Positions 1 to 64,000 of a stretch of 64,000 nucleotides of DNA are shown in pieces. Each line of letters opens with the position of its first letter. The first letter of the stretch is position 1. The notes under the pieces were generated by a model. That model saw only the letters and a program-made list of their open reading frames with translations. It made no database searches and was not told the DNA's origin. The DNA is from an uncultured Mediterraneibacter sp. Lineage in GTDB: Bacteria > Bacillota > Clostridia > Lachnospirales > Lachnospiraceae. The position numbers and the translations under genes were made by a program. The DNA is taken from NCBI GenBank assembly GCA_944381495.1, contig CALWLJ010000013.1, forward strand, positions 36,810-100,809. The letters are read 5' to 3'.

Positions 1-150
1 TTCCTTGCATATTCTCCGTCAATGAGCGGGAGCGGTGAGCTTCCGGAGGCAGATACATTTGCAGTGATCGGCGCTACAGTGACCGATAATTTCGGCGTAA
101 AGATGCCGGAGGGGACCATCGGGCGGTCGATCCTGGAGAAGCTGAGATAA
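1..150 (+). CDS. C-terminal end of an unidentified protein (partial)
   Basis: The window opens inside a reading frame that starts before base 1. It gives 49 residues ending in GRSILEKLR and a TAA at 148-150. The segment contains [20 protein letters not shown], which I do not recognise with confidence. A rho-independent terminator follows 46 bases later, so this is the last gene of its transcription unit and is separate from the PadR unit downstream. The frame has no internal stops and codon use matches the neighbours, so it is probably a real gene end. Confidence 0.6.
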
Positions 151-195
151 CGCTATAGCATCGGAAATGCAGGTATGTAAGGCAGATAGAGAGAG

Positions 196-226
196 AGTAC
201 TGTTTTCGGACGGTACTTTCTTTTTT
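196..226 (+). terminator. Rho-independent terminator of the first gene
   Basis: AGTACTGT (196-203) pairs with ACGGTACT (210-217) around a TTTCGG loop, followed by a T-rich run at 218-226. It lies between the partial gene and the PadR promoter. Confidence 0.8.
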
Positions 227-234
227 GATATTTA

Positions 235-283
235 TTGACAGGCGCATATACTTAGTATATATTTATATTTAGTAATACTAAGT
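235..283 (+). promoter_or_regulatory. padR promoter with inverted-repeat operator
   Basis: TTGACA at 235-240 and TATATT at 258-263 are 17 bases apart, a consensus-like sigma-A promoter. A perfect 9-base inverted repeat, ACTTAGTAT (250-258) and ATACTAAGT (275-283), spans the -10 region and the likely transcription start. PadR-family regulators usually repress their own operon from such dyads, so this is the probable autoregulatory operator (inference). Confidence 0.75.
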
Positions 284-306
284 GTTTAAAAACAGGAGGA
301 AGGTGT

Positions 307-666
307 ATGGAGAGCCGTTTTACACAGCAGCTGAAAAAAGGCGTTCTGGAGATGGTCGTTCTCTGTATCATATCAGAAAAAGATACATACGGTTATGAGC
401 TCCTTCAGGAACTGGGAAAACGGGGAGAAGGTTTCTTTGATCTGAAGGAAGGTACCCTTTATCCCATCCTGTACCGCCTGGAAGATGACGGCCTGATCCA
501 ATCCTCCTGGAAGCAGGATCCGGAAAGAAACGGGGGAAGACGTCCTGCACCGAAGAAATACTACAGGATCACGGATGCGGGCAGCAGGGCGGCGGAGGAT
601 TACCGGGACATATGGAAGAAATTTGAGCAGTGTGTGGATCGCTTATGCGGGGAGGGAGAAGTGTGA
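307..666 (+). CDS. PadR family transcriptional regulator
   Basis: This 119-residue protein has the PadR winged-helix core: GVLEMVVLCIISEKDTYGYE (residues ~12-31), the EGTLYPILYRLEDDGLI recognition region, and the GRRPAPKKYYRIT wing. The C-terminal helix that mediates dimerisation is short, as in the PadR-s1 subgroup. An AGGAGG lies just upstream of the ATG. It is paired with the HAAS-domain membrane protein downstream, a very common PadR partner in Firmicutes, and both probably form one operon autorepressed from the dyad at 250-283. The stop codon TGA (664-666) lies inside repeat copy 1. The inducer is unknown. Confidence 0.92.
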   Translation: MESRFTQQLKKGVLEMVVLCIISEKDTYGYELLQELGKRGEGFFDLKEGTLYPILYRLEDDGLIQSSWKQDPERNGGRRPAPKKYYRITDAGSRAAEDYRDIWKKFEQCVDRLCGEGEV

Positions 667-727
667 AAGTAAACTTTCACATCTACCATTATTGACGCAG
701 CAAGTGCATCAGAAAGAGGAAATCATG
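661..727 (+). repeat. Gene-junction repeat, copy 1 (67 bases)
   Basis: The element begins with GTGTGA, whose TGA is the stop codon of padR, and ends on the ATG of the next gene. Inside are a stem GTGAAAG/CTTTCAC with a TAAA loop, a second stem GACGCA/TGCATC (one mismatch) with a GCAAG loop, and the ribosome site GAAAGAGGAAATC before the ATG. The same 67 bases, with a few substitutions, recur at 41842-41908, and in a 71-base version at 43309-43379. Confidence 0.9.
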
Positions 728-1432
728 ACAGAAGAACAGAAAAAGATTAAAAGATATGTAAACGCTCTGGAGCGCCGTCTGAAGCTCCCCTTAAAGTTAA
801 AGGTCAGGATCAATGAGGATATAGGCACAGAAATCCATCTCAGAATGGAGGCAGGAGAGAGTGTAGATGAAATCCTGGAGGAAATGGGAAGTCCCGAGGC
901 AGTGGCAGAGCGGTTTCATGAGGAGTATGCAGAGTATGTTGTGAAGAAAAGTCCGATTCGATTCCTGTTCCTTGGACTGGCAGCCTTTATTATCATAGCA
1001 GCGGTCCTATTTGGAATTGTATTTGCCCAGTCGCACCAGACTGAACCATCGATTTCTATTATCGGAGGTGCTGATGGTCCAACATCTATTTTCATTGCGG
1101 GTAAGACAGAAAATGAAACGAATCGGAACGTCTGGAACACTTACTGGATGTCTGTTGTAGGACTGTTTCTGGGCTGTATTGCAGCGTACTTGATGGCGTC
1201 TTATGGAAAGAGAGGAGACAGAAAGCAATATATGAAGTGCATCCTGCTGTCTGCGGCAGGACTGATTTTATCATTTATTCCTTTCTTTATACCGGACGGA
1301 CATGTGGTCCAGTGGTCTTTCGGCGTGGGCATGACAGGAATAACAGTAGCGCCGGGAGTGATCCTGAATCTGGTGGTGCTGGTAATGGCATGGATAAGGA
1401 TGAGGAAGAAGCGCGGGGATGATATCAGGTAA
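725..1432 (+). CDS. HAAS/DUF1700-type membrane protein with a GGADGPTS motif
   Basis: Starting at ATG 725 gives 235 residues. Residues 1-80 form the helical HAAS domain (kinked helices, EDIGTEIHLRMEAGESVDEI, then MGSPEAVAERF) that PadR-linked membrane proteins carry. Hydrophobic segments lie at about 83-105, 147-165, 175-195 and 200-225. Between the first two is SISIIGGADGPTSIFIAGK, a motif otherwise typical of the beta subunit of sodium-pumping decarboxylases. The reading frame stays open upstream through the repeat (to 575), but that part overlaps padR and encodes only the repeat, so ATG 725 with its GAGG site is preferred. The role is unknown; it is probably a membrane effector or sensor controlled by PadR. 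Confidence 0.82.
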   Translation: MTEEQKKIKRYVNALERRLKLPLKLKVRINEDIGTEIHLRMEAGESVDEILEEMGSPEAVAERFHEEYAEYVVKKSPIRFLFLGLAAFIIIAAVLFGIVFAQSHQTEPSISIIGGADGPTSIFIAGKTENETNRNVWNTYWMSVVGLFLGCIAAYLMASYGKRGDRKQYMKCILLSAAGLILSFIPFFIPDGHVVQWSFGVGMTGITVAPGVILNLVVLVMAWIRMRKKRGDDIR

Positions 1433-1497
1433 AAGCTGGCCGGGGAATACCCGATAATATAGTATGAAAAAAGTGGTGAAATTAATTCGAAAAAATC

Positions 1498-1526
1498 TTG
1501 ACAAATGGTGATCTTCACAGTATACT
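1498..1526 (+). promoter_or_regulatory. Promoter of tRNA-Trp
   Basis: TTGACA (1498-1503), a 17-base spacer, and TATACT (1521-1526) lie 34 bases upstream of the tRNA. This is an excellent sigma-A promoter and indicates that the tRNA is transcribed alone. Confidence 0.85.
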
Positions 1527-1560
1527 ATACAAGTGGCTTGCGAAAGACAGGCCACGGAAT

Positions 1561-1631
1561 AGGGGATTGGTCAAATGGTATGATAGGGGTCTCCAAAACC
1601 TTTGGTGGGAGTTCGATTCTCTCATCCCCTG
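1561..1631 (+). tRNA. tRNA-Trp (anticodon CCA)
   Basis: The cloverleaf folds fully. The acceptor stem is AGGGGAT/ATCCCCT, the D stem GTCA/TGAT with a GG-containing loop, the anticodon stem GGGGT/ACCTT with loop CTCCAAA (anticodon CCA), and the T stem GGGAG/CTCTC with loop TTCGATT. The discriminator is G and no CCA end is encoded. It is a single tRNA with its own promoter and terminator, about 53 kb from the trp operon whose T-box would read the uncharged form of a tRNA-Trp. Confidence 0.9.
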
Positions 1632-1639
1632 CTAGAAAG

Positions 1640-1664
1640 GCACCGTGTTTACGGTGCTTTTTCT
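1640..1664 (+). terminator. Terminator of tRNA-Trp
   Basis: GCACCG (1640-1645) pairs with CGGTGC (1652-1657) and is followed by a T-rich run, directly after the tRNA. Confidence 0.85.
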
Positions 1665-1800
1665 ATTTCGTGTCATATGATTCAAAATAGGGTATGGCTA
1701 TTTTGTTTGCGATGACTGCCTAGAGGTGATACGATATTCCAATCGAGAAGGTGTACGTCTTCGGATGTGTATTGCCGCCTAATGTGCCAACATCGGGCGG

Positions 1801-1943
1801 TTGACTTTTTCGATACATTTGCTATAATGTACTTAACAGGACAGCCGGAAGGTGAGTGCAGGTCACCCGACCCGGCGAAAGTAAATACTAAGCTAAGAAA
1901 TAGCCGTTCCTAAACTTTGACGAGAGCAGGACGGCTATTTCTT
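1801..1943 (+). ncRNA. Probable small structured RNA with its own promoter and terminator
   Basis: TTGACT (1801-1806), a 16-base spacer and TATAAT (1823-1828) form a strong promoter with no convincing reading frame after it. A strong terminator hairpin follows, GAAATAGCCGT (about 1897-1907) against ACGGCTATTTC (1931-1941), ending in a short T run. The expected transcript is roughly 110 bases and contains another hairpin, GGTGA/TCACC, near 1851-1866. The layout resembles the antisense RNA half of type I toxin-antitoxin loci in Firmicutes, but I find no toxin peptide, so it may be a remnant or an independent small RNA. The rest of 1665-1800 shows nothing I can name. Confidence 0.5.
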
Positions 1944-2005
1944 ATGCGTAAAATTCAGAATGGCTACTATCAGTAAGGCGGTACTTACAATTAGGCTCAA
2001 CTCTT

Positions 2006-2461
2006 CTAAGCTGCTTTCTTACGAATTATTTTCCTGATAAATAATATGACCAAAAAATAAATTGCACATGCTATGATCCCCGCACCACAAGACCATGATA
2101 CAAATACATACCAAAGATGCTTCACTCTTGCAATTTGGTATGTAGCGATCTCTCCACGCTCAAGAACAGCAAGCCCTAATACAGCAATTGGAACACATGC
2201 GCCCAGGATAAAAGCTATAGCTGCACCAAGAGCGGTCAGCGCCTTTTGATAAAACCGTACTTTTTTTAACGGATCTGTTTTTAACTCAGTATTTGCAGGC
2301 TGAACATCTATTTTCATTTTCATGGCATCCATCTTTTTTTGGCAGTCTTCGCATTCGCTTAAGTGCTTATCAATGTCCTGCCTTGTTTGTTCGGATAATA
2401 TATCGTCCTGATATAGCGGTAATAAATCTGAAACAATATAACATGGAAGTCCTTTATTCAT
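2006..2461 (-). CDS. Zinc-binding anti-sigma factor-like membrane protein
   Basis: This 151-residue protein has an N-terminal anti-sigma zinc domain with the HLSECEDC (HxxxCxxC) motif near residues 33-40, preceded by CYIVSDLLPLY, which is typical of zf-HC2 proteins. Two membrane helices follow (about 74-98 and 115-140) and a basic tail (RKIIRKKAA). Its start overlaps the end of the upstream ECF sigma gene by 8 bases, so the two are translationally coupled. The expected role is to hold that sigma factor at the membrane until a signal releases it. Confidence 0.8.
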   Translation of the reverse strand: MNKGLPCYIVSDLLPLYQDDILSEQTRQDIDKHLSECEDCQKKMDAMKMKIDVQPANTELKTDPLKKVRFYQKALTALGAAIAFILGACVPIAVLGLAVLERGEIATYQIARVKHLWYVFVSWSCGAGIIACAIYFLVILFIRKIIRKKAA

Positions 2462-2930
2462 TTTTCAAAATCTCCTCTACAATTTTTTGCTTTCCCCTAA
2501 AAAATGTGACTCTTGTCCAGTTTTCTGTTTTGCCGATGATTTCTCCGATTTCAGCGAAAGATAAGTTGCTGATCAATCTTAAATACATTACTTCACGTAC
2601 AGGCTCATTCAAAGCATGTATCAACTGTAATATCTCTTTTTGTTCCCACTGAACGTTTATTTCTTTTTTACCATTTGTTTCCGGAATATTGTCCTCCAGG
2701 GGTAAAGTGTCCGGATGTTTCCTTAAATATTTCAACCAGACATTTTTAGCAATTCCGCACAACCAGGTCAAAATAGAGCTGTTTCCTTTAAAGCGGTCAA
2801 TACATTGAACAGCTTGAAAAAAAGTCTCCTGGGTGAGTTCTTCGGCAAGATGTTCGTTAGTTGTTTTGCTCAATAAAAACAAATATACTTTTTTTGAATA
2901 AATCTCATATATTTCTTCAAACGATTGCAC
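2454..2930 (-). CDS. ECF-type RNA polymerase sigma factor
   Basis: This 158-residue protein has the two ECF regions. Sigma-2 runs over residues ~1-70 with the ELTQETFFQAVQCIDRFKGN core and LTWLCGIAKNVWLKYLRKH. Sigma-4 runs over ~100-150 with VREVMYLRLISNLSFAEIGE and TRVTFFRGKQKIVE. The length is normal for the family. It is the first gene of a two-gene unit with the anti-sigma protein and probably recognises its own promoter somewhere in 2931-3060, which I could not delimit. Confidence 0.88.
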   Translation of the reverse strand: MQSFEEIYEIYSKKVYLFLLSKTTNEHLAEELTQETFFQAVQCIDRFKGNSSILTWLCGIAKNVWLKYLRKHPDTLPLEDNIPETNGKKEINVQWEQKEILQLIHALNEPVREVMYLRLISNLSFAEIGEIIGKTENWTRVTFFRGKQKIVEEILKNE

Positions 2931-3194
2931 TTTTAGCCCCCCTTCTGTTTGTTAGTACCGAATTCTGCTGTTTTGTTACAATCATATTTATAAAAGTAAA
3001 AAATCATTTTACAAGTCGGGAATATTCCTGAAAAAACATAATAAGTTCAAATGTTTAAAAATTTTTCTTCATTATCAATACAGTATAACAAAATAGAACA
3101 TAAATGGAGGATAAAAGAATGAAAAAAGTGTCTAAAAAAACAAATTGAATCATTATAGGGAGTGAAGATGTGAGGAGATATTAAAGGGAGAGAA
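2931..3194. other. AT-rich intergenic region with a tiny reading frame
   Basis: This stretch holds the upstream region of the ECF sigma gene (minus strand). On the plus strand an AGGAGG-like site near 3106 precedes an ATG at 3120 that encodes only MKKVSKKTN and a stop at 3147-3149. The peptide is too short to assign and may be a truncated gene start. Nothing else is evident. Confidence 0.3.
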
Positions 3195-3215
3195 GGGGAG
3201 CGGCCCGCCGCTCCC
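3195..3215 (-). terminator. Probable terminator of the ABC exporter operon
   Basis: GGGAGCGG (3196-3203) and CCGCTCCC (3208-3215) form a strong GC stem just past the end of the minus-strand permease gene. The following minus-strand bases are pyrimidine-rich but not a pure T run. Confidence 0.5.
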
Positions 3216-3242
3216 TTTCCTAATCAGAAATTTGAACATGCA

Positions 3243-4490
3243 TCATCTCACCGTATGTCGGACATAAGAATATACCGTCAGTCCTGCAAAAAGCGGAATC
3301 TCAATAATATACGCAATGACTGCAGCGTATGGAGTCCATACAGCCATATTCCCTATATTAAAAAATTTGAAATCCTGAACCGCATAGAGGATACTTGTCT
3401 GCAGCCCCACCCCTCCGGCCGGCAGTATGCTGCACAGCCAGTTCGATATACTTTCCGGCATGATAACGGAAATGATAAGAGGCATGAGGCAGAATAACAG
3501 AGCGGTCGCCAGTGCCGCCACTGTGCTCCTGAAATTGGCGGACAGGAAGAGGGTAAAGCTTACCACGGCAAGAACACATAACAGACCGGTCCAGGCCAGG
3601 AACCACTGCAGCTGCCCCAGATCCATATCAGCCAAAGTGAGGATGGAATAGATCATCTGGATCGACGTCTTCGTACACTCCCAGCCGAACAGTGTGTTGG
3701 AGATCAGGATATACAGTACCGTGCAGATCATAAATGCAATCCCACTGATGCACAGGGCAGAGAGTATTTTTACTGCTGCGAGATAACATTTACCCCGTCT
3801 GGTACAGCGCAGGATATCGTCTGCGCCGGACTGGTATTCTGCGGAGAAAATCGGCGCGGCGATCACAGCACAGAACAATACAATCAGAAATGCAAGCATG
3901 GTCTGATAATCCAGGGCATTGGAGTTGAAACCAGGATACACCTCAAAGGGTTTTTCCACATCCGCGTACATATTCATTGCCGTATTCCGGGCTGACAGGT
4001 TGTTACCCTGTTCTCTTACCATCTGTGCGGATAGCTGATCCTCACATGCCTGGTAATAATTGTCTATCTTTTCTGGATCGATCTCCATGAGGGTTGGTTC
4101 GATGCCGGTGACGGGATCAGCAAACAAAGTTTTTACACCGTGGATCACAGGGACATAAGGCAGGATCTCTGTTTCATAGACGCCCGCCGGCAGATCGTAA
4201 GACTGTTCTATGCCGTAATGGTTCAGGCAGGCCTGATAGATCTCAACTGCTTCCCGTACTTTCTCAGGAGTGACAGCTCCGGCTGCCTCAGACTGCAGTT
4301 CTTTTTCGTATGCGATAGAGTCAAGGCCGGTCAGCTCTACCAGGTTTCCTGAATCATCTGTATAGCTGCTGTAGAAGAAAGTAGTTGGTATCCAGGCTAA
4401 CAGGAATGTAAGCAGCAGAGCCAGTATCAGTAAGATCCATGTGGATCTTGTTTTCAGCACACGTTTTATTTCCAGTATGAAAATACGCAT
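3243..4490 (-). CDS. ABC transporter permease (ABC-2 type)
   Basis: Starting at ATG 4490 gives 415 residues. A first membrane helix (~15-35, STWILLILALLLTFLLAWIP) is followed by a long extracytoplasmic region (~40-215) and then five or six further helices. This is the usual layout of ABC-2 permeases that export peptides or antibiotics. An ORF starting at 4634 is longer but would overlap the ATPase gene, and AGGAGG sits 5-10 bases before ATG 4490. The start follows the ATPase stop by one base, so the two are coupled. The substrate is unknown; linkage to an ECF sigma factor suggests an envelope-stress or antimicrobial-peptide response. Confidence 0.85.
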   Translation of the reverse strand: MRIFILEIKRVLKTRSTWILLILALLLTFLLAWIPTTFFYSSYTDDSGNLVELTGLDSIAYEKELQSEAAGAVTPEKVREAVEIYQACLNHYGIEQSYDLPAGVYETEILPYVPVIHGVKTLFADPVTGIEPTLMEIDPEKIDNYYQACEDQLSAQMVREQGNNLSARNTAMNMYADVEKPFEVYPGFNSNALDYQTMLAFLIVLFCAVIAAPIFSAEYQSGADDILRCTRRGKCYLAAVKILSALCISGIAFMICTVLYILISNTLFGWECTKTSIQMIYSILTLADMDLGQLQWFLAWTGLLCVLAVVSFTLFLSANFRSTVAALATALLFCLMPLIISVIMPESISNWLCSILPAGGVGLQTSILYAVQDFKFFNIGNMAVWTPYAAVIAYIIEIPLFAGLTVYSYVRHTVR

Positions 4491-4491
4491 T

Positions 4492-5382
4492 TTAACACCT
4501 CCTGTCTTCGATTGAGCTGTCCTGCGGGAAAAGCCACAGATACAGATCCTCCAGGCGCGGATCGGCAGGAGCGGAGCCGGATACCAGCGGCCGTTCTGCC
4601 AGATAGCGGACCGCAACAATGCCGTTGCTTCCATTTCTCAGATTCACGATCTGAAGCCGATGCTCATACTTCTGCAAGGCTTCAGCCGGGATGACACAGC
4701 TCCATACTTTTCCCTTTACAGACTGTACCAGCTCTTCTGTAGTTCCGGTCTCCAGCAGCTTTCCGTCCTTCATGACAGCGTTGCAGGTGGCGATATACTC
4801 CACATCCGGGACAATATGTGTAGAGATCAGAACGATCCGGTCGTGGGCAAATTCTGAGATCAGGTTCCGGAAGCGGACTCGTTCTCCCGGATCCAGCCCG
4901 CTGGTCGGTTCATCCAGGATCAGTACTTCCGGATCGTTTAGCAGAGCCTGGGCAATGCCGACTCTTCGTTTCATTCCGCCGGAGAGTTTTGAAATTTTTT
5001 TGTTTCTTACGTCCGATAAAGATAGCATTTCCAGCAATTCAGAGATCTTCCGCCGGGTTTTACGGGGCGGGATCGCCTTCAGCGCGGCCATATATTCCAG
5101 ATAGCTTTTTACAGTAAATTCGGGATAAAATCCAAATTCCTGGGGCAGATATCCGAATATATCACGGTAACGCTCCCCAAGGGTTCTGATGGGGACTCCG
5201 TCATATACGATACGGCCGGAGCAGGGCTTCATGATCCCGGCGATGATCCGCATCAGCGTGGTTTTCCCGGCGCCGTTGGCCCCCAGCAGTCCCCATACGC
5301 CCGGGGTGATATGCAGGGTAACATCAGATACCGCTTTTTTGTCTTTGAATTGTTTGGAAACATGGTCGATCAGTAATTCCAT
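4492..5382 (-). CDS. ABC transporter ATP-binding protein
   Basis: This 296-residue ATPase shows Walker A GANGAGKTT (~34-42), the Q-loop around LPQEFGFYPEF, the signature LSGGMKRRVGIAQAL (~134), Walker B VLILDEPTSGLD (~155) and the switch histidine in VLISTHI. The extra C-terminal ~80 residues are common in exporters of the ABC-2 type. It lies between two membrane proteins and presumably drives one or both. Confidence 0.92.
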   Translation of the reverse strand: MELLIDHVSKQFKDKKAVSDVTLHITPGVWGLLGANGAGKTTLMRIIAGIMKPCSGRIVYDGVPIRTLGERYRDIFGYLPQEFGFYPEFTVKSYLEYMAALKAIPPRKTRRKISELLEMLSLSDVRNKKISKLSGGMKRRVGIAQALLNDPEVLILDEPTSGLDPGERVRFRNLISEFAHDRIVLISTHIVPDVEYIATCNAVMKDGKLLETGTTEELVQSVKGKVWSCVIPAEALQKYEHRLQIVNLRNGSNGIVAVRYLAERPLVSGSAPADPRLEDLYLWLFPQDSSIEDRRC

Positions 5383-5400
5383 TTGATCACATCCTTTCTA

Positions 5401-6180
5401 TTATGTCAGCTGCATTTCTGCGAAAGCTGAGCGTTTGATGATCCGGCTGATCTGAAAAATGTTGCAGACGACTAATCCCAGGCAGACAATTCCCCAGGCC
5501 AGGGAGAACGTCTGATGATAAAATGCGGGATAGATCCGGTCTGTCATAAATAACATCAGAAGTAAAGCAACGCACATTCCTGTGCTGCCCGGCAGGAAAA
5601 ACCGTGCCGGGATATGTTCCAAGAGGAACAGAAGCCCTCCGCAGGCCAGCAGAAACGGAAATATGATATACAGGATCACACCGCTGGCATTTATCGAAGT
5701 CTTTAGTATGGTAGTATATAAAATGCCGCCCAGTATGAGTAAGTCGCCAACACCAATGATAAGAAGCTTTGCCAGGAGCAGTCTGGCGGAGGAAAACCAG
5801 GTGGCTGCCTCTACTTCATTCATTTTGAAACGGAGGGGGCGGTGGATAAACGGGAGTGCGGTCATCAGTACCAGGATAGATGAGAAGCAGAGCAGTTCTG
5901 CAACATAGCGCTGGGTTCCCCAGTAATATTTTCCGAAGGAAACGATGAGTACACTGTTGATCAGAGCAAGAAGGATTCCCTGTATCGCCCAGATCTTCCA
6001 TCCCATGTGTCGGATCTGCAGTATAAGGAAGCTTCGGAAAGGGATCCTGTTTATCGAAGACTTCCTGTTCAGCTCGATGTTTACTGAGAATACAGTTTCC
6101 TGTAAATGTTCCTCCGAAATAGGAATGTCAGTATGAGAAAATGTGGTTTTAAGCTGTCTGTTCAGATTACTATCCATCAT
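5401..6180 (-). CDS. Membrane protein coupled to an ECF sigma factor
   Basis: This 259-residue protein has a soluble N-terminus of about 60 residues followed by about six hydrophobic helices. Its start overlaps the stop of the ECF sigma gene by 4 bases, and the ABC ATPase follows after 18 bases. It has no zinc anti-sigma motif. By position it could be the membrane partner of the sigma factor, a second permease subunit for the ATPase, or both. I do not recognise a named family. Confidence 0.7.
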   Translation of the reverse strand: MMDSNLNRQLKTTFSHTDIPISEEHLQETVFSVNIELNRKSSINRIPFRSFLILQIRHMGWKIWAIQGILLALINSVLIVSFGKYYWGTQRYVAELLCFSSILVLMTALPFIHRPLRFKMNEVEAATWFSSARLLLAKLLIIGVGDLLILGGILYTTILKTSINASGVILYIIFPFLLACGGLLFLLEHIPARFFLPGSTGMCVALLLMLFMTDRIYPAFYHQTFSLAWGIVCLGLVVCNIFQISRIIKRSAFAEMQLT

Positions 6181-6710
6181 ACAGTACCATCCTCCTTTAG
6201 TTTACTTTTCAGCTGCTTCAATGCAGAACGAAGCCGGGATTGAGCTGTGCGGAGAGGAATATCCAGGATTTCTGCTGTTTCCCGGATCGTAAGATCCTGA
6301 CTGAAGCGCAGGATCACCACTTCCCGCAGCTCTTCCGGCAGAAGTTCAATATACTGCCGCAATGCAAGATCAGACTCTGTTTTGTCAAAACCTGTTTCGT
6401 GATAGATGCTCTCATGGGTGAGATCTTCGATGGATATGTCAGAAAACGATTTTTTCCGTCTCATGTCTATACAGGTATTTGCAGCAATCTGATATAAAAA
6501 TGCTTTGAATTTCCCTTTATGGATATACCGGTCAAAATATCTGACCGCTTTCAGGAAGGTTTCCTGTACGGCATCTTCTGCCATGGATCTGTTCGGAGCG
6601 TGCCAGAGACAGTACCGCAGGATTTCGGGATACAGCAATCGGATTAGTTCCTCTGCGGCAGAACGGTCTCCGGACTCCATTCTTTTAATTAATTTATCTT
6701 CACGCGTCAA
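6177..6710 (-). CDS. ECF-type RNA polymerase sigma factor
   Basis: This 177-residue protein has ECF sigma-2 (AEDAVQETFLKAVRYFDRY and FKAFLYQIAANTCIDMRRKK, residues ~44-90) and sigma-4 (LPEELREVVILRFSQDLTIR and IPLRTAQSRLRSALKQLK, ~120-170). It is the first gene of a four-gene minus-strand operon with the membrane protein and the ABC exporter. It probably switches that operon on, and likely itself as well. Confidence 0.9.
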   Translation of the reverse strand: MTREDKLIKRMESGDRSAAEELIRLLYPEILRYCLWHAPNRSMAEDAVQETFLKAVRYFDRYIHKGKFKAFLYQIAANTCIDMRRKKSFSDISIEDLTHESIYHETGFDKTESDLALRQYIELLPEELREVVILRFSQDLTIRETAEILDIPLRTAQSRLRSALKQLKSKLKEDGTV

Positions 6711-6814
6711 GATTTTTTCCTCCTAAGGGCGTCCCCTTATATATTACAACGAATGAGCCAGGGGAAATGATTTGTGTGATGGAAAAATATTTGGGGATTC
6801 CTTTTTCTTTTCGT

Positions 6815-6820
6815 TATAAT
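6815..6820 (+). promoter_or_regulatory. Possible -10 box of the 5'-nucleotidase gene
   Basis: TATAAT at 6815-6820 lies 55 bases before the start. TTGGGG at 6791-6796 is a weak -35 candidate with an 18-base spacer. The assignment is tentative. Confidence 0.4.
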
Positions 6821-6874
6821 TAATAAAATGATACTCTACATAGTCAATCAAAATCTATTTCAGAAAGGCGGAAA

Positions 6875-9120
6875 ATGATGAAAAAGAGACTGCTTGCCAT
6901 TACAATGGCGTTGTGTCTGATGTTCCCCGGGACTGTTTTTGCTCAGCCGGAAGGGGCGGGGACAGAGGACACGACTGATGAAGTGGTGATCTACCACACC
7001 AATGACACCCATGGCTATCTCAGCGGAGACGGAGAGAGCATTGTCGGAATCGATACAGTAGCAGGGCTGAAGGAGAGTACTCCCGGTTCTATTCTGGTGG
7101 ATGCGGGAGATGCAACGCAGGGACTGCCGCTGGCATCTCTTACCAAGGGAGCAGATGTGATTGAGCTGATGAATCTGGCAGGATATGATCTTATGACAGC
7201 GGGAAATCATGAGTTTGATTTTGGAACAGAACAGTTCCTTTCCAATGTGGCTCTGGCAGATTTCCCGATCCTGGCGGCAAATATTTACAGGGAAGGACAG
7301 CCCCTTCTCCAGGATGTGCAGGAAGGAAATAACGGATGCCATACGGTCATCCAGCGGGATGGCGTTAAGATCGGATTTTTCGGGCTGACGACTGTGGAAA
7401 CAGCTACATCTACAAATCCGGCTGGAATTGCGGATCTTGAATTTGAAGATGAAGTGGAAACAGCGAAGAAAGAGATTAATGAACTGGAGGCGGAGGACGT
7501 TGATGTGATCATAGCGGTCTGCCACCTTGGAAATACAGACGCTTCCTGTACAAGTGTGGACCTGGCGGAAGCTATGACAGGGGAATACCAGGACAAGATC
7601 GACGTGATCATAGACGGACACAGCCATACGGTTGAAAATGATGAAACCAATGGTATCCTGATCGTACAGACCGGATCAGGAATGACAGGGTCGGGAAGCT
7701 GACACTGGATGTCAGCGGAGAGGACTTGACAGCGACAGAAGAACTGCTGACAGCGGAAGACCTGGCTGATGTTACACCGGATGCAGCAGTGACAGAGAAG
7801 CTGTCAGAGATCGAGGCTTCCCAGGCAGAACTTCTGGAGCAAACGGTCGGCAGCACAGACACAACTCTGTGGGCAGGTCAGATTGGTGTTGTTGCGATCA
7901 CACGTCTGGTTGAGACAAACTACGGAGACTTTACTGCGGATGCATTCCGTGATGCGGCAGAGATATTCATGCAGAATGCAGGCGGAGAGGATGCAGAGCT
8001 TCCGGTTGTTGCTGTGGAAAACGGAGGCGGTATCCGCGCGGGAGTGACAAACGGAGATATTACCATGGGAGACCTGATCTCGGCATTCCCGTTCTCCAAC
8101 ACTTTATATATGAAGAAAGTCACACCTCAGATCCTCTATGAGGCAATGGAAGTATCAGGAACAGCTCTTGACGGACAGGATAAGGAGACGGGAATGCTGC
8201 TTCAGCAGACTAACTCCGGAGGATTCCTTCAGATATCCGGATTCACCGTAGTATTTGATCCGGACGGAGAGACAGGACAGAAGGTGACATCGATTACACT
8301 GGACGGACAGACAGAGCCTCTTGACCGCAATGATAATACGACAGAGATCATAATGGTGAGCAATAATTACATTATGAGTGGCGGCAGCGATTATACCATG
8401 CTTGGTGAACTGCCGAAGTACGGAGAGGCAGGCGGAGAGCTGGAGACAGTACAGGCATATCTGGAAAGCTGTCTGGAAGACGGAACGCTGCAGGGATATG
8501 CCGGAACGAAGAACCGGATCCAGATACGCAGTGAGGGATATGAACCGAAGGATTATACAACCTCGATCCTGATCACAGATGAGGCAGGAGAGCCGCTTGC
8601 AGGACAGGCTCTGTCATACCGTGTAGACGGTGGGGAACGTCAGAATGGTACGACAGATGAGAACGGCATGCTGCAGATCACTCTTTCCGACGGCGCACAT
8701 GGAGTAAGGCTGGCGGATACTCAGGCAGAGATCTACATCGACAATTATTCCGGATTCGGTATTACAATTGATCAGTACCGTGAGCAGCCGGCACTGACAT
8801 TCCTGGCTGATGGAAGCTGTGATCCGGTAGAGGATGAGCAGCCTGGAGAAGAACCGGGACAGGATCCCTCCGGAGAAAATCCGGATGATTCTCAGGGAGG
8901 TACAACCGGAGACGGACAGCAGAACGGTGATGATGCACAGAATCCACAGGATGGACAGTCCGGCAACGGAATGCAGTCTTCTCAAAGTGACAAGAAGAAT
9001 GATACTGCACCGAAGACAGGAGATGATTTCTCAGCAGCTCCGGCAGTGATGATGATCTTCTGTGCGGCAGCCCTGGCTGTGTTACTGAGAAAGAGGCATT
9101 TACAGGATAAAATAAAATAA
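6875..9120 (+). pseudogene. Surface 5'-nucleotidase (UshA-like), broken by a frameshift
   Basis: Two frames together encode one enzyme of about 745 residues. The first part (6875-7702) has a signal peptide ending in TVFAQ, then metal-site motifs HTNDTHGYL, VDAGDATQG, GNHEFDFG, CHLGNTD and DGHSHT. The second part (in frame from about 7693, usable ATG only at 7726) has the nucleotide-binding motifs NGGGIRAG and NNYIMSGGSDYTM, an acidic linker, and a TAPKTGDD anchor followed by a hydrophobic helix and a KRHLQDKIK tail, which suggests sortase attachment. A single base appears missing near 7689-7693, between GSGMT and VGKLTLDVSG. It is either a true pseudogene, a phase-variable gene or a sequencing error. 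Intact relatives release phosphate and nucleosides from extracellular nucleotides. Confidence 0.85.
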
Positions 9121-9130
9121 TGAATCATAC

Positions 9131-9183
9131 GACAGAAAAAGAGGCGGAGAGCAGCCAGTGCCCTCATGCCTCTTTTTCTGTCC
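9131..9183. terminator. Bidirectional terminator
   Basis: GACAGAAAAAGAGGC (from 9131) pairs with GCCTCTTTTTCTGTC, giving a 15-base stem whose A and T tracts serve both converging genes, the nucleotidase and the minus-strand TetR gene. The TetR stop codon lies inside it. Confidence 0.85.
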
Positions 9184-9778
9184 ATTTTTTGAATGTGCGG
9201 AACATCCCGTAATGCATATTTTCTGTCATGATCTTTTCTACGTCCTTCATGCGGACCGTGTCATAGTATTTGAACCACCATCGTACAAGCGACATCATGT
9301 CAGAAGCAAAAAGGTGTGCATACAGATCCGCGTATTTTTCGTTCTCGTCTGTTCTGCGGGCAAACGGCTTCAGTGTGGTGAGGATATTGTCGTGAACGAT
9401 CCGGTTCATTTCGTTAAAAATCTGACGGTCTATAGAAGCGTTCCAGAGGATCTGATATTCTTCTCTTTTGCCTGATATATATGTCAGAGCGGCCTCAAAG
9501 TTTTTTATATAGCAGATATTATGGATATTGGACGGTTCGGCATTGATGAATTCTACATTTATATTCTTACGAAAATCATCCAGTGTCCGGTCGATATATT
9601 TATCCAGAAGATCATATTTGTCCAGATAATATTTATAGAAGGTGGAGCGGTTGATCAGCGCGTTTTTGCAGAGCATGTCCACCGTGATCTTCTGAAAAGG
9701 GCAGGACCGAAGGCTGTCGAGCAGAGACCGGTCGATCTGACTGAGTGTCTTGACCACTCTTAAATCTGTTTTTCCCAT
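9164..9778 (-). CDS. TetR family transcriptional regulator
   Basis: Starting at ATG 9778 gives 204 residues. The N-terminal helix-turn-helix is FQKITVDMLCKNALINRSTF followed by YKYYLDKYDLLDKYID, a TetR_N pattern of the DhaS/YbjK-like type. The C-terminal ~140 residues would bind the inducer. AAAGGAG precedes ATG 9778, so the longer ORF starting at 9838 is not preferred. It is divergent from the redox operon starting at 10028, and two palindromes lie in the gap. It is therefore probably the local repressor or activator of that operon, responding to its substrate. Confidence 0.85.
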   Translation of the reverse strand: MGKTDLRVVKTLSQIDRSLLDSLRSCPFQKITVDMLCKNALINRSTFYKYYLDKYDLLDKYIDRTLDDFRKNINVEFINAEPSNIHNICYIKNFEAALTYISGKREEYQILWNASIDRQIFNEMNRIVHDNILTTLKPFARRTDENEKYADLYAHLFASDMMSLVRWWFKYYDTVRMKDVEKIMTENMHYGMFRTFKKWTEKEA

Positions 9779-9868
9779 GTAGGAGCTCCTTTCAAAGCGA
9801 GTCTTGAATGACGTCTGATTCCGGCGGTATTCATGCATCTGGCATAAAACAACAGAAATCAGAGATCT

Positions 9869-9959
9869 GTTGGATATCCAACGAAAAAAAATAACTTGAT
9901 GATAGGCAGCAGATTACATGCTTGTTAAAATAATATCAAAGAGAATTGGCACCAATTCT
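9869..9959. promoter_or_regulatory. Two palindromic operators in the divergent promoter region
   Basis: GTTGGATATCCAAC (9869-9882) is a perfect 14-base palindrome. AGAATTGG-CA-CCAATTCT (9942-9959) is a perfect 18-base palindrome. Both share a TTGG...CCAA core and lie between the TetR gene and the redox operon. TetR proteins bind such dyads. The promoters themselves are not clear. Confidence 0.6.
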
Positions 9960-10027
9960 TATCTGTCATCTGAGAATAGTTTATCACATTTGACAGGAAT
10001 TAGTAAACAGAAGGAGAAAACAGAAAA

Positions 10028-10972
10028 ATGAGTTACAAAGTTATGGGCATTACAGCCGGAAGAAAAAATGGAAACAGTGAGATCCTGCTGAAGGAAGCTC
10101 TCATGGAATGCGAGAAGCAGGGCGCAGATGTTACAATGATCAACCTGCGGGATTATCATATTATTGACTGTACCGGATGCACCAGCTGTACAAAAGCCAT
10201 GTCCGAGGGAAAGAACGCAGGATGTGTGCTGGATGAAAAGGATGACAAAAAGAAGATTATGGATGTTATGCTGAACCAGGACGCAGTGATCTTTTCTGTT
10301 CCTACATATGATCTTATGCCGGCTTCCGTTTATCTGACCTTTGCTCACAGAAGCCTGAGCTATGAGACCTCTTTCCTGGAGTCTATCGGAGCAATTGAGC
10401 ACAGAGACCGTGTGGCAGGGCTGATTTCCGTGGGCGGATCCACAAGGGCATGGCAGTCCATGGCTCTGGAAGGACTTCAGGCTACCATGTTTACAACAGA
10501 TATGAAAGTAGTTGACATGATTCTTGCTACAAGAGTTCCGGGAAATGCCCAGTGCCTTCTGAATGACGAACTGATGGAGCGGGCAAGACAGATGGGCGAG
10601 CATATCATGGAAGCAGTGCGGACTCCCGCGGAAGAGAGAAAATGGCTTGGGGAAGAAGATATGGGCTGGTGTCCGAACTGTCATTCAAATGCGCTGGTAC
10701 TGGGAGAAAAGCAGTGGGATGGCGTGTACTATCCGGTTGAGTGTCAGGTATGCGGCGCAGGCGGCAATCTTGTTCAGACAGAAGACGGAAAATGGAAATT
10801 TGTGATCCAGGAAGACGGACTTCTGAAGGATCGTACGACTGTAGCAGGCCGCGCCAAACATCTGGAGGAGATCGCTCATACGCAGGGGGGATTCTTCGGA
10901 GATCCGGAGAAGCTGGCTCTTGTCAGGGAGAGAAAGATGAAATACGTGAACAAGCAGTTTAAGACAGTTTAA
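10028..10972 (+). CDS. NADPH-dependent FMN reductase / flavodoxin-like protein with zinc-ribbon-like tail
   Basis: This 314-residue protein begins with the iron-sulfur flavoprotein fold (GITAGRKNGNSEILLKEAL, residues ~8-26) and the cluster-like motif CTGCTSCTKAM near 50, then SVPTYDLMPASVY around the flavin site. The last ~100 residues add CPNC...CQVCG, a likely zinc ribbon or rubredoxin-like site. AAGGAG lies 10-15 bases before the ATG. It is the first gene of the operon read away from the TetR gene. It may feed electrons from NAD(P)H or ferredoxin to the large redox proteins downstream, or act on the same aromatic substrate (inference). Confidence 0.75.
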   Translation: MSYKVMGITAGRKNGNSEILLKEALMECEKQGADVTMINLRDYHIIDCTGCTSCTKAMSEGKNAGCVLDEKDDKKKIMDVMLNQDAVIFSVPTYDLMPASVYLTFAHRSLSYETSFLESIGAIEHRDRVAGLISVGGSTRAWQSMALEGLQATMFTTDMKVVDMILATRVPGNAQCLLNDELMERARQMGEHIMEAVRTPAEERKWLGEEDMGWCPNCHSNALVLGEKQWDGVYYPVECQVCGAGGNLVQTEDGKWKFVIQEDGLLKDRTTVAGRAKHLEEIAHTQGGFFGDPEKLALVRERKMKYVNKQFKTV

Positions 10973-11057
10973 AGGCAAAATATTCGGACACAGTTCCGGT
11001 CTGTGTCTATATAGGACAAACGGTATACAAAAGTATCATACAGAAAGGAAGAGGAGA

Positions 11058-13178
11058 ATGGAAGTTACGATTCAGATTGACGGGAGAGAGATCCGGACAG
11101 AGCAGGGAGCTAATGTTCTTGAGGCTGCTCTGACAAACGGAATCTATATCCCTCATTTATGCCACCACCCGGACCTGCCGGATATCGGGTCATGCCGTCT
11201 GTGCATCGTAGAGGTGGAAGGACGGGAAGGGGTCTGTCCGTCCTGTAAGCTGGAGGCGGAAGACGGGATGAAGATCCGTACAGACAGTGAGCAGATCAGT
11301 CATCTGCGCAGACTGTCCATGGAGCTGATCCTTGCAGCGCATCCGGAAGATTGTTCCACCTGTCCGAAATACGGACAGTGCGAGATGCAGACTCTGATCC
11401 AGTATATGGGTGTATCCGCTACAAGAATGAATACCAGGGTGAAAGGGTTCCCGATGAATGAAAGCAATCCGCTTCTCATTCATGATATGAACCGCTGTGT
11501 ACTCTGCGGGCGCTGTGTGCGTGCCTGCAATGATCTGCGCGGCGTGGGAGTTCTTCAGTACAACAAAAAGGATATGGAGACCTACGTGGGGACACTCCAT
11601 GACAGGCTGCTCAAGGATTCGGACTGCCGGTTCTGCGGAGCCTGCGCTGAGGTATGTCCTACCGGGACGATCAGAGACATGGTGAACTATACGCCTGTGG
11701 AAAAGAAGGATACCCTGATTCCCTGTCAGGCTGCCTGTCCGGCGCATGCAGATGTGCCGCGGTACGTGCGTTATGTCAAAGAAGGAAAAATGGAAGAGGC
11801 GACGGCTGTTATCCATGAGAAGATCCCATTTCCGGAATGCCTGGGCCATGTGTGCGCCCATGCCTGTGAAGGAAAATGCCGTCGGGGCGATGTGAATGAG
11901 GCTGTTTCCATCCGGAACATCAAACGCTATGCTGCCGAACACGCCAACAATTCCCTGTGGAAAGAAAACAGTAAACATCTTCCGTCTACCGGGAAGAAAG
12001 TCTGTGTCGTCGGCGGAGGGCCTGCAGGTATGACTGCGGCCTATTATCTGGCAAAACAGGGGCATGAGACCGTGCTGAAGGAGGCTTTGCCAAAACTGGG
12101 CGGACAGCTTCAGTACGGGATTCCGTCCTATCGGCTTCCGAGAGAAGTTGTGGATAAAGAGGCGGGCTACCTGCAGGATGCCGGCGTGAAAGTCGAGACC
12201 GGATGCAGGGTAGACGATCCGAAAGCGCTTCTGGATGAGTGTGATGCGGTCCTGATGGCCATCGGAACCCACAGAGGCGTCCGTCTTCCCATGGAAGGAA
12301 ATGAGCTTCCCGGAGTACTTTTGAATGCAGATTTCCTGAGAAACGCGTCCATGGGCATGGAGACAGGAATGGGAAAACGGGTGATCATCCTTGGCGGTGG
12401 AAATGTTGCTTTTGACTGTGCCAGATCAGCAGTACGCCTTGGCGCGCAGGAGGTTCACCTGGCATGTCTGGAAGCCCGCGAAAATATGCTGGCTGATGAT
12501 GAAGAAATCCAGCAGGCTCAGGAGGAAGGAATCCAGATCCATCCGGCACATACCTTTGAGAAGATCTGCGGAACAGACCATGTGACCGGCGTGGAATTTT
12601 GTAATGTCAAGAGCTTTACATTTGATGAGAACAGAAGAGCTATTATTGAGAAAGAAGAGGACTCCGCGCATGTGATCGAAGGCGATACTGTGATCTTTGC
12701 AGTAGGACAGAGAGCAGATATTACAGAAGAAGCCGGCCTGGAACTGGGAAGAGGAAATTCCATCGCAGTCAGAGAAGGCTCTCTTGCTACAAGCGTGGAC
12801 GGAATCTTTGCCTGCGGAGACGCAGTATATGGGACAAAAACCGTGATCCAGGGCGTGGCCTCCGGAAGAGAGGCAGCCTCCGAAATGGACCGCTATCTTG
12901 GCGGAGACGGGGATATTTCGGAGATCCTTGTACCGGCGGCAAAGAAGGAACCGTGGATTGGACGGATCGAAGGGTTCGGATATCTGGAGAGAGCAGAAGA
13001 ACAGTTTGTGCCGGCAGATGAGAGAAAGGATAATTTTGATCCTATCAGCAGTGGCATCTGTGATGAGAAGATCTGCGGCGAGGCAGGAAGGTGCCTGCAG
13101 TGTGACCTGAGATTTGAGATCACCGGGCACAGGCTGTGGAGTGATTATACCGATCAGGAAAAGGAGGCGGCAAGATGA
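11058..13178 (+). CDS. NuoG-like iron-sulfur / GltD-like FAD-NAD(P) oxidoreductase
   Basis: This 706-residue multi-domain protein starts with a NuoG-type [2Fe-2S] domain (CHHPDLPDIGSCRLC, residues ~35-49) and a His-Cys [4Fe-4S] segment (HPEDCSTCPKYGQC). Two ferredoxin clusters follow (CVLCGRCVRAC and CRFCGACAEVCP). From ~220 it continues as a GltD/dihydropyrimidine-dehydrogenase-like module with more cysteines (CQAACPAH, CAHACEGKCRRG), an FAD site VVGGGPAGM (~316) and an NAD(P) site ILGGGNVAFDCARSA (~445). The stop overlaps the next start by 4 bases. Such proteins take electrons from NAD(P)H and pass them along iron-sulfur clusters. With the next gene it likely forms a soluble NAD(P)H-driven complex that powers the FAD reductase. 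Confidence 0.85.
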   Translation: MEVTIQIDGREIRTEQGANVLEAALTNGIYIPHLCHHPDLPDIGSCRLCIVEVEGREGVCPSCKLEAEDGMKIRTDSEQISHLRRLSMELILAAHPEDCSTCPKYGQCEMQTLIQYMGVSATRMNTRVKGFPMNESNPLLIHDMNRCVLCGRCVRACNDLRGVGVLQYNKKDMETYVGTLHDRLLKDSDCRFCGACAEVCPTGTIRDMVNYTPVEKKDTLIPCQAACPAHADVPRYVRYVKEGKMEEATAVIHEKIPFPECLGHVCAHACEGKCRRGDVNEAVSIRNIKRYAAEHANNSLWKENSKHLPSTGKKVCVVGGGPAGMTAAYYLAKQGHETVLKEALPKLGGQLQYGIPSYRLPREVVDKEAGYLQDAGVKVETGCRVDDPKALLDECDAVLMAIGTHRGVRLPMEGNELPGVLLNADFLRNASMGMETGMGKRVIILGGGNVAFDCARSAVRLGAQEVHLACLEARENMLADDEEIQQAQEEGIQIHPAHTFEKICGTDHVTGVEFCNVKSFTFDENRRAIIEKEEDSAHVIEGDTVIFAVGQRADITEEAGLELGRGNSIAVREGSLATSVDGIFACGDAVYGTKTVIQGVASGREAASEMDRYLGGDGDISEILVPAAKKEPWIGRIEGFGYLERAEEQFVPADERKDNFDPISSGICDEKICGEAGRCLQCDLRFEITGHRLWSDYTDQEKEAAR

Positions 13179-15919
13179 GTCTTTTGAGCAACAATATCGA
13201 AGCGCTGACATTGGCGGGAAAGATGGGGCGCACGGCACTGGAAGAAAAACTGGGCGCCGTTCCGAAGACGGAAGGCAGGATCCTGGGAGCTCTCTATAAT
13301 GCGGATACAGAAGGCAGGATGAATATGCTTCTTCATACCAATCCTGCGGGGATCATTGCCGGTATGGCAGCGGCAGTGAAGCTAAGTGGAGCGCAGGGCG
13401 GCGTTCTGGTCACAGACTGTGAGATCAATGAGCAGGAATTTATGGCGGCAGCAGGTACAGCCGGTATCGATCTGATAATCGAGCGGGCCGGTATGGTAAA
13501 CAAAACTGCTCACAAGAAAGACCGGATGATGACATTTGAGGAACTGGCGGCTCTGGCAGACCGGATGACGGGTGCTCAGCCGGGAATCTTTCTTGCCCTG
13601 GACGACGAGGTGCCCGTAGAGGCGGATCCTGATACGCTGGTGACAGATTTTCTGACGGGAATGGAGTACAAAGGAATCCTGACAGGACATTGTTTTTACA
13701 GTGCGGATGAGATCCGGGGAATGAAAGTTGGAGAGCTGAAGACCTGGGGCGGTTCTGTGCGCACAGTGAAGAATACAGACTGTGCGGTAGACCTGGCGGC
13801 AAAGGATATCCTGGCTCTGAGAAAGAAGAGCTGCGGCAAGTGTACCTTCTGCCGGGAAGGCCTCTATCAGATCGCTCAGATCCTCGATGGGGTCACATCC
13901 GGCAGAGCCTCCGTGGATGATCTGCAGCTGGCGGATGAGATCGGCAGAGCCATGGAAGTATCCTGCAACTGTACACTGGGTGACCGCGCAGGCATCCCTG
14001 CGGTTTCCCTTCTTACCGCTTTTGGTCCGGAGACAGAAGCACATATCCGGAGAAAAGAATGTCCGGCGGAAGTGTGTCTTGCACTGACCCGATTCTATAT
14101 CGATCCGTCCCTTTGCACCGGAAACGGAGCGTGTGTGGACATCTGTCCGGAACACTGCATCGAAGGAAAAGACGGGTATGTGTCACAGATCGATGAGTTC
14201 GACTGTACCAGATGCGGGAAGTGCCTGGATGTTTGTCCTAACAATGCAGTAAAGAAAGTATCCGGAAGAGTTCCCAAGCTTCCGAATAAGAGAGCGCGGC
14301 TCAAGGGCGCGGCAGGAAACCCGGCAGAAGAAAGGCCGGTACGGGAGCGCAGCACAAAGAGAAAACGTGTATTCGCTTCCATCGGGGCTCAGGCTGCAGT
14401 TCCGGAGAAAAAAGAAGAAAAAGCGGTTCGTGAAGAGAAGAAAGCGGAGGTTAAGATCATGAAAACATTAGAGACAGATGTGGTCATTGTTGCCGGAGGA
14501 CCGGCAGGACTGGCGGCTGCCATCACGGCGGGCGAGAACGGACTGAAGTCCATTATCCTGGAAAAATCAAGCACTACCGGCGGAGCTGCCAACATGGGGA
14601 TGGGACCTCTCGGGATCGATACAAAGATCCAGAAGGCCAACTTTAATAACATTAGTGTTCAGGAAGCACTGGATATGCATATGCAGTATACCCATTACCG
14701 TGTAGATGAGGATCTGGTCCAGACCTATTTCAACAAGAGTGCGGATACCATCGAATGGCTTCAGGAGATGGGCGTGGAATTTGCAGGAGCGTTCCGCTAT
14801 TTCAAAGAATCAGAAGCCACCTGGCATATCGTGAAGCCGGAAAACGGTGTCATCGGACCCCGTGCCGCAGGTCCCATGATCCGGAAGATGACGGAGCGTG
14901 CGAAAGAATTGGGCACAGAAATCCTTCTTGAGACACCGGCTGTTTCTCTGATCGTGGAGAACGGAAAAGTGTGCGGGGCAAAAGCCGTAGACAAAGAAGG
15001 GAACGGCATTGAAGTAAAAGGAAAGGCTGTTATTGTGGCCACCGGAGGATTCGGTAATAATAAGGAAATGCTGAAAGAAGAATTTGGACTGAACCTGGGC
15101 GAAGACTTCTTCCCGTTCCAGATCCCCGGGATCACCGGAGACGGCTTACGTATGATGTGGGAAGTCGGAGCCGAGAAGTTCGGAGCCAACATCGAAGCAA
15201 TCTATCAGATCCCGGACAACCTGAACTGGTTCCTGCTGGATGCGGTGCTGCGTCAGCCCAACCTGCTGATCAATCAGCTTGGAGACCGTTTTATGAATGA
15301 AGGCGATATGGGAAATACAACCTATGCCGGAAATGCGCTTCATCTGCAGCCGGGCAACTACGGATACTGCATTATGGATGAAGGTATCCTGAAGGAATAC
15401 AAGAAGAACGGTCCGGATATCGTAGACATTGTTCATCCGGCGGAGGCATTCATTGCCTTTGAAGGACAGGCAGCCCAGGCGGTTGAGCAGGGATACCCGG
15501 GATATGTCGAGGCGGAGACCGTGGAAGAACTGGCTGAGAAGCTGGGGATCGATGCGGAGAAACTGCAGGATACCATTGATGAATACAATGAGATGTGCGC
15601 AAACGGTGTAGATACGAAATTCCATAAACCTCAGAAGTATCTGCATCCTATTACAGGAAAAGGAAAATACCTTGTCGGAAAGTATTATCTGGCGGCATAT
15701 GGAACCGTGGGAGGTGTCCGTATTAACAAATACTGCGAGGTGCTGGATAAAAACCAGATGCCGATCGAAGGTCTTTACAGCGCTGGATCAGATGCCAATA
15801 CAATCTACGGAGACAGCTACAACTTCACACTTCCGGGAAATACCATGGGATTCGCGATCAACTCGGGACGTATGGCCGGCGAGAGTGTGGCAGAATACAT
15901 CAGAGACTGTGAAGTATAA
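13175..15919 (+). CDS. NuoF-like / ferredoxin / fumarate-reductase-like FAD fusion protein
   Basis: This 914-residue fusion has three parts. Residues ~1-300 resemble NuoF but lack the usual GRGGAGFP NADH site; the cluster motif CGKCTFCREG (220-229) and the following LGDRAGIPAVSLLTAF are kept. Residues ~305-365 hold two [4Fe-4S] ferredoxin motifs (CTGNGACVDICP, CTRCGKCLDVCP). A charged linker with many Lys and Glu leads to residues 429-914, an FAD_binding_2 module of the fumarate/urocanate/ketosteroid reductase type (VIVAGGPAGLAAA, then YGDSYNFTLPGNTMGFAINS). The FAD part begins with its own Met, so a separate gene was probably fused. It likely reduces an enoyl or dienone substrate with electrons from the upstream protein. 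The natural substrate is unknown. Confidence 0.85.
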   Translation: MSLLSNNIEALTLAGKMGRTALEEKLGAVPKTEGRILGALYNADTEGRMNMLLHTNPAGIIAGMAAAVKLSGAQGGVLVTDCEINEQEFMAAAGTAGIDLIIERAGMVNKTAHKKDRMMTFEELAALADRMTGAQPGIFLALDDEVPVEADPDTLVTDFLTGMEYKGILTGHCFYSADEIRGMKVGELKTWGGSVRTVKNTDCAVDLAAKDILALRKKSCGKCTFCREGLYQIAQILDGVTSGRASVDDLQLADEIGRAMEVSCNCTLGDRAGIPAVSLLTAFGPETEAHIRRKECPAEVCLALTRFYIDPSLCTGNGACVDICPEHCIEGKDGYVSQIDEFDCTRCGKCLDVCPNNAVKKVSGRVPKLPNKRARLKGAAGNPAEERPVRERSTKRKRVFASIGAQAAVPEKKEEKAVREEKKAEVKIMKTLETDVVIVAGGPAGLAAAITAGENGLKSIILEKSSTTGGAANMGMGPLGIDTKIQKANFNNISVQEALDMHMQYTHYRVDEDLVQTYFNKSADTIEWLQEMGVEFAGAFRYFKESEATWHIVKPENGVIGPRAAGPMIRKMTERAKELGTEILLETPAVSLIVENGKVCGAKAVDKEGNGIEVKGKAVIVATGGFGNNKEMLKEEFGLNLGEDFFPFQIPGITGDGLRMMWEVGAEKFGANIEAIYQIPDNLNWFLLDAVLRQPNLLINQLGDRFMNEGDMGNTTYAGNALHLQPGNYGYCIMDEGILKEYKKNGPDIVDIVHPAEAFIAFEGQAAQAVEQGYPGYVEAETVEELAEKLGIDAEKLQDTIDEYNEMCANGVDTKFHKPQKYLHPITGKGKYLVGKYYLAAYGTVGGVRINKYCEVLDKNQMPIEGLYSAGSDANTIYGDSYNFTLPGNTMGFAINSGRMAGESVAEYIRDCEV

Positions 15920-15936
15920 CAGGCAGGTGTGATAAG

Positions 15937-16449
15937 ATGTCAAAAAAATGGGATAATCTGACACTGGCATTCTGTATTGCCCTGCTCCCGCCTATCTGGG
16001 CGGTGCTGGCGCCCCATATCCATGTATCCACTGGCGCGGTTGCGCTTATCTGCACCGGTGTGTACGTGGCCAACGGAAACAGATTTTCCGACGGAGTGAA
16101 GATTTCTGTTGGATTTCTCCTGGGAGACTTCTGGGCGTGGGCTGCGCTGCATATTATGGATCTCCTGCAGTGGAATCCGGATCTGGAACTGTTTGTTACG
16201 CTTTTTGTCATGGGTGGTCTCGTAGTACTGATTTCCGGTCTGGTGCCGTCGCTGGTCTACTGCCCGGCATGGCTCTGCGGCTGGGCCATCGGTCTTACGA
16301 TTATGTCGCCTCTTGGAATGGAAGGGATGAAAGGATACCCATGGCAGATCGCTGTTGCCATGCTGATGGGAGTATGGTATGTGGGAGCACTTCTGGACAA
16401 AGTACAGAGAATGCTGTTAAACTGGATGGAGAAAAAGGATGGTAGATGA
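15937..16449 (+). CDS. DUF1097-like integral membrane protein
   Basis: This 170-residue protein has about five hydrophobic helices (starting TLAFCIALLPPIWAVLAP) and a short basic C-terminus. The composition resembles the DUF1097/YcdZ family. It begins 17 bases after the FAD fusion gene and its stop overlaps the hydrolase start by 4 bases, so it belongs to the same operon. It may move the substrate or product across the membrane. No transport motif is visible, so this is inference from context. Confidence 0.7.
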   Translation: MSKKWDNLTLAFCIALLPPIWAVLAPHIHVSTGAVALICTGVYVANGNRFSDGVKISVGFLLGDFWAWAALHIMDLLQWNPDLELFVTLFVMGGLVVLISGLVPSLVYCPAWLCGWAIGLTIMSPLGMEGMKGYPWQIAVAMLMGVWYVGALLDKVQRMLLNWMEKKDGR

Positions 16450-17243
16450 AAATGAAAAAAGTAGGAGTATGCAGGGAAGAAAAACAGCTTCCATATTATA
16501 AATATTTTGAACAGGATCTGGCTCCGGTTCCGGAGGAAAAGCTTGCGGTTCTTGCACAGGGGGCGCAAAAGGAGAAAAAGGCTGTTCCCTTTGAGCAGAA
16601 GGATCTGTTCCTTGCGGGAAAAGATGAGGATTACTGTCAGATTGGATACGGAGTCATGGATGATGGAACAGGATTTGTCTGCAATACCACATATATGCCG
16701 GGGGTTACCGGTGAGATGCTGGACTGGTGGTTCCCCTGGCACAGCGTAGGGTCCGATCTGCGATACAAGATCTGGGATCCGGAGGATCACTATTTTGCCC
16801 GTGCCGACCGTGTGGATTATGTGTGCGATCCGGCTGTGCCCATGAATCAGAAGACATGGGGCGTGAACCACTATATTATGGAAGATGTGGGTCCTGGTCC
16901 GGAATTTCTGAAGCTCTGCTTTAAGAACCCGGCGGATTTCGGATATGATCCTTCGGTGATCGGAAGCGAAAAATGTCAGTCCATGGTATGTGCCATCGGT
17001 GAAAGTTCCTGTGCGGCTGCCATGACACACAAGTGGTATCCGTACAAGGATGGAGTGATGTTCTGCTCAAGATTCTGGATCGGGTTCGGAGTTGTGGACG
17101 GCCGGATCGTCAAGACACTTCCGGAGGGAGTGAAGATTCCTGAGATGGTTCCCCAGGGACTCTTTGCGCACAATATAAAAGAGTTTACTAATCTGGCGGC
17201 AATCCTGCCGGAAGTATACGAAGAAAACAAAGGGGATCTGTAA
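16446..17243 (+). CDS. PhlG / phloretin hydrolase-family C-C bond hydrolase
   Basis: This 265-residue protein resembles the DAPG-hydrolase family, which includes bacterial PhlG and phloretin hydrolase of Eubacterium ramulus. Those enzymes cleave a C-C bond next to a phloroglucinol ring with a zinc ion. Visible features are WWFPWHSVGSDLRYKIWDP around H99 and an HxxxE pair (H242, E246) in FAHNIKEF near the C-terminus, matching the spacing of the known C-terminal zinc ligands. There is no signal peptide, so it is cytoplasmic. It is the last gene of the redox operon, which suggests that a reductase prepares a polyphenol-like or beta-diketone substrate that this enzyme then splits. ATG 16452 is a possible alternative start. 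Confidence 0.72.
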   Translation: MKMKKVGVCREEKQLPYYKYFEQDLAPVPEEKLAVLAQGAQKEKKAVPFEQKDLFLAGKDEDYCQIGYGVMDDGTGFVCNTTYMPGVTGEMLDWWFPWHSVGSDLRYKIWDPEDHYFARADRVDYVCDPAVPMNQKTWGVNHYIMEDVGPGPEFLKLCFKNPADFGYDPSVIGSEKCQSMVCAIGESSCAAAMTHKWYPYKDGVMFCSRFWIGFGVVDGRIVKTLPEGVKIPEMVPQGLFAHNIKEFTNLAAILPEVYEENKGDL

Positions 17244-17283
17244 AAGGCTGGATGTGAAACAGATTTCTGTATGGAGCGGCTGG

Positions 17284-17298
17284 ACGATGCCGTTTTGA
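17284..17298 (+). promoter_or_regulatory. Shared 15-base site upstream of the two-component genes
   Basis: ACGATGCCGTTTTGA occurs here, 75 bases before the response regulator start, and again at 20467-20481, 72 bases before the VanY-like gene. The matching position makes it a likely binding site of the response regulator. Confidence 0.5.
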
Positions 17299-17372
17299 TG
17301 CTGATATGAGGTAAAGTATTCATATTCCCGCCATGCGGGAGACAGACGAGTGGATGGAAAGAGGAAAGTGAC

Positions 17373-18032
17373 ATGATTAACATATTGATCGTTGAGGATG
17401 AGATTTCCATAGCGAAACTGATGAAGATGAGCCTGAAAAGGGCGGGATATGAGTGCGACTGTGTGTATGACGGCGAAGAGGCGGCGGACAGGATCGGGAC
17501 CGGGAAATATGATCTGATCCTGTTGGATGTGATGCTGCCGAAGATCAGCGGGTTTGAACTTATGGAATACATTCGTCCTATGGGAATTCCAGTCATATTC
17601 ATAACGGCGAAAAACGCAGTTGCTGACCGGGTGAAAGGACTGCGGATGGGCGCGGAAGATTATATTGTGAAGCCTTTTGAGATCATTGAGCTGCTGGCGC
17701 GGGTGGACGTGGTGCTGAGACGGTACAGGCTCTCCGATGATATCATTGATATATGCGGATTGCACATTGATCCCCAGGCGATGCGTGTACAGCGGGATGG
17801 GAAGGAAATCCCTCTGACAAAGAAGGAATATGATCTGCTCCTTCTTTTCGCGAGAAATCCGGATACAGCTCTGTACCGGGAGACGATCTATGAGCGGGTC
17901 TGGGGCGGAGAGCTTGAGTACGGAAGCAAAGCCGTGGATCTGCTTGTCCAGAGGCTGCGGAAAAAGGTTGGGTGGAACCAGGTGTTAAAGGCAGTAAACA
18001 AGGTAGGATACAGGCTGGAGGTGAGGCAATGA
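17373..18032 (+). CDS. OmpR-family response regulator
   Basis: This 219-residue protein has a receiver domain (acidic pair ED at 9-10, phosphorylation Asp in LILLDVMLP near 52, Thr in VIFITAK, Lys in EDYIVKPFE) and a C-terminal winged helix (GKEIPLTKKEYDLLLLFARN through KAVNKVGYRLEV). Its TGA overlaps the ATG of the histidine kinase gene (ATGA). The pair sits just upstream of a VanY-like carboxypeptidase, so it likely senses cell-wall stress and controls that gene. Confidence 0.93.
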   Translation: MINILIVEDEISIAKLMKMSLKRAGYECDCVYDGEEAADRIGTGKYDLILLDVMLPKISGFELMEYIRPMGIPVIFITAKNAVADRVKGLRMGAEDYIVKPFEIIELLARVDVVLRRYRLSDDIIDICGLHIDPQAMRVQRDGKEIPLTKKEYDLLLLFARNPDTALYRETIYERVWGGELEYGSKAVDLLVQRLRKKVGWNQVLKAVNKVGYRLEVRQ

Positions 18033-19510
18033 GATTCCGGCTGAAGATCACGATCTGCATGCTCTGCCTGGTCAGTATCCTGTTCGGTGCGGGAAGCAGC
18101 GCCCTGATCCTTCTCACTTTTCAGAATAGTCTGGAGCGGGAAAAAAATGCGGCGGAAGATTCTTACAGGATGCTTATGTATATGATGCAGATGGCCGGAG
18201 GCATGGAGAACCTGTCGGGGACAGAGGAGATTCGCTCGGTTCTCCGCCAGATTGCCGGACAGAGGGATGCATACTGGGACGGAGTTACACTCTCTTCCGG
18301 AGAAGAAGTACTGTACAGCCAGGGCGATACAGCGGAATATCTGGCCGGGCAGGAGGAAAGGGGCAGCGGTGAAGAATGGGTGATTACTTTCTTTCAGGCA
18401 GAAAATGGGAGAAATTACCTGAGAATCTCAGGCGGCCTTCCTGCAGAAGGAGAGACGATGTATCTGGAGGCTGCTCATGATATCACTGCTATTTATGAGA
18501 ACCGGGACCGGCAGCAGAACGCTTATCGGGCTGTCTTTCTTCTGACAATGCTGCTTTGCGCGGTTCTTGCCTACAGCATGTCTTTTGTGCTGACCCGCCC
18601 TCTGGACAGATTGTCACGGGGAACCCGTGAGATTGCCAGGGGGAATCTGGCCTTTCGGTCGGGAATCCGGTCCGGTGATGAGATCGGTCGCCTTTCTATG
18701 GATTTTGACCGCATGGCAAAAAGGCTTGAAAGGAATGTAAGGGAACTGGAGCAGGCAGTTGAGCGCCAGGAAAGGTTTGTAGGCAGTTTTACCCATGAAC
18801 TGAAGACGCCTATGACTTCTGTCATCGGATATGCGGATCTGCTCCGCAGCCGGGAACTGTCGGAGGAAGAGCGGCAGGATGCGGCCAATTATATCTTTTC
18901 GGAAGGAAAACGGCTGGAGCGGCTGTCGTTGAAGCTCCTTGATATCTATGTGGCCGAGCAGACCAGGCTTCAGCTGTCTCTGCACAGTCCGGGTCAGATT
19001 GTAGAAGACGTGGCGGGGCATCTGCAGGCTGGATATGAGGAGCGGGGGATCCTTTTGAAGGTATCCTGTGAACAGGGGCAGTGTATGCTGGAACCGGATC
19101 TGTTCCGCTCTCTTCTGGTCAATCTGATCGATAATGCAGGCAAGGCTCTTGCAGTGGAAGGGGACCAGGAGAAACAGACTGAAAGAAAGAAAAAACATAT
19201 ATCGATAACTGTGAAGTTGACAGAGAAAGGATGCGTTCTCATTGTAGAGGACGATGGCCCGGGAATACCGGATGAAGCAAGAGAGCATCTGACAGAAGCG
19301 TTTTTCCGGGTGGATAAGTCCCGATCCAGGCAACAGGGAGGAGCCGGACTGGGGCTGACTCTGTGCGCAAAGATTGCAGAACTCCACAGAGGGTCGATCA
19401 GTTTTGAAAACCAGGAGAACGGCGGTGCGAAAGTGACAGTGAAGCTGAATGGAGGTCGGCGTGCCGGGCATGACGATATGAAAAAGAGAAAGTCGGAGGA
19501 AGAAAATTGA
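18029..19510 (+). CDS. Sensor histidine kinase
   Basis: Starting at ATG 18029 gives 493 residues. A first membrane helix (~8-30), an extracytoplasmic region (~31-165), a second helix (~168-190) and a HAMP linker (TRPLDRLSRGTREIARGN) come first. The HisKA box FTHELKTPMTSVIGYADLLR carries the phosphoacceptor His. The ATPase domain has NLIDNAGKAL, DDGPGIPD and GGAGLGLTLC. The start overlaps the response regulator stop, and an earlier in-frame ATG at 17972 lies inside that gene and is not used. The ligand is unknown; the extracytoplasmic region suggests an envelope signal. Confidence 0.93.
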   Translation: MRFRLKITICMLCLVSILFGAGSSALILLTFQNSLEREKNAAEDSYRMLMYMMQMAGGMENLSGTEEIRSVLRQIAGQRDAYWDGVTLSSGEEVLYSQGDTAEYLAGQEERGSGEEWVITFFQAENGRNYLRISGGLPAEGETMYLEAAHDITAIYENRDRQQNAYRAVFLLTMLLCAVLAYSMSFVLTRPLDRLSRGTREIARGNLAFRSGIRSGDEIGRLSMDFDRMAKRLERNVRELEQAVERQERFVGSFTHELKTPMTSVIGYADLLRSRELSEEERQDAANYIFSEGKRLERLSLKLLDIYVAEQTRLQLSLHSPGQIVEDVAGHLQAGYEERGILLKVSCEQGQCMLEPDLFRSLLVNLIDNAGKALAVEGDQEKQTERKKKHISITVKLTEKGCVLIVEDDGPGIPDEAREHLTEAFFRVDKSRSRQQGGAGLGLTLCAKIAELHRGSISFENQENGGAKVTVKLNGGRRAGHDDMKKRKSEEEN

Positions 19511-20391
19511 GAAAGAGAAAAAGGCCCTCTTCAGATAACAGAAGCAGAAGGATTGCCGTTGGTGCAGTTGTCACTGTTCTTACCGCCGGAATATTATCGG
19601 CCGGATTCTTTCTGCCGCAGTTTGTGGCAAGGCTGGCGGACCGGAGGATCGAGTCGCAGACAGATACCTTTGCCGGGGACAGAATAGCTGTGACCTCGGA
19701 TGCCAGGCTGATGGACATGCTGGCACTGGCGGATGAACATTCGGATGAGATGAATCTTGCAGGCGGTCTTGTGAGAAGCCATAGCGACATCATCGGGATA
19801 GCACGGAGTCTTACAGAACAGCTGGGAAAATACGGCATCCTGGAACCGGGAAAGTTCGGAGAGTTCAGCGCGGATGCCTTCCTGGCAGCAAACGGAAATC
19901 TTGCATATGTTTCCGATGCGCTGGGAATAGATGACAACAGTGCGACAACAGTGGAGTCAGAAGGCACATCCGGAACAGATGAAAAAAGGCAAGATATCAT
20001 GATGGGGGTTATGTGGAGCTGCAGCAGCACGGACGAGAATAACGGGCAGAGTCTTGGTCTGACGATAGATGACAGGAGCGGGAAGCTGCTGTCCTTCGGG
20101 CTCAGTCTTGCCAGGGATAAGAAAGAGGTCGGAGAGATTTATGACAGAATGAGTGAGGACCCGGAAGGAATGAAAAAAGAAATCCGGGAAGATCTGGAAC
20201 AGAAGGCGGAAGGTATGCGGCAATTTTGTGAGGAATCTTACGGATTCCGGCTGGAACGGACCGAATATCATATGGAAGATGAGGGCATCATGTTTTTCTC
20301 GGTGGAAATGATCTTTGAAGATGAGGAGGGGAATGAAGTGCCCCTGGTACTTGAGCGGGATCTGGAAGGAACGCTGTACAACTGGAATTGA
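19507..20391 (+). CDS. Membrane-anchored protein of unknown function in the two-component operon
   Basis: This 294-residue protein begins at TTG 19507, overlapping the kinase stop by 4 bases. A basic N-terminus and one hydrophobic helix (~17-40, VGAVVTVLTAGILSAGFFLP) indicate an anchored extracytoplasmic protein. The remainder is hydrophilic and acidic with no motif I recognise. Its place after the kinase suggests an accessory sensor or a regulator of kinase activity, but this is inference. Confidence 0.7.
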   Translation: MRKRKRPSSDNRSRRIAVGAVVTVLTAGILSAGFFLPQFVARLADRRIESQTDTFAGDRIAVTSDARLMDMLALADEHSDEMNLAGGLVRSHSDIIGIARSLTEQLGKYGILEPGKFGEFSADAFLAANGNLAYVSDALGIDDNSATTVESEGTSGTDEKRQDIMMGVMWSCSSTDENNGQSLGLTIDDRSGKLLSFGLSLARDKKEVGEIYDRMSEDPEGMKKEIREDLEQKAEGMRQFCEESYGFRLERTEYHMEDEGIMFFSVEMIFEDEEGNEVPLVLERDLEGTLYNWN

Positions 20392-20466
20392 AGTGGAACG
20401 CTCCCGTTTCAGAGGGAAGAGCAGGCGAAAGACGTAAACCCGGGATTTTATAGAGTATTTAGAATA

Positions 20467-20505
20467 ACGATGCCGTTTTGAGGCGGAAAGACAGCTGTTT
20501 TGAGG
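20467..20505 (+). promoter_or_regulatory. Probable response-regulator box upstream of vanY-like gene
   Basis: The 15-base site ACGATGCCGTTTTGA (20467-20481) matches 17284-17298. GTTTTGAGG is repeated at 20475-20483 and 20497-20505, 22 bases apart, i.e. two helical turns. OmpR-type regulators often bind such direct repeats. Confidence 0.5.
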
Positions 20506-20552
20506 AAGGAAAGGACTAAGATACCGGCATAAAGATCATGAGGTGAGTATTT

Positions 20553-21374
20553 ATGTCAGTATATAACAGAAGCAGCAGATATGAGCGGATCCTCCGGAAG
20601 AAAAAGAAGATCCTGCGCCGAAGGAGGCGGCTGAGTGCGGCAGTCATGGCTTCAGCTGCAATGCTGGCTGGGATGTTCTTTTTTATTCAGAGCAGTATCT
20701 CAGGCGAAAAAGGAAACATCGGGGGAGAAAAGAATGCAGATGCGGCTTTGAGTGGCGCCGGAGCGGCAGTGGATTCCAATGACGCCGGCACAGCAGATTC
20801 CGGTGAGTGGAACCTGATCCTGGTTAATCCATGGCATGAGATACCGGAGGATTATGAGGTGGAGCTGACCGAGCTGAAAAATGGACAGGCCGTTGACTCC
20901 AGATGCTATCCTGAGCTGCAGCAGATGATGGACGACTGCCGGGCGGACGGTCTGAACCCGGTGATCTGCGCATCTTACCGCACCATGGAGAAACAGCAGG
21001 CCCTCTTTAATGACAAAAAGAGGCGGGTGATCCGGGAAGGATGCCCTGCGTCCAGTGCAGATGAGGAAGCGGCGAAAACAGTGGCACGGCCCGGAACGAG
21101 CGAGCATCAGCTGGGGCTTGCCCTTGATATTGTAGATCTGGATTATCAGCAGCTGGATACCCGGCAGGAAGAGACACCGGTGCAGAAGTGGCTGATGGAA
21201 AACAGCTGGAAATACGGATTCATCCTGAGGTACCCAACAGATAAAAGCAACATTACCGGAATCATCTATGAGCCGTGGCACTACCGTTATGTGGGAAAAG
21301 AAGCGGCAAAAGTGATTCACGAAAAAGGCATCTGTCTGGAGGAGTATCTGGAAAACGATCCGGAGGAATCTTAA
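20553..21374 (+). CDS. VanY-like D-alanyl-D-alanine carboxypeptidase (M15B)
   Basis: This 273-residue protein has a basic N-terminus, one membrane helix (~30-48) and a Ser/Ala/Gly-rich stalk, followed by the M15B domain. Zinc and catalytic motifs are visible: SYRTMEKQQALF, GTSEHQLGLALDI (HxxxxxxD) and EPWHYRYVG. Such enzymes remove the terminal D-Ala from peptidoglycan stem peptides outside the cell. A GAGGTG site precedes the ATG. There are no vanH, vanA or vanX genes nearby, so it is more likely a wall-remodelling enzyme controlled by the adjacent two-component system than part of a glycopeptide-resistance cluster. Confidence 0.9.
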   Translation: MSVYNRSSRYERILRKKKKILRRRRRLSAAVMASAAMLAGMFFFIQSSISGEKGNIGGEKNADAALSGAGAAVDSNDAGTADSGEWNLILVNPWHEIPEDYEVELTELKNGQAVDSRCYPELQQMMDDCRADGLNPVICASYRTMEKQQALFNDKKRRVIREGCPASSADEEAAKTVARPGTSEHQLGLALDIVDLDYQQLDTRQEETPVQKWLMENSWKYGFILRYPTDKSNITGIIYEPWHYRYVGKEAAKVIHEKGICLEEYLENDPEES

Positions 21375-21561
21375 TTATTTGTTTTACAGAATCTCATTTT
21401 TGGTATATACTTGACAGGCAGCCCTGTATCGTTCCGGAGTTCCGGCTGCAGGACGGCAGACAGCGAAGGCCGATGGGAGAGGACGTAGCTGTCCGCGTTC
21501 ACGGGGAATGTTTCCCTGTGTTCGCCTGAATTATTATTTAAGAAATGAGAGGATAAGAATT

Positions 21562-22956
21562 ATGGCGATTTTCAGAGCTGTCTATAACATACTCTGGGGC
21601 GATATCATCAATATCCCCCTTCCCGGCGGCAGCACCCTGGGGCTTTCCCTCCTGGTGCTGATTCTTGTGCCTGCCGGGATCTATTTTACAATACGGACGA
21701 GATTTCTTCCGTTCCGTTTGTTCCCCGAGATGATCAAAGTTACACTTGAAAACAATAAGAAAACAGAGAGAGAAGGCATATCCGGCGTCCAGGCGCTGAT
21801 CGTCTCTACTGCCTGCCGTGTGGGAATGGGAAACCTGGTAGGTGTGGTCGCCGCCATCTCCGCCGGAGGCGCGGGAGCGGTGTTCTGGATGTGGGTGATC
21901 GCCCTGGTAGGCTCATCTACTGCATTTATGGAGGCCACGCTGGCACAGATCTACAAGGAGAAGGATCCTCTGTACGGCGGCTACCGGGGAGGTCCGGCCT
22001 ATTATATCCATCACCTTTTTATAAAAAAGGACAGCCTGCGGAAGCACTCGGTAATAGCAGTGCTGTTCGCTCTTTCCGGACTGATCTGCTGGTGCGGTAT
22101 CAGCCAGGTGATCGGAAACTCAATTTCATCCTCCTTTGAAAATGCGTTCCACGTACCGCCGCTCTACTCTACGATCGTGCTGGTGGTTATTGCGGCGGTT
22201 ATTGTATTGAGGAAGAATGCGACGGTAAAAGTACTGGATATCATGGTGCCCATCATGGCGGCGTGCTATTTCTTTATCACTATATTTATTATTGTAAAAA
22301 ATGCAGGGCAGCTTCCTGCTGTGTTTGAACGGATATTCTCGGAAGCATTCGGTTTCCGCCAGGTTGTGGGCGGAGGCATCGGAGCGGTGATCATGAATGG
22401 AGCCAAGAGAGGCCTCTTCTCCAATGAGGCGGGATCCGGATCGGCTCCCTGCGCGGCGGCCGCAGCAGATATCAGCCATCCGGCAAAGGAAGGACTGCTC
22501 CAGGCTCTCGGAGTATTTATCGATACGCTGGTGATCTGCAGCTGCTCCGCCATGATCATGCTGCTGACACCAGAATCCATGACCAAGGGCCTGGAAGGTA
22601 TGGACCTGCTCCAGACAGCCATGCAGTACCATCTGGGAGAGTTCGGGGTGATCTTTATCGCTGTGATCCTCTGGCTGTTCAGTTTCTCTACCTTCCTGGG
22701 AATTCTGTTTTACGCAAGGTCCAATGTGGCCTATCTCTTCGGAGATAACTGGACATCCCAGACGCTTTACAAGATTTTGGCCCTCGTCATGCTTTTTGTC
22801 GGCGGACTTGCGGCTTATCAATTTGTATGGGATCTGGGAGATCTTGGCGTAGGACTGATGACCGTGTTTAATATGATCGCTCTGATCCCTCTGGCGCCTA
22901 AGGCACTGGAGTCGCTGCGGGATTATGAGAAGAACGTGATGAAGAAAAAATCCTGA
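21562..22956 (+). CDS. Sodium:alanine symporter family (AGCS) transporter
   Basis: Starting at ATG 21562 gives 464 residues. It has the ten or more membrane helices of AGCS carriers and the family signatures GNLVGVVAAISAGGAGAVFW and SNEAGSGSAPCAAAAAD. It imports alanine or glycine with sodium. GAGAGG lies 10-15 bases before ATG 21562, so the extension to 21508 is not preferred. The 188-base leader (21375-21561) has a possible hairpin-rich segment but no glycine-riboswitch core that I can recognise. Confidence 0.92.
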   Translation: MAIFRAVYNILWGDIINIPLPGGSTLGLSLLVLILVPAGIYFTIRTRFLPFRLFPEMIKVTLENNKKTEREGISGVQALIVSTACRVGMGNLVGVVAAISAGGAGAVFWMWVIALVGSSTAFMEATLAQIYKEKDPLYGGYRGGPAYYIHHLFIKKDSLRKHSVIAVLFALSGLICWCGISQVIGNSISSSFENAFHVPPLYSTIVLVVIAAVIVLRKNATVKVLDIMVPIMAACYFFITIFIIVKNAGQLPAVFERIFSEAFGFRQVVGGGIGAVIMNGAKRGLFSNEAGSGSAPCAAAAADISHPAKEGLLQALGVFIDTLVICSCSAMIMLLTPESMTKGLEGMDLLQTAMQYHLGEFGVIFIAVILWLFSFSTFLGILFYARSNVAYLFGDNWTSQTLYKILALVMLFVGGLAAYQFVWDLGDLGVGLMTVFNMIALIPLAPKALESLRDYEKNVMKKKS

Positions 22957-23116
22957 TCTGAGCAGGATCGTGAAAGAGCTGCTGGGAGAATCAGAAGGTG
23001 CGTTTATCAACCCGCCTTTTTACTGTGATTATGGTTCTCATATTAAAGTAGGAAAGAACTTTTTTGCAAACTACAACTGTACGATCATCGACGTGGCTGA
23101 AGTAAAATTATTATAA
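22955..23116 (+). pseudogene. Remnant of maltose/galactoside O-acetyltransferase
   Basis: This frame encodes DLSRIVKELLGES, then FINPPFYCDYGSHI and NFFANYNCTIIDVAEVK, and a stop. This is a middle piece of the hexapeptide acetyltransferases Maa/LacA; both the start and the left-handed beta-helix are missing. It overlaps the AGCS stop by 2 bases and is a decayed fragment left between two intact genes. The next ~100 bases carry no recognisable gene. Confidence 0.7.
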
Positions 23117-23234
23117 AAACAGAGAATTCGACCCGGAAGCCTGGGAAGAGATATCAAAACTGTAAGGCAGATGCAGAACGGTATCACAGAGATCACAGAG
23201 AAACTTGAGCCGCCGGTCCGGCGGAGGAATGGAG

Positions 23235-23948
23235 ATGAGCATGAGTATCAGACATATTTTATTTGACCTGGACGGAACCCTTCTTCCAATGGTCCAGGAT
23301 GAATTTGTAAAGTTTTATATGCCGCTGCTGGCAAAGCATTATATCAAGTCCGGCGTCCAGGTGGACCCGAAAGCCTTCATCGGCGCTGTGTGGAAAGGCT
23401 ATGAGGCTATGGTAAAAAATGATGGAAGCCGGACTAACCGGGAGGCTTTCTGGAGTTTTATGGAAGATATCCTGCCCACGAGCACAGAAAAATCGGAACA
23501 GCTGGCAGTGGAATTTTACGGAGGAGACTTTAATCAGGCCATACAGGCCACATCGCCTACGCCCCTGGCGGACCAGATCGTAAAAGCGGCAAAAGCGAGG
23601 GGAATGCATACCTATCTTGCCACGAACCCGGTGTTCCCGCGGTGCGCTACGATGAACCGGATCCGCTGGGCCGGGCTTGATGCGGAGGATTTCGAGCTGA
23701 TCACCACTTATGAGGACTGTTCTTACTGCAAGCCGAATATAGAGTATTTCCGGACTATCCTGCAGACTCTCGACCTGAATCCTGCAGAGTGCCTGATGGT
23801 GGGCAATGACGTGGAGGAGGACCTGGTGATCCGTGATCTGGGAGTGAAGACCTATCTTGTGACAGAAACTATGGAAAATAAGAAAAACCTTCCGATCCAT
23901 ACGGATTACCGTGGAACGCTGGCGGATTTGCTGGAGTTTGTGCGTTGA
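23235..23948 (+). CDS. HAD-family hydrolase
   Basis: About 237 residues from ATG 23235. The haloacid dehalogenase motifs are HILFDLDGTLLP (motif I), ATNPVFPR (motif II), a Lys in YCKPNIEYF (motif III) and VGNDVEEDLVIRDLG (motif IV). These enzymes remove phosphate from small metabolites through a phospho-aspartate. Three in-frame ATGs (23229, 23235, 23241) compete, and 23235 has the best distance from GGAGG. The substrate is unknown. Confidence 0.88.
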   Translation: MSMSIRHILFDLDGTLLPMVQDEFVKFYMPLLAKHYIKSGVQVDPKAFIGAVWKGYEAMVKNDGSRTNREAFWSFMEDILPTSTEKSEQLAVEFYGGDFNQAIQATSPTPLADQIVKAAKARGMHTYLATNPVFPRCATMNRIRWAGLDAEDFELITTYEDCSYCKPNIEYFRTILQTLDLNPAECLMVGNDVEEDLVIRDLGVKTYLVTETMENKKNLPIHTDYRGTLADLLEFVR

Positions 23949-24018
23949 GCCGGCGGACGGAGGCTCTGTCCGCAGTGTAAAACGTAAACGGGAAACAGAA
24001 GGCGGAGGGAGGAGTACG

Positions 24019-24915
24019 ATGGAAATACGAGTTCTGAGATATTTCCTGGCGGTAGCCAGGGAGGAAAATATATCCCGGGCAGCAGAAGTCTTGCACATTA
24101 CCCAGCCGACTCTGAGCCGTCAGATATCCCAGCTGGAGGAAGAACTGGGAGTACAGCTCTTTACCCGCGGAAAGCATCTGTCGCTGACAGACGCCGGAGT
24201 GATGCTGCGGCGCAGAGCGGAGGAAGTGACTGATTTGATGGACCGGATCGAGAGTGAGTTTGCAGAGCCGGACGAGGTAGGCGGCAGGATTACGATCGGA
24301 GAAGGCGCTCTGAGTTCTTCTGTTTATCTGATGAAGGCAATGTCGGAATTCCGGGAAAAATATCCTAAGGTGCAGTATGAGATTTACATGAATACATCGG
24401 ATTATATCCGGGAGCAGCTGGATAAAGGACTCTGTGACTTCGGGCTGCTGTTGGAGCCTGTAGATATTGAAAAGTATGAATTTTTCCGGATGCCGGGAAA
24501 AGAGGTGTGGGGGCTTTTCATGGAAAAAGAACACCCTTTGGCGGGAAAAGATCTGATCCGCAGGGAGGATCTGGCAGGCGTTCCGCTTATAACACCAAGC
24601 CGTCTGTCAGTTCAGAAGGAGATTTCCGGCTGGCTGGGGGAGGATGTGGACAGACTGAATATTTTCGGAACCTGCAACATCATAACAAATGCACAGATTA
24701 TGGATGATCTGGGACCGGTTTGTTTTATGTCTGTGAAGGGGGCTATGGACAGTATGAAGAATGAGCGTCTGGTGTTCCGCCCTCTTTATCCGGAGCTGAC
24801 ACTGACGTCGGTGCTCGTGTGGAAGAAGTTTCAGCCTTTTTCAAGGGCAGCAGGCAGATTCCTGGAGAAAATAAAACAGATATGTATGACATCCGGCTAT
24901 GCCCGGGAAGTATAA
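24019..24915 (+). CDS. LysR family transcriptional regulator
   Basis: Starting at ATG 24019 gives 298 residues. The N-terminal helix-turn-helix is MEIRVLRYFLAVAREENISR with HITQPTLSRQISQLEEELG. The C-terminal region is a substrate-binding-like domain (~90-298). GGGAGGAG precedes the ATG, and the in-frame extension to 23911 overlaps the HAD gene and is not used. The target is unknown; LysR genes often control a neighbour, but both flanking genes run in the same direction. Confidence 0.9.
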   Translation: MEIRVLRYFLAVAREENISRAAEVLHITQPTLSRQISQLEEELGVQLFTRGKHLSLTDAGVMLRRRAEEVTDLMDRIESEFAEPDEVGGRITIGEGALSSSVYLMKAMSEFREKYPKVQYEIYMNTSDYIREQLDKGLCDFGLLLEPVDIEKYEFFRMPGKEVWGLFMEKEHPLAGKDLIRREDLAGVPLITPSRLSVQKEISGWLGEDVDRLNIFGTCNIITNAQIMDDLGPVCFMSVKGAMDSMKNERLVFRPLYPELTLTSVLVWKKFQPFSRAAGRFLEKIKQICMTSGYAREV

Positions 24916-24967
24916 AACAGTATATGATACAGGTATTGGACATAAAAAGGATATAAGACTAGAATAA

Positions 24968-25013
24968 AAGTGCAGACGGAGAATTGCTGATGCATCCGCC
25001 TGCACTTATTTTG
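24968..25013 (+). terminator. Terminator after the LysR gene
   Basis: AAGTGCAG-CGGA pairs with TCCG-CTGCACTT and is followed by ATTTTG. Confidence 0.75.
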
Positions 25014-25173
25014 TGCAATAAACCCGGTAAGCGGCTGACGTGTCTGGACAGGCATATATTTGCCATATAACGACAGTGACGCCGGTGTGCAGGAAGCACA
25101 TGTTTGTCATGGGACGCGGCGGGACCGGCAGGGCTGATGGCGGTATTGCAACAGACGGGAGAAGGGGGATGCT

Positions 25174-25419
25174 ATGACGGATCAGGAGCTGGAAAATCTG
25201 GGCATGGTGTGTACACTGACATCTCTGGGATTTACAGGTGAGGAGGTACGCACATATCTGGAAGCCGGTGAAGACGCTGAAGGAAGAGAGCGGCAGATTC
25301 GGATGCTGAAATGCAGGAGAGGAAAACTGCTGAAGAACATTCATGGCGAGCAGAAGCTGCTGGACCAGATCGATTTTATCATTAGAGAGAAGAAAAAAGA
25401 AGCTGACGGGATTTTTTGA
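25174..25419 (+). CDS. Small protein resembling a MerR C-terminal region
   Basis: This 81-residue hydrophilic protein has a GGGGG site before its ATG. LTSLGFTGEEVRTYLE followed by KCRRGKLLKNIHGEQKLLDQ looks like the linker helix and dimerisation coil of MerR regulators, but the DNA-binding helix-turn-helix is absent. It could be a truncated regulator or an independent dimerisation protein that interferes with a full-length one. Confidence 0.65.
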   Translation: MTDQELENLGMVCTLTSLGFTGEEVRTYLEAGEDAEGRERQIRMLKCRRGKLLKNIHGEQKLLDQIDFIIREKKKEADGIF

Positions 25420-25542
25420 CATGGGACTTCCTCTCTGCTAAAATACCTGTGTACGGAAAGGCCGTACATGTACAGGTGCTGACTGTTCACAGTTTATAAT
25501 AGCAGAATGCCCGGAAGGGCATGAAAGATGGGAGGAGACACT

Positions 25543-26586
25543 ATGAAAAAAATCATATCACTGATGATGGCGCTGATGCTGTCAGCGTCGCTCCTTGCGG
25601 GATGCGGGAGCAGCGGAGCCGGAGATGCCGCACAGACAGAAAAACAGGAAAACGGAACGCAGGAAGAGCAGACCGCAGATCCGGTGGATGTCAGAGTGGC
25701 AGCTCTGAAAGGACCTACGGCTATGGGCATGGTACAGATGATGGACGATGTGGACGCGGGGAATGTTGACACAGAGAACTATACATTTGAGATTGATGCG
25801 TCCGCCGATCTGGTGACGCCGAAGCTGATCCAGGGCGAGGTTGATATTGCCGCGGTCCCGGCTAATCTTGCTTCTGTTCTCTATAATAAAACCAAGGGCG
25901 GAATCCAGGTGCTGGCGATCAATACCCTGGGTGTGCTGTATATCGTGGAAAACGGAGACTCTGTAAACTCTGTTGCAGATCTTGCAGGAAAGACAATCTA
26001 TGCCAGTGGAAAAGGATCAACGCCGGAATATGCGCTGAATTTTATCCTTGAGAAAAACGGCCTTGATCCGGCGTCAGATGTGACCATCGAGTGGAAGAGC
26101 GAGCATTCTGAGTGTGTAAGCGCTCTTGCTCAGGATCCTGACGGAATCGCTATGCTGCCCCAGCCTTTTGTGACTACGGCTCAGGCGAAGAATCCGGATC
26201 TGAAAGTTGCACTTGACCTGACAGAAGAGTGGGATAAGGTAATGGAGAATGAAACAGAGAAAAGCCGGCTTCTCACCGGAGTTGTTGTGGTGAGAAAGGA
26301 ATTTGCCGAGGAAAATCCTGAGGCGGTGGCGGACTTTATGGATCGCTATGCGGCTTCCGTAGAGTATGTCAATAATAATGTTGAGGACGCCGCAAAACTG
26401 GTAGCCGGTTATGATATCGTGACAGAGGATGTGGCTGTAAAGGCAATTCCGGAGTGTAATATCGTTTGCATTCAGGGAGAGGATATGAAAGAGCAATTGT
26501 CCGGTTATCTCGCTGTTCTCAACGAGCAGAATCCGGAATCTGTAGGAGGAGCTTTGCCGGGAGATGATTTCTACTATATCCAGTAA
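25543..26586 (+). CDS. ABC importer substrate-binding lipoprotein (NMT1/SsuA-like)
   Basis: Starting at ATG 25543 gives 347 residues. The lipobox is LLAGCGSS, so the mature protein is anchored through Cys ~20. The rest resembles periplasmic-binding proteins for thiamine precursors, sulfonates or nitrate (KGPTAMGMVQMMDD, then IYASGKGSTPEYALNFILEK). GGAGGAG lies before the ATG. Its 3' end overlaps the fused permease-ATPase gene by 23 bases, so they form a two-gene importer. The ligand is unknown. Confidence 0.88.
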   Translation: MKKIISLMMALMLSASLLAGCGSSGAGDAAQTEKQENGTQEEQTADPVDVRVAALKGPTAMGMVQMMDDVDAGNVDTENYTFEIDASADLVTPKLIQGEVDIAAVPANLASVLYNKTKGGIQVLAINTLGVLYIVENGDSVNSVADLAGKTIYASGKGSTPEYALNFILEKNGLDPASDVTIEWKSEHSECVSALAQDPDGIAMLPQPFVTTAQAKNPDLKVALDLTEEWDKVMENETEKSRLLTGVVVVRKEFAEENPEAVADFMDRYAASVEYVNNNVEDAAKLVAGYDIVTEDVAVKAIPECNIVCIQGEDMKEQLSGYLAVLNEQNPESVGGALPGDDFYYIQ

Positions 26587-27979
26587 AAAGAAACATTCAA
26601 AAATAAAACTGTGGGCAGCTGCGGCATGGCTGCTGATCTGGCAGGCTGCCAGTATGTGCATCGGACAGGAGATACTGCTTGTATCTCCTGTCTCCGTTAT
26701 CCTGCGTCTTTTTGAGCTGATCAGAACGATAGAGTTCTGGCAGTCGCTGGCCGTGTCCTTTGTAAAAATTCTCACAGGATTTTTGCTCGGGACTCTGTCT
26801 GGTGTGACGGCGGCCGGGCTTGCCGCCCGTTTCCGCAGAGTAGACGAATTCCTCGAACCCTTTGTGCAGACCATAAAGGCGGTTCCGGTCGCTTCCTTTA
26901 TCATTCTGGTACTGATCTGGATATCCCCTGAGGATCTGTCGGTGATCATTTCCTTTCTGATGGTATTCCCGGTTATTTATACAAATGTAAAGGACGGAAT
27001 TCACAGCCTGGACCGGAATCTGACGGAGATGGCCCGGGTATTCCGGATTCCGGCAATTCTCAGGATCCGTTATATCTATTTATCTCAGATCCTGCCGTTT
27101 TTCCGTGCCGGATGCTCTCTGGCCCTGGGCTTGTGCTGGAAATCAGGCATCGCGGCTGAGGTGATCGGTCTGCCGGAACATACAATAGGAGAAAATCTGT
27201 ATAATGCTAAAATCTACTTGAATACGCCGGATCTGTTTGCCTGGACTTTGGTGATCGTAGTGATCAGCGTACTCTTTGAAAAAGTTTTCCTCCGGCTTAT
27301 AGACTGTGCAGTAAAGAATGTGGAAAAAATGGGAAGAGTATGTATATCTGGTGAAAACAGAAGGCAGCGGAACAGCGGAAAAACGGAGAAAGCAGAACAG
27401 CAGGAAGAAACGATCCGGATTCGGGGACTGTCAAAATCCTACGGCTCAGAGAAAGTGCTGGATGCATTTTCTGCAGATATCCCGAAAGGTAAGACCACCT
27501 GTGTCATGGGGCCATCAGGTTGTGGAAAAACAACACTGCTTCGGATATTAATGGGGCTGGAGAGGCCGGATGGAGGAAGTGTAGAAGATATGCCGGACAG
27601 AATCAGCGCTGTGTTCCAGGAGGACCGTCTCTGCGGCAGACTGACGGCAGTGACAAATATCCGCCTTGTCTGCCCGGGCCGGCCAGAGCGGGAAGTGCGG
27701 AAGGGTCTGGATTATCTGGGACTTGGCGGCCAGGAGGATCAACCGGTACAGGAATATTCCGGAGGAATGCGTCAGAGGACGGCAATACTTAGGGCGTTGT
27801 ATGCGGACAGTGAGATCCTGTTCCTGGATGAGCCATTGAAAGGGCTGGATAAGGATATGCGTCGGAGGACAGCGGACTTCATCCTGGAGATGGCGGCGGG
27901 GAGAACGGTGATCTGCGTTACGCATGACCAGGGGGATGTCAGTCTGCTGGATGCTGTGCAGGTGATCAGGCTTGTATAG
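26564..27979 (+). CDS. ABC importer permease fused to its ATPase
   Basis: This 471-residue protein combines two subunits usually made separately. Residues ~1-255 form a permease with five or six helices and the EAA-type loop around NLTEMARVFRIP. After a linker (~260-285), residues ~286-471 are the ATPase with Walker A GPSGCGKTT, signature YSGGMRQRTAIL, Walker B ILFLDEPLKGLD and switch VTHD. The order of genes and the ligand-protein partner fit the SsuABC/TauABC class. The ATPase portion is short (~186 residues), so the usual C-terminal extension is missing. Confidence 0.88.
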   Translation: MISTISSKKKHSKIKLWAAAAWLLIWQAASMCIGQEILLVSPVSVILRLFELIRTIEFWQSLAVSFVKILTGFLLGTLSGVTAAGLAARFRRVDEFLEPFVQTIKAVPVASFIILVLIWISPEDLSVIISFLMVFPVIYTNVKDGIHSLDRNLTEMARVFRIPAILRIRYIYLSQILPFFRAGCSLALGLCWKSGIAAEVIGLPEHTIGENLYNAKIYLNTPDLFAWTLVIVVISVLFEKVFLRLIDCAVKNVEKMGRVCISGENRRQRNSGKTEKAEQQEETIRIRGLSKSYGSEKVLDAFSADIPKGKTTCVMGPSGCGKTTLLRILMGLERPDGGSVEDMPDRISAVFQEDRLCGRLTAVTNIRLVCPGRPEREVRKGLDYLGLGGQEDQPVQEYSGGMRQRTAILRALYADSEILFLDEPLKGLDKDMRRRTADFILEMAAGRTVICVTHDQGDVSLLDAVQVIRLV

Positions 27980-28086
27980 TTATTATATAGAAGAAATGAA
28001 TAGAACTGTATCGGTGATAAGTATTTGCTCCGGCGGGAGAAGCGTGATACGGTGAAACGGAGAAAAGGACAGGAGACAGAGCAGGA

Positions 28087-29445
28087 ATGAAGGGGAAAAA
28101 TGAAACGGTACTTGCAGCCGTGATGAACCAGAACAGAGAGCTGACGGGGCGAGAGAAGGTCTCTGTGGTGTGGAATCTGAGTGTGCCTGCCATTCTGGCG
28201 CAGGTCACCTCAATCCTTATGCAGTACATAGACGCAGCCATGGTGGGAGGCCTGGGCGCCAGGGCGTCGGCGTCCATCGGCGTTGTATCCACCAGCACAT
28301 GGCTGCTGGGCAGCATGTGTACCTCACTTTCCGCGGGATTTTCCGTACAGACGGCTCATCAGATCGGAGCGGGAAACGAGGAGCGGGCAAGAAAGGTTAT
28401 GAAAAACGGCCTGATGGCAGCAGTGATATTTTCAATGATCCTTATGCTCTGCGGGACGGCGGTCAGTTCCCGGCTGCCGGAATGGCTGGGAGCAGAAGAA
28501 GCAATCTGGCAGGATGCCTCAGGATATTTTTTCGTATATGCCTGTTCTCTTCCGGCTGTACAGCTTAACAGCATAGCCGGATATATGCTCCAGTGCAGCG
28601 GGGACATGAGAACTCCCGGTCTTCTGAATGCGCTGATGTGCGGTGAAGATGTGGTTTTCAATATGATATTTATCGGCAGGTACGGAGTGACCGGGGCTGC
28701 CATCGGAACAGCTCTGGCGCAGGTGGTGACCGCCTGCCTCATGCTCTGGAGGCTCTGTCTCTGTTCGCCGGCCCTGAGGCTCAGAAAAGGCGAGTCCTGG
28801 CGGCCGGAGAAAGTGATCTTCGCCCGGGCCGCTAAGATATCCATCCCTATGGGATTTGAAAATCTGGCTATGTGCGGCGCTCAGATCGCATCCACCAGGA
28901 TCATCGCGCCCCTTGGATCTGTCGCCATTGCGGCCAATTCCTTTGCGGTGACGGCGGAAAGCCTTTGCTATATGCCGGGGTACGGCATCGGTTCGGCGGC
29001 TACGACTCTGGTGGGACAGAGCCTTGGAGCAGGGAAAAAGAAGCTGGCGAAGAATTTCGCAGACCTCTCTGTACTGCTGGGCTGCGGGGTCATGACGCTC
29101 TGCGGGATCGTTATGTATTTTCTGTGTCCCGCTGTATTTGCCATGCTTACGCCGGATCAAAGCGTGAGAGATCTTGGTACAGCCGTTCTGAGGATCGAAC
29201 TCTTTGCCGAGCCATTTTACGCTATGTCTATCACTGCCTCCGGCGCGCTCCGGGGAGCCGGGGATACGCTGGTCCCCAGTATTCTGAATCTGATCAGTAT
29301 GTGGGGCGTGCGACTGACGCTGGCAGTGATCCTGGTGGGGCAGATGGGACTTGCAGGCGCATGGATCGCTATGGCGGTTGAGCTGTGTGTCAGAGGAATC
29401 CTCCTCTTTGTACGGCTCCGGCACGGAAAATGGATGAAAAGATAA
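28087..29445 (+). CDS. MATE family multidrug efflux protein
   Basis: This 452-residue protein has about twelve membrane helices in two similar halves, starting VVWNLSVPAILAQVTSILMQ. It contains the family features GSMCTSLSAGFSVQTAHQIG in the first half and MPGYGIGSAATTLVGQSLGA in the second. Such carriers exchange drugs or metabolites for sodium ions or protons. It starts 107 bases after the importer gene. The N-terminal helices carry no signal peptide cleavage site. Confidence 0.92.
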   Translation: MKGKNETVLAAVMNQNRELTGREKVSVVWNLSVPAILAQVTSILMQYIDAAMVGGLGARASASIGVVSTSTWLLGSMCTSLSAGFSVQTAHQIGAGNEERARKVMKNGLMAAVIFSMILMLCGTAVSSRLPEWLGAEEAIWQDASGYFFVYACSLPAVQLNSIAGYMLQCSGDMRTPGLLNALMCGEDVVFNMIFIGRYGVTGAAIGTALAQVVTACLMLWRLCLCSPALRLRKGESWRPEKVIFARAAKISIPMGFENLAMCGAQIASTRIIAPLGSVAIAANSFAVTAESLCYMPGYGIGSAATTLVGQSLGAGKKKLAKNFADLSVLLGCGVMTLCGIVMYFLCPAVFAMLTPDQSVRDLGTAVLRIELFAEPFYAMSITASGALRGAGDTLVPSILNLISMWGVRLTLAVILVGQMGLAGAWIAMAVELCVRGILLFVRLRHGKWMKR

Positions 29446-29495
29446 ATGAGATATAAACAGTAGCAGAAAAGATTATTTTCAGGAGGATCAGAGAG

Positions 29496-30590
29496 ATGGA
29501 GTACAGAAAACTGCCGAAAGGCACAGAAGAGATCAGTATCCTTGGACTGGGCAACAGTTCCATGGGGGAAGCAGGGGAAAAGGAGATCGAAGCATCCGTT
29601 TCCATGGCCGTGGAAAACGGAATCAATTATTTTGATATGGCCGCGGCAGATTCCGCACCTTTTGCTCCATTTGGAAGAGCAGTGAAAGGATGCCGTGATA
29701 AAGTGCATTTCCAGATCCACTTCGGAGCAGAGTATACTACCGGGACATATGGATGGACACTGAACCTGGAAAAGATCAAAAAATCGGTAGACTGGCAGCT
29801 GAAGATGCTGAGAACAGACTACATTGATTTTGGTTTTATTCACTGTATTGATGAAGATGCAGATCTGAAAAAAGTCGTGGATGGCGGTACTCTGGAATAT
29901 ATGAAAAAACTGAAAAAGAACGGCGTGATCCGTCACATCGGACTGTCTTCTCACACGCCGGAAGTAGTGGAAAAGGTTCTGGATATGGGAATCATCGACA
30001 TGCTGATGTTCAGTATTAATCCGGCATATGATTACCGCCACGGTGAGTATGCGATCGGAAGTGTAGACGAAAGGACGGCACTGTACCGCCGATGCGAGGC
30101 AGAGGGAGTAGGAATATCTGTAATGAAAGCCTTCAGCGGAGGCCAGCTGCTGAACGCGAAAACATCCCCTTTCAAACAGGCTCTGACCGAGTATCAGTGT
30201 ATTCAGTATGCCCTGGACAAGCCGGGGGTGCTGACTGTACTGCCGGGAATCCGGGGAAGAGAAGATCTGAAACGGATTCTGGGCTTTTTGGATGCGGCGC
30301 CGGAGGAGAAGGACTACTCTGTGATCGGGTCATTTGCTCCTCAGGACGCGGAAGGTGTCTGTGTGTACTGCAACCACTGTCAGCCATGTCCTGCAGGTCT
30401 TGATGTGGGACTGATCAATAAGTATTACGACCTGTCGCAGGCAGGGGACGCTCTTGCCAGAGATCATTATATGAATCTTGAGAAGACTGCCTCCGACTGT
30501 ATCAGCTGCGGACACTGCGACAGAAGATGCCCGTTTCATGTGGAGCAGACCGGAAGGATGAAGGAGATTGCCGAATATTTTGGACGGTAG
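29496..30590 (+). CDS. Aldo/keto reductase-like protein with a [4Fe-4S] C-terminal domain
   Basis: This 364-residue protein has a TIM-barrel aldo/keto reductase domain (~1-275) and a ferredoxin-like tail with CVYCNHCQPCP (~288) and CISCGHCDRRCP (~330). AGGAGG precedes the ATG. The usual catalytic tetrad is not complete: Asp is present in YFDMAAADS (D47), but the Tyr that should follow is absent, and the Lys position reads QIHFG (H75). The FIHCID segment keeps a His. The activity may therefore be altered, or electrons may enter through the clusters. The substrate is unknown. The 217 bases after it hold no recognisable gene. Confidence 0.82.
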   Translation: MEYRKLPKGTEEISILGLGNSSMGEAGEKEIEASVSMAVENGINYFDMAAADSAPFAPFGRAVKGCRDKVHFQIHFGAEYTTGTYGWTLNLEKIKKSVDWQLKMLRTDYIDFGFIHCIDEDADLKKVVDGGTLEYMKKLKKNGVIRHIGLSSHTPEVVEKVLDMGIIDMLMFSINPAYDYRHGEYAIGSVDERTALYRRCEAEGVGISVMKAFSGGQLLNAKTSPFKQALTEYQCIQYALDKPGVLTVLPGIRGREDLKRILGFLDAAPEEKDYSVIGSFAPQDAEGVCVYCNHCQPCPAGLDVGLINKYYDLSQAGDALARDHYMNLEKTASDCISCGHCDRRCPFHVEQTGRMKEIAEYFGR

Positions 30591-30807
30591 CGGGCCGGGG
30601 ACAGTGCGCTGCGGGGAGGGTCTCCTCCGGGACGCGCTCTCGCTCGGAATCCGGCGCAGCGGACCTATTCCCTGAAAATATCTTCAGAAGAGGTTCCTCT
30701 CCCACAATTTACTTGCCATGCGGTTCCCGGAGGGGTAAACTGTAAACAACAGGATATGAACGAATGTTTATAAATATGTTTACAAAAGAGGAGAGGGGGA
30801 ACGTACC

Positions 30808-32085
30808 GTGACGGAGGAAGAAAGAAGGTATGAAGAATACCTGAGACGCAGAAAGAAAAGGATGATCCAGAGGAGGCGGAAGGTCAGGAGACAGAAGATC
30901 ATGCTGGGAGGGATCCTTCTGCTGCTCCTTATTGTTGTGGCGATATCAGTCTCTGTCCGGTCCTGCCAGAGCAGGGCGGCTGAAAATGAGAAGCAGGAGG
31001 CGGCAGATGCGGCGGCAAAGGCCGCTGCACAGCAGGAGGAGGAAAACAATACCCTTCACCTGCTGGCCGTGGGTGATAATTATTATCATGATGCGATTCT
31101 TGCTCAGGGCGAAGCTGCAGGATGGAACTTTGATTCCATATACGAAAATGTAAAAGATGAGATCGGGCAGGCGGATCTGGCTGTGGTCAATCAGGAAGTC
31201 CCGCTTGTATCAGATCCGGCAGATGCCAGCGGTTATCCAAAGTTCGGGACGCCTCTCGCAGGCGGCGAGGCTCTTGTGTCGGCAGGATTTGATGTGGTGA
31301 CTATGGCTACCAATCACTCTTATGATAAGGGAAGCGCAGGCATCTCTGACACACTTACCTTCTGGCGGGAACAGCATCCGGAGATAACCGTGCTGGGAAT
31401 TCACGACAGTCAGGAAGACCAGGATGCCAACCGTGTACGGATTGTAGAGAAGAAGAATTTCAAGATCGCCATGATCAACTATACCAGTCTGATCAATGAG
31501 GATGCTCAGGTGCCGGATGATGAATCCTATGCAGTGGATGTCTACAGCGAGGAAGCAGTACAGAAAGATGTGGCGGCAGCGAAGGAACAGGCTGATCTGG
31601 TTATGGTGTTCCTACATACCGGAGTGGAGGATCAGAACGAGATCGATGATCAGACACAGGATCGGATCAATTATCTGGCTCAGCAAGGTGTGGATATCGC
31701 TATATGTTCCCATCCCCATGTACTCAGACCGGTCAGCCAGGTGGACCGGCCGGACGGCGGGAAGATGCTGGTTTACTATTCTCTTGGAAACTTTGTATCA
31801 GCCCAGAAAGAGGTGCCGCAGCTTCTGGAAGGAATGGCGGACATAACCCTGAAAAAGGATGCAGATACCGGTGAAGTGACAATCCAGGATTATTCCCTGG
31901 TACCGCTTGTCATGCACTACGAGAAAGATCAGACAAACGCCAGAGTTTATTTCCTGGATGACTATACAGAAGAACTGGCGGCAGCCCACGGAGTACATGA
32001 TTATTCCTCCGATGAGTTCACATTAGAGAGCATCAAACAGTACTTCTCCACATATACAGACACGGAGGGTGAAAGTACATCATAG
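30808..32085 (+). CDS. CapA-family metallophosphatase-like membrane protein
   Basis: This 425-residue protein begins at GTG 30808 behind GAGAGGGGG. A charged, Arg/Lys-rich N-terminus and one membrane helix (~33-50) anchor an extracytoplasmic domain with the CapA pattern: LLAVGDNYYHD, VVNQEVPLV, MATNHSYDKG, FLHTGVED and CSHPHVLRP, the usual metal-site residues. CapA proteins take part in poly-gamma-glutamate production or envelope maintenance, but no other cap genes are nearby. Confidence 0.88.
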   Translation: MTEEERRYEEYLRRRKKRMIQRRRKVRRQKIMLGGILLLLLIVVAISVSVRSCQSRAAENEKQEAADAAAKAAAQQEEENNTLHLLAVGDNYYHDAILAQGEAAGWNFDSIYENVKDEIGQADLAVVNQEVPLVSDPADASGYPKFGTPLAGGEALVSAGFDVVTMATNHSYDKGSAGISDTLTFWREQHPEITVLGIHDSQEDQDANRVRIVEKKNFKIAMINYTSLINEDAQVPDDESYAVDVYSEEAVQKDVAAAKEQADLVMVFLHTGVEDQNEIDDQTQDRINYLAQQGVDIAICSHPHVLRPVSQVDRPDGGKMLVYYSLGNFVSAQKEVPQLLEGMADITLKKDADTGEVTIQDYSLVPLVMHYEKDQTNARVYFLDDYTEELAAAHGVHDYSSDEFTLESIKQYFSTYTDTEGESTS

Positions 32086-32177
32086 ATTTATTGCTGTTTA
32101 AGCTTCTCTCAGACGGCCGGCGGGGCGAATCTATTCAAAACAAGATTATACAAAACGGTTGTGGAATAAGAAAAAAT

Positions 32178-32209
32178 CGTCTATACTTCTATAGGTATGG
32201 ACGTTTTTT
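32178..32209 (+). terminator. Terminator after the CapA-like gene
   Basis: CGTCTATAC (32178-32186) pairs with GTATGGACG (32195-32203) and is followed by TTTTTTC. Confidence 0.85.
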
Positions 32210-32354
32210 CTTTGTAAAGGGCAGAGATCGTTTACCGGCTGTACGGTTATGTCCTGCCAGATCAGGAAAGACAGATTTTGGGGGGGCTGCGGAACAATGG
32301 GAATGTGTTTCACAGGGGAACAAATACATAACTTATAGAAAGGAAGAAACACAT

Positions 32355-35300
32355 ATGCTTCAGATTCAACATATCCGTAAGGAGTACAGGACTGGAAAAC
32401 TGGTGCAGAAAGCGCTGGATGATGTGAGCCTGAACCTGAGGGATAATGAGTTTGTTGCCATCCTGGGCCCCAGCGGATCCGGAAAGACAACACTTCTGAA
32501 TATCATCGGAGGTCTGGACCGTTATGACAGCGGCGACCTGATCATCAACGGGATCTCTACAAAACAATACAAGGACAGGGACTGGGATTCCTACAGAAAT
32601 CATACGATTGGTTTTGTATTCCAGAGTTATAACCTGATTCCTCATCAGACGGTGCTGGCCAATGTAGAGCTGGCGCTTACCATATCCGGTATCGGCAAGG
32701 CAGAACGCAGGGAGCGTGCTGTGAAGGCGCTGGAACAGGTGGGACTTGGCAATCAGCTGCACAAGAAACCGAATCAGATGTCCGGAGGTCAGATGCAGAG
32801 AGTAGCTATTGCCCGGGCGCTGGTCAATGATCCGGATATCCTGCTGGCAGATGAGCCCACAGGAGCACTGGACAGCGATACGAGTGTACAGGTCATGGAT
32901 CTCCTGAAAGAGGTGGCAAAGGACCGTCTGGTTGTTATGGTCACTCACAACCCGGAGCTGGCGGAGCAGTATGCAACCCGTATCGTAAAACTGAGAGACG
33001 GGAAGATCCGGGCGGACTCCGATCCTCTTGTTATCGAGGAGGGGACGCTTGAGGAGCCGAAGCACAAGAATATGGGAAAATCATCCATGTCTTTCCTGAC
33101 GGCTCTGTCGCTGAGTTTTAACAACCTGAAGACAAAGAAAGCAAGGACTCTGCTGACATCCTTTGCAGGGTCTATCGGTATTATCGGCATTGCGCTGATC
33201 CTGTCCCTTTCTACAGGAGTAAATGCGTATATCAAGACAGTGGAGGAGGAGACACTTTCCGAGTATCCGCTTCAGATCCAGAGTACGGGATTTGATTTCT
33301 CCTCTATGCTTGCAGATGGAAGCAGCAGTGCGGGAAGTGAAGATGACGGGGAAAAGGGAGATATTCATGTGATCGAGATGATCTCAGGCATGTTCTCGAC
33401 AATGGATTCTAATGACCTGGAATCTCTGAAGGCCTATCTGGACAGCGGAGACAGCGGGATTGAGAAGTATACCAATGCCATCGAGTATTCTTACAATGTG
33501 GCGCCTCAGATCTACAGAGAGGATGGAGACGGCGTGCGTCAGGTCAATCCGGACACTTCATTTGACGCCCTCGGACTGGGCTCTTCCACAGACTCCAACA
33601 GCCTGATGTCATCCATGATGAGTACAGATGTATTTTACGAGATGCCGGAGGCAGACAGTCTTTATAAAAGCCAGTATGATGTGAAAGCTGGGCGCTGGCC
33701 GGAAAATTATAACGAGTGTGTTCTTGTGCTTACATCAGGCGGCGGGATGAGCGATTTTATGCTTTATACCCTCGGACTTCGAGATTCCATGGAGCTGGAC
33801 GAGATGATCCAGCAGTTCATTGATGAGGAAAATGTTGACACACCAGAGAATATAGGAGATTACTCCTATGATGATATCCTTGGAATCACATTTAAACTGG
33901 TAAACAGTGCGGATTATTATCAGTATGACAGTGAGTATCATGTATGGCGTGATAAGACGGACGACGATGATTATATGAAGAATCTGGTCCGTAATGGGGA
34001 AGATATTAAGATCGTAGGTATCGTTCAGCCGGCAGAGGATGCCAAGGGTCTGCTGTTGAGTTCAGGAATCTGTTATCCGGCTTCCCTGACCAGACATGTG
34101 GCGGAAGAGGCAGAGAACAGCCAGATCGTACAGGATCAGCTGGCGGATAAAACGGTCAATGTATTTACGGGAGAACCCTTCGGTGAGGAAAGCAGCGAGT
34201 TTGATACAGATTCCCTGTTTTCCATCGATGCAGAGAAGCTGCAGAGCGCATTTGCATTTGATTCGGATGGTTTGACCGATGGGCTGGACGGGGCATTTGA
34301 TCTGTCTTCACTTGAGATCGGTGGGGATTCCCTGGATCTGTCCTCCATGATCGATCTGAGTGGCATTCAGGTGCAGCTTCCTGAGATGCCGGCACTGAAT
34401 ATGAGTGATATGATGGATAATATTACCATTACTGCATCTTCGGAGGATATTGGAACTATGGTATCCGGTCTGCTGGAAGGGTATCGGCAGTATGCAGAAC
34501 AGCATCCGGAAGCGGATTACTCCAACATTGGTTCGGATCTGCTCACTTATCTGAAGACAGATGAAGGAAAGAAAATCCTGACCGATCATATTATGGAGAT
34601 CCTGGAGGCAAACGGAGGGCTTACGGTTTCTGAGGAGCAGATTGAGAACCTGTTCCGGGAGGTACTGGCCGGATATCAGATTTATGCCCAGGCCAATGGA
34701 TATACAGATCCGGATAAGTTCGATGAATATCTGCTGGAATATCTGAAGACAGATGAGGCTCAGGCGATACTGAGCCGCTGGGGAAATGAGATATTTGAGG
34801 CGAACAGTGACTTTACTGTCACAGAAGATCAGCTTCTGGATCTGGCTTCGGATATTGCCGCGGGATATCAGGGATATGCCCAGGCTAACGGCCTTCCCGA
34901 TCCTTATAAAATGGGCGAACATTTTTTGAATTATCTGGGAACGGATGATGCAAAACAGAAGCTTTCAGCAGGAATTTCCAGTATGGTAGATACCGGCAGC
35001 CTGGAACAGCAGATAACAGGCGCTATCCAGAGCTATGTGGGGCAGATGATGGGATCCTTTACCGGAGAGGTGGCGGAAAATCTGCAAACTCAGGTAACAG
35101 CGGCCATGACCCAGGTCATGAGTCAGATCAGTACAGGTCTTCAGGGAGCCATGGAAGATGCCATGACCCGGCTTGGACATAATATGGAGGATGCCCTCAG
35201 CATTGATCCTGATGCTTTTGCAGAAGCATTTACCATGAATATGGACGGTGATGATCTGACAGAGCTTATGATGTCTATGAATTCTACCGCAAATGCGACT

Positions 35301-35921
35301 TATGAAAATAATCTTAGAACTCTTGGTTATGTTGATTTCGATGTGCCGAGCTCCATATCCATTTATCCTGTTGATTTTGAGAGCAAAGAGCATGTGGTTG
35401 AGATACTGGACGATTATAACAGCCGAATGGAGGCGGAAGGAAAAGAGGAGCAGGTGATTACTTATACGGATGTGGTAGGAACATTGATGTCTTCGGTAAC
35501 AGATATCATAGATATCATCAGCTATGTACTGATCGCATTTGTGGCGATTTCTCTGATCGTATCTTCTATTATGATCGGCGTGATCACTTACATCAGCGTA
35601 CTGGAGAGAAAGAAGGAGATTGGTATCCTGCGGGCCATCGGAGCGTCCAAGGGAAATATTTCCCAGGTGTTCAATGCGGAGACGATCATTATCGGTTTGT
35701 GTGCGGGGCTGATCGGTATCGGCCTGTCCCTTCTCCTGTTGATCCCTGGAAATGCACTGATCCATTATCTGGCAGGAACCAATGATGTAAGTGCAGTACT
35801 TCCAGCGGTTCCGGCAGTGATCCTGATCCTGCTCAGCGTGATCCTGACATTGATCGGTGGGATCATTCCGTCCCGGAAGGCGGCCAAGAGCGATCCGGTG
35901 ACAGCACTTAGAACAGAGTAG
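32355..35921 (+). CDS. Large MacB-type ABC exporter (ATPase fused to FtsX permease) with internal repeats
   Basis: Starting at ATG 32355 gives 1188 residues. Residues ~1-230 are the ATPase with GPSGSGKTT, signature MSGGQMQRVAIARAL and Walker B LLADEPTGALD. A first membrane helix (~275-300) is followed by an extracytoplasmic domain of about 770 residues, and the C-terminus holds three FtsX-type helices with IGVITYISVLERKKEIGILR. Within the large domain three tandem units of about 64 residues (about 695-759, 760-823, 824-877) share YAQANG and EYLLEYLKTDEA-like segments. The earlier in-frame start at 32091 crosses the terminator region and is not preferred. MacB-like exporters handle peptides or drugs; the substrate is unknown. 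Confidence 0.9.
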   Translation: MLQIQHIRKEYRTGKLVQKALDDVSLNLRDNEFVAILGPSGSGKTTLLNIIGGLDRYDSGDLIINGISTKQYKDRDWDSYRNHTIGFVFQSYNLIPHQTVLANVELALTISGIGKAERRERAVKALEQVGLGNQLHKKPNQMSGGQMQRVAIARALVNDPDILLADEPTGALDSDTSVQVMDLLKEVAKDRLVVMVTHNPELAEQYATRIVKLRDGKIRADSDPLVIEEGTLEEPKHKNMGKSSMSFLTALSLSFNNLKTKKARTLLTSFAGSIGIIGIALILSLSTGVNAYIKTVEEETLSEYPLQIQSTGFDFSSMLADGSSSAGSEDDGEKGDIHVIEMISGMFSTMDSNDLESLKAYLDSGDSGIEKYTNAIEYSYNVAPQIYREDGDGVRQVNPDTSFDALGLGSSTDSNSLMSSMMSTDVFYEMPEADSLYKSQYDVKAGRWPENYNECVLVLTSGGGMSDFMLYTLGLRDSMELDEMIQQFIDEENVDTPENIGDYSYDDILGITFKLVNSADYYQYDSEYHVWRDKTDDDDYMKNLVRNGEDIKIVGIVQPAEDAKGLLLSSGICYPASLTRHVAEEAENSQIVQDQLADKTVNVFTGEPFGEESSEFDTDSLFSIDAEKLQSAFAFDSDGLTDGLDGAFDLSSLEIGGDSLDLSSMIDLSGIQVQLPEMPALNMSDMMDNITITASSEDIGTMVSGLLEGYRQYAEQHPEADYSNIGSDLLTYLKTDEGKKILTDHIMEILEANGGLTVSEEQIENLFREVLAGYQIYAQANGYTDPDKFDEYLLEYLKTDEAQAILSRWGNEIFEANSDFTVTEDQLLDLASDIAAGYQGYAQANGLPDPYKMGEHFLNYLGTDDAKQKLSAGISSMVDTGSLEQQITGAIQSYVGQMMGSFTGEVAENLQTQVTAAMTQVMSQISTGLQGAMEDAMTRLGHNMEDALSIDPDAFAEAFTMNMDGDDLTELMMSMNSTANATYENNLRTLGYVDFDVPSSISIYPVDFESKEHVVEILDDYNSRMEAEGKEEQVITYTDVVGTLMSSVTDIIDIISYVLIAFVAISLIVSSIMIGVITYISVLERKKEIGILRAIGASKGNISQVFNAETIIIGLCAGLIGIGLSLLLLIPGNALIHYLAGTNDVSAVLPAVPAVILILLSVILTLIGGIIPSRKAAKSDPVTALRTE

Positions 35922-35983
35922 TCGGCGCGCAGGTCTGTGAGGAAAGCGGCCTGCGCTGTTAGTGAAAGAAGGAGGAATGGACT

Positions 35984-36985
35984 ATGTCACAGAAAAATCC
36001 GGTGCCGGGAACCGGCGGAGAAAGGTATATCCCTTATGAGGAACGTACCGGGAAGGAATCTGTTGTTTATTTTACAAGAGATCTTTCGGCAGAGGGACTT
36101 CGCAGGATTTATGAGCGGATCAATGGAAATATGACGGGAAAAGTAGCGATCAAGCTTCATACCGGAGAGCAGCACGGGCCAAATATCATTCCGCGGCCCT
36201 GGGTGGAATCTCTGATCAAAACGGATCTGCCGGAGGCTTCTATCGTGGAGACTAACACTTATTATGAAGGAGACCGCTACACAACGGAGCAGCACAGAGA
36301 GACGCTGAAAGTAAACGGATGGACTTTCTGCCCGGTGGATATCATGGATGAAGAAGGGACGACAGCGCTTCCTGTAAAGGGCGGCAAATGGTTCGATGAG
36401 ATGTATATGGGAAAGAATATCCTGAATTATGATTCCCTCTTCGTTCTGACTCATTTTAAAGGTCATACACAGGGCGGATTCGGCGGATCCAACAAGAATA
36501 TCGGGATCGGATGCGCGGATGGAAGGATCGGAAAAGCCATGATCCACACAACGCCGGGGTCGGACGACATGTGGGATATTGCCGGAGAGGAATTCATGGA
36601 AAGGATGACTGAGTCTGCGAAGGCAGTGGTAGATCATTTCGGAGAACATATCAGTTTTGTCAATGTGCTTCGGAATATGTCTGTGTCCTGCGACTGTGAG
36701 GGAACCGCGGCGGCGCCTGTAGTAACGCCTAATATCGGGATCCTGGCGTCCAGAGATATCCTTGCCATAGATCAGGCGTCCGTGGATCTTGTCTACGCGC
36801 TGAAGGATGAAGATCATAAGGATCTTGTGGAACGTATGGAATCCCGTCACGGCCTCCGTCAGCTTACCTATATGAAGGAACTCCATATGGGAAATGACAG
36901 GTATCATCTGATCGATATTGACAACGGAGACAAGGAGATTACTCTGGAAGAAGCTGTGAAGGATGTAGTACCGTTCGAAGGATAA
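35984..36985 (+). CDS. DUF362 domain protein
   Basis: This 333-residue soluble protein resembles the DUF362 family, with KVAIKLHTGEQHGPNIIPRP, SLFVLTHFKGHTQGGFGG and SNKNIGIGCADGRIGKAMIH. Many relatives carry a ferredoxin tail, but here only CDCEG is seen and no cluster motif. AGGAGG precedes ATG 35984. The function of the family is not known; some members are near redox enzymes. Confidence 0.8.
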   Translation: MSQKNPVPGTGGERYIPYEERTGKESVVYFTRDLSAEGLRRIYERINGNMTGKVAIKLHTGEQHGPNIIPRPWVESLIKTDLPEASIVETNTYYEGDRYTTEQHRETLKVNGWTFCPVDIMDEEGTTALPVKGGKWFDEMYMGKNILNYDSLFVLTHFKGHTQGGFGGSNKNIGIGCADGRIGKAMIHTTPGSDDMWDIAGEEFMERMTESAKAVVDHFGEHISFVNVLRNMSVSCDCEGTAAAPVVTPNIGILASRDILAIDQASVDLVYALKDEDHKDLVERMESRHGLRQLTYMKELHMGNDRYHLIDIDNGDKEITLEEAVKDVVPFEG

Positions 36986-37011
36986 AAGCAAAAATATAGG
37001 AGAAGAGCAGG

Positions 37012-37050
37012 AGGATATCCGTATATGACTATCGGATATCCTTCTTTTTA
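37012..37050 (+). terminator. Terminator after the DUF362 gene
   Basis: AGGATATCCG pairs with CGGATATCCT and is followed by TCTTTTT. Confidence 0.85.
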
Positions 37051-37083
37051 TTACTGCTTTAATAGCATTACTGCTCTGGCAGC

Positions 37084-37112
37084 TTGACGTGACAGTATAT
37101 TAAAGCTACAAT
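37084..37112 (+). promoter_or_regulatory. Promoter of the DUF969-DUF979-pcp operon
   Basis: TTGACG (37084-37089), a 17-base spacer and TACAAT (37107-37112) sit 32 bases before the DUF969 gene. Confidence 0.75.
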
Positions 37113-37143
37113 TTATGAAAATGTAATTTAGGAGGAATGAAAC

Positions 37144-37833
37144 ATGGAGATGACAGAATTGTTGAAACTGTTGGGAATTGTGGTTGTGATTGCCGGATTC
37201 GCGCTGAAGCTTGACTCAATACTGATTGTATTTGCAGCTGCGGTTGTGACAGCAATCGTTGGAGGACTCGGGGTGGACGGTTTCCTGGAACAGCTGGGAA
37301 CGAATTTTACTTCCAACCGGAGTATGGCTATTTTTATCCTGATCCTGCTTGTCACTGGAACACTGGAGAGAAATGGACTACGTGAGGCGGCTGCGGCACT
37401 GATCGGTAAGATCAAGGGAGTTACAAGTGGGAAGCTGATCTGTGTGTATGGCATCATGAGAGCGTTTTTCGGAGCATTCAATGTGAACTTTGGCGGAGTG
37501 GCCGGATTTATCAGACCGGTAGTCCTTCCAATGGCTGAAGGTGCGTTGGAAGCTCAGAAAAAGGAGATCAAGGAAGATTATATGGAAGAGGTAAAGGGAA
37601 TGGCTTCAGCCATGGAAAATGTGGCATGGTTTTTCTTCCAGGTACTGTTTGTAGGAGGAGCAGGCGGTCTGCTCGTACAGTCTACAATGAAGGCCTTGGG
37701 CTATGATGTGGAGCTGATCGATCTTGCGGCGGCGTCTATCCCTATGGCGCTGACTGCGCTTGTCGTGGGATGTGTATATTTCCTGCTGAGGGATAAGAAG
37801 CTGAGAAAGAAATACTATGGAGATGAGAAGTAA
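37144..37833 (+). CDS. DUF969 family membrane protein
   Basis: This 229-residue integral membrane protein has about six helices and a basic end. It is the first gene of a three-gene unit with DUF979 and pyroglutamyl peptidase, an order conserved in many Firmicutes. The two membrane proteins probably form one transporter, perhaps for pyroglutamyl peptides or 5-oxoproline, since the peptidase follows (inference). AGGAGG precedes the ATG. Confidence 0.85.
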   Translation: MEMTELLKLLGIVVVIAGFALKLDSILIVFAAAVVTAIVGGLGVDGFLEQLGTNFTSNRSMAIFILILLVTGTLERNGLREAAAALIGKIKGVTSGKLICVYGIMRAFFGAFNVNFGGVAGFIRPVVLPMAEGALEAQKKEIKEDYMEEVKGMASAMENVAWFFFQVLFVGGAGGLLVQSTMKALGYDVELIDLAAASIPMALTALVVGCVYFLLRDKKLRKKYYGDEK

Positions 37834-37847
37834 GGAGGAGAAAAATC

Positions 37848-38792
37848 ATGGCATTTTTTATGGATCCGGGGGTTACGCTGAGTTCTAAGCTCCTGGAAGT
37901 TGTATATATGCTGATCGGAGCAGTTACTATATATGCAGGGATCAAAAACCTGCTGGATAAGAAGAACCCAAGCAGATACGGAACTGCTGTTTTCTGGTGC
38001 GCGTTCGGTATTGCGTGCGCGTTTGGAAACTGGCTTCCTGCGCAAGTGACAGGTACACTGGTAGTTATTATGATCCTGCCGGCAATATTCAAGAGAGTAA
38101 AGCCGGGATTTTCACTTGCGCCGGCGAAAGAGTACTGTGAAGCTCAGTTTAAGAAGATTGGGATGAAAATATTTATTCCAGCCCTGTCAATGGGAATCAT
38201 GGCACTGATCTTTGCGCTCTTTACGGACATCAGTTCCCTTGTGGGAATCGGAGTGGGAATTATTATATCAATGATCATACTTATGGCATATTCAAAGGAT
38301 AATAAACCGAAAGTATTTCTGGACGACGCAGAACGAGTGCTGTCTATGATGGGACCGCTGTGTCTGCTGCCTCAGCTGCTTGCCTGCCTGGGAGGAATTT
38401 TCACTGCTGCAGGAGTCGGAGATGTGATTTCACAGATTGTTTCTTACTTTGTGCCGGAAGGAAATGTAAATGTCGGAATTATTGTATATGCTCTTGGCAT
38501 GGTGGCCTTCACAGCTATTATGGGAAACGCATATGCGGCAATTACAGTACTGACAGTGGGTATCGGAGCGCCTTTTGTGCTGGCATATGGAGCAGATCCG
38601 GTGGTGATCGGGGCGGTGGCTCTGACTACGGGATTCTGCGGAACGCTTTTGACTCCTATGGCGGCGAACTTCAATATTGTCCCGGTCGCTCTGCTTGATA
38701 TGAAGAAGAAATTCGGTGTAATCCGAAATCAGGCAGTGATTGCAGTGATCATGATCGTGGTACAGATTAGTTATATGATCGTTATGAAATAG
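37848..38792 (+). CDS. DUF979 family membrane protein
   Basis: This 314-residue protein has eight or nine helices and begins 14 bases after the DUF969 gene, with AAGGAGG between. The pairing with DUF969 and Pcp suggests a two-part permease. Notable segments are TAIMGNAYAAITVLTVGIGA and GFCGTLLTPMAANFNIVPVA, which contain small residues and a Pro as in ion-coupled carriers. Confidence 0.85.
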   Translation: MAFFMDPGVTLSSKLLEVVYMLIGAVTIYAGIKNLLDKKNPSRYGTAVFWCAFGIACAFGNWLPAQVTGTLVVIMILPAIFKRVKPGFSLAPAKEYCEAQFKKIGMKIFIPALSMGIMALIFALFTDISSLVGIGVGIIISMIILMAYSKDNKPKVFLDDAERVLSMMGPLCLLPQLLACLGGIFTAAGVGDVISQIVSYFVPEGNVNVGIIVYALGMVAFTAIMGNAYAAITVLTVGIGAPFVLAYGADPVVIGAVALTTGFCGTLLTPMAANFNIVPVALLDMKKKFGVIRNQAVIAVIMIVVQISYMIVMK

Positions 38793-38865
38793 TTGAAACG
38801 ATGCTGTTATGTCTGCCCGGTTCGGGTATCTACAGAAATAAATGATGAAAAGGGAGGAATGAAAT

Positions 38866-39522
38866 ATGAAGATTCTTGTAACTGGATTTGATCCATTTGG
38901 AGGAGAAAAAGTGAATCCCGCTTTTGAGGCGGTTAAAATGCTTCCGGACAAGATCGCAGGCGCGGAGATCATAAAAATGGAGATCCCGACTGTATTTTCT
39001 AAGAGCTGGAGAGCAGTAGAAGACGGAATCCGGAAGTATGATCCGGATGTGGTTGTAAATGTGGGACAGGCCGGAGGAAGAGCCCATGTGACGATTGAGC
39101 AGGTGGGAATTAACCTGGCGGACGCCAGGATACCAGACAATGACGGAGAACAGCCTCTTAACCAGCCTCTTCAGCCAGACGGGGATACGGCATATTTTGC
39201 CACTATACCAGTAAGGGCTATGGTACAGAATGTACGCAGCCACGGGCTGCCCTGCAGCATATCTTATACGGCCGGGACGTATGTCTGCAACTGTGTTATG
39301 TATAATGTACTCTATCTTGCGGCAAAGAAGTATCATGGACTGAAAGCCGGTTTTATCCATGTACCTTATGCCATGGAGCAGCTGATTGGAAAGGATGCTT
39401 CTACTCCGGGAATGTCACTGCGTGATATTGCAGCCAGTCTGGAATATGCGCTGGAAACTATTGCCTCAGGCGGTGAGGAAGCAATGGGGCCGGTTCACGG
39501 TGGACAGGGCACGATCTGCTGA
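38866..39522 (+). CDS. pcp: Pyroglutamyl-peptidase I
   Basis: This 218-residue enzyme removes N-terminal pyroglutamate from peptides in the cytoplasm. The C15 family motifs are ILVTGFDPFGGEKVNPAFEA at the N-terminus, Glu in the GRAHVTIEQVGIN region (~78), catalytic Cys in YTAGTYVCNCVMYN (~144) and His in GFIHVPY (~166). The length is typical. It ends the DUF969/DUF979 operon and lies 73 bases after DUF979. Confidence 0.95.
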   Translation: MKILVTGFDPFGGEKVNPAFEAVKMLPDKIAGAEIIKMEIPTVFSKSWRAVEDGIRKYDPDVVVNVGQAGGRAHVTIEQVGINLADARIPDNDGEQPLNQPLQPDGDTAYFATIPVRAMVQNVRSHGLPCSISYTAGTYVCNCVMYNVLYLAAKKYHGLKAGFIHVPYAMEQLIGKDASTPGMSLRDIAASLEYALETIASGGEEAMGPVHGGQGTIC

Positions 39523-39539
39523 CAGAGGCCGGGCTGCGG

Positions 39540-39568
39540 TTGACAGGAGCGGGATTTTTTATTAAACT
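39540..39568 (+). promoter_or_regulatory. Promoter of the DUF3842 gene
   Basis: TTGACA (39540-39545), a 17-base spacer and TAAACT (39563-39568). Confidence 0.65.
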
Positions 39569-39676
39569 GTTTATCGGATGTTTAACAGAACAGCGCAGAC
39601 GAAACTTTTCGGCGATTCCGTGCCGATATTAATGAATACGGACATATAGATCAACAACAGAAAAGAGGGTGGATGA

Positions 39677-40084
39677 TTGAAAGTTCTTATTATAGACGGC
39701 CAGGGCGGCGGTCTTGGAAGACAGCTGGTCACAGCTGTCAAGGAGGCCCACCCGGATATTGAGGTTCTTGCAGTGGGGACCAACAGCGCGGCTACGAATG
39801 CCATGCTCCGGGCCGGAGCGGACCAGGCAGCTACAGGAGAGAATTCCGTTGCTGTAGCTTCCAGACAGGCGGATGTGATCATGGGACCCATCGGTATTGT
39901 GATCGCAGACTCCATGCTGGGAGAGATCACACCTGCAATGGCAGTGGCTGTCGGTCAGAGTCAGGCAAAGAGGATCCTGATCCCGGTAAACCTCTGTGAT
40001 AATATCGTGGTGGGAGTCGGAGAGACTTCCATGGTTAAAAATGTACAGAATGCAGTGAATGCACTGGAAAAGCTCCTTGGATAA
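39677..40084 (+). CDS. DUF3842 family protein
   Basis: This 135-residue protein starts at TTG 39677 behind GAGGGTGG. It has a nucleotide-binding-like N-terminus VLIIDGQGGGLGRQLV and a long conserved NSAATNAMLRAGADQAATGE segment, typical of DUF3842 proteins from Clostridia. The function is unknown. A terminator follows, separating it from larE. Confidence 0.8.
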   Translation: MKVLIIDGQGGGLGRQLVTAVKEAHPDIEVLAVGTNSAATNAMLRAGADQAATGENSVAVASRQADVIMGPIGIVIADSMLGEITPAMAVAVGQSQAKRILIPVNLCDNIVVGVGETSMVKNVQNAVNALEKLLG

Positions 40085-40182
40085 CAGGAAGATTGCCCGG
40101 CAGGAAGCCGGGGCAGGAGGCAGAAGCCTATGGGAAAGAACATGGAGCGGAGAAATTGTACAGTATTAAAAATGGATACCAG

Positions 40183-40223
40183 GAAGGTATCTGCTCTCAG
40201 AAGAGGGCAGATACCTTCTTTTG
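40183..40223 (+). terminator. Terminator or attenuator before larE
   Basis: GAAGGTATCTGC pairs with GCAGATACCTTC and is followed by TTTTG. It lies about 30 bases before larE, so it may end the DUF3842 transcript or attenuate expression of larE. Confidence 0.8.
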
Positions 40224-40254
40224 TTTGAAAGAAAAGATCATAAGGAGAAAAAAT

Positions 40255-41010
40255 ATGTTGCTGGAAGAGTTTTTTGATACGGTGCCGAAAGCGGCGGTTG
40301 CATTTTCCGGAGGAGTGGATTCGGCTTTCCTGCTCTGGGCTGCGAAAAGGTATGGATGCAGGATCCATGCATATTATGTGAAGACAGCATTTCAGCCGGA
40401 GTTTGAGCTGAAGGATGCGCGCAGGATTACAGATGAGCTTGGTATTCCGATGACAGTGATACAGGTCGATATCCTGTCCGTGCCGGAGGCGGCCGCCAAC
40501 GGTCCACGGCGGTGCTATTATTGTAAGCGTGCTCTTTTTTCCACTTTGTGGGAGAGAGCGCGGAAAGATGGATATGAGATCCTGCTGGACGGGACCAATG
40601 CATCGGATGACGCAGGAGACCGCCCCGGGATGCAGGCCCTGAGTGAGCTGGAAGTGCGGTCCCCCCTCAGAGAATGCGGCATGACAAAGGATGAAGTAAG
40701 ACGCAGGTCAAGGGAAGCAGGACTCTTTACCTGGGACAAGCCGGCCTATGCCTGCCTGGCTACTCGAATCCCGACAGGCACAGAGATAACGGCAGAGGAT
40801 CTGAGACGGACGGAACAGGCGGAGGAGATTCTGGACCGGATAGGATTCCGGGATTTCCGTGTGCGTCTTTTCGGCAGCGGCGCCCGTCTGCAGGTGACAG
40901 AGGAGCAGCTTGCACTGGCGGTAGAGAAAAGGACGGAGATCGTCCAGGAACTGAGCCCCCTCTTCCCGGCCGTATTGCTGGATCTGCAGGCCCGCAGGGC
41001 GTCAGACTGA
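40255..41010 (+). CDS. larE: LarE, sulfur transferase for the nickel pincer cofactor
   Basis: Starting at ATG 40255 gives 251 residues. The N-terminal PP-loop ATPase motif is AFSGGVDSAFLL. LarE adenylates the carboxylate of P2CMN and inserts sulfur. C167 in YACLATRIP corresponds to the sacrificial Cys of Lactobacillus LarE. In addition C87 and C90 form CYYC, so three cysteines are available, as in the cluster-containing LarE type that can turn over repeatedly. AAGGAG lies before the ATG. It is followed by larB and larC. Confidence 0.92.
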   Translation: MLLEEFFDTVPKAAVAFSGGVDSAFLLWAAKRYGCRIHAYYVKTAFQPEFELKDARRITDELGIPMTVIQVDILSVPEAAANGPRRCYYCKRALFSTLWERARKDGYEILLDGTNASDDAGDRPGMQALSELEVRSPLRECGMTKDEVRRRSREAGLFTWDKPAYACLATRIPTGTEITAEDLRRTEQAEEILDRIGFRDFRVRLFGSGARLQVTEEQLALAVEKRTEIVQELSPLFPAVLLDLQARRASD

Positions 41011-41073
41011 CAGTCGGATCTGGAACAGATACAGGGAATTTTATGGAAATACAGAGAAAAGAGGAGACAACAT

Positions 41074-41847
41074 ATGGATCATAAACAGGATATCCTGAAG
41101 CTTCTCCGCAGCGTGGCGGATGGGAAAACAACTCCGGAGGATGCGCTGCTGGAGCTTAAGGAGGAACCCTTTGAGGATCTGGGATATGCCAAGATCGATT
41201 ATCATCGCAGTGTGCGCCAGGGAGCTTCGGAAGTGATCTACGGGGCGGGAAAAACGCCGGAGCAGATCCGGGGGATCGTCACTGCCATGGGAGAGCGGGG
41301 ATGCAGAAATATTCTCGTGACCCGGATCAGCCAGGAAGCGGCAAATATGCTGCAGGAGGCAGTACCCGTGGACTATCACCCCCTTCCCAGGCTGGCGATT
41401 GCTTTTCCGGAGGAGATTGAAAAAAGAGGAAATATTGTAGTGGCTACCGGGGGAACCAGCGATCTGCCTGTAGCCGAAGAGGCGGCACTGACGGCGGAGG
41501 TGCTGGGAAACCGTGTGACCAGACTGTATGATGTGGGAGTGGCAGGACTGCACAGGCTGCTCTCTAATCTGGATGAACTGATGAGCGCCCGTTGTGTGGT
41601 TGCAGTTGCAGGAATGGAAGGAGCCCTTGCCTCTGTGGTAGGCGGTCTGGTGGACTGCCCGGTGGTGGCTGTCCCGACCAGTGTAGGATACGGAGCAAGC
41701 TTTGGCGGTTTGTCGGCACTGCTGTCCATGCTGAACTCCTGTGCGTCAGGATGCAGCGTGGTAAATATTGACAACGGATTTGGCGCAGGCTATCTGGCGA
41801 GCCGGATCAACCAGATGGAAGGAATCAGAGAGGACGAGAAAGTGTGA
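41074..41847 (+). CDS. larB: LarB, nicotinic acid adenine dinucleotide carboxylase/hydrolase
   Basis: This 257-residue protein catalyses the first step of the nickel-pincer cofactor: carboxylation of the pyridinium ring of NaAD and release of AMP. The C-terminal half is PurE-like (ATGGTSDLPVAEEAALTAEV and GMEGALASVVGGLVDCPVVA). Its TGA (41845-41847) is inside repeat copy 2, whose other end is the larC ATG, so the repeat makes up the whole larB-larC junction. Confidence 0.93.
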   Translation: MDHKQDILKLLRSVADGKTTPEDALLELKEEPFEDLGYAKIDYHRSVRQGASEVIYGAGKTPEQIRGIVTAMGERGCRNILVTRISQEAANMLQEAVPVDYHPLPRLAIAFPEEIEKRGNIVVATGGTSDLPVAEEAALTAEVLGNRVTRLYDVGVAGLHRLLSNLDELMSARCVVAVAGMEGALASVVGGLVDCPVVAVPTSVGYGASFGGLSALLSMLNSCASGCSVVNIDNGFGAGYLASRINQMEGIREDEKV

Positions 41848-41908
41848 AAGTAAACTTTCACATCTACTATTATTGACGCAGCAAGTGCGTCGGAAAGAGG
41901 AAATCATG
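41842..41908 (+). repeat. Gene-junction repeat, copy 2 (67 bases)
   Basis: Same length and layout as copy 1: GTGTGA carries the larB stop, stem GTGAAAG/CTTTCAC, perfect stem GACGCA/TGCGTC with GCAAG loop, ribosome site GAAAGAGG, and the ATG of larC as the last three bases. Confidence 0.92.
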
Positions 41909-43189
41909 AGAACACTTTATATCGAATGTAATATGGGAGCGGCGGGGGATATGCTCATGTCCGCTCTGTATGAGCTGTTGGGAGAGAAAGAAAAGGAATC
42001 CTTCCTGGCAGTTATGAACCACAGCGGACTGCCGGGGACAGAGATCCAGGCCTGCCCGGGAAGCACCTGCGGCATTGCAGGAACGCATATGAAAGTGACT
42101 GTCTACGGAGAGGAAGAGAAAGAACCGGCCGGAGAAGATCAGGGACACAGCCATGATCACGAGCACAGTCATGAGCATGGACATAGCCATGATCACGACC
42201 ACGGTCATGAACACGAGCATTCCCACGATCATGTCCACAGTCATCATCATGCCTCTCCCGGCCATATCCGGGATCTGATCCGGGGAATGGACCTGCCGGA
42301 GGAAGTGAAAAAAAGCGGGGAGGCTGTCTATGACGCCATTGCCGCTGCAGAGGCCAAGGCTCACGGATGTCCGGTGGGGGACGTCCATTTTCATGAAGTA
42401 GGGGCACTGGACGCAGTGGCTGACGTGACTGGGGTGTGCTATGCTATATATCTGCTCCATCCGGAGCGGATCATCGTCTCCCCGATCCATGTGGGAAGCG
42501 GTACAGTCCGCTGCGCCCACGGGATCATGCCGGTGCCTGCGCCTGCCACGGCGAATCTGCTGGAAGGAGTGCCCATCTACGGCGGCAGTGTACAGGGAGA
42601 ATTGTGTACGCCAACAGGAGCAGCGCTGCTGAAGCATTTCGCAGATTCCTTTGGTCCCATGCCCATGATGCAGGTGGAAAAGAGCGGCGTTGGGATCGGT
42701 ACAAAGAGCTTTGAGCAGGCCAACTGTGTGCGGGTGTTTCTGGGGGAGACCCGGGATGAGGAGGAGCACCGGATCACAGAGCTGGTGTGCAATATTGATG
42801 ACATGAGTCCGGAGGCGCTGGCCTTCGCATGCAGCCGTCTGCTGGAACTGGGAGCTCTGGACGTGTATACAGTGGCTGGAACTATGAAGAAAGGCCGTTC
42901 CGGCCATGTACTGACCGTGCTGTGCAGACCGGAAGAGGAGGAGCGGATGGCACGCTGTATCCTGGAGCAGACCACGACCAATGGCCTGAGAGCCCGCAGA
43001 TGCGGAAAATATTTCCTTGAGACTGGCTCAGAGCAGGTGCAGACCCGGTGGGGCAATGTGCGGGTGAAGACGGCGGAAGGATACGGAATCCGTCATGTAA
43101 AGCCGGAGTTCGAGGATGTGGCGGATCTGGCACGGGAGAACGGCGTACCTTACAGAGAGGTCTTCGAGGATGCGGTGAAAAAGGCGTAA
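41906..43189 (+). CDS. larC: LarC, nickel-inserting cyclometallase
   Basis: Starting at ATG 41906 gives 427 residues. LarC inserts nickel into the dithio-pyridinium precursor to give the lactate-racemase-type cofactor. The N-terminus MRTLYIECNMGAAGDMLMSA is typical. Residues 81-120 contain 20 histidines, a nickel-holding segment. HEVGALDAVADVTG and CNIDDMSPEALAFA are family segments. Unlike Lactobacillus plantarum, where larC1 and larC2 are joined by ribosomal frameshifting, here one continuous frame covers both parts. No larA was found in the window. Confidence 0.93.
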   Translation: MRTLYIECNMGAAGDMLMSALYELLGEKEKESFLAVMNHSGLPGTEIQACPGSTCGIAGTHMKVTVYGEEEKEPAGEDQGHSHDHEHSHEHGHSHDHDHGHEHEHSHDHVHSHHHASPGHIRDLIRGMDLPEEVKKSGEAVYDAIAAAEAKAHGCPVGDVHFHEVGALDAVADVTGVCYAIYLLHPERIIVSPIHVGSGTVRCAHGIMPVPAPATANLLEGVPIYGGSVQGELCTPTGAALLKHFADSFGPMPMMQVEKSGVGIGTKSFEQANCVRVFLGETRDEEEHRITELVCNIDDMSPEALAFACSRLLELGALDVYTVAGTMKKGRSGHVLTVLCRPEEEERMARCILEQTTTNGLRARRCGKYFLETGSEQVQTRWGNVRVKTAEGYGIRHVKPEFEDVADLARENGVPYREVFEDAVKKA

Positions 43190-43308
43190 AAACAATTGAG
43201 AAATCTAACATGGATTTGACATACTGCTAACAAAGATTCCATATTTTTGTGATACATTACTTCTGTCAGGATTAAAAATTCTGAAAATTTATGATTGAGA
43301 GTGTGATA

Positions 43309-43379
43309 GTGCGAAAGTCAACTTTCACAACTACCATTATTTATTGACGCAGCAAGTGCGTCGGAAAGAGGAAATCATG
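43309..43379 (+). repeat. Gene-junction repeat, copy 3 (71 bases)
   Basis: This copy has a 4-base insertion before TTGACGC and one mismatch in the first stem. The second stem GACGCA/TGCGTC and GAAAGAGGAAATC-ATG are intact. It is not on a stop codon of an intact gene, and the ATG at its end opens a short frame. Confidence 0.9.
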
Positions 43380-43529
43380 AGAAGAGAAAGAAGAAAGATA
43401 AAGCATATTAAAATGGATCTTGCCCGCAGTTATTCCGGTATGGAGTCAAAGGTGGACAACAGAGCAAAGGAAGTATTCATGAGGAAGCCGTACTCTGTTG
43501 TACATACATTTTCTGCAAGACAGGGGTAA
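43377..43529 (+). CDS. Short reading frame after repeat copy 3, probably a gene remnant
   Basis: Fifty residues beginning MRRERRKIKHIKMDLARSY, very basic at the start. I do not recognise it. It uses the ATG and ribosome site supplied by the repeat. It may be the truncated beginning of a lost gene. Confidence 0.35.
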   Translation: MRRERRKIKHIKMDLARSYSGMESKVDNRAKEVFMRKPYSVVHTFSARQG

Positions 43530-43704
43530 GAGGGATTTATCCGGCAGTTGCAGGAAAGACTCCGGAGGCGTTATGGGTCGGACATCTGAGACATGGCTGA
43601 CCCTGGCGGCTCCGGGGTCTTTTTATATCATGAAGTATGTGATCAGATTACGGTTGTACTTTCTACCTCCGAAGGATATAATTGATGTGAGGATCCTGAA
43701 TTGA

Positions 43705-44766
43705 TCAGAAATCTGTGTTCAGCAGGGGAGAGGAGAAGAATTATTTTACGGCCTGGATATATGGAATGAAGAGGCTTTCCATCAGCTGCAGGGAAGCTTT
43801 CCGGTCATCAGTATTACTTTTGCAAATGTAAAAGAACGAACCTACCTGATGACAAGGAAACGGATCAATCAGATCATAACGGACCTGTATAATAAGCATG
43901 AGTTCCTGCTGAAAGGAGATCTCCTGACAGAGAAGGAAAAGGCATATTTCCACAGTGTGGATATCGATATGGATGAGACTGCCGCCACAATGGGAATCCA
44001 TAATCTGGCAGATTATCTGTCCCGTTATTACGGGAAAAAAGTGCTGATCTTCCTGGATGAGTATGATACACCGATGCAGGAGGCATATGTAAATGGTTAC
44101 TGGGATGATCTGGCTGCATTTATGAGGAGTATGTTCAACGCGGCTTTTAAGACGAACCCATATCTTGAGAGGGCTGTTATGACTGGCATCACAAGGATTA
44201 GTAAAGAATCCATTTTTTCGGATCTGAACAATCTGGAAGTGATCACTACGACAAGCCCCAAATATGCAGATGCATTTGGCTTTACGGAAAATGAAGTCAT
44301 GGCGGCACTGGATGAATATGGTCTGTCTGGTAAGGCAGAGGAAGTGAGATACTGGTATGACGGATTTGCATTTGGAGATATAAAGGGAATCTACAATCCC
44401 TGGTCTATCATCAATTATCTTGATAAAAGAGAAATCCGTACGTACTGGGCAAATACAAGCAGCAACAGCCTGGCAGGAAAGCTGATCCGTGAAGGAAGCA
44501 AGGACATCAAGCAGGAATTTGAGAATCTCTTAAACGGCAGTTGTATCGAGGTATATCTTGATGAGCAGATCGTATATGACCAACTTTCTGTAAAGGAGAG
44601 TTCTATATGGAGTCTCCTGCTCGCAGGGGGATATCTGAAGGTGTTGAGCGCTGAGTTTATGGAGCGCACCGGAAGGATGAAATATCGTCTTGAACTTACA
44701 AATAAAGAAGTAAAAGTCATGTTCGAGTCAATGATCCACAGTTGGTTCTCGGATTATGACAGCTAA
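43705..44766 (+). pseudogene. Truncated AAA-ATPase-like / PD-(D/E)XK family protein
   Basis: The frame is open from 43705 and similarity is clear from LFYGLDIWNEEAFHQ (43741) to the stop at 44764-44766. Walker B KKVLIFLDEYDTPM and RAVMTGITRISKESIFSDLN are typical of the abundant predicted AAA-ATPases (pfam09820 type). The N-terminal Walker A region is missing and the C-terminal nuclease domain is cut off right after the SWFSDYDS segment. An internal ATG at 43849 would give 305 residues, but without Walker A it should not bind ATP. It is a decayed copy of a multi-copy family. Confidence 0.8.
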
Positions 44767-44861
44767 AGGAATACCGGAGGAGAAAATCCGGAAATACGGG
44801 TTTGCTTCTCCTGGGAAGAAAGTTCTGATTGGAAAGTAAGTTTTGAAGATAATAATAAATG

Positions 44862-44919
44862 ACAGACAGGCAGGAGCCGGGTGCGAGAGATCATCTCAGT
44901 CCCGGCTCCTTCTTGTCTG
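44862..44919 (+). terminator. Terminator-like hairpin
   Basis: AGGAGCCGGG pairs with CCCGGCTCCT and is followed by TCTTGTC. Confidence 0.65.
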
Positions 44920-45041
44920 ACTTTAAAGTAAGGGTACACAAACAGTAAAAATGTTCCTTGCCTCACAGAAAAAATTGTAATAAAATAGCAATATGTTTTT
45001 GGCAACCGGAGGAATGTATTTGTATAGAAGAGGGATCTGCA

Positions 45042-45584
45042 ATGAAGGAAGACATGAAACTGCTGATAGCTGATACTTTTACCCAGATGCTGGAAAAGGA
45101 AGATATAGACAAGATCACCGTGACGAAGCTGATAGAAAAGTGCCATATATCCAGGCAGACTTTTTACTATCATTTTCAGGATATCATGGACGTGCTGGAG
45201 TGGACGTTCAGACGGGCGACACAGGAGCTGGCGCAGGAGAGCCTGGCGGCAGGAGGACGAGCGGCGGCGCTCAGGACTTATGTTGGATTTGTCGTACAGC
45301 ACAGGAAAAAGCTGGAGAAGCTGTTGTATTCGAGAAGATGGGTCCAGATCGAGGGGATGCTCGTAGAGGCTGTCATGATGTACCTCAGGGAGATCGCTCG
45401 CAAGGAGGCTCCAGATATGGAGATCAGTTATGATGATCTGGATGTGATGCTCCGGTTTTATGCCTGCGGCATGGTGGGAGTGCTTATGTTATATGTGGGA
45501 AAGAAACAGCTGAATGAAGAGAAGCTTGTCCGTCAGCTGGAGAAGATTATAACGGGAAATATGTTCCCGGCACAGGATAAATAG
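45042..45584 (+). CDS. TetR family transcriptional regulator
   Basis: Starting at ATG 45042 gives 180 residues. DKITVTKLIEKCHISRQTFY followed by YHFQDIMDVLEW is the TetR DNA-binding region, similar to DhaS-like members. The C-terminal part is a ligand-binding bundle. The longer frame from 44958 is not preferred, since GAGGG lies a few bases before ATG 45042. No obvious target gene adjoins. Confidence 0.85.
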   Translation: MKEDMKLLIADTFTQMLEKEDIDKITVTKLIEKCHISRQTFYYHFQDIMDVLEWTFRRATQELAQESLAAGGRAAALRTYVGFVVQHRKKLEKLLYSRRWVQIEGMLVEAVMMYLREIARKEAPDMEISYDDLDVMLRFYACGMVGVLMLYVGKKQLNEEKLVRQLEKIITGNMFPAQDK

Positions 45585-45651
45585 ATATTCCGGTACGATA
45601 ACATCGGAAGGAAATGCATTTCCGGATGGAAGAAGGAATGCAGATTTGGGA

Positions 45652-45680
45652 GAGCGGATGAATAGGTCTGCTCTTTTTTT
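45652..45680 (+). terminator. Terminator after the TetR gene
   Basis: AGAGC pairs with GCTCT near 45652-45675 and is followed by a run of T. Confidence 0.6.
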
Positions 45681-45874
45681 ATGTTTATGCATGTTCCAAT
45701 CTGTCCTTACATTTTCTTAAATGTGTAAAAAATCTTTACAAATCCCCGATTTTGTAAATACAGATTTAAAAAATTGCGAGTCGAAAATTTTATTATTATC
45801 TGCTATATAAAAATTGTAAGCAATTACAAAACGGCTTTTTCAGGAGAAGACTACGGGAAGGAGAAGCGCCTTAA

Positions 45875-46369
45875 ATGGAAATGGATAACAGTATTTTTGC
45901 CGTGAAGCTGTATGAGATGGGCGAGCAGTATGGAAAGCTTCAGTGCAGGATCCGGGTCTGTGAGGAAAACGACAGAGACAGGATTCATAAGATGTTTCAG
46001 AAGGCGGCGGATGAGTATAAAGAAAATACTCTTCTGATGGAGGAAAAAGTACATAACTCCCGGTCCAAAGCTGTGGCAAAGCTGGCGGAGGCGCAGCTTG
46101 ATTACAGGAAAAAGACGGAAGAACTGATGAAGGGCCCTGTCATGGAGGCATTGCATTCGCAGGAGAGCAGTCCGGAGCAGGACGAAGAAGAAGCAGATAT
46201 GCTGTATGCGGAGTTCGCGATGGACTTTGCTACACTTGCGGTCCAGCAGGCGATGCTCTCTGTGCTGTCAGCCCTTGACAGGAAAAACAGTATTGACGAT
46301 GAAAAGGGTCAGAACAATAAAGAGGAGGATACAGAATGCAGGAAGTTAAGAAACCAAGAAAACCACTGA
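45875..46369 (+). CDS. Coiled-coil protein of unknown function, coupled to ftsH
   Basis: This 164-residue, very charged helical protein has no signal peptide or clear motif. Its C-terminus overlaps the ftsH start by 34 bases, which suggests coupled translation. It may be a helper or adaptor of the protease. A GGAAGGAG site lies about 12 bases before the ATG. The 205 bases before it are AT-rich with no identified gene. Confidence 0.65.
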   Translation: MEMDNSIFAVKLYEMGEQYGKLQCRIRVCEENDRDRIHKMFQKAADEYKENTLLMEEKVHNSRSKAVAKLAEAQLDYRKKTEELMKGPVMEALHSQESSPEQDEEEADMLYAEFAMDFATLAVQQAMLSVLSALDRKNSIDDEKGQNNKEEDTECRKLRNQENH

Positions 46370-48156
46370 TTTATTATTATGTGATTGTTATCATTATCCT
46401 GCTGCTGTTCAACTTTCTGGTTATGCCGTGGGCGGCGGAGCGTCAGATCAAGGAAGTCGGATATGATACGTTCATGAAAATGACGGATGAAAAGAAGATC
46501 GGTCTTGTACAAATTGATCAGCAGGAAAATGAGATTGTTTTTACCAATACGGATGAAGATCAGGTCTATAAGACCGGTATGGTAGAAGATCCGGGATTGA
46601 CGCAACGGCTCTTTGACTCCGGCGCAAAATTTTCAGGGCAGATCGTCGAACAGGCGTCGCCTCTTCTGACGTTTATCCTGTCCTGGGTACTGCCGATCGT
46701 GATCTTTGTCGGAATCGGACAGTATATGTCCAGGAAACTTATGAGCAAGGCAAGCGGCGGTCCTAATTCCATGATCTTCGGCATGGGAAAGAGTAATGCA
46801 AAAGTATATGTGAAGTCTTCCGAAGGAATCCGTTTTTCGGATGTAGCCGGAGAGGATGAAGCGAAGGAGAATCTCTCGGAGATCGTGGATTATCTCCATA
46901 ATCCAGGCAAATATAAGGAAGTGGGCGCGTCCATGCCGAAAGGCGTTCTGCTGGTTGGCCCTCCAGGCACAGGAAAGACCATGCTGGCCAAGGCAGTTGC
47001 CGGTGAAGCGAATGTTCCGTTTTTCTCCATGTCCGGTTCGGAATTCGTGGAGATGTTCGTAGGCATGGGAGCCTCCAAGGTCCGTGATCTGTTCAAGCAG
47101 GCCAAGGAAAAAGCACCCTGTATCGTATTTATTGATGAGATCGACGCCATCGGGCAAAAACGTGACGGACGCGTAGGCGGCAACGATGAGCGGGAGCAGA
47201 CATTGAATCAGCTGCTGACAGAGATGGATGGATTTGAGACAAATAACGGAGTAATCATCCTTGCTGCGACCAATCGTCCCGAGTCCCTGGATCCGGCCCT
47301 TACCAGACCGGGAAGATTCGACCGGAGGGTTCCGGTAGAACTGCCGGATCTGAAGGGAAGAGAAGATATTCTGAAAGTACATGCCAAGAAAGTCAAACTG
47401 GACGAGAGCGTGGACTTCAGCGTCATTGCCAGAATGGCATCCGGAGCATCTGGAGCAGAACTTGCCAACATTGTAAATGAGGCGGCTCTGCGGGCAGTAA
47501 GAGAGAACCGGAAATATGTGACGCAGTCCGATCTTGAGGAGAGCATTGAGGTAGTTATCGCCGGATATCAGAAGAAAAATGCGATCCTTACTGATAAGGA
47601 GAAAAAGGTTGTGGCTTACCATGAGATCGGCCATGCACTGGTGGCGGCAAAACAGACGAATTCAGCGCCGGTGCAGAAGATCACAATCGTACCCCGTACA
47701 TCCGGAGCGCTCGGTTATACCATGCAGGTGGATGAAGGCAATCATTACCTCATGAGCCAGGAGGAGCTGGAGAATAAGATCGCCACGCTGACCGGAGGAA
47801 GAGCGGCGGAAGAAATCGTATTCCATTCCTCATCCACAGGCGCCTCCAATGATATTGAGCAGGCGACTAAGCTGGCAAGATCCATGATCACCAGATATGG
47901 TATGAGCAAAGATTTCGATATGGTAGCTATGGAGACAGTGACAAACCAGTATCTGGGCGGAGACACCTCGCTGAGCTGCTCGGCGGAGACTCAGGCGGAG
48001 ATCGACCGTCAGGTAGTAGAGCTGGTGAAGAGACAGCACCAGAAAGCAGTCCGCATCCTGGAGGAAAACAGAGGCAAGCTGGATGAGCTGGCAGACTATC
48101 TCTATGAGAAGGAGACCATTACCGGCGAAGAGTTTATGAATATCTTAAATAAATGA
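46336..48156 (+). CDS. ftsH: FtsH-type ATP-dependent zinc metalloprotease
   Basis: This 606-residue protein has two membrane helices (~14-32 and ~107-130), the AAA ATPase with Walker A GPPGTGKT and Walker [12 protein letters not shown], the SRH region [20 protein letters not shown], and the protease active site HEIGH (~429-433) with a downstream Asp ligand in [12 protein letters not shown]. The protein is shorter than E. coli FtsH because the flexible tail is missing. It degrades membrane and cytoplasmic proteins. Its start lies inside the preceding gene. It may be an accessory FtsH, since Clostridia often have more than one. Confidence 0.93.
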
Positions 48157-48166
48157 TCTGTCGTTT

Positions 48167-48194
48167 GTCAGGCAGATCCCACGGTCTGTCTGAC
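48167..48194 (+). other. Intergenic hairpin after ftsH
   Basis: GTCAGGCAGA pairs with TCTGTCTGAC (one G-U pair). No T run follows, so it may be a weak terminator or an RNA-stability element. Confidence 0.4.
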
Positions 48195-48244
48195 GGAAAA
48201 TTGAGTAGGAATATTACAGAAGAAAAAGAAAGGCGGAGTTACCA

Positions 48245-49591
48245 ATGGGAAAGACGATCAAAGAGACAATGCAGGAATTTACCGTTAATCAGGCACTGAA
48301 ATATCTGGAGGGAAATCCGGAGGAAAATATTCCGAAACTGATGGCGTTTGTAGATAAGTTTATGCCGAAGGACTGGTATAGCAGTCAGAGAAATGCAATC
48401 CGCAGATCAATTGAAGAAAAAAATAACTGGTATCAGTTGATCCTGAGACTGTATGAACTTGATCCGGGCGTACGCCGGGCGTTCTTCCAGAACTTTATCA
48501 CCAATGCCAGCCTGAAGGGCAGCGCCACCCAGAACGAGATGATGGAGAAGTATAACTGCAACATTCCCTGGGCGATCCTGCTGGATCCTACTACAGCCTG
48601 TAACCTGAACTGCACCGGCTGCTGGGCAGCGGAGTACGGACATCAGTACAATCTGAGTCTGGAGGACATTGATTCTATCGTCCGCCAGGGAAAAGAACTG
48701 GGAACATACATGTATATCTACACAGGCGGCGAGCCGACTGTACGGAAGAAAGATATATTCAAGATCTGTGAGATGCATCCGGACTGTGAGTTCCTTGCAT
48801 TTACAAACGGAACGATGATCGATGAAGAGTTCTGTCAGGAGATGCTGCGAGTGAAGAACTTCGTTCCGGCCATCAGTCTGGAAGGTTTTGAGAAGGCAAA
48901 TGACGGCCGGAGAGGTGAGGGCGTATATCAGAAGGTACGCCATGCCATGGAGCTGATGAAGAAAAACAAACTTCCATTCGGTATATCTGTCTGCTATACA
49001 AGCCAGAACTTCGAGGACGTCAGCAGCGAAGCGTTCTATGACATGATGATCGAGAGCGGGGCCCTCTTCGTATGGTACTTCCACTACATGCCGGTAGGAC
49101 ACGGCGCAGTGACAGACCTTCTGCCGACACCGGAACAGAGAGAGGCAATGTATCACCGGATCCGTCATTTCCGTCAGACAAAGCCGATCTTCGGCATGGA
49201 CTTCCAGAACGACGGAGAGTACGTGGGCGGCTGCATTGCAGGAGGAAGAAGGTATCTGCACATCAATGCCAAGGGAGATGTGGAACCTTGCGTATTTATC
49301 CATTACTCCAATGTAAATATCCATGACTGCTCCCTGCTGGATGCTCTGAGAAGTCCTATCTTCCAGGCATACCATGATAACCAGCCGTTCAACAGCAATC
49401 ATCTGAGACCCTGCCCCATGCTGGAGAATCCGGGCCGGTTAAGAGAAATGGTAAAAGAGACCGGAGCCGTGAATACGGACTATCAGGATCCGGAGAGCGC
49501 GGAGGAGCTGTGCGAGAGATGCGTGCCTTACGCGAAGGAATGGAAACCGACGGCAGATAAACTGTGGGCGGAAAGCCATCCAACTGTATAG
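48245..49591 (+). CDS. Radical SAM enzyme with C-terminal cysteine region
   Basis: This 448-residue protein has the radical SAM cluster motif CNLNCTGCWAAEYG (~118-131) and the glycine-rich GGEP site (IYTGGEPTVRKKD). The first ~110 residues form a helical domain (EFTVNQALKYLEGNPEENI) not seen in most radical SAM enzymes. Several cysteines lie toward the C-terminus (GGCIAGGRRYL, VEPCVFIHYS, RPCPMLENPGRL, ELCERCVPYA), which suggests a second, SPASM-like cluster. It is alone in its transcription unit and no precursor peptide is visible next to it, so it is unlikely to be a peptide-modifying maturase. Its reaction is unknown. Confidence 0.82.
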   Translation: MGKTIKETMQEFTVNQALKYLEGNPEENIPKLMAFVDKFMPKDWYSSQRNAIRRSIEEKNNWYQLILRLYELDPGVRRAFFQNFITNASLKGSATQNEMMEKYNCNIPWAILLDPTTACNLNCTGCWAAEYGHQYNLSLEDIDSIVRQGKELGTYMYIYTGGEPTVRKKDIFKICEMHPDCEFLAFTNGTMIDEEFCQEMLRVKNFVPAISLEGFEKANDGRRGEGVYQKVRHAMELMKKNKLPFGISVCYTSQNFEDVSSEAFYDMMIESGALFVWYFHYMPVGHGAVTDLLPTPEQREAMYHRIRHFRQTKPIFGMDFQNDGEYVGGCIAGGRRYLHINAKGDVEPCVFIHYSNVNIHDCSLLDALRSPIFQAYHDNQPFNSNHLRPCPMLENPGRLREMVKETGAVNTDYQDPESAEELCERCVPYAKEWKPTADKLWAESHPTV

Positions 49592-49594
49592 TAC

Positions 49595-49910
49595 ACTGAC
49601 TTCAATGATTAAACATCCGAAAACAGAGGTGTCTCTAAAACGTATTCTGCGGGGGTGGAGATGGCGTCCGGGCTCCGCTCCAGGGTATAAGTTAAAACTA
49701 AGAGTTTCGGGGACAGACTAAATACAAGGACTGTCGGTGAACAACTCGCCTTTGGCTCAGACAATTTCACCGCCAGCCCTAACGTCTGTCCCCGGAACTC
49801 TAAGTTTAACTAATACCCTTCCGAAGTCACCCGGACGCCATCTCCACCCCCCGCAGAAAGGTTTTTCGAGATCGGCTCTGTTTTCTGGGATGTTCAAGGC
49901 GGAAGTCAGT
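49595..49910. repeat. Long palindromic element (316 bases) after the radical SAM gene
   Basis: The outer arms ACTGACTTC and GAAGTCAGT frame an imperfect palindrome. GAAAACAGAG opposes CTCTGTTTTC, a perfect 20-base pairing around GGGTGGAGATGGCGTCCGGG opposes its complement, and inner arms with TTTCGGGGACAGAC oppose GTCTGTCCCCGGAA. The whole folds as one very long hairpin with a short unpaired centre near 49725-49785. Outer arms recur at 61343-61461. No protein-coding gene is contained. Confidence 0.85.
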
Positions 49911-49933
49911 GGACAAACAGCTGACAAACCAAA

Positions 49934-49980
49934 GGCGCGGCCGGGAGGTCTTACAAATGGTAAGTTTCCCAAGCCGCGCC
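49934..49980. repeat. Small palindrome (47 bases)
   Basis: GGCGCGGC (49934-49941) pairs with GCCGCGCC (49973-49980), with an inner CTTAC/GTAAG stem. Confidence 0.8.
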
Positions 49981-50021
49981 ACTTTGAATTTCTGACTGTT
50001 CAGGACTGTTTCGGTATCTAG

Positions 50022-50159
50022 CTGTCAAGGCGCTGTGTTGTCACGAAGGCCCGTAGCAGAGCGCCGGCACTTTGGCCGCGTCCTTTGCGGCCTTACGTGT
50101 CCGCTGCGCTATGCTCCGAGCGAGAGCGTGGCCGCCGGGACAACACAGCGCCTTGACAG
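50022..50159. repeat. Element with 21-base terminal inverted repeats (138 bases)
   Basis: CTGTCAAGGCGCTGTGTTG continues to 50042, and its perfect reverse complement is at 50139-50159. The GC-rich interior (about 96 bases) contains no reading frame of note. Size and ends are MITE-like. Confidence 0.82.
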
Positions 50160-50187
50160 CGGCCTTCCGGGAACAACTGAACAAAAA

Positions 50188-51492
50188 TCACCGTGCCTTT
50201 GCGTTGGGATAGATCTGCTCCATTTTTTGATCATCGAAGTTTGTGTCTATGATCTGTTCCCATCCGCTGTCGGCGGCGGGGCCGCCGGCCCGGTCGCTAT
50301 ATCGTATGAGGGCGGCTGAGGAGATCAGGATATCTGCCGCCATGAAGACGACAAGGATCCAGGTGGCAATGTATCCGGCGATTTTCGGGATTTTTTCGAT
50401 CCAGCGGGAAAAATGTGGATATAAGCCTTTGATCCAGACCACAGCAGCAATCCCCCAGAAGAAACAGTAGAGAAGATTGATCCTTCCGCCCAGATTGAAA
50501 GGAATCTTGCTGTAGTCCCAGAAGACCTGGCCGAATACGATCTCCGTGAAAACGCTGCAGATATATTCGTAGGCTCCGCCAAGGAATGCGCCGATAAAAA
50601 AGATATGCCGGTCCGGTTTATCTCTGTCCTTGTACAGAAGAGCGGTAGCCAAAGCAATTGCAATTCCCCATACAATGCTGAACGGGCCCCATACAAGGCT
50701 GCTCCGGCTCATCCATACTCCTGCGGTAATGCGGCAGAAGATGGTTTCCACGATATCACCCAGAAAGGCCCCGATCAGGAAGAGCCAGAACAGCTTATAG
50801 AATCCGCAGCCCTCGGCAAATTTCCCCTCCTTTAGGATCTCTTCCGTTCGTTCTTCGATGACCGGGTAAGCCCGGGTCATACGACGCTCTACAAAACCGA
50901 TCAGTGACAGGCTGGCACGGCTGATCCCGGCGATGAACCGGTTTGCCGGATGCCCTTCCCGTACGGATCCTGTGTTGTGGCGAAGATGCAGGACCGCCAC
51001 AAGAGATACGGCGAAGTCCAGGGCAAGATAACCGGTAAGGCTCCAGACAAGGATCATCCGCAGCAGCTCCGGCATCAGATTATACAGAAACAGGAAGAAT
51101 ACATTTCCATATCGCAGTGTGATAATGCCCAGCACTGCCCAGAGCAGGGTATACTGGAAACAGATATATCCGTCGAAGTTCCATTTCTTATTTGAATAAT
51201 CCCACCATTTTCTGCGGTTTACAAGTTCCAGAGATTTTCCAGTGATCCATTCTACGATGGTAGCCAGGATCCCACATCCGATAAACTGGAAGACCGGACG
51301 TGTCATCAGTTCCGACAGTGTGACCGTCATCAGAACAGCGGCAACACCGTAGACCAGACAGAACGGTCCGGTGGAAAATCCACGGTTGGTAAATCTTCTG
51401 TTTTTGATCGTTCCGACCACAGCTTCTATGACCCATCCGATAAAGGAATAGATCAGGAGCAGCCAGAACAGTTCGGTAAATGTAAATTCCAT
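50188..51492 (-). CDS. CmpB-like (putative type IV ABC permease) membrane protein, duplicated
   Basis: This 434-residue protein has two related halves. Each half has about four helices and a repeating pattern: YSFIGWVIEAVVGTIKNRRF / NRGFSTGPFCLVYGVAAVLM in the first, and FLIGAFLGDIVETIFCRI / SSLVWGPFSIVWGIAIALAT in the second. GFST/GPF-type segments define the ABC_trans_CmpB family, whose function is unknown. No ATPase gene adjoins. GGATAAAACC precedes the ATG. Confidence 0.82.
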   Translation of the reverse strand: MEFTFTELFWLLLIYSFIGWVIEAVVGTIKNRRFTNRGFSTGPFCLVYGVAAVLMTVTLSELMTRPVFQFIGCGILATIVEWITGKSLELVNRRKWWDYSNKKWNFDGYICFQYTLLWAVLGIITLRYGNVFFLFLYNLMPELLRMILVWSLTGYLALDFAVSLVAVLHLRHNTGSVREGHPANRFIAGISRASLSLIGFVERRMTRAYPVIEERTEEILKEGKFAEGCGFYKLFWLFLIGAFLGDIVETIFCRITAGVWMSRSSLVWGPFSIVWGIAIALATALLYKDRDKPDRHIFFIGAFLGGAYEYICSVFTEIVFGQVFWDYSKIPFNLGGRINLLYCFFWGIAAVVWIKGLYPHFSRWIEKIPKIAGYIATWILVVFMAADILISSAALIRYSDRAGGPAADSGWEQIIDTNFDDQKMEQIYPNAKAR

Positions 51493-51668
51493 GGTTTTAT
51501 CCTTTCGTACTTTCTGTATTTGTTCCTTTGTATAAAACGCTAAGAAACATTTTTGTGTACTGGTGATATGATATCATACGTGGGCTGTTATGTCTATGAG
51601 TGGAAAAAGATTTCCGGCCGGGAAATAAAATGATATAATCACTAAGAATAAAGGAAGGAGCAGAAATC

Positions 51669-52511
51669 ATGCGCCATGAGATCGTATCAAGAAATCCAGA
51701 TGTAGAAGTGAGGTTTTATTTGTCGGTTGATGCAGGAAGTTATGTTACCCCTCACTGGCACGACAGCATAGAAATGGTATATATGATAGAAGGAAATATG
51801 ACGGTTTCCCAGGAAAACCAGCGGCAGGAACTCTGTCCCGGTGATATTATGATCGTTAATTCCCGGGTTGTGCATTCAGTTCTAAGTACGAACAATAAGG
51901 CGCTTGTGCTCCAGATACCGAAAGAGGTGCTGAAAAAATATGTTCCCGATATTGACAGCTTTATTTTTGAAGTGGAAAATCATCCGGAAAGCAGAGTAGA
52001 ACAGACAAGACTTGAGCGGATACGGAAGATATTCACAGATATGCAGGTTATCTATGATGTGCGCCCGGAAGGATATCTGTTAAAGTTCAACAGCCTTCTG
52101 TATGATCTGTTGTTTATGCTGATCCACTCCTATTCACATAAGATCGTTCAGAAAAATTTTGACAGGGAATATAAGTATCTGGAACGGCTGAATGAGATCA
52201 TGACATATCTGAAAGAGCACTACCGGGAGAAGATCATGCTGCCGGAACTTGCAGACCGGTTCGGGTACAACGAGGATTATCTGACACGATTTTTCAAAAA
52301 GCAGACCGGTATGACTATCAATGAATATCTGTATGCGTACCGCGTGACGAGGATTTATCAGGATCTGATGGGGACGGACAAGCCGGTAGGAGAGATATTT
52401 GAAGAAAACGGATGTACAAATTACAGAGTGGCAATGCGTGTATTTAAGGAGTTCTATGGATGCACTCCAAAACAGAAAAGGGATCAGATGAAAAGGACGA
52501 ATCCGAAATAA
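51669..52511 (+). CDS. AraC family transcriptional regulator
   Basis: This 280-residue protein has an N-terminal cupin domain (VTPHWHDSIEMVYMIEGNMT, then ELCPGDIMIVNSRVVHSV) that senses a sugar, and a C-terminal double helix-turn-helix (EKIMLPELADRFGYNEDYLT, TGMTINEYLYAYRVTRIY). AAGGAGG-like bases precede the ATG. The GH43 gene starts 99 bases downstream, so it likely activates that gene in response to xylo-oligosaccharides. Confidence 0.93.
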   Translation: MRHEIVSRNPDVEVRFYLSVDAGSYVTPHWHDSIEMVYMIEGNMTVSQENQRQELCPGDIMIVNSRVVHSVLSTNNKALVLQIPKEVLKKYVPDIDSFIFEVENHPESRVEQTRLERIRKIFTDMQVIYDVRPEGYLLKFNSLLYDLLFMLIHSYSHKIVQKNFDREYKYLERLNEIMTYLKEHYREKIMLPELADRFGYNEDYLTRFFKKQTGMTINEYLYAYRVTRIYQDLMGTDKPVGEIFEENGCTNYRVAMRVFKEFYGCTPKQKRDQMKRTNPK

Positions 52512-52610
52512 GTCGGAATCGTCCTATTTTTTAGTCGTTTTCGGCAATGTGAGGAGAGCAGATAGGTGGTATGATTTTATCAGATCAGAAAACGAAGAGG
52601 AGGGAAATCA

Positions 52611-54281
52611 ATGATCCGAAATCCGATCCTTCCGGGTTTCAACCCGGATCCCTGCGTATGCAGAAAAGGAGATGACTATTACCTTGCGGTATCTACTTTC
52701 GAGTGGATGCCCGGCATTCCAATCTATCATTCAAAAGACCTGAAAAACTGGGAACTTTATACCCATGTACTGACAGACGATGAGAAAGTAAATCTAAGGA
52801 GACTGCCCTCTGCGAAAGGAATCTGGGCGCCAAGTCTGACCTACTGTGAACAGGAGGATCTGTTCTATGTAGTGTATGGCGTGATGAATTCCATGAATGC
52901 CAGATATTTTGATGTAGATAACTTCCTGATCACGGCAAAGGATATCAGAGGGCCCTGGAGCGAACCGGTATATCTTCATTCCTCCGGATTTGATGCTTCG
53001 GCATTTCACGATGATGACGGAAAGAAATGGATCGTGGCGCTGGAGTGGGAGACGAGAGAAGGATATGAGAAGCCGGGGGCAATCTGCCTGGTGGAATATT
53101 CCCCGGAGAAGAAAGAGGTGGTCGGATATCCGAAACGGATCTGGACCGGCGGCACCGACAGAGGGTGCATCGAGGCGCCGCACCTGACAAAAAAGAATGG
53201 ATATTACTACCTGATGTGCGCGGAAGGAGGAACCGGATATAATCATTGTGTTACAATGGCGAGATCGAAGGATATCTGGGGGCCGTATGAAGGAGATCCC
53301 CGGAATCCGATCGTGACGTCCGTTCCCGGATATTCTTATGAGCGGCATGACCCGGATCATCTGAAACCAAAGTATTTTAATCCGGACTCTCTGCTTCAGA
53401 AAGCCGGTCACGGAAGTTATGTGGAGACGCCTCAGGGGGAAGTTTATCTCTTTCATCTCTGTTCCCGCCCCTTTGTGCCGGAACTGCGGTGTACCCTTGG
53501 CCGGGAAACAGCGGTACAGAAGATGACGTGGACAGAAGATGGATGGCTCAGGATGGCAGACGGAACCAATCTGGCAAAAGTCGAAGTTCCGGAGAGTACA
53601 CTTCCGGAGTGCCCGTTTCCGGATATTCCGGAGTATGATGATTTCGACTCGGACGAACTGGGAATATACTATTATGCTCCCCGGCAGATGCCATCCTCCT
53701 TTGCAAGCGTCACAGCCAGAAAGGGATATGTCCGTATCCGCGGCAAAGAGTCGGGGACTTCCCTGAACCGTGCCAGCATCCTGGCAAGAAAGCTTACCAG
53801 CGTTCACGTGAGGGTGACAACAAAGATGGATTTCATCCCGGAAGTATATCAGCACAGCGCGGGACTGATCATGTATTACGACAATATGAATTTCATTTAC
53901 CTGAGAAAATATTACAGTGAGACGCTGGGACAGAGTGCTCTTTCCGTATTACAGCTGGAAAACGGAGTCCGGACGGAATATCTGGATACACGTACCCCGC
54001 TGGACGACGCAGAAATCTGGCTCCGGTTATATGTAGACGGGAGAACGTCCTGGTTTGAATGGAGCCGGGACGGGGCGGATTATCAGAAAATAGGAAAAGT
54101 CTTTGACACAACAAAGTTCTCGGATGAGTACTGTGAATATGGCGAGTTCACAGGGACTTTCGTGGGAATAACCTGTGGGGACCGGATGATGCATAAGAAA
54201 TATGCTGATTTTGACTTCTTTGAGTATCATCAGTTGGGTGTGAACTGTAACCATCAGACAGAGCGCGGTACAGTTTTCTGA
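52611..54281 (+). CDS. xynB: GH43 beta-xylosidase / alpha-L-arabinofuranosidase
   Basis: This 556-residue enzyme has the N-terminal five-bladed propeller. The general base Asp is D13 in PGFNPDPCVCRKGDDYYLAV, a second Asp is in SSGFDASAFHDDDGKKW, and the general acid Glu is in DRGCIEAPHLTKKNGYYYL. The C-terminal ~230 residues form the beta-sandwich of XynB-type enzymes. There is no signal peptide, so it acts on imported xylo-oligosaccharides. It is next to an AraC regulator but no transporter is present. Confidence 0.93.
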   Translation: MIRNPILPGFNPDPCVCRKGDDYYLAVSTFEWMPGIPIYHSKDLKNWELYTHVLTDDEKVNLRRLPSAKGIWAPSLTYCEQEDLFYVVYGVMNSMNARYFDVDNFLITAKDIRGPWSEPVYLHSSGFDASAFHDDDGKKWIVALEWETREGYEKPGAICLVEYSPEKKEVVGYPKRIWTGGTDRGCIEAPHLTKKNGYYYLMCAEGGTGYNHCVTMARSKDIWGPYEGDPRNPIVTSVPGYSYERHDPDHLKPKYFNPDSLLQKAGHGSYVETPQGEVYLFHLCSRPFVPELRCTLGRETAVQKMTWTEDGWLRMADGTNLAKVEVPESTLPECPFPDIPEYDDFDSDELGIYYYAPRQMPSSFASVTARKGYVRIRGKESGTSLNRASILARKLTSVHVRVTTKMDFIPEVYQHSAGLIMYYDNMNFIYLRKYYSETLGQSALSVLQLENGVRTEYLDTRTPLDDAEIWLRLYVDGRTSWFEWSRDGADYQKIGKVFDTTKFSDEYCEYGEFTGTFVGITCGDRMMHKKYADFDFFEYHQLGVNCNHQTERGTVF

Positions 54282-54289
54282 AAAAATGC

Positions 54290-54319
54290 TTGACATTCGT
54301 CACCTGTAAGTGTTAGTAT
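54290..54319 (+). promoter_or_regulatory. trp operon promoter
   Basis: TTGACA at 54290-54295, an 18-base spacer and TAGTAT at 54314-54319, followed by the T-box leader. Confidence 0.7.
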
Positions 54320-54339
54320 GATAAAAAATTTAATATGCT

Positions 54340-54632
54340 AAACCGTTGAAGCGGAGATAACGGCAATGATGCCTTTACAGAGAGCCTGGGAAGCTGAGAT
54401 CAGGTGAGAAACAAGTTGTCAAATGGACCGCGGAGGGTGCAGTCAAATGTGAGAGATCACAGAGTATTCTGCAACGTGTGGGCATACGTCAGTTGCCGGG
54501 GATATGCTGGTATCCTGCTAAGGGCACAGGGTCGTTCCTGTGAATTCAAGGTGGCACCGCGGATAGTGTTGATTTGTACGTTATTCGTCCTTGACAGATC
54601 ATATATTTATTTCTGTCAGGGACGTTTTTTTA
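54340..54632 (+). promoter_or_regulatory. Tryptophan T-box riboswitch with terminator
   Basis: The T-box consensus AAGGTGGCACCGCGG lies at 54548-54562. Stem I begins with GCGG (54351-54354) paired with CCGC (54428-54431). The specifier is TGG at 54424-54426, opposite the AGATAA bulge, so tRNA-Trp is read. The terminator CGTCC-TGACAG/CTGTCA-GGGACG with a T run ends at about 54631. Uncharged tRNA-Trp should prevent termination and allow transcription of trpEGDCFBA. Confidence 0.9.
54586..54631 (+). terminator. T-box regulated terminator
   Basis: CGTCC and TGACAG pair with CTGTCA and GGGACG (54613-54624), followed by TTTTTTT. It competes with the antiterminator formed by the T-box sequence. Confidence 0.9.
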
Positions 54633-54723
54633 TTTCTCTCTTTAAGCTCCTCTGACAGGATCGGGTCAGAGGAGCTTTCCCTTTGTCCGAAGAAATCAGC
54701 AGACTTACAAGGAGGTACAGACA

Positions 54724-56190
54724 ATGAAGATTTTACCGGATCTGAATGAAGTCAGAAGGATCGCGGCCCAGGGAAATTACGATGTGGTTCCCGTCAGCTG
54801 TGAGATCCTTTCGGATTTCACCACACCTATCGAGACCATGAGGATACTGAAAAATGTATCTACCCACTGCTATATGCTGGAATCGGCGGTGGCAAATGAC
54901 AAATGGGGAAGATATACATTCCTTGGATACGACCCGAAGCAGGAAATCACCTGTATGGACGGGGAGATGAAGGTGGGAAACATTAAGGTGAAGACGGATG
55001 ACCCGTCTGCATATCTCAGACAGATCCTGGATCATTATAAAAGTCCCCGGTTCGACTACCTGCCTTCCTTCACCGGAGGACTGGTAGGATATTTCTCCTA
55101 TGACTATCTGGGCTACAGCGAGCCGGCGGTGCGATGCAAGGTAGAAGATACAGAAGGATTTAAGGACGCGGATCTGATGCTTTTTGACAAGGTCATTGCC
55201 TTTGACAACTTCCGGCAGAAGATCATCCTGATCGTAAATATTTCTCTGGACGAACCGGAAACCGGGTACAACCGGGCGGTGCGGGAACTGAGACAGATGG
55301 CGGATCTGCTGAGAAACGGGGAGAAGAAAAAGGAACCCGGCGGACATCTGGTGGGAGAGGTGACGCCTCTGTTTGACCGGGAACGTTACTGCAGTATGGT
55401 GGAGAAGGCGAAGCATTACATCCGGGAAGGAGATATCTTCCAGATCGTGCTGTCCAACCGGCTGTCCGCTCCCTTCGAGGGAAGCCTGCTGAACACATAC
55501 CGGGTGCTGCGTACCATCAATCCTTCCCCCTATATGTTCTATTTCTCAGGTACGGATGTAGAAGTAGCGGGGGCTTCACCAGAGACACTGGTAAAGCTGG
55601 AGAACGGCGTGCTCCACACCTTCCCTCTGGCAGGGACCAGGCCAAGGGGAAAGACGGAGGAGGAAGACAGGGCGCTGGAGGCAGAGCTGCTGGCTGATGA
55701 GAAAGAACTGGCCGAGCACAACATGCTGGTAGATCTGGGACGGAACGATCTGGGAAAGATCAGCCGGTTCGGCACCGTGCAGGTGGAAACACTGCATTCC
55801 ATCGAGAGATACTCTCATGTGATGCATATCGGCTCCACGGTACGCGGTGAGATCCGGGAAGAGTTCGACGCACTGGATGCAGTGGAGGCGGTGCTCCCGG
55901 CGGGAACACTGTCCGGCGCGCCCAAGATCCGGGCATGCCAGCTCATCGGCGAACTGGAGGACAACAAGCGGGGGATTTATGGCGGAGCCATTGGATACAT
56001 TGACTTTACCGGAAACATGGATACATGCATTGCCATCCGGATCGCATATAAGAAAAACGGGAAAGTATTTGTCCGTTCCGGCGCAGGCATCGTGGCGGAT
56101 TCGGTGCCGGAGAAGGAATATGAAGAGTGCATTAACAAGGCAAAGGCTGTTGTAAATGCACTGAAGCTTGCAGAGGAGGTGGACTTATGA
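54724..56190 (+). CDS. trpE: Anthranilate synthase component I
   Basis: This 488-residue enzyme converts chorismate to anthranilate using ammonia from TrpG. CYMLESA (~44) corresponds to the LLES tryptophan feedback site. Catalytic motifs are PSPYMFYF, ASPETLVKLENG, PLAGTRPRGKTEEED, LSGAPKIRA and GGAIGYIDF. The length is typical. GGAGG lies 8 bases before ATG 54724. The first gene after the T-box; its stop overlaps trpG by 4 bases. Confidence 0.97.
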   Translation: MKILPDLNEVRRIAAQGNYDVVPVSCEILSDFTTPIETMRILKNVSTHCYMLESAVANDKWGRYTFLGYDPKQEITCMDGEMKVGNIKVKTDDPSAYLRQILDHYKSPRFDYLPSFTGGLVGYFSYDYLGYSEPAVRCKVEDTEGFKDADLMLFDKVIAFDNFRQKIILIVNISLDEPETGYNRAVRELRQMADLLRNGEKKKEPGGHLVGEVTPLFDRERYCSMVEKAKHYIREGDIFQIVLSNRLSAPFEGSLLNTYRVLRTINPSPYMFYFSGTDVEVAGASPETLVKLENGVLHTFPLAGTRPRGKTEEEDRALEAELLADEKELAEHNMLVDLGRNDLGKISRFGTVQVETLHSIERYSHVMHIGSTVRGEIREEFDALDAVEAVLPAGTLSGAPKIRACQLIGELEDNKRGIYGGAIGYIDFTGNMDTCIAIRIAYKKNGKVFVRSGAGIVADSVPEKEYEECINKAKAVVNALKLAEEVDL

Positions 56191-56777
56191 TCCTTTTGAT
56201 TGATAATTATGACAGCTTTTCCTACAACCTGTATCAGATGATCGGAGAGATCAATCCGGATATCCGGGTCATCCGCAATGATGAGATGACAGTAGATGAG
56301 ATCCGGGAAATGTGCCCGGAACGGATCATCCTTTCTCCAGGCCCGGGAAGGCCGGAGGATGCGGGGATTATTATTCCGGTGGTAAAGGAACTGGGTGCGG
56401 ATATCCCGATCCTGGGTGTGTGCCTGGGACATCAGGCAATCTGTTCTGCATTTGGAGCGGTTGTCACTTATGCGAAGGAACTGATGCACGGCAAGCAGTC
56501 CATGGTCCGGTTTGACAGGAAGTGCCCGTTGTTCCAGGGATGCCCGGAGACGGCGCCGGTGGCCCGGTATCATTCCCTGGCAGCAGATGAAAACACGATC
56601 CCGGAGGAGCTTCAGGTAACAGCAGTGACGGAGGACGGGGAAGTGATGGCTGTCAGCCACAGAGAATATCCCATTTACGGCGTCCAGTTCCATCCGGAAT
56701 CCATCATGACGCCAGACGGCAAGACCATGCTGCGGAACTTTCTGGAAAGGCCGGCACTCGTTGATTATAAAGCCTAA
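56187..56777 (+). CDS. trpG: Anthranilate synthase component II (glutamine amidotransferase)
   Basis: This 196-residue class I amidotransferase provides ammonia to TrpE. Motifs are LSPGPGRPEDAG, the nucleophile C79 in GVCLGHQAIC, and the His-Glu pair in QFHPESIMTPDG. It starts in ATGA overlap with trpE. In some bacteria the same protein serves PabB. Confidence 0.96.
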   Translation: MILLIDNYDSFSYNLYQMIGEINPDIRVIRNDEMTVDEIREMCPERIILSPGPGRPEDAGIIIPVVKELGADIPILGVCLGHQAICSAFGAVVTYAKELMHGKQSMVRFDRKCPLFQGCPETAPVARYHSLAADENTIPEELQVTAVTEDGEVMAVSHREYPIYGVQFHPESIMTPDGKTMLRNFLERPALVDYKA

Positions 56778-56862
56778 GTTAAAGGATTTGACGCAAGTAA
56801 AAGATTGATAAAATAAGAAAAACATAACTATAAAAACAAAACTATACAAGGAGATTTCAGAC

Positions 56863-57894
56863 ATGATCAAAGAAGCAATCGAAAAAATCGTAAACAAAGA
56901 AGACCTTACCTATGACGAAGCCTACACTGTCATGAACGAGATCATGAGCGGGGAGACATCCCCTACTCAGAACGCGGCCTTTCTGGCAGCCCTTTCCACA
57001 AAGAGCGCCAGAGCGGAGACGACGGATGAGATTGCAGGATGCGCGGCGGCCATGAGGACTCATGCAGTCAAAGTTGAGACTGGAATGGAAGTGTTCGAGA
57101 TCGTGGGAACAGGAGGAGACAATGCTCATAGCTTCAACATTTCCACCACTTCGGCGCTGGTAGCGGCAGCAGGCGGCATGAAGGTGGCAAAACACGGCAA
57201 CCGGGCAGCTTCATCTCTGTGCGGAACAGCGGACTGTCTGGAGGCTTTGGGGGTCAATATCATGCAGAGCCCCAAACGGTGTATAGAACTGCTGAAGGAA
57301 GCAGGGATCTGTTTCTTCTTCGCTCAGAAATACCATACTTCTATGAAATATGTGGGAGCCATCCGGAAGGAACTGGGATTCCGTACCGTGTTCAATATCC
57401 TTGGCCCTCTGACCAATCCGGGGACGCCGTCCATGCAGCTGCTGGGCGTATATGACGAATATCTGGTAGAGCCTCTTGCACAGGTACTGATCAGTCTGGG
57501 AGTAAAAAGAGGAATGGTCGTGTACGGGCAGGAGAAGCTGGATGAGATTTCCATGAGCGCTCCTACAACAGTGTGCGAGATCAAGGACGGATGGGTGAAG
57601 AACTATGTCATTACCCCGGAGCAGTTCGGATTGGAACGCTGCACAAAAGAAGATCTGGCCGGGGGAACCCCTGAGGAGAATGCGGCTATCACAAGATCCG
57701 TATTAGGCGGAGAGAAAGGTCCCCGGAGAAATGCAGTTCTGATGAACGCCGGAGCTTCCCTTTACATTGGAGGAAAGGCAGACAGCATGAAAGACGGGAT
57801 CGCGCTTGCGGCCGAGCTGATTGACTCCGGCAAAGCCCTTGAGACGCTGGAAAAACTGATCGAGATCAGTAACCGTCCGGAGGTGGAAGAATGA
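56863..57894 (+). CDS. trpD: Anthranilate phosphoribosyltransferase
   Basis: This 343-residue enzyme attaches phosphoribose from PRPP to anthranilate. Motifs are [40 protein letters not shown] and [26 protein letters not shown] precedes the ATG. There is an 85-base gap after trpG and a 4-base overlap with trpC. Confidence 0.97.
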
Positions 57895-58703
57895 CAGGGG
57901 AAAATAGGACCGGAAAAGCCGGCACGATTCTGGATCAGCTGGCCGATCATGCCAGAGAGCGGACCGAACAGGCTAAAAGGAAAGTGACTGCGGAAGAGAT
58001 AAAGAGGCGGGCCATGGCTCTGCCGAAAGGGGTGTTTGCCTTTGAAAAGGCATTGAAGAAGCCGGGGATATCCTTTATCTGTGAATGTAAGAAAGCATCC
58101 CCCTCCAAGGGACTGATCGCACCGGATTTCCCATATCTGCAGATCGCCCGGGAGTATGAGGCGGCAGGAGCGGACGGTATCTCTGTTTTGACAGAACCGA
58201 AATGGTTCCTGGGCAGTGACCGGTATCTGAAAGAGATCGCATCGGAAGTCAGAATCCCCTGTCTGCGGAAGGACTTCACAGTGGATGAATATATGATCTA
58301 TGAGGCAAAAGTGCTGGGGGCTTCGGCGGTCCTGCTGATCTGTTCCATCCTCAGTGAAAAACAGATTTGCGAATATCTGGAAATCTGTAATATATTGGGA
58401 ATGTCAGCGCTGGTGGAAGCACATGATGAAGAGGAAATCCGGATGGCATTGAGAGCCGGCGCCCGGATGATCGGCGTCAATAACAGGAATCTGAAGGACT
58501 TTACCGTTGACACGGAGAACAGCAGCAGGCTGAGAGAGCTGGTCCCGGAGGATGTGCTGTTCATCTCCGAGAGCGGTGTGAGCGGTCCGGAGGATGTGGA
58601 AGCTCTGAGGAGAATCGGAGCAGACGCAGTGCTGGTGGGAGAGGCGCTTATGCGCGCCCCGGACAAAAAAGCACGGCTCAGGGAACTGAGAGGTGAGCAG
58701 TGA
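57891..58703 (+). CDS. trpC: Indole-3-glycerol phosphate synthase
   Basis: This 270-residue TIM barrel closes the indole ring. Motifs are [66 protein letters not shown] and [15 protein letters not shown]. It overlaps trpD by 4 bases, and trpF starts at its end. Confidence 0.97.
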
Positions 58704-59386
58704 TGAAACCGGTAGAACAGGAGACGATAGTCGGAAAAGACAGCTGCGGCGGGGAAAACATTTCCCCGGATACACATATCAGAATCAAGCTGTGCGGTCT
58801 CTCACAGGTTTGTGACATTGAGACGGCAAATGAACTTAAGCCTGACTATATCGGATTCGTCTTTGCTGCGGGAAGCAGAAGATATGTACCGCCGGACAAG
58901 GCGGGAGAACTGAAGAAAATGTTGATTCCCGAAATCCAGACAGTCGGTGTATTTGTAAGAGAGGAACCGGAGGTGATCGCCGGTCTTCTTGACGCCGGGA
59001 TCATTGATCTGGTTCAGCTCCATGGAGGAGAAGATGAGGATTATATCCGTATACTTAGGAGGCTGACAGACCGGACGGTCATCAAGGCATTCCGTATTGA
59101 CTCGGAGGAGGATATCCGGTTAGCGGAAGCCAGCAGTGCGGATTACATCCTGCTGGATTCCGGCAGCGGCGGTACAGGAACAGTTTTTAACTGGGAACTG
59201 CTCAGATATATGAGAAGACCCTATTTTCTGGCAGGCGGCCTGGATCCGGAAAATGCAGGAGAGGCGGTCAGGCGGCTGAAGCCCTACGGGGTGGATGTAA
59301 GCTCGGGAATTGAGACAGAAGGACAAAAAGATAAAAGCAAAATGACGGCATTTGTCCATGCCGTGAGAAAGGAAGAAAGACTATGA
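58700..59386 (+). CDS. trpF: Phosphoribosylanthranilate isomerase
   Basis: This 228-residue TIM barrel isomerises phosphoribosylanthranilate. The core starts with [20 protein letters not shown] (catalytic Cys) and has [28 protein letters not shown] and [14 protein letters not shown]. About 28 residues precede the usual start, and no better start codon is seen. The frame may begin at GTG 58700 or ATG 58703; both overlap the trpC stop. Confidence 0.95.
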
Positions 59387-60573
59387 CGAACCCAAACGGA
59401 CGCTTCGGTATTCACGGCGGGCAGTATATCCCTGAAACACTGATGAATGCTGTGATCGAACTGGAAGAAGCATATAATTATTATAAGAAGGATCCGGAAT
59501 TCAACCGGGAGCTTACGGAACTGTTGAATGAATACGCGGGCAGACCATCCAGGCTGTACTATGCGGAAAAGATGACGAAAGACCTGGGCGGCGCGAAGAT
59601 TTATCTTAAGAGAGAAGATCTGAACCACACCGGCGCCCACAAGATCAATAATGTACTGGGGCAGGCACTTCTGGCGAAGAAGATGGGCAAGACCCGTCTG
59701 ATCGCCGAGACCGGAGCTGGACAGCACGGCGTTGCCACGGCTACGGCGGCAGCGCTGCTGGGAATGGAGTGTGTGGTCTTTATGGGTGAAGAGGACACGA
59801 TCCGCCAGGCCCTTAATGTATATAAGATGCGGCTGCTGGGCGCGGAAGTTGTACCGGTCAAAACAGGTACAGCTACTCTTAAAGACGCGGTTTCTGAGGC
59901 AATGCGTGAGTGGACGTCCCGGATCAGTGATACACACTACTGCCTGGGTTCTGTCATGGGTCCCCATCCGTTCCCGACGATCGTGCGTGATTTCCAGGCT
60001 GTGATTTCCAAAGAGATCAAGGAACAGATCATGGAAAAGGAAGGACGGCTTCCGGACGCGGTTCTGGCCTGTGTAGGCGGAGGCTCCAACGCTATCGGAA
60101 GCTTCTACCATTTCATCGAAGATAAAGATGTAAGGCTGATTGGCTGTGAGGCGGCAGGAAGAGGAATCGATACATTTGAGACTGCAGCAACAGTAAATAC
60201 AGGAAGAGTAGGTATCTTCCATGGTATGAAATCCTATTTCTGTCAGGATGAATACGGACAGATTGCTCCGGTTTATTCCATTTCCGCAGGACTGGACTAC
60301 CCCGGCGTAGGACCGGAACATGCTTATCTGCATGACATCGGAAGAGCTGAGTATGTGCCTGTCACAGATGATGAAGCTGTAAATGCATTTGAGTATCTGT
60401 CAAGGACAGAGGGAATCATTCCGGCCATTGAGTCAGCTCATGCAGTTGCCTATGCTCTGAAGATTGCTCCGGAAATGACACCGGATCAGATCCTTGTGAT
60501 CACCATATCCGGCAGAGGAGATAAGGACTGCGCTGCTATCGCGCGATACAGAGGGGAGGATATTCATGAGTAA
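59383..60573 (+). CDS. trpB: Tryptophan synthase beta subunit
   Basis: This 396-residue PLP enzyme joins indole and serine. Motifs are [27 protein letters not shown] with the PLP-binding Lys, [34 protein letters not shown] and SGRGDKD. It overlaps trpF by 4 bases and trpA by 8 bases. Confidence 0.98.
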
Positions 60574-61339
60574 TATAAGAAAAGCATTTGAAAACGGAAA
60601 AGCATTCATCCCATTTATCACCTGCGGCGACCCGGATTTGAAGACAACAGCTGCTGTTGTCCGCGCTGCTGTGGAAAACGGAGCGGACCTCATCGAGCTT
60701 GGTATCCCGTTCTCTGATCCTACAGCAGAAGGGCCGGTGATCCAGGCAGCTAATATCCGTGCTCTGAATGGCGGCGTGACCACAGATAAGATCTTTGACC
60801 TGGTGCGGGAGCTTCGCAAAGATGTGAAGATCCCCATGGTGTTCATGACTTATGCAAATGTTGTTTTCTCCTATGGATCTGAACGGTTCATCTCCACCTG
60901 CAGCGAGATCGGCATTGACGGTCTGATCCTGCCCGATGTGCCCTACGAGGAGAAAGAAGAGTTTCTTCCTATCTGCCGGAAATATGGCGTGGATCTGATC
61001 TCACTGATCGCGCCTACTTCCGAGAACCGTATCGCCATGATCGCAAAAGAAGCAGAGGGATTCATCTATGTGGTATCCAGTCTGGGAGTGACCGGCGTCA
61101 GAAGCGAGATCAAGACGGACCTGGGAGCCATAACAGACATCATCCGCCAGAATACAGACGTACCATGCGCCATAGGCTTCGGCATCTCTACCCCGGAGCA
61201 GGCTGCGAAGATGGCCGCTGTTTCCGATGGGGCGATCGTGGGATCTGCTATCATAAAACTGCTGGAAAAATACGGAGCTGATGCGCCGAAATACGTGGGC
61301 GAATATGTGAAGTCCATGAAAGAGGCGATGGCTGTTTAG
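60566..61339 (+). CDS. trpA: Tryptophan synthase alpha subunit
   Basis: This 257-residue TIM barrel releases indole from indole glycerol phosphate. Catalytic Glu and Asp are in [20 protein letters not shown], and [14 protein letters not shown], then [11 protein letters not shown] mark the phosphate site. It is the last gene of trpEGDCFBA. A palindromic element starts 4 bases after its stop. Confidence 0.97.
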
Positions 61340-61342
61340 GGT

Positions 61343-61461
61343 ACTGACTTCGATGATTAAACATCCGAAAACAGGGGGATTCCTAAAACGTATCCTCCCT
61401 CCCCGCAGAAAGGTTTTCGAGATCAGCCCTGTTTTCTGGGCTGATCAAGACGGAAGTCAGT
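61343..61461. repeat. Short version of the palindromic element (119 bases) after trpA
   Basis: The ends ACTGACTTC and GAAGTCAGT, plus ACATCCGAAAACAG, CCTAAAACGTAT, CCCCGCAGAAAGG and CTGTTTTCTGGG match 49595-49910. The ~200-base inner palindrome of that copy is absent. It begins 4 bases after the trpA stop and may act as a terminator. Confidence 0.85.
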
Positions 61462-61487
61462 GGCTAAACAACTGACAAAACAGCCAT

Positions 61488-61994
61488 TCACTTCCGCTCT
61501 CGAAAGATCTTCCCGAACAGCCAGTGCGTAAACGGCGCCGCGGCGAACATGTTCCAGAAGAACGCCATCGGGAAATTCTTCAGCAGTGTTCCGATCCAGA
61601 TGGCCGGAAGCTGAATGACAGAGGAGTCTCCCAGGATGATGTTGAACAGAACAGACGCCACAAGGCTCATGGTCGGACACATGACGGCTATGGTTCCGGC
61701 CTGGCGCATGAGACGGCATATGTAAGGATTGTCCTTCTCCGGGTTACAGTGTCTTGCACCGATGGCTGCTCCCAGACGGTTCCCCCAGAGACTGGATATC
61801 AGAAGGACGATCAGACCCATAAAAACTGCTTCTTCCAGCGCTTCCAGGAAGATGGCGTTTGTCATGTTGCTGAATCCTCCTGCGGTCAGATCAACGCCGT
61901 CTCTGATCGCTACATTATAGACTTCCATGCCGTACGCCATGGCATAGGGCATGATCAGTCCGAAAATGAATCCCTGAAATTTGTTCTTTGGCAT
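61488..61994 (-). CDS. DUF2798-like membrane protein
   Basis: Starting at ATG 61994 gives 168 residues with about four helices. MPKNKFQGFIFGLIMPYAMA and FNIILGDSSVIQLPAIWIGT with NFPMAFFWNMFAAAPFTHW resemble DUF2798 proteins. GGAAGAAG lies before ATG 61994; the ORF to 62168 would add an unlikely extension. The function is unknown. Confidence 0.75.
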   Translation of the reverse strand: MPKNKFQGFIFGLIMPYAMAYGMEVYNVAIRDGVDLTAGGFSNMTNAIFLEALEEAVFMGLIVLLISSLWGNRLGAAIGARHCNPEKDNPYICRLMRQAGTIAVMCPTMSLVASVLFNIILGDSSVIQLPAIWIGTLLKNFPMAFFWNMFAAAPFTHWLFGKIFRERK

Positions 61995-62391
61995 ATTATC
62001 TTCTTCCTTTCCCCTTTTTATCAAAAAAGTAAAAATAAAAAACGTGCAGCTTTCAACTGGATTTACGCAGAGAATGCTACACGTCAGATGATATTGTATA
62101 TCAGATGTGGGATGACTCCCGCCTCTATAGGCGGTGAGTGACAAATCAGTATCAGTGGCGGGTGTCAATCCCCCATCTGATATACGCTCCGCGAGGCTTG
62201 AATAAGGAGGCCGGAGTTTTCAAAGGCATTTTTGCACAAAATGAACATGATTTTATCCGCCAAATATCATGATTTTTCAGCCTGCGGATTCTTTCCGGCG
62301 AGGGAAGAGAAAACAGTGATCTGTTTCTATCTGATATTCGGTCTGAAGTGTTTTGACAACTCCCTGGTCCATGCATCCACGGATCAGCTGA
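61995..62391. other. Intergenic region, no gene recognised
   Basis: This holds the upstream region of the DUF2798 gene. Small reading frames exist on both strands but none has a ribosome site and recognisable sequence together. Confidence 0.5.
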
Positions 62392-62622
62392 AAGGCGTTT
62401 TCCGATACGGCTGTCATCGTGATCGGACGTCCCGGCGGGGAGAACGCGGATCTGCCTACAGATATGAACGCAGTGATCAATGCTACATATGATCTTTCGG
62501 AAGAAGTGGCAGGCGCTCCGGACAATTATAATTACACAAGAGGAAGCTATACGAACAACGGAGATTATGATGATTTCGAAGAGGGAGAATCTCTCCTGGC
62601 GCCCGGCACAGACATGGAATAA
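62392..62622 (+). pseudogene. Remnant of a GH3 beta-glucosidase
   Basis: The frame reads KAFSDTAVIVIGRPGGENAD, a strong match to the GH3 C-terminal sandwich segment, then NGDYDDFEEGESLL and a TAA at 62620-62622. A second frame after the stop continues KELVYEIGQS. The catalytic barrel is missing on the left and the rest on the right. A stop (TGA 62389-62391) precedes it. This is a fragment of a lost gene. Confidence 0.65.
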
Positions 62623-62751
62623 GGAGCTGGTCTATGAGATCGGACAGTCTATGAAGAGGCGTAGTAGCATTATCGCATCAAATCTGCTATGATAGTAAAC
62701 GGACAATCTAATCTTTCAGTCTAATTTATTACAGAGAGGATATGATACAAA

Positions 62752-63258
62752 ATGAAATACGCAGTTGTATATGCAAGTGCTACAGGCAATACTGCCATGC
62801 TTGCAGAAGAGATCAGATCATATATGAAAAACGCCGAGTGCGTTTACTTCGGAGAAGCAAAGGAAAATATTCCGCCGGCAGATATTATATTTGCAGGATT
62901 CTGGACAGACAAAGGAAACTGCAGTGATGAGATAGGAAACTATCTGGCAGGCCTGCGGGAACAGAAGATCTTCCTTTTCGGCACAGCAGGATTCGGCGGT
63001 TCAAAAGAATACTTCTCCCGGATCCTGGAACAGGTCAAAGGCCATATCCCGGATGAAAATACAGTAATCGGTACATTTATGTGTCAGGGAAAGATGCCGG
63101 TTTCCGTGAAAGTCAGATATGAGAAAATGCTGGAGAGCGACCCGGAAAATGAAAGAATAAAAGCCATGCTCATAAACTTTGACCAGGCGCTCTCGCACCC
63201 GGACCATCATGATCTTGAAGAGCTGAAGGCAGCAGTACAGGAAAGCATTATGATGTAG
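62752..63258 (+). CDS. Flavodoxin family protein
   Basis: This 168-residue protein has the FMN phosphate loop SATGNTAMLAEEI (~9-21) and hydrophobic strands typical of flavodoxins (IIFAGFWTDKGNC, IFLFGTAGFGGS). The distal ~60 residues carry an extra helical segment (VKVRYEKMLESDP) found in a clostridial subgroup. GAGAGG lies 10-15 bases before the ATG. It probably transfers electrons; the partner is unknown. Confidence 0.9.
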   Translation: MKYAVVYASATGNTAMLAEEIRSYMKNAECVYFGEAKENIPPADIIFAGFWTDKGNCSDEIGNYLAGLREQKIFLFGTAGFGGSKEYFSRILEQVKGHIPDENTVIGTFMCQGKMPVSVKVRYEKMLESDPENERIKAMLINFDQALSHPDHHDLEELKAAVQESIMM

Positions 63259-63292
63259 TGCCCCGGCAGCTTTGAGAGTACCGGGGCAGCGA

Positions 63293-63841
63293 TTATTTCA
63301 GCAAATCTGCAATACAGAGTTCAAGTTCTTTAAAAATCCCGACATAAGCGGTAGCGGAAAATGAAAATTGCCGAAAATCTTCCGAATCCGAAAAGAAATA
63401 AGCATGGACCATATTGTTTGCCGGGTCTACGATCCAGTATTCCCGGACACCTGCTGCGCGGTATTTGAACAGCTTTGTAATGTAGTCCATCCGCTGACTG
63501 GAAGGAGAGACAATCTCTATGATCCAGTCAGGAGCTCCATTGCAGCCTTTATCAGTGAGTTTGCTTTTATCACATATGACGCTTATATCCGGCTCAACAT
63601 AGTTCTTATCGTCCTTATTAAGAAAAACGGCAAATGGGGCAGGATAGACTTCGCAGGAGCCGTTTTTCCTTCTGATATAATCTCTGATAGTTGCTGACAG
63701 TTCCATGACAAGTTTCTGATGCATTCGGCCTGGCGGCGCCATCATATATATCTTGCCGTCGATCAGTTCTGCGCGTTCCCCTTCCGGGAGAGAATAGATG
63801 TCATCTGTTGTATATGAAGTTTTTTGAGGCAGCGGCATCAT
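63293..63841 (-). CDS. Uma2 family endonuclease-like protein (DUF820)
   Basis: This 182-residue protein has the PD-(D/E)XK-like DUF820 pattern: ERAELIDGKIYMMAPPGRMHQ (~21), FLNKDDKNYVEPDISVICDK, GAPDWIIEIVSPSSQRMDY and KYRAAGVREYWIVDP. No ribosome site is seen before ATG 63841. A perfect hairpin ends just upstream, and an IS200-like end follows, so its upstream region may have been replaced. Confidence 0.9.
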   Translation of the reverse strand: MMPLPQKTSYTTDDIYSLPEGERAELIDGKIYMMAPPGRMHQKLVMELSATIRDYIRRKNGSCEVYPAPFAVFLNKDDKNYVEPDISVICDKSKLTDKGCNGAPDWIIEIVSPSSQRMDYITKLFKYRAAGVREYWIVDPANNMVHAYFFSDSEDFRQFSFSATAYVGIFKELELCIADLLK

Positions 63842-63842
63842 G

Positions 63843-63864
63843 GTTGGGGGCTTTTGCCCCCAAC
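63843..63864. terminator. GC hairpin next to the Uma2 start
   Basis: GTTGGGGGC (63843-63851) pairs with GCCCCCAAC (63856-63864) around a TTTT loop. It could be a terminator from the right or an element end. Confidence 0.5.
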
Positions 63865-64000
63865 ATCATACTATAGTGACTATAAATGAAAGGCCTAATC
63901 CCCCAGCTATGCTGGGGAGAATAGAGTAAGCAGGAGCGTGTAAGATATTAATAAAAAGCCTCCTATGCTAAAATGAGAATGGTGTCGCAAGCCAAACTCA
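63865..64000 (+). mobile_element. Probable left end of an IS200/IS605-type element (partial)
   Basis: CCCCAGC-TAT-GCTGGGG (63901-63917) is a subterminal hairpin as in single-strand transposons. Then CCTCCTATG (near 63959) lies in a leader with GGTGTCGCAAGC; in IS200 such a sequence pairs with the ribosome site of the transposase. The transposase itself would begin beyond base 64000. Confidence 0.5.

Follow-up and report, generated by a model that had tools for sequence, protein, structure and literature searches.

The repeat in the window

Why does one small sequence stand in front of three open reading frames within a single stretch of 64,000 nucleotides (the window) from an uncultured Mediterraneibacter species? 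An earlier note on this DNA described three copies of a 67-nt repeat (661–727, 41842–41908 and 43309–43379) and considered it a mobile or copied module, reaching from a stop codon to the next start codon, that supplies a translation restart between operon genes. All three copies were found at these positions. The common length applies to copies 1 and 2, which measure 67 nt when the terminal TC and ATG are counted, but not to copy 3 (71 nt). Moreover, comparison with empty sites gives copies 1 and 2 an insert of 62 nt (661–722 and 41842–41903) and places that of copy 3 at 43309–43374, and the terminal 5 nt (TCATG) are therefore host sequence. The unit opens with a G and an 8-bp hairpin (UAAA loop); after a linker come a second hairpin and a Shine-Dalgarno sequence (SD) ending in AAA. 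It is small, repeated and non-coding, with no gene of its own. The features of the three loci are as follows.

307 to 666, plus strand: padR-type gene (ORF and orthologues; presumably PadR, a name taken from the earlier note), with its stop TGA within copy 1
649 to 660, plus strand: GGGGAGGGAGAA at the 3' end of padR, the SD-like stretch that the HAAS gene had before the insertion, now its left flank
661 to 722, plus strand: first element copy (62 nt, G..GAGGAAA), downstream of padR and ahead of the HAAS-like gene (ends from empty-site comparison)
662 to 681, plus strand: hairpin 1 of copy 1, 8 bp with UAAA loop
694 to 710, plus strand: hairpin 2 of copy 1, 6 pairs, one of them broken
711 to 722, plus strand: SD-carrying tail of copy 1, AGAAAGAGGAAA (sequence and alignment)
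725 to 1432, plus strand: HAAS-like gene (ORF list; name from the earlier note), with its ATG after copy 1
41074 to 41847, plus strand: larB (orthologues; name from the earlier note and from its place before larC), with its TGA supplied by copy 2
41828 to 41841, plus strand: GAGAGGACGAGAAA at the end of larB, the SD-like stretch that larC had before the insertion
41842 to 41903, plus strand: second element copy (62 nt), at the larB-larC junction
41843 to 41862, plus strand: hairpin 1 of copy 2
41875 to 41891, plus strand: hairpin 2 of copy 2
41892 to 41903, plus strand: SD-carrying tail of copy 2, GGAAAGAGGAAA
41906 to 43189, plus strand: larC (NCBIfam LarC match), with its start codon directly after copy 2
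43309 to 43374, plus strand: third element copy, 66 nt owing to a linker longer by a 4-nt insertion, preceding a 50-codon ORF
43377 to 43529, plus strand: small ORF of 50 aa starting after copy 3, a putative gene; the sister species has the same start sequence

The HAAS-like product has no NCBIfam match at 1e-10. In copies 1 and 2 the TGA of GTGTGA does end PadR and LarB, and according to the ORF list the ATG at the right end is the start of the next gene. The frame that stays open upstream of the true start and ends in KEEIM is also present in that list, and start codons of common gut bacteria may be misannotated because of the element. The stop codon is not a general feature of the copies: an upstream ORF of at least 80 codons ends within the element in only 15 of 76 contexts, and the stop is incidental, a by-product of the element landing in tight junctions.

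Empty sites and insertion junctions

The earlier note named two findings that would speak against its reading: a lack of further copies in the genome, and the same sequence at the same junctions in all distant relatives, as expected of ordinary conserved leaders. Neither was borne out. The larB-larC junction lacks the element in 28 of the 30 genus members in which it is visible (own genome included), as does the padR-HAAS junction in 6 of 8 close orthologues. At the original SD stretch of the HAAS gene the empty orthologues read GGGGAGGAAGGAAAATG and GGGGAGGGAGAGCCATG, and at that of larC the empty congeners read, for example, CAGGGAGGAATAAGAGATG (locus L116). Ten sites filled in the sister species were checked in the own genome; six are cleanly empty, one holds a short remnant, two are filled in both and one was not found. 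Vertically inherited leaders, or a chance likeness of SD regions, would agree with the fact that five of the six own copies (copy 3 among them, at L007/L008) share their place with copies of the sister species. The six sister-only insertions and the near-same sequence at different genes in other genera argue against this reading, which the empty orthologous sites refute and which we regard as extremely improbable.

The junctions at L011, L012, L015 and L017 fit a 62-nt insertion (G..GAGGAAA) without target duplication, and at the four well-aligned junctions the insertion point lies directly 3' of the A's that follow the SD of the host gene. An ordinary MITE of a DDE-type insertion sequence, of which purifying selection spared only the copies lying between SD and ATG, would likewise be small, repeated, non-coding and without a gene of its own. 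However, terminal inverted repeats are absent (2–5 of 14 end positions match), the four clean junctions carry no target duplication, and few copies were seen at neutral intergenic positions (L054, L316 and the lone hairpin L289), so that a MITE of this kind is very unlikely. The same scarcity bears on selection in general: it may be that insertion occurs anywhere and that the survivors are those between SD and ATG, but selection alone would predict neutral intergenic copies.

Position relative to Shine-Dalgarno sequences and start codons

Positional preference was measured on 66 copies collected with a pattern that contains neither an SD nor an ATG. An ATG follows 16–29 nt after the pattern end in 62 of these 66 copies, and 54 of them lead into an ORF of at least 50 codons, compared with 12.4% of random positions; this count supersedes an earlier one with a wider start-codon window (56/66 against 21% at random) because some copies contain an internal ATG. 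In two high-copy genomes 35 of 40 copies lead into such an ORF, whereas starts counted on the opposite strand, reading leftwards from the left end of the element, number 6/66. Only short ORFs follow the copy in 5/66 cases (3/40 in the two high-copy genomes). An SD core was found within 18 nt to the left of the element in 52 of 68 flanks, against 11/68 and 12/68 in two control windows. In the two high-copy genomes it is present in 33 of 40 left flanks (3 and 7 in the control windows), about nine of these flanks being the ends of older copies. Left flanks without an SD core by our own definition number 16/68, and 3/68 end on A instead of G. The downstream genes are mutually unrelated; the targets include gyrA, thiI, def, folBK, folP, tgt, mtaB, uppS, clpP, tsaB, dnaE and cobT.

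The proposal of a mobile module that restarts translation is backed by the dispersal of the copies and by the empty junctions of relatives, as far as comparison of sequences can speak to it. The element appears to bring a new translation start signal, but it is not specific to operon or stop-to-start joints; it probably targets the SD region of genes, regardless of what lies upstream.

Copy number and spread among genomes

More copies were looked for in the own genome by blastn with copy 2, which matches six places (E 4e-29 to 3e-14). The same query finds 15 places in the sister species, two of them half copies. Some other Lachnospiraceae have at least 44–50 matches per genome. In another genus, a diverged 80-nt family occupies about 41 places in one species and about 17 in a second (counted by hand, with halves included and hairpin-1 self-palindromes dropped). 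Within the genus a match occurs in only 3 of 58 members, own genome included, and in other genera nearly the same sequence stands in front of different genes. Recent spread is indicated in one genome (G447) by its near-identical copies. The insert measures 62 nt in this lineage and 63 or about 80 nt in others, and several sequence families (about 60, 62–63 and 80 nt), differing in the second hairpin, appear to share a common plan across Lachnospiraceae.

Phage or plasmid cargo was rejected, since copy 2 has no blastn match in 50,697 phage records or in plasmid records, and pattern scans of IMG/VR for the element gave no match. A group II intron, suggested by the GUGUG start, was dropped because other families start with GTTTG, against GTGTG in the window copies, and the unit is only 62–80 nt long. 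A scan of the window against Rfam 15 at the gathering threshold returned only a tRNA, and one family A copy and one family B copy gave chance-level matches only; no described family in the searched libraries matches the element.

Hairpins and the question of a regulatory leader

The two hairpins described in the earlier note differ from each other in sequence, and their pairing is supported by the alignment. Folds of the window copies as single sequences are only modestly better than those of shuffles (z -2.1, -1.7 and -1.4), and the case for the hairpins is therefore carried by the alignment, in which 98.4% of cells are paired and 5 of 14 pairs show double changes (0 of 500 shuffles reached as high on these measures). 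On another covariation measure, the number of further pair types, the alignment (9) does not exceed the shuffles (9.8). Most of the double changes are switches of a whole lineage, common to 12–15 related copies.

Covarying hairpins adjoining an SD, in sense orientation and at the start codon, would suit a functional RNA leader, that is, protein- or RNA-bound translational control spread or kept by selection before the genes of a regulon. Against it stand the unrelated downstream genes, the junctions without the element in the genus (larC) and at the sister-species sites, its rarity among the genus members, the recent spread in G447 and the lack of a fitting Rfam family. A riboswitch or regulon leader was rejected on account of the unrelated genes and the empty orthologous sites, and regulatory leaders as a whole appear very unlikely.

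Proposed mechanism

It is highly probable, on the strength of the genome comparisons, that the repeat is a mobile element, very small and non-autonomous, which integrates at the SD region of genes. This reading takes up what the aligned sequences display: dispersal, insertion polymorphism, the junctions, the position relative to SD and ATG, the covarying hairpins and the polarity of arrays. Integration would take place in one orientation, behind the A's downstream of an SD-like purine stretch, mostly 2 nt before the start codon and with no target-site duplication. The 3' end of the element being itself an SD ending in AAA, the old SD would be moved 62–80 nt upstream and replaced before the start codon by that of the element. 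As a result the target gene should remain translatable, which would account for insertions before essential genes. Coupling to translation of the upstream gene would be loosened, and two hairpins would be added to the leader. Because the 3' end resembles the target, new copies could land behind the SD of older ones, giving rise to head-to-tail arrays with the younger copy adjoining the ATG. In tandem pairs, searched for in the head-to-tail arrangement only, the ATG-proximal (downstream) copy is nearer the consensus in 8 of 11.

If this is right, the element spares its host because it brings along a replacement for the signal that it disrupts, and it could spread before many genes, essential ones included, without, it seems, switching them off. 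It would also offer a natural experiment on translation coupling, in which many genes per genome have a standard leader inserted between SD and ATG, with the corresponding empty alleles present in sister species. Additionally, it would point to an enzyme with an SD-directed, orientation-specific insertion activity, which would be of practical interest too.

Candidate mobilising enzymes

We infer that the mobilising enzyme would recognise the SD-AAA motif on both element and target and would use the hairpins as handles; the integrating form would be single-stranded or circular. One version of the SD-targeting element names this enzyme: a REP-like element moved in trans, on single strands, by an HUH (Y1) tyrosine transposase of the IS200/IS605 or RAYT type. 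It would explain the lack of target duplication, the fixed orientation, the foldable single strand and the motif common to the left target and the right end. Insertion without target duplication and in sense orientation to the downstream ORF is a trait of IS200/IS605-derived elements and is found here. Additionally, a Y1_Tnp match occurs in 14 of the 15 element-bearing genomes tested, and GTAG precedes the minus-strand hairpin 1 in families A and A' (in 43 of 57 copies of family A), which may correspond to the tag of GTAG-tagged REPs. On the other hand, families B and C lack GTAG, the hairpins are unlike in sequence, and one MAG of unstated completeness (G061) has 50 matches to the element and no Y1_Tnp match. 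The Y1 genes appear, judged by eye, to be several different IS200-type TnpA, and none was seen flanked by the element. Around 41 Y1_Tnp loci of 15 draft genomes (up to 1.5 kb per side, some ending at contig ends) no flanking copy was found, with the exception of one element 1.1 kb from a Y1 fragment in an apparently unrelated IS200 remnant. No autonomous tnpA-bearing copy with the same ends was seen around the Y1 genes of these drafts. An HUH enzyme is thus a tentative candidate, on balance rather doubtful.

An autonomous copy with a gene between its hairpins was not found among the partial matches in two draft genomes (G447 and G429). Three left-only halves examined there are two old diverged copies and a lone hairpin, and no left-only and right-only halves share a contig (40 of 48 G447 candidates scored); no mobilising enzyme was found. 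It is conceivable, at slightly less than even chances, that the element represents a distinct class of mobile DNA parasitising translation initiation sites, in which the SD itself, carried by the element at its 3' end and recognised in the target, would be the recombination site of a non-HUH recombinase; each insertion would re-create a working SD and could rewire operon coupling, also before essential genes.

Comparison with known systems

Among described systems, REPs, small dispersed repeats and phage start-associated sequences come closest, and the open-access literature, outside which most subscription papers lie, gave no description of an SD-targeting repeat. The cyanobacterial SDRs of Elhai et al. 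2008 are reportedly very small elements that insert precisely with no evident transposase; they differ from the present element in sequence, hosts and target and are not known to be tied to translation start sites.

Start-associated sequences (SAS/ESAS) of cluster K mycobacteriophages are, in the passages seen, likewise dispersed, oriented (nearly always one way) and placed near start codons (typically 3–7 bp before them), with an SD core and sometimes the stop of the upstream gene; about half have an upstream inverted-repeat part (PMC3203893). Unlike the element, they consist of 13 bp plus imperfect 17-bp repeats whose RNA hairpins the authors doubt, reside in phages and are conserved by gene family, and those passages make no claim of empty sites or mobility (PMC3203893). 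Their sequence is also another one, the element consensus differing from the 13-bp GGGATAGGAGCCC-type SAS.

REPs of the RAYT type, the GTAG- and CGTC-tagged palindromes, are described in the parts consulted as short, high-copy, hairpin-forming and non-coding, the GTAG type being thought to be mobilised in trans (PMC3733652). The element resembles them in being short, high-copy, hairpin-forming and non-coding, and perhaps in the GTAG-like minus-strand tag of families A/A'. However, REPs are single 20–40-bp palindromes, often in head-to-head pairs and mainly in Proteobacteria, and the text of that paper does not mention Firmicutes, Clostridi-, start codon or Shine (PMC3733652). The element, in contrast, is a 62–80-nt unit whose two hairpins differ; its polarity is fixed, one end bears an SD, and its arrays run head to tail. 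According to its abstract, a study of Beggiatoaceae reports TAACTGA heptamers a few nucleotides from the start codons of unrelated genes, with a suggested role in translation and possible horizontal spread; these differ in being direct heptamer repeats where, according to a section heading, canonical RBSs are rare, and that abstract describes no insertion event (PMC4679880).

A promoter-like sequence overlapping copy 2 matches at 9 of 12 positions, and the surrounding 1.8-kb region holds three such matches where 1.5 are expected. At locus L035 a copy is split by an extra stretch of about 170 bp, which has inverted ends like those of a MITE and no space for a gene.

An element family between Shine-Dalgarno sequence and start codon

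The comparisons described here argue for a real family of small mobile elements that use an unusual target and bring their own replacement signal; as far as searches went, the family had no earlier name. That it is mobile is inferred from comparative evidence, which we judge strong. In the genome holding the window the insert is 62 nt long and consists of a G, hairpin 1, a linker, hairpin 2 and a Shine-Dalgarno sequence (SD) ending in AAA. The window contains the following features:

661 (start), + strand, element copy 1
41842 (start), + strand, element copy 2
43309 (start), + strand, element copy 3
43377-43529, after copy 3, ORF of 50 codons, uncertain as a gene

The length of 67 nt given in the earlier note is right for copies 1 and 2 when the trailing TC and the ATG, both host sequence, are counted; it is not shared by copy 3, which reaches 71 nt through a 4-nt linker insertion. 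In copies 1 and 2 the TGA within GTGTGA is indeed the stop codon of the upstream genes, which we take from that note to be padR (307-666) and larB (41074-41847), and the ATG at the right end is the start of a presumably HAAS-like gene (725) and of larC (41906), the identity of LarC coming from NCBIfam. Copy 3 lies 120 nt downstream of larC and gives no stop to the upstream gene; the 50-codon ORF behind it begins MRRERRKIKHIK, with an identical start in the sister species. At 662-724 and 41843-41905 one element frame is open end to end and in frame with the downstream gene (..KEEIM), so that a preceding gene read in this frame would be fused to the following one, which bears on start-codon annotation.

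The stop-to-start joint did not hold as a general feature. Among 76 contexts, orthologous sites in sister genomes included, upstream ORFs of 80 or more codons terminate within the element in 15, at most 60 nt before it in 24 and 60-150 nt before it in 18, and no upstream ORF end is found within 150 nt in 19. The stop noted earlier is therefore a consequence of insertion into tight junctions.

Position relative to the translation signals was analyzed with a pattern of 20 bases taken from the linker and hairpin 2; the pattern holds neither SD nor ATG and gave 69 matches on 67 stretches of a one-genome-per-species collection; L041, L053 and L073 were judged by context to be chance matches. An ATG opening an ORF of 50 or more codons lies 12-32 nt past the pattern end in 54 of 66 matches, compared with 12.4% when positions are drawn at random from the same loci, and 49 of these 54 ATGs lie at 17 or 18 nt, which places them 2 nt past the end of the 62- and 63-nt versions. 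The other 12 comprise three that run off the locus end, five with an ATG and a short ORF, three with a tandem copy behind them and L054, which has no ATG; L059 and L077 have a tandem copy downstream. Reading in reverse, outward from the left end, gave 6/66. In 40 copies picked from the match listing, 20 from each of the two highest-copy genomes, 35 precede an ORF, three a short ORF, one a tandem copy and one neither. Of 68 copies (ten flanks resembling older copies being left out), 52 have an SD core (GGAG, GAGG or AGGA) within 18 nt to the left of the element, vs 11 and 12 in two windows further upstream. The 40-copy set gave 33 vs 3 and 7, at least nine of the SD-positive flanks being by eye the right ends of older copies (24/31 without them). 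Hairpin 1 is immediately preceded by G in 65 of 68 copies and by A in 3; the next base to the left is A in 63. From these SD-core and ATG/ORF counts, the usual layout has the gene's old SD left of the element and the start codon right of it.

Empty sites and insertion junctions

Presence of the sequence at the same junctions in all distant relatives would, according to the earlier note, indicate ordinary conserved leaders; instead, the element is absent from larB-larC in 28 of 30 displayed genus loci (six further larB orthologues without a locus excluded), only the own genome and its sister species G029 being filled. Empty loci carry an SD close upstream of larC, e.g., GGGAGGAATAAGAGATG. Likewise, the padR-HAAS junction is empty in six close orthologues (59-68% protein identity; more distant PadR paralogues left out), e.g., GGGGAGGAAGGAAAATG, and filled in the own genome and G029; in L148, an empty locus, the stop overlaps the start (CCATGACAG).

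Precise junctions were obtained by searching joined flanks of ten G029 sites in the own genome, and of 12 sites of a relative, G447, in its congener G429 (site L213, without a match, was left out). Six of the ten G029 sites are cleanly empty (L010, L011, L012, L013, L015, L017), L018 retains a short remnant, L014 and L019 are filled in both genomes and L016 was not found. Among the 12 G447 sites, both genomes carry the element at three (L204, L206, L227), two gave one flank only (L207, L219) and seven are spanned without an intact element (L209, L211, L215, L217, L223, L229, L231); L217 and L231 align well, the upstream flanks of the others are diverged, and L209 keeps an old right end in G429. 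The flank of L219 also holds a second dispersed repeat of G429, ~35-60 bp in >20 places (e.g., C2:101807, C14:31556, C11:113338; query 1907-1969) and unrelated to the SD element.

The thiI site (L015) reads GATGAAGGAGAAAATATG when empty and GATGAAGGAGAAA + insert (G..GAGGAAA) + ATATG when filled; L017 reads GGAGAYAA + insert + ATATG, gyrA (L011) GTGAA + insert + GAATG and cobT (L012) GGGGA + insert + AAATG. Since the A's kept at the left vary (3, 2, 2 and 1 in L015, L017, L011 and L012) and the insert is always 62 nt, a fixed target duplication appears to be absent at these four sites. The host target motif is an SD, 0-3 nt and A's, and a motif of this kind also forms the element's right end. 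Separately, the linker of one copy (L035, 1540-1760) is split by ~170 bp of MITE-like sequence carrying the inverted ends TTAGAGCGTGTTTGAAAATTGC.

NCBIfam assigned the downstream proteins to LarC, dihydropteroate synthase, ThiI, peptide deformylase, FolB-FolK, Tgt, MtaB, HisZ, undecaprenyl diphosphate synthase, DnaE (partial), ClpP, TsaB and CobT; a gyrase A truncated at the end of its locus (499 residues) matched GyrA best, below the curated cut-off. Among the 20 proteins scanned, three had no NCBIfam match (HAAS-like, L013, L018) and three had general matches only (L004, L039, L096). Genes of such kinds are generally regarded as essential. In gyrA the element separates the ancestral SD from the ATG, which suggests that the SD it carries works.

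Distribution and sequence families

Further copies elsewhere in the genome, a check proposed earlier, were found by blastn with copy 2: six places in the own genome and 15, including two half copies, in G029, the only other genome matched among 61 (own, 36 congeners and 24 from other families of the order). A covariance model under stricter filters matched 3 of 58 genus members, namely these two and G005, which has a single diverged copy (L297). The other pattern matches come from genomes named as Lachnospiraceae genera, including Fusicatenibacter and Scybalocola (both checked), or to loosely classified Eubacterium, Eubacteriales and Eubacteriaceae. Whole-genome searches of 12 pattern-matched genomes gave 50, 36, 9, 44, 12, 9, 2, 17, 10, 5, 45 and 15 matches, the high counts being approximate as at most 40 candidates were scored, and an order-wide scan of 392 genomes found a match in eight, with copy numbers as lower bounds (13 candidates scored per genome). 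The element appears to be chromosomal, since none was found in phage, plasmid and viral-contig collections.

Besides the window type (family A), diverged versions keep the same plan: A', with an altered linker, in G414 and G367; B, of 80 nt with a longer second hairpin, in G429 and G447; and C, of ~60 nt, as one copy in G319. Their left end is G and a hairpin of type TKTRRAAG-UAAA-CTTYYAMA, and their right end an SD then A's directly before the ATG. Family B occupies ~41 places in G447 and ~17 in G429 (E 1e-6 or better, halves included; 27-28-nt matches, which are hairpin 1 read backwards, left out), the best being 98-100% identical to the query; four further genomes from this genus, including two that are <70% complete, gave none.

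In 11 head-to-tail pairs the downstream, ATG-side copy is nearer the family consensus in eight (two of them, L042 and L094, explained by a truncated upstream copy) and the upstream copy in two, by about 0.01, with one tie; the pairs L222 and L295 look like one site in sister genomes. This polarity is consistent with new copies inserting behind an older copy's SD. Purifying selection acting on the SD at the right may play a part, although such selection alone would not keep the hairpins fresh.

Hairpin structure

Across 57 distinct copies of family A, standard pairs fill 98.4% of pair cells and both sides have changed in 5 of 14 pairs; 0 of 500 shuffles match either the paired share or the double changes, and slid structures drop the paired share to 25-42%. 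Most double changes are switches common to 15 and 12 related copies, and further pair types show no excess (9 vs 9.8 in shuffles). RNAalifold predicted almost the same pair of helices. When each sequence is folded on its own, copies 1 and 3 and L209 leave the SD tail unpaired; in copy 2 it is partly paired in the minimum-energy fold and free in the centroid. Folding was modestly better than in shuffles for the window copies (z -1.4 to -2.1) and clearly better for a family B copy (z -4.95), and Rfam gave no match. A lone hairpin 1 with an AAAG flank (L289; G429 C5:122853-122888) lacks hairpin 2 and SD, does not precede a start codon and may represent a solo end or a relic.

Candidate mobilizer and related repeats

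The absent target duplication, the fixed orientation and the hairpins make a single-strand mechanism plausible. Genes with the HUH tyrosine transposase profile Y1_Tnp, a candidate mobilizer, were present in 14 of the 15 element-bearing genomes examined, the exception being G061, a MAG of unstated completeness among the highest-copy genomes; in the 15 genomes none was seen flanked by the element, and the G447/G429 match listing holds no gene-bearing version. The SDRs of cyanobacteria count among the nearest described things. A search of open-access literature, to which subscription papers are mostly external, found no account of an SD-targeting element. Start-Associated Sequences of cluster K phages (PMC3203893), tagged REPs (PMC3733652) and TAACTGA repeats (PMC4679880) also come nearest, and the words Shine-Dalgarno, ribosome binding and start codon are absent from a review of prokaryotic MITEs (PMC10969869). 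Beside an IS200 remnant in a Scybalocola genome (L104, ~1850-2250), repeated units of the form AACCGTAT..TTTTG..GTACGGAG were observed.
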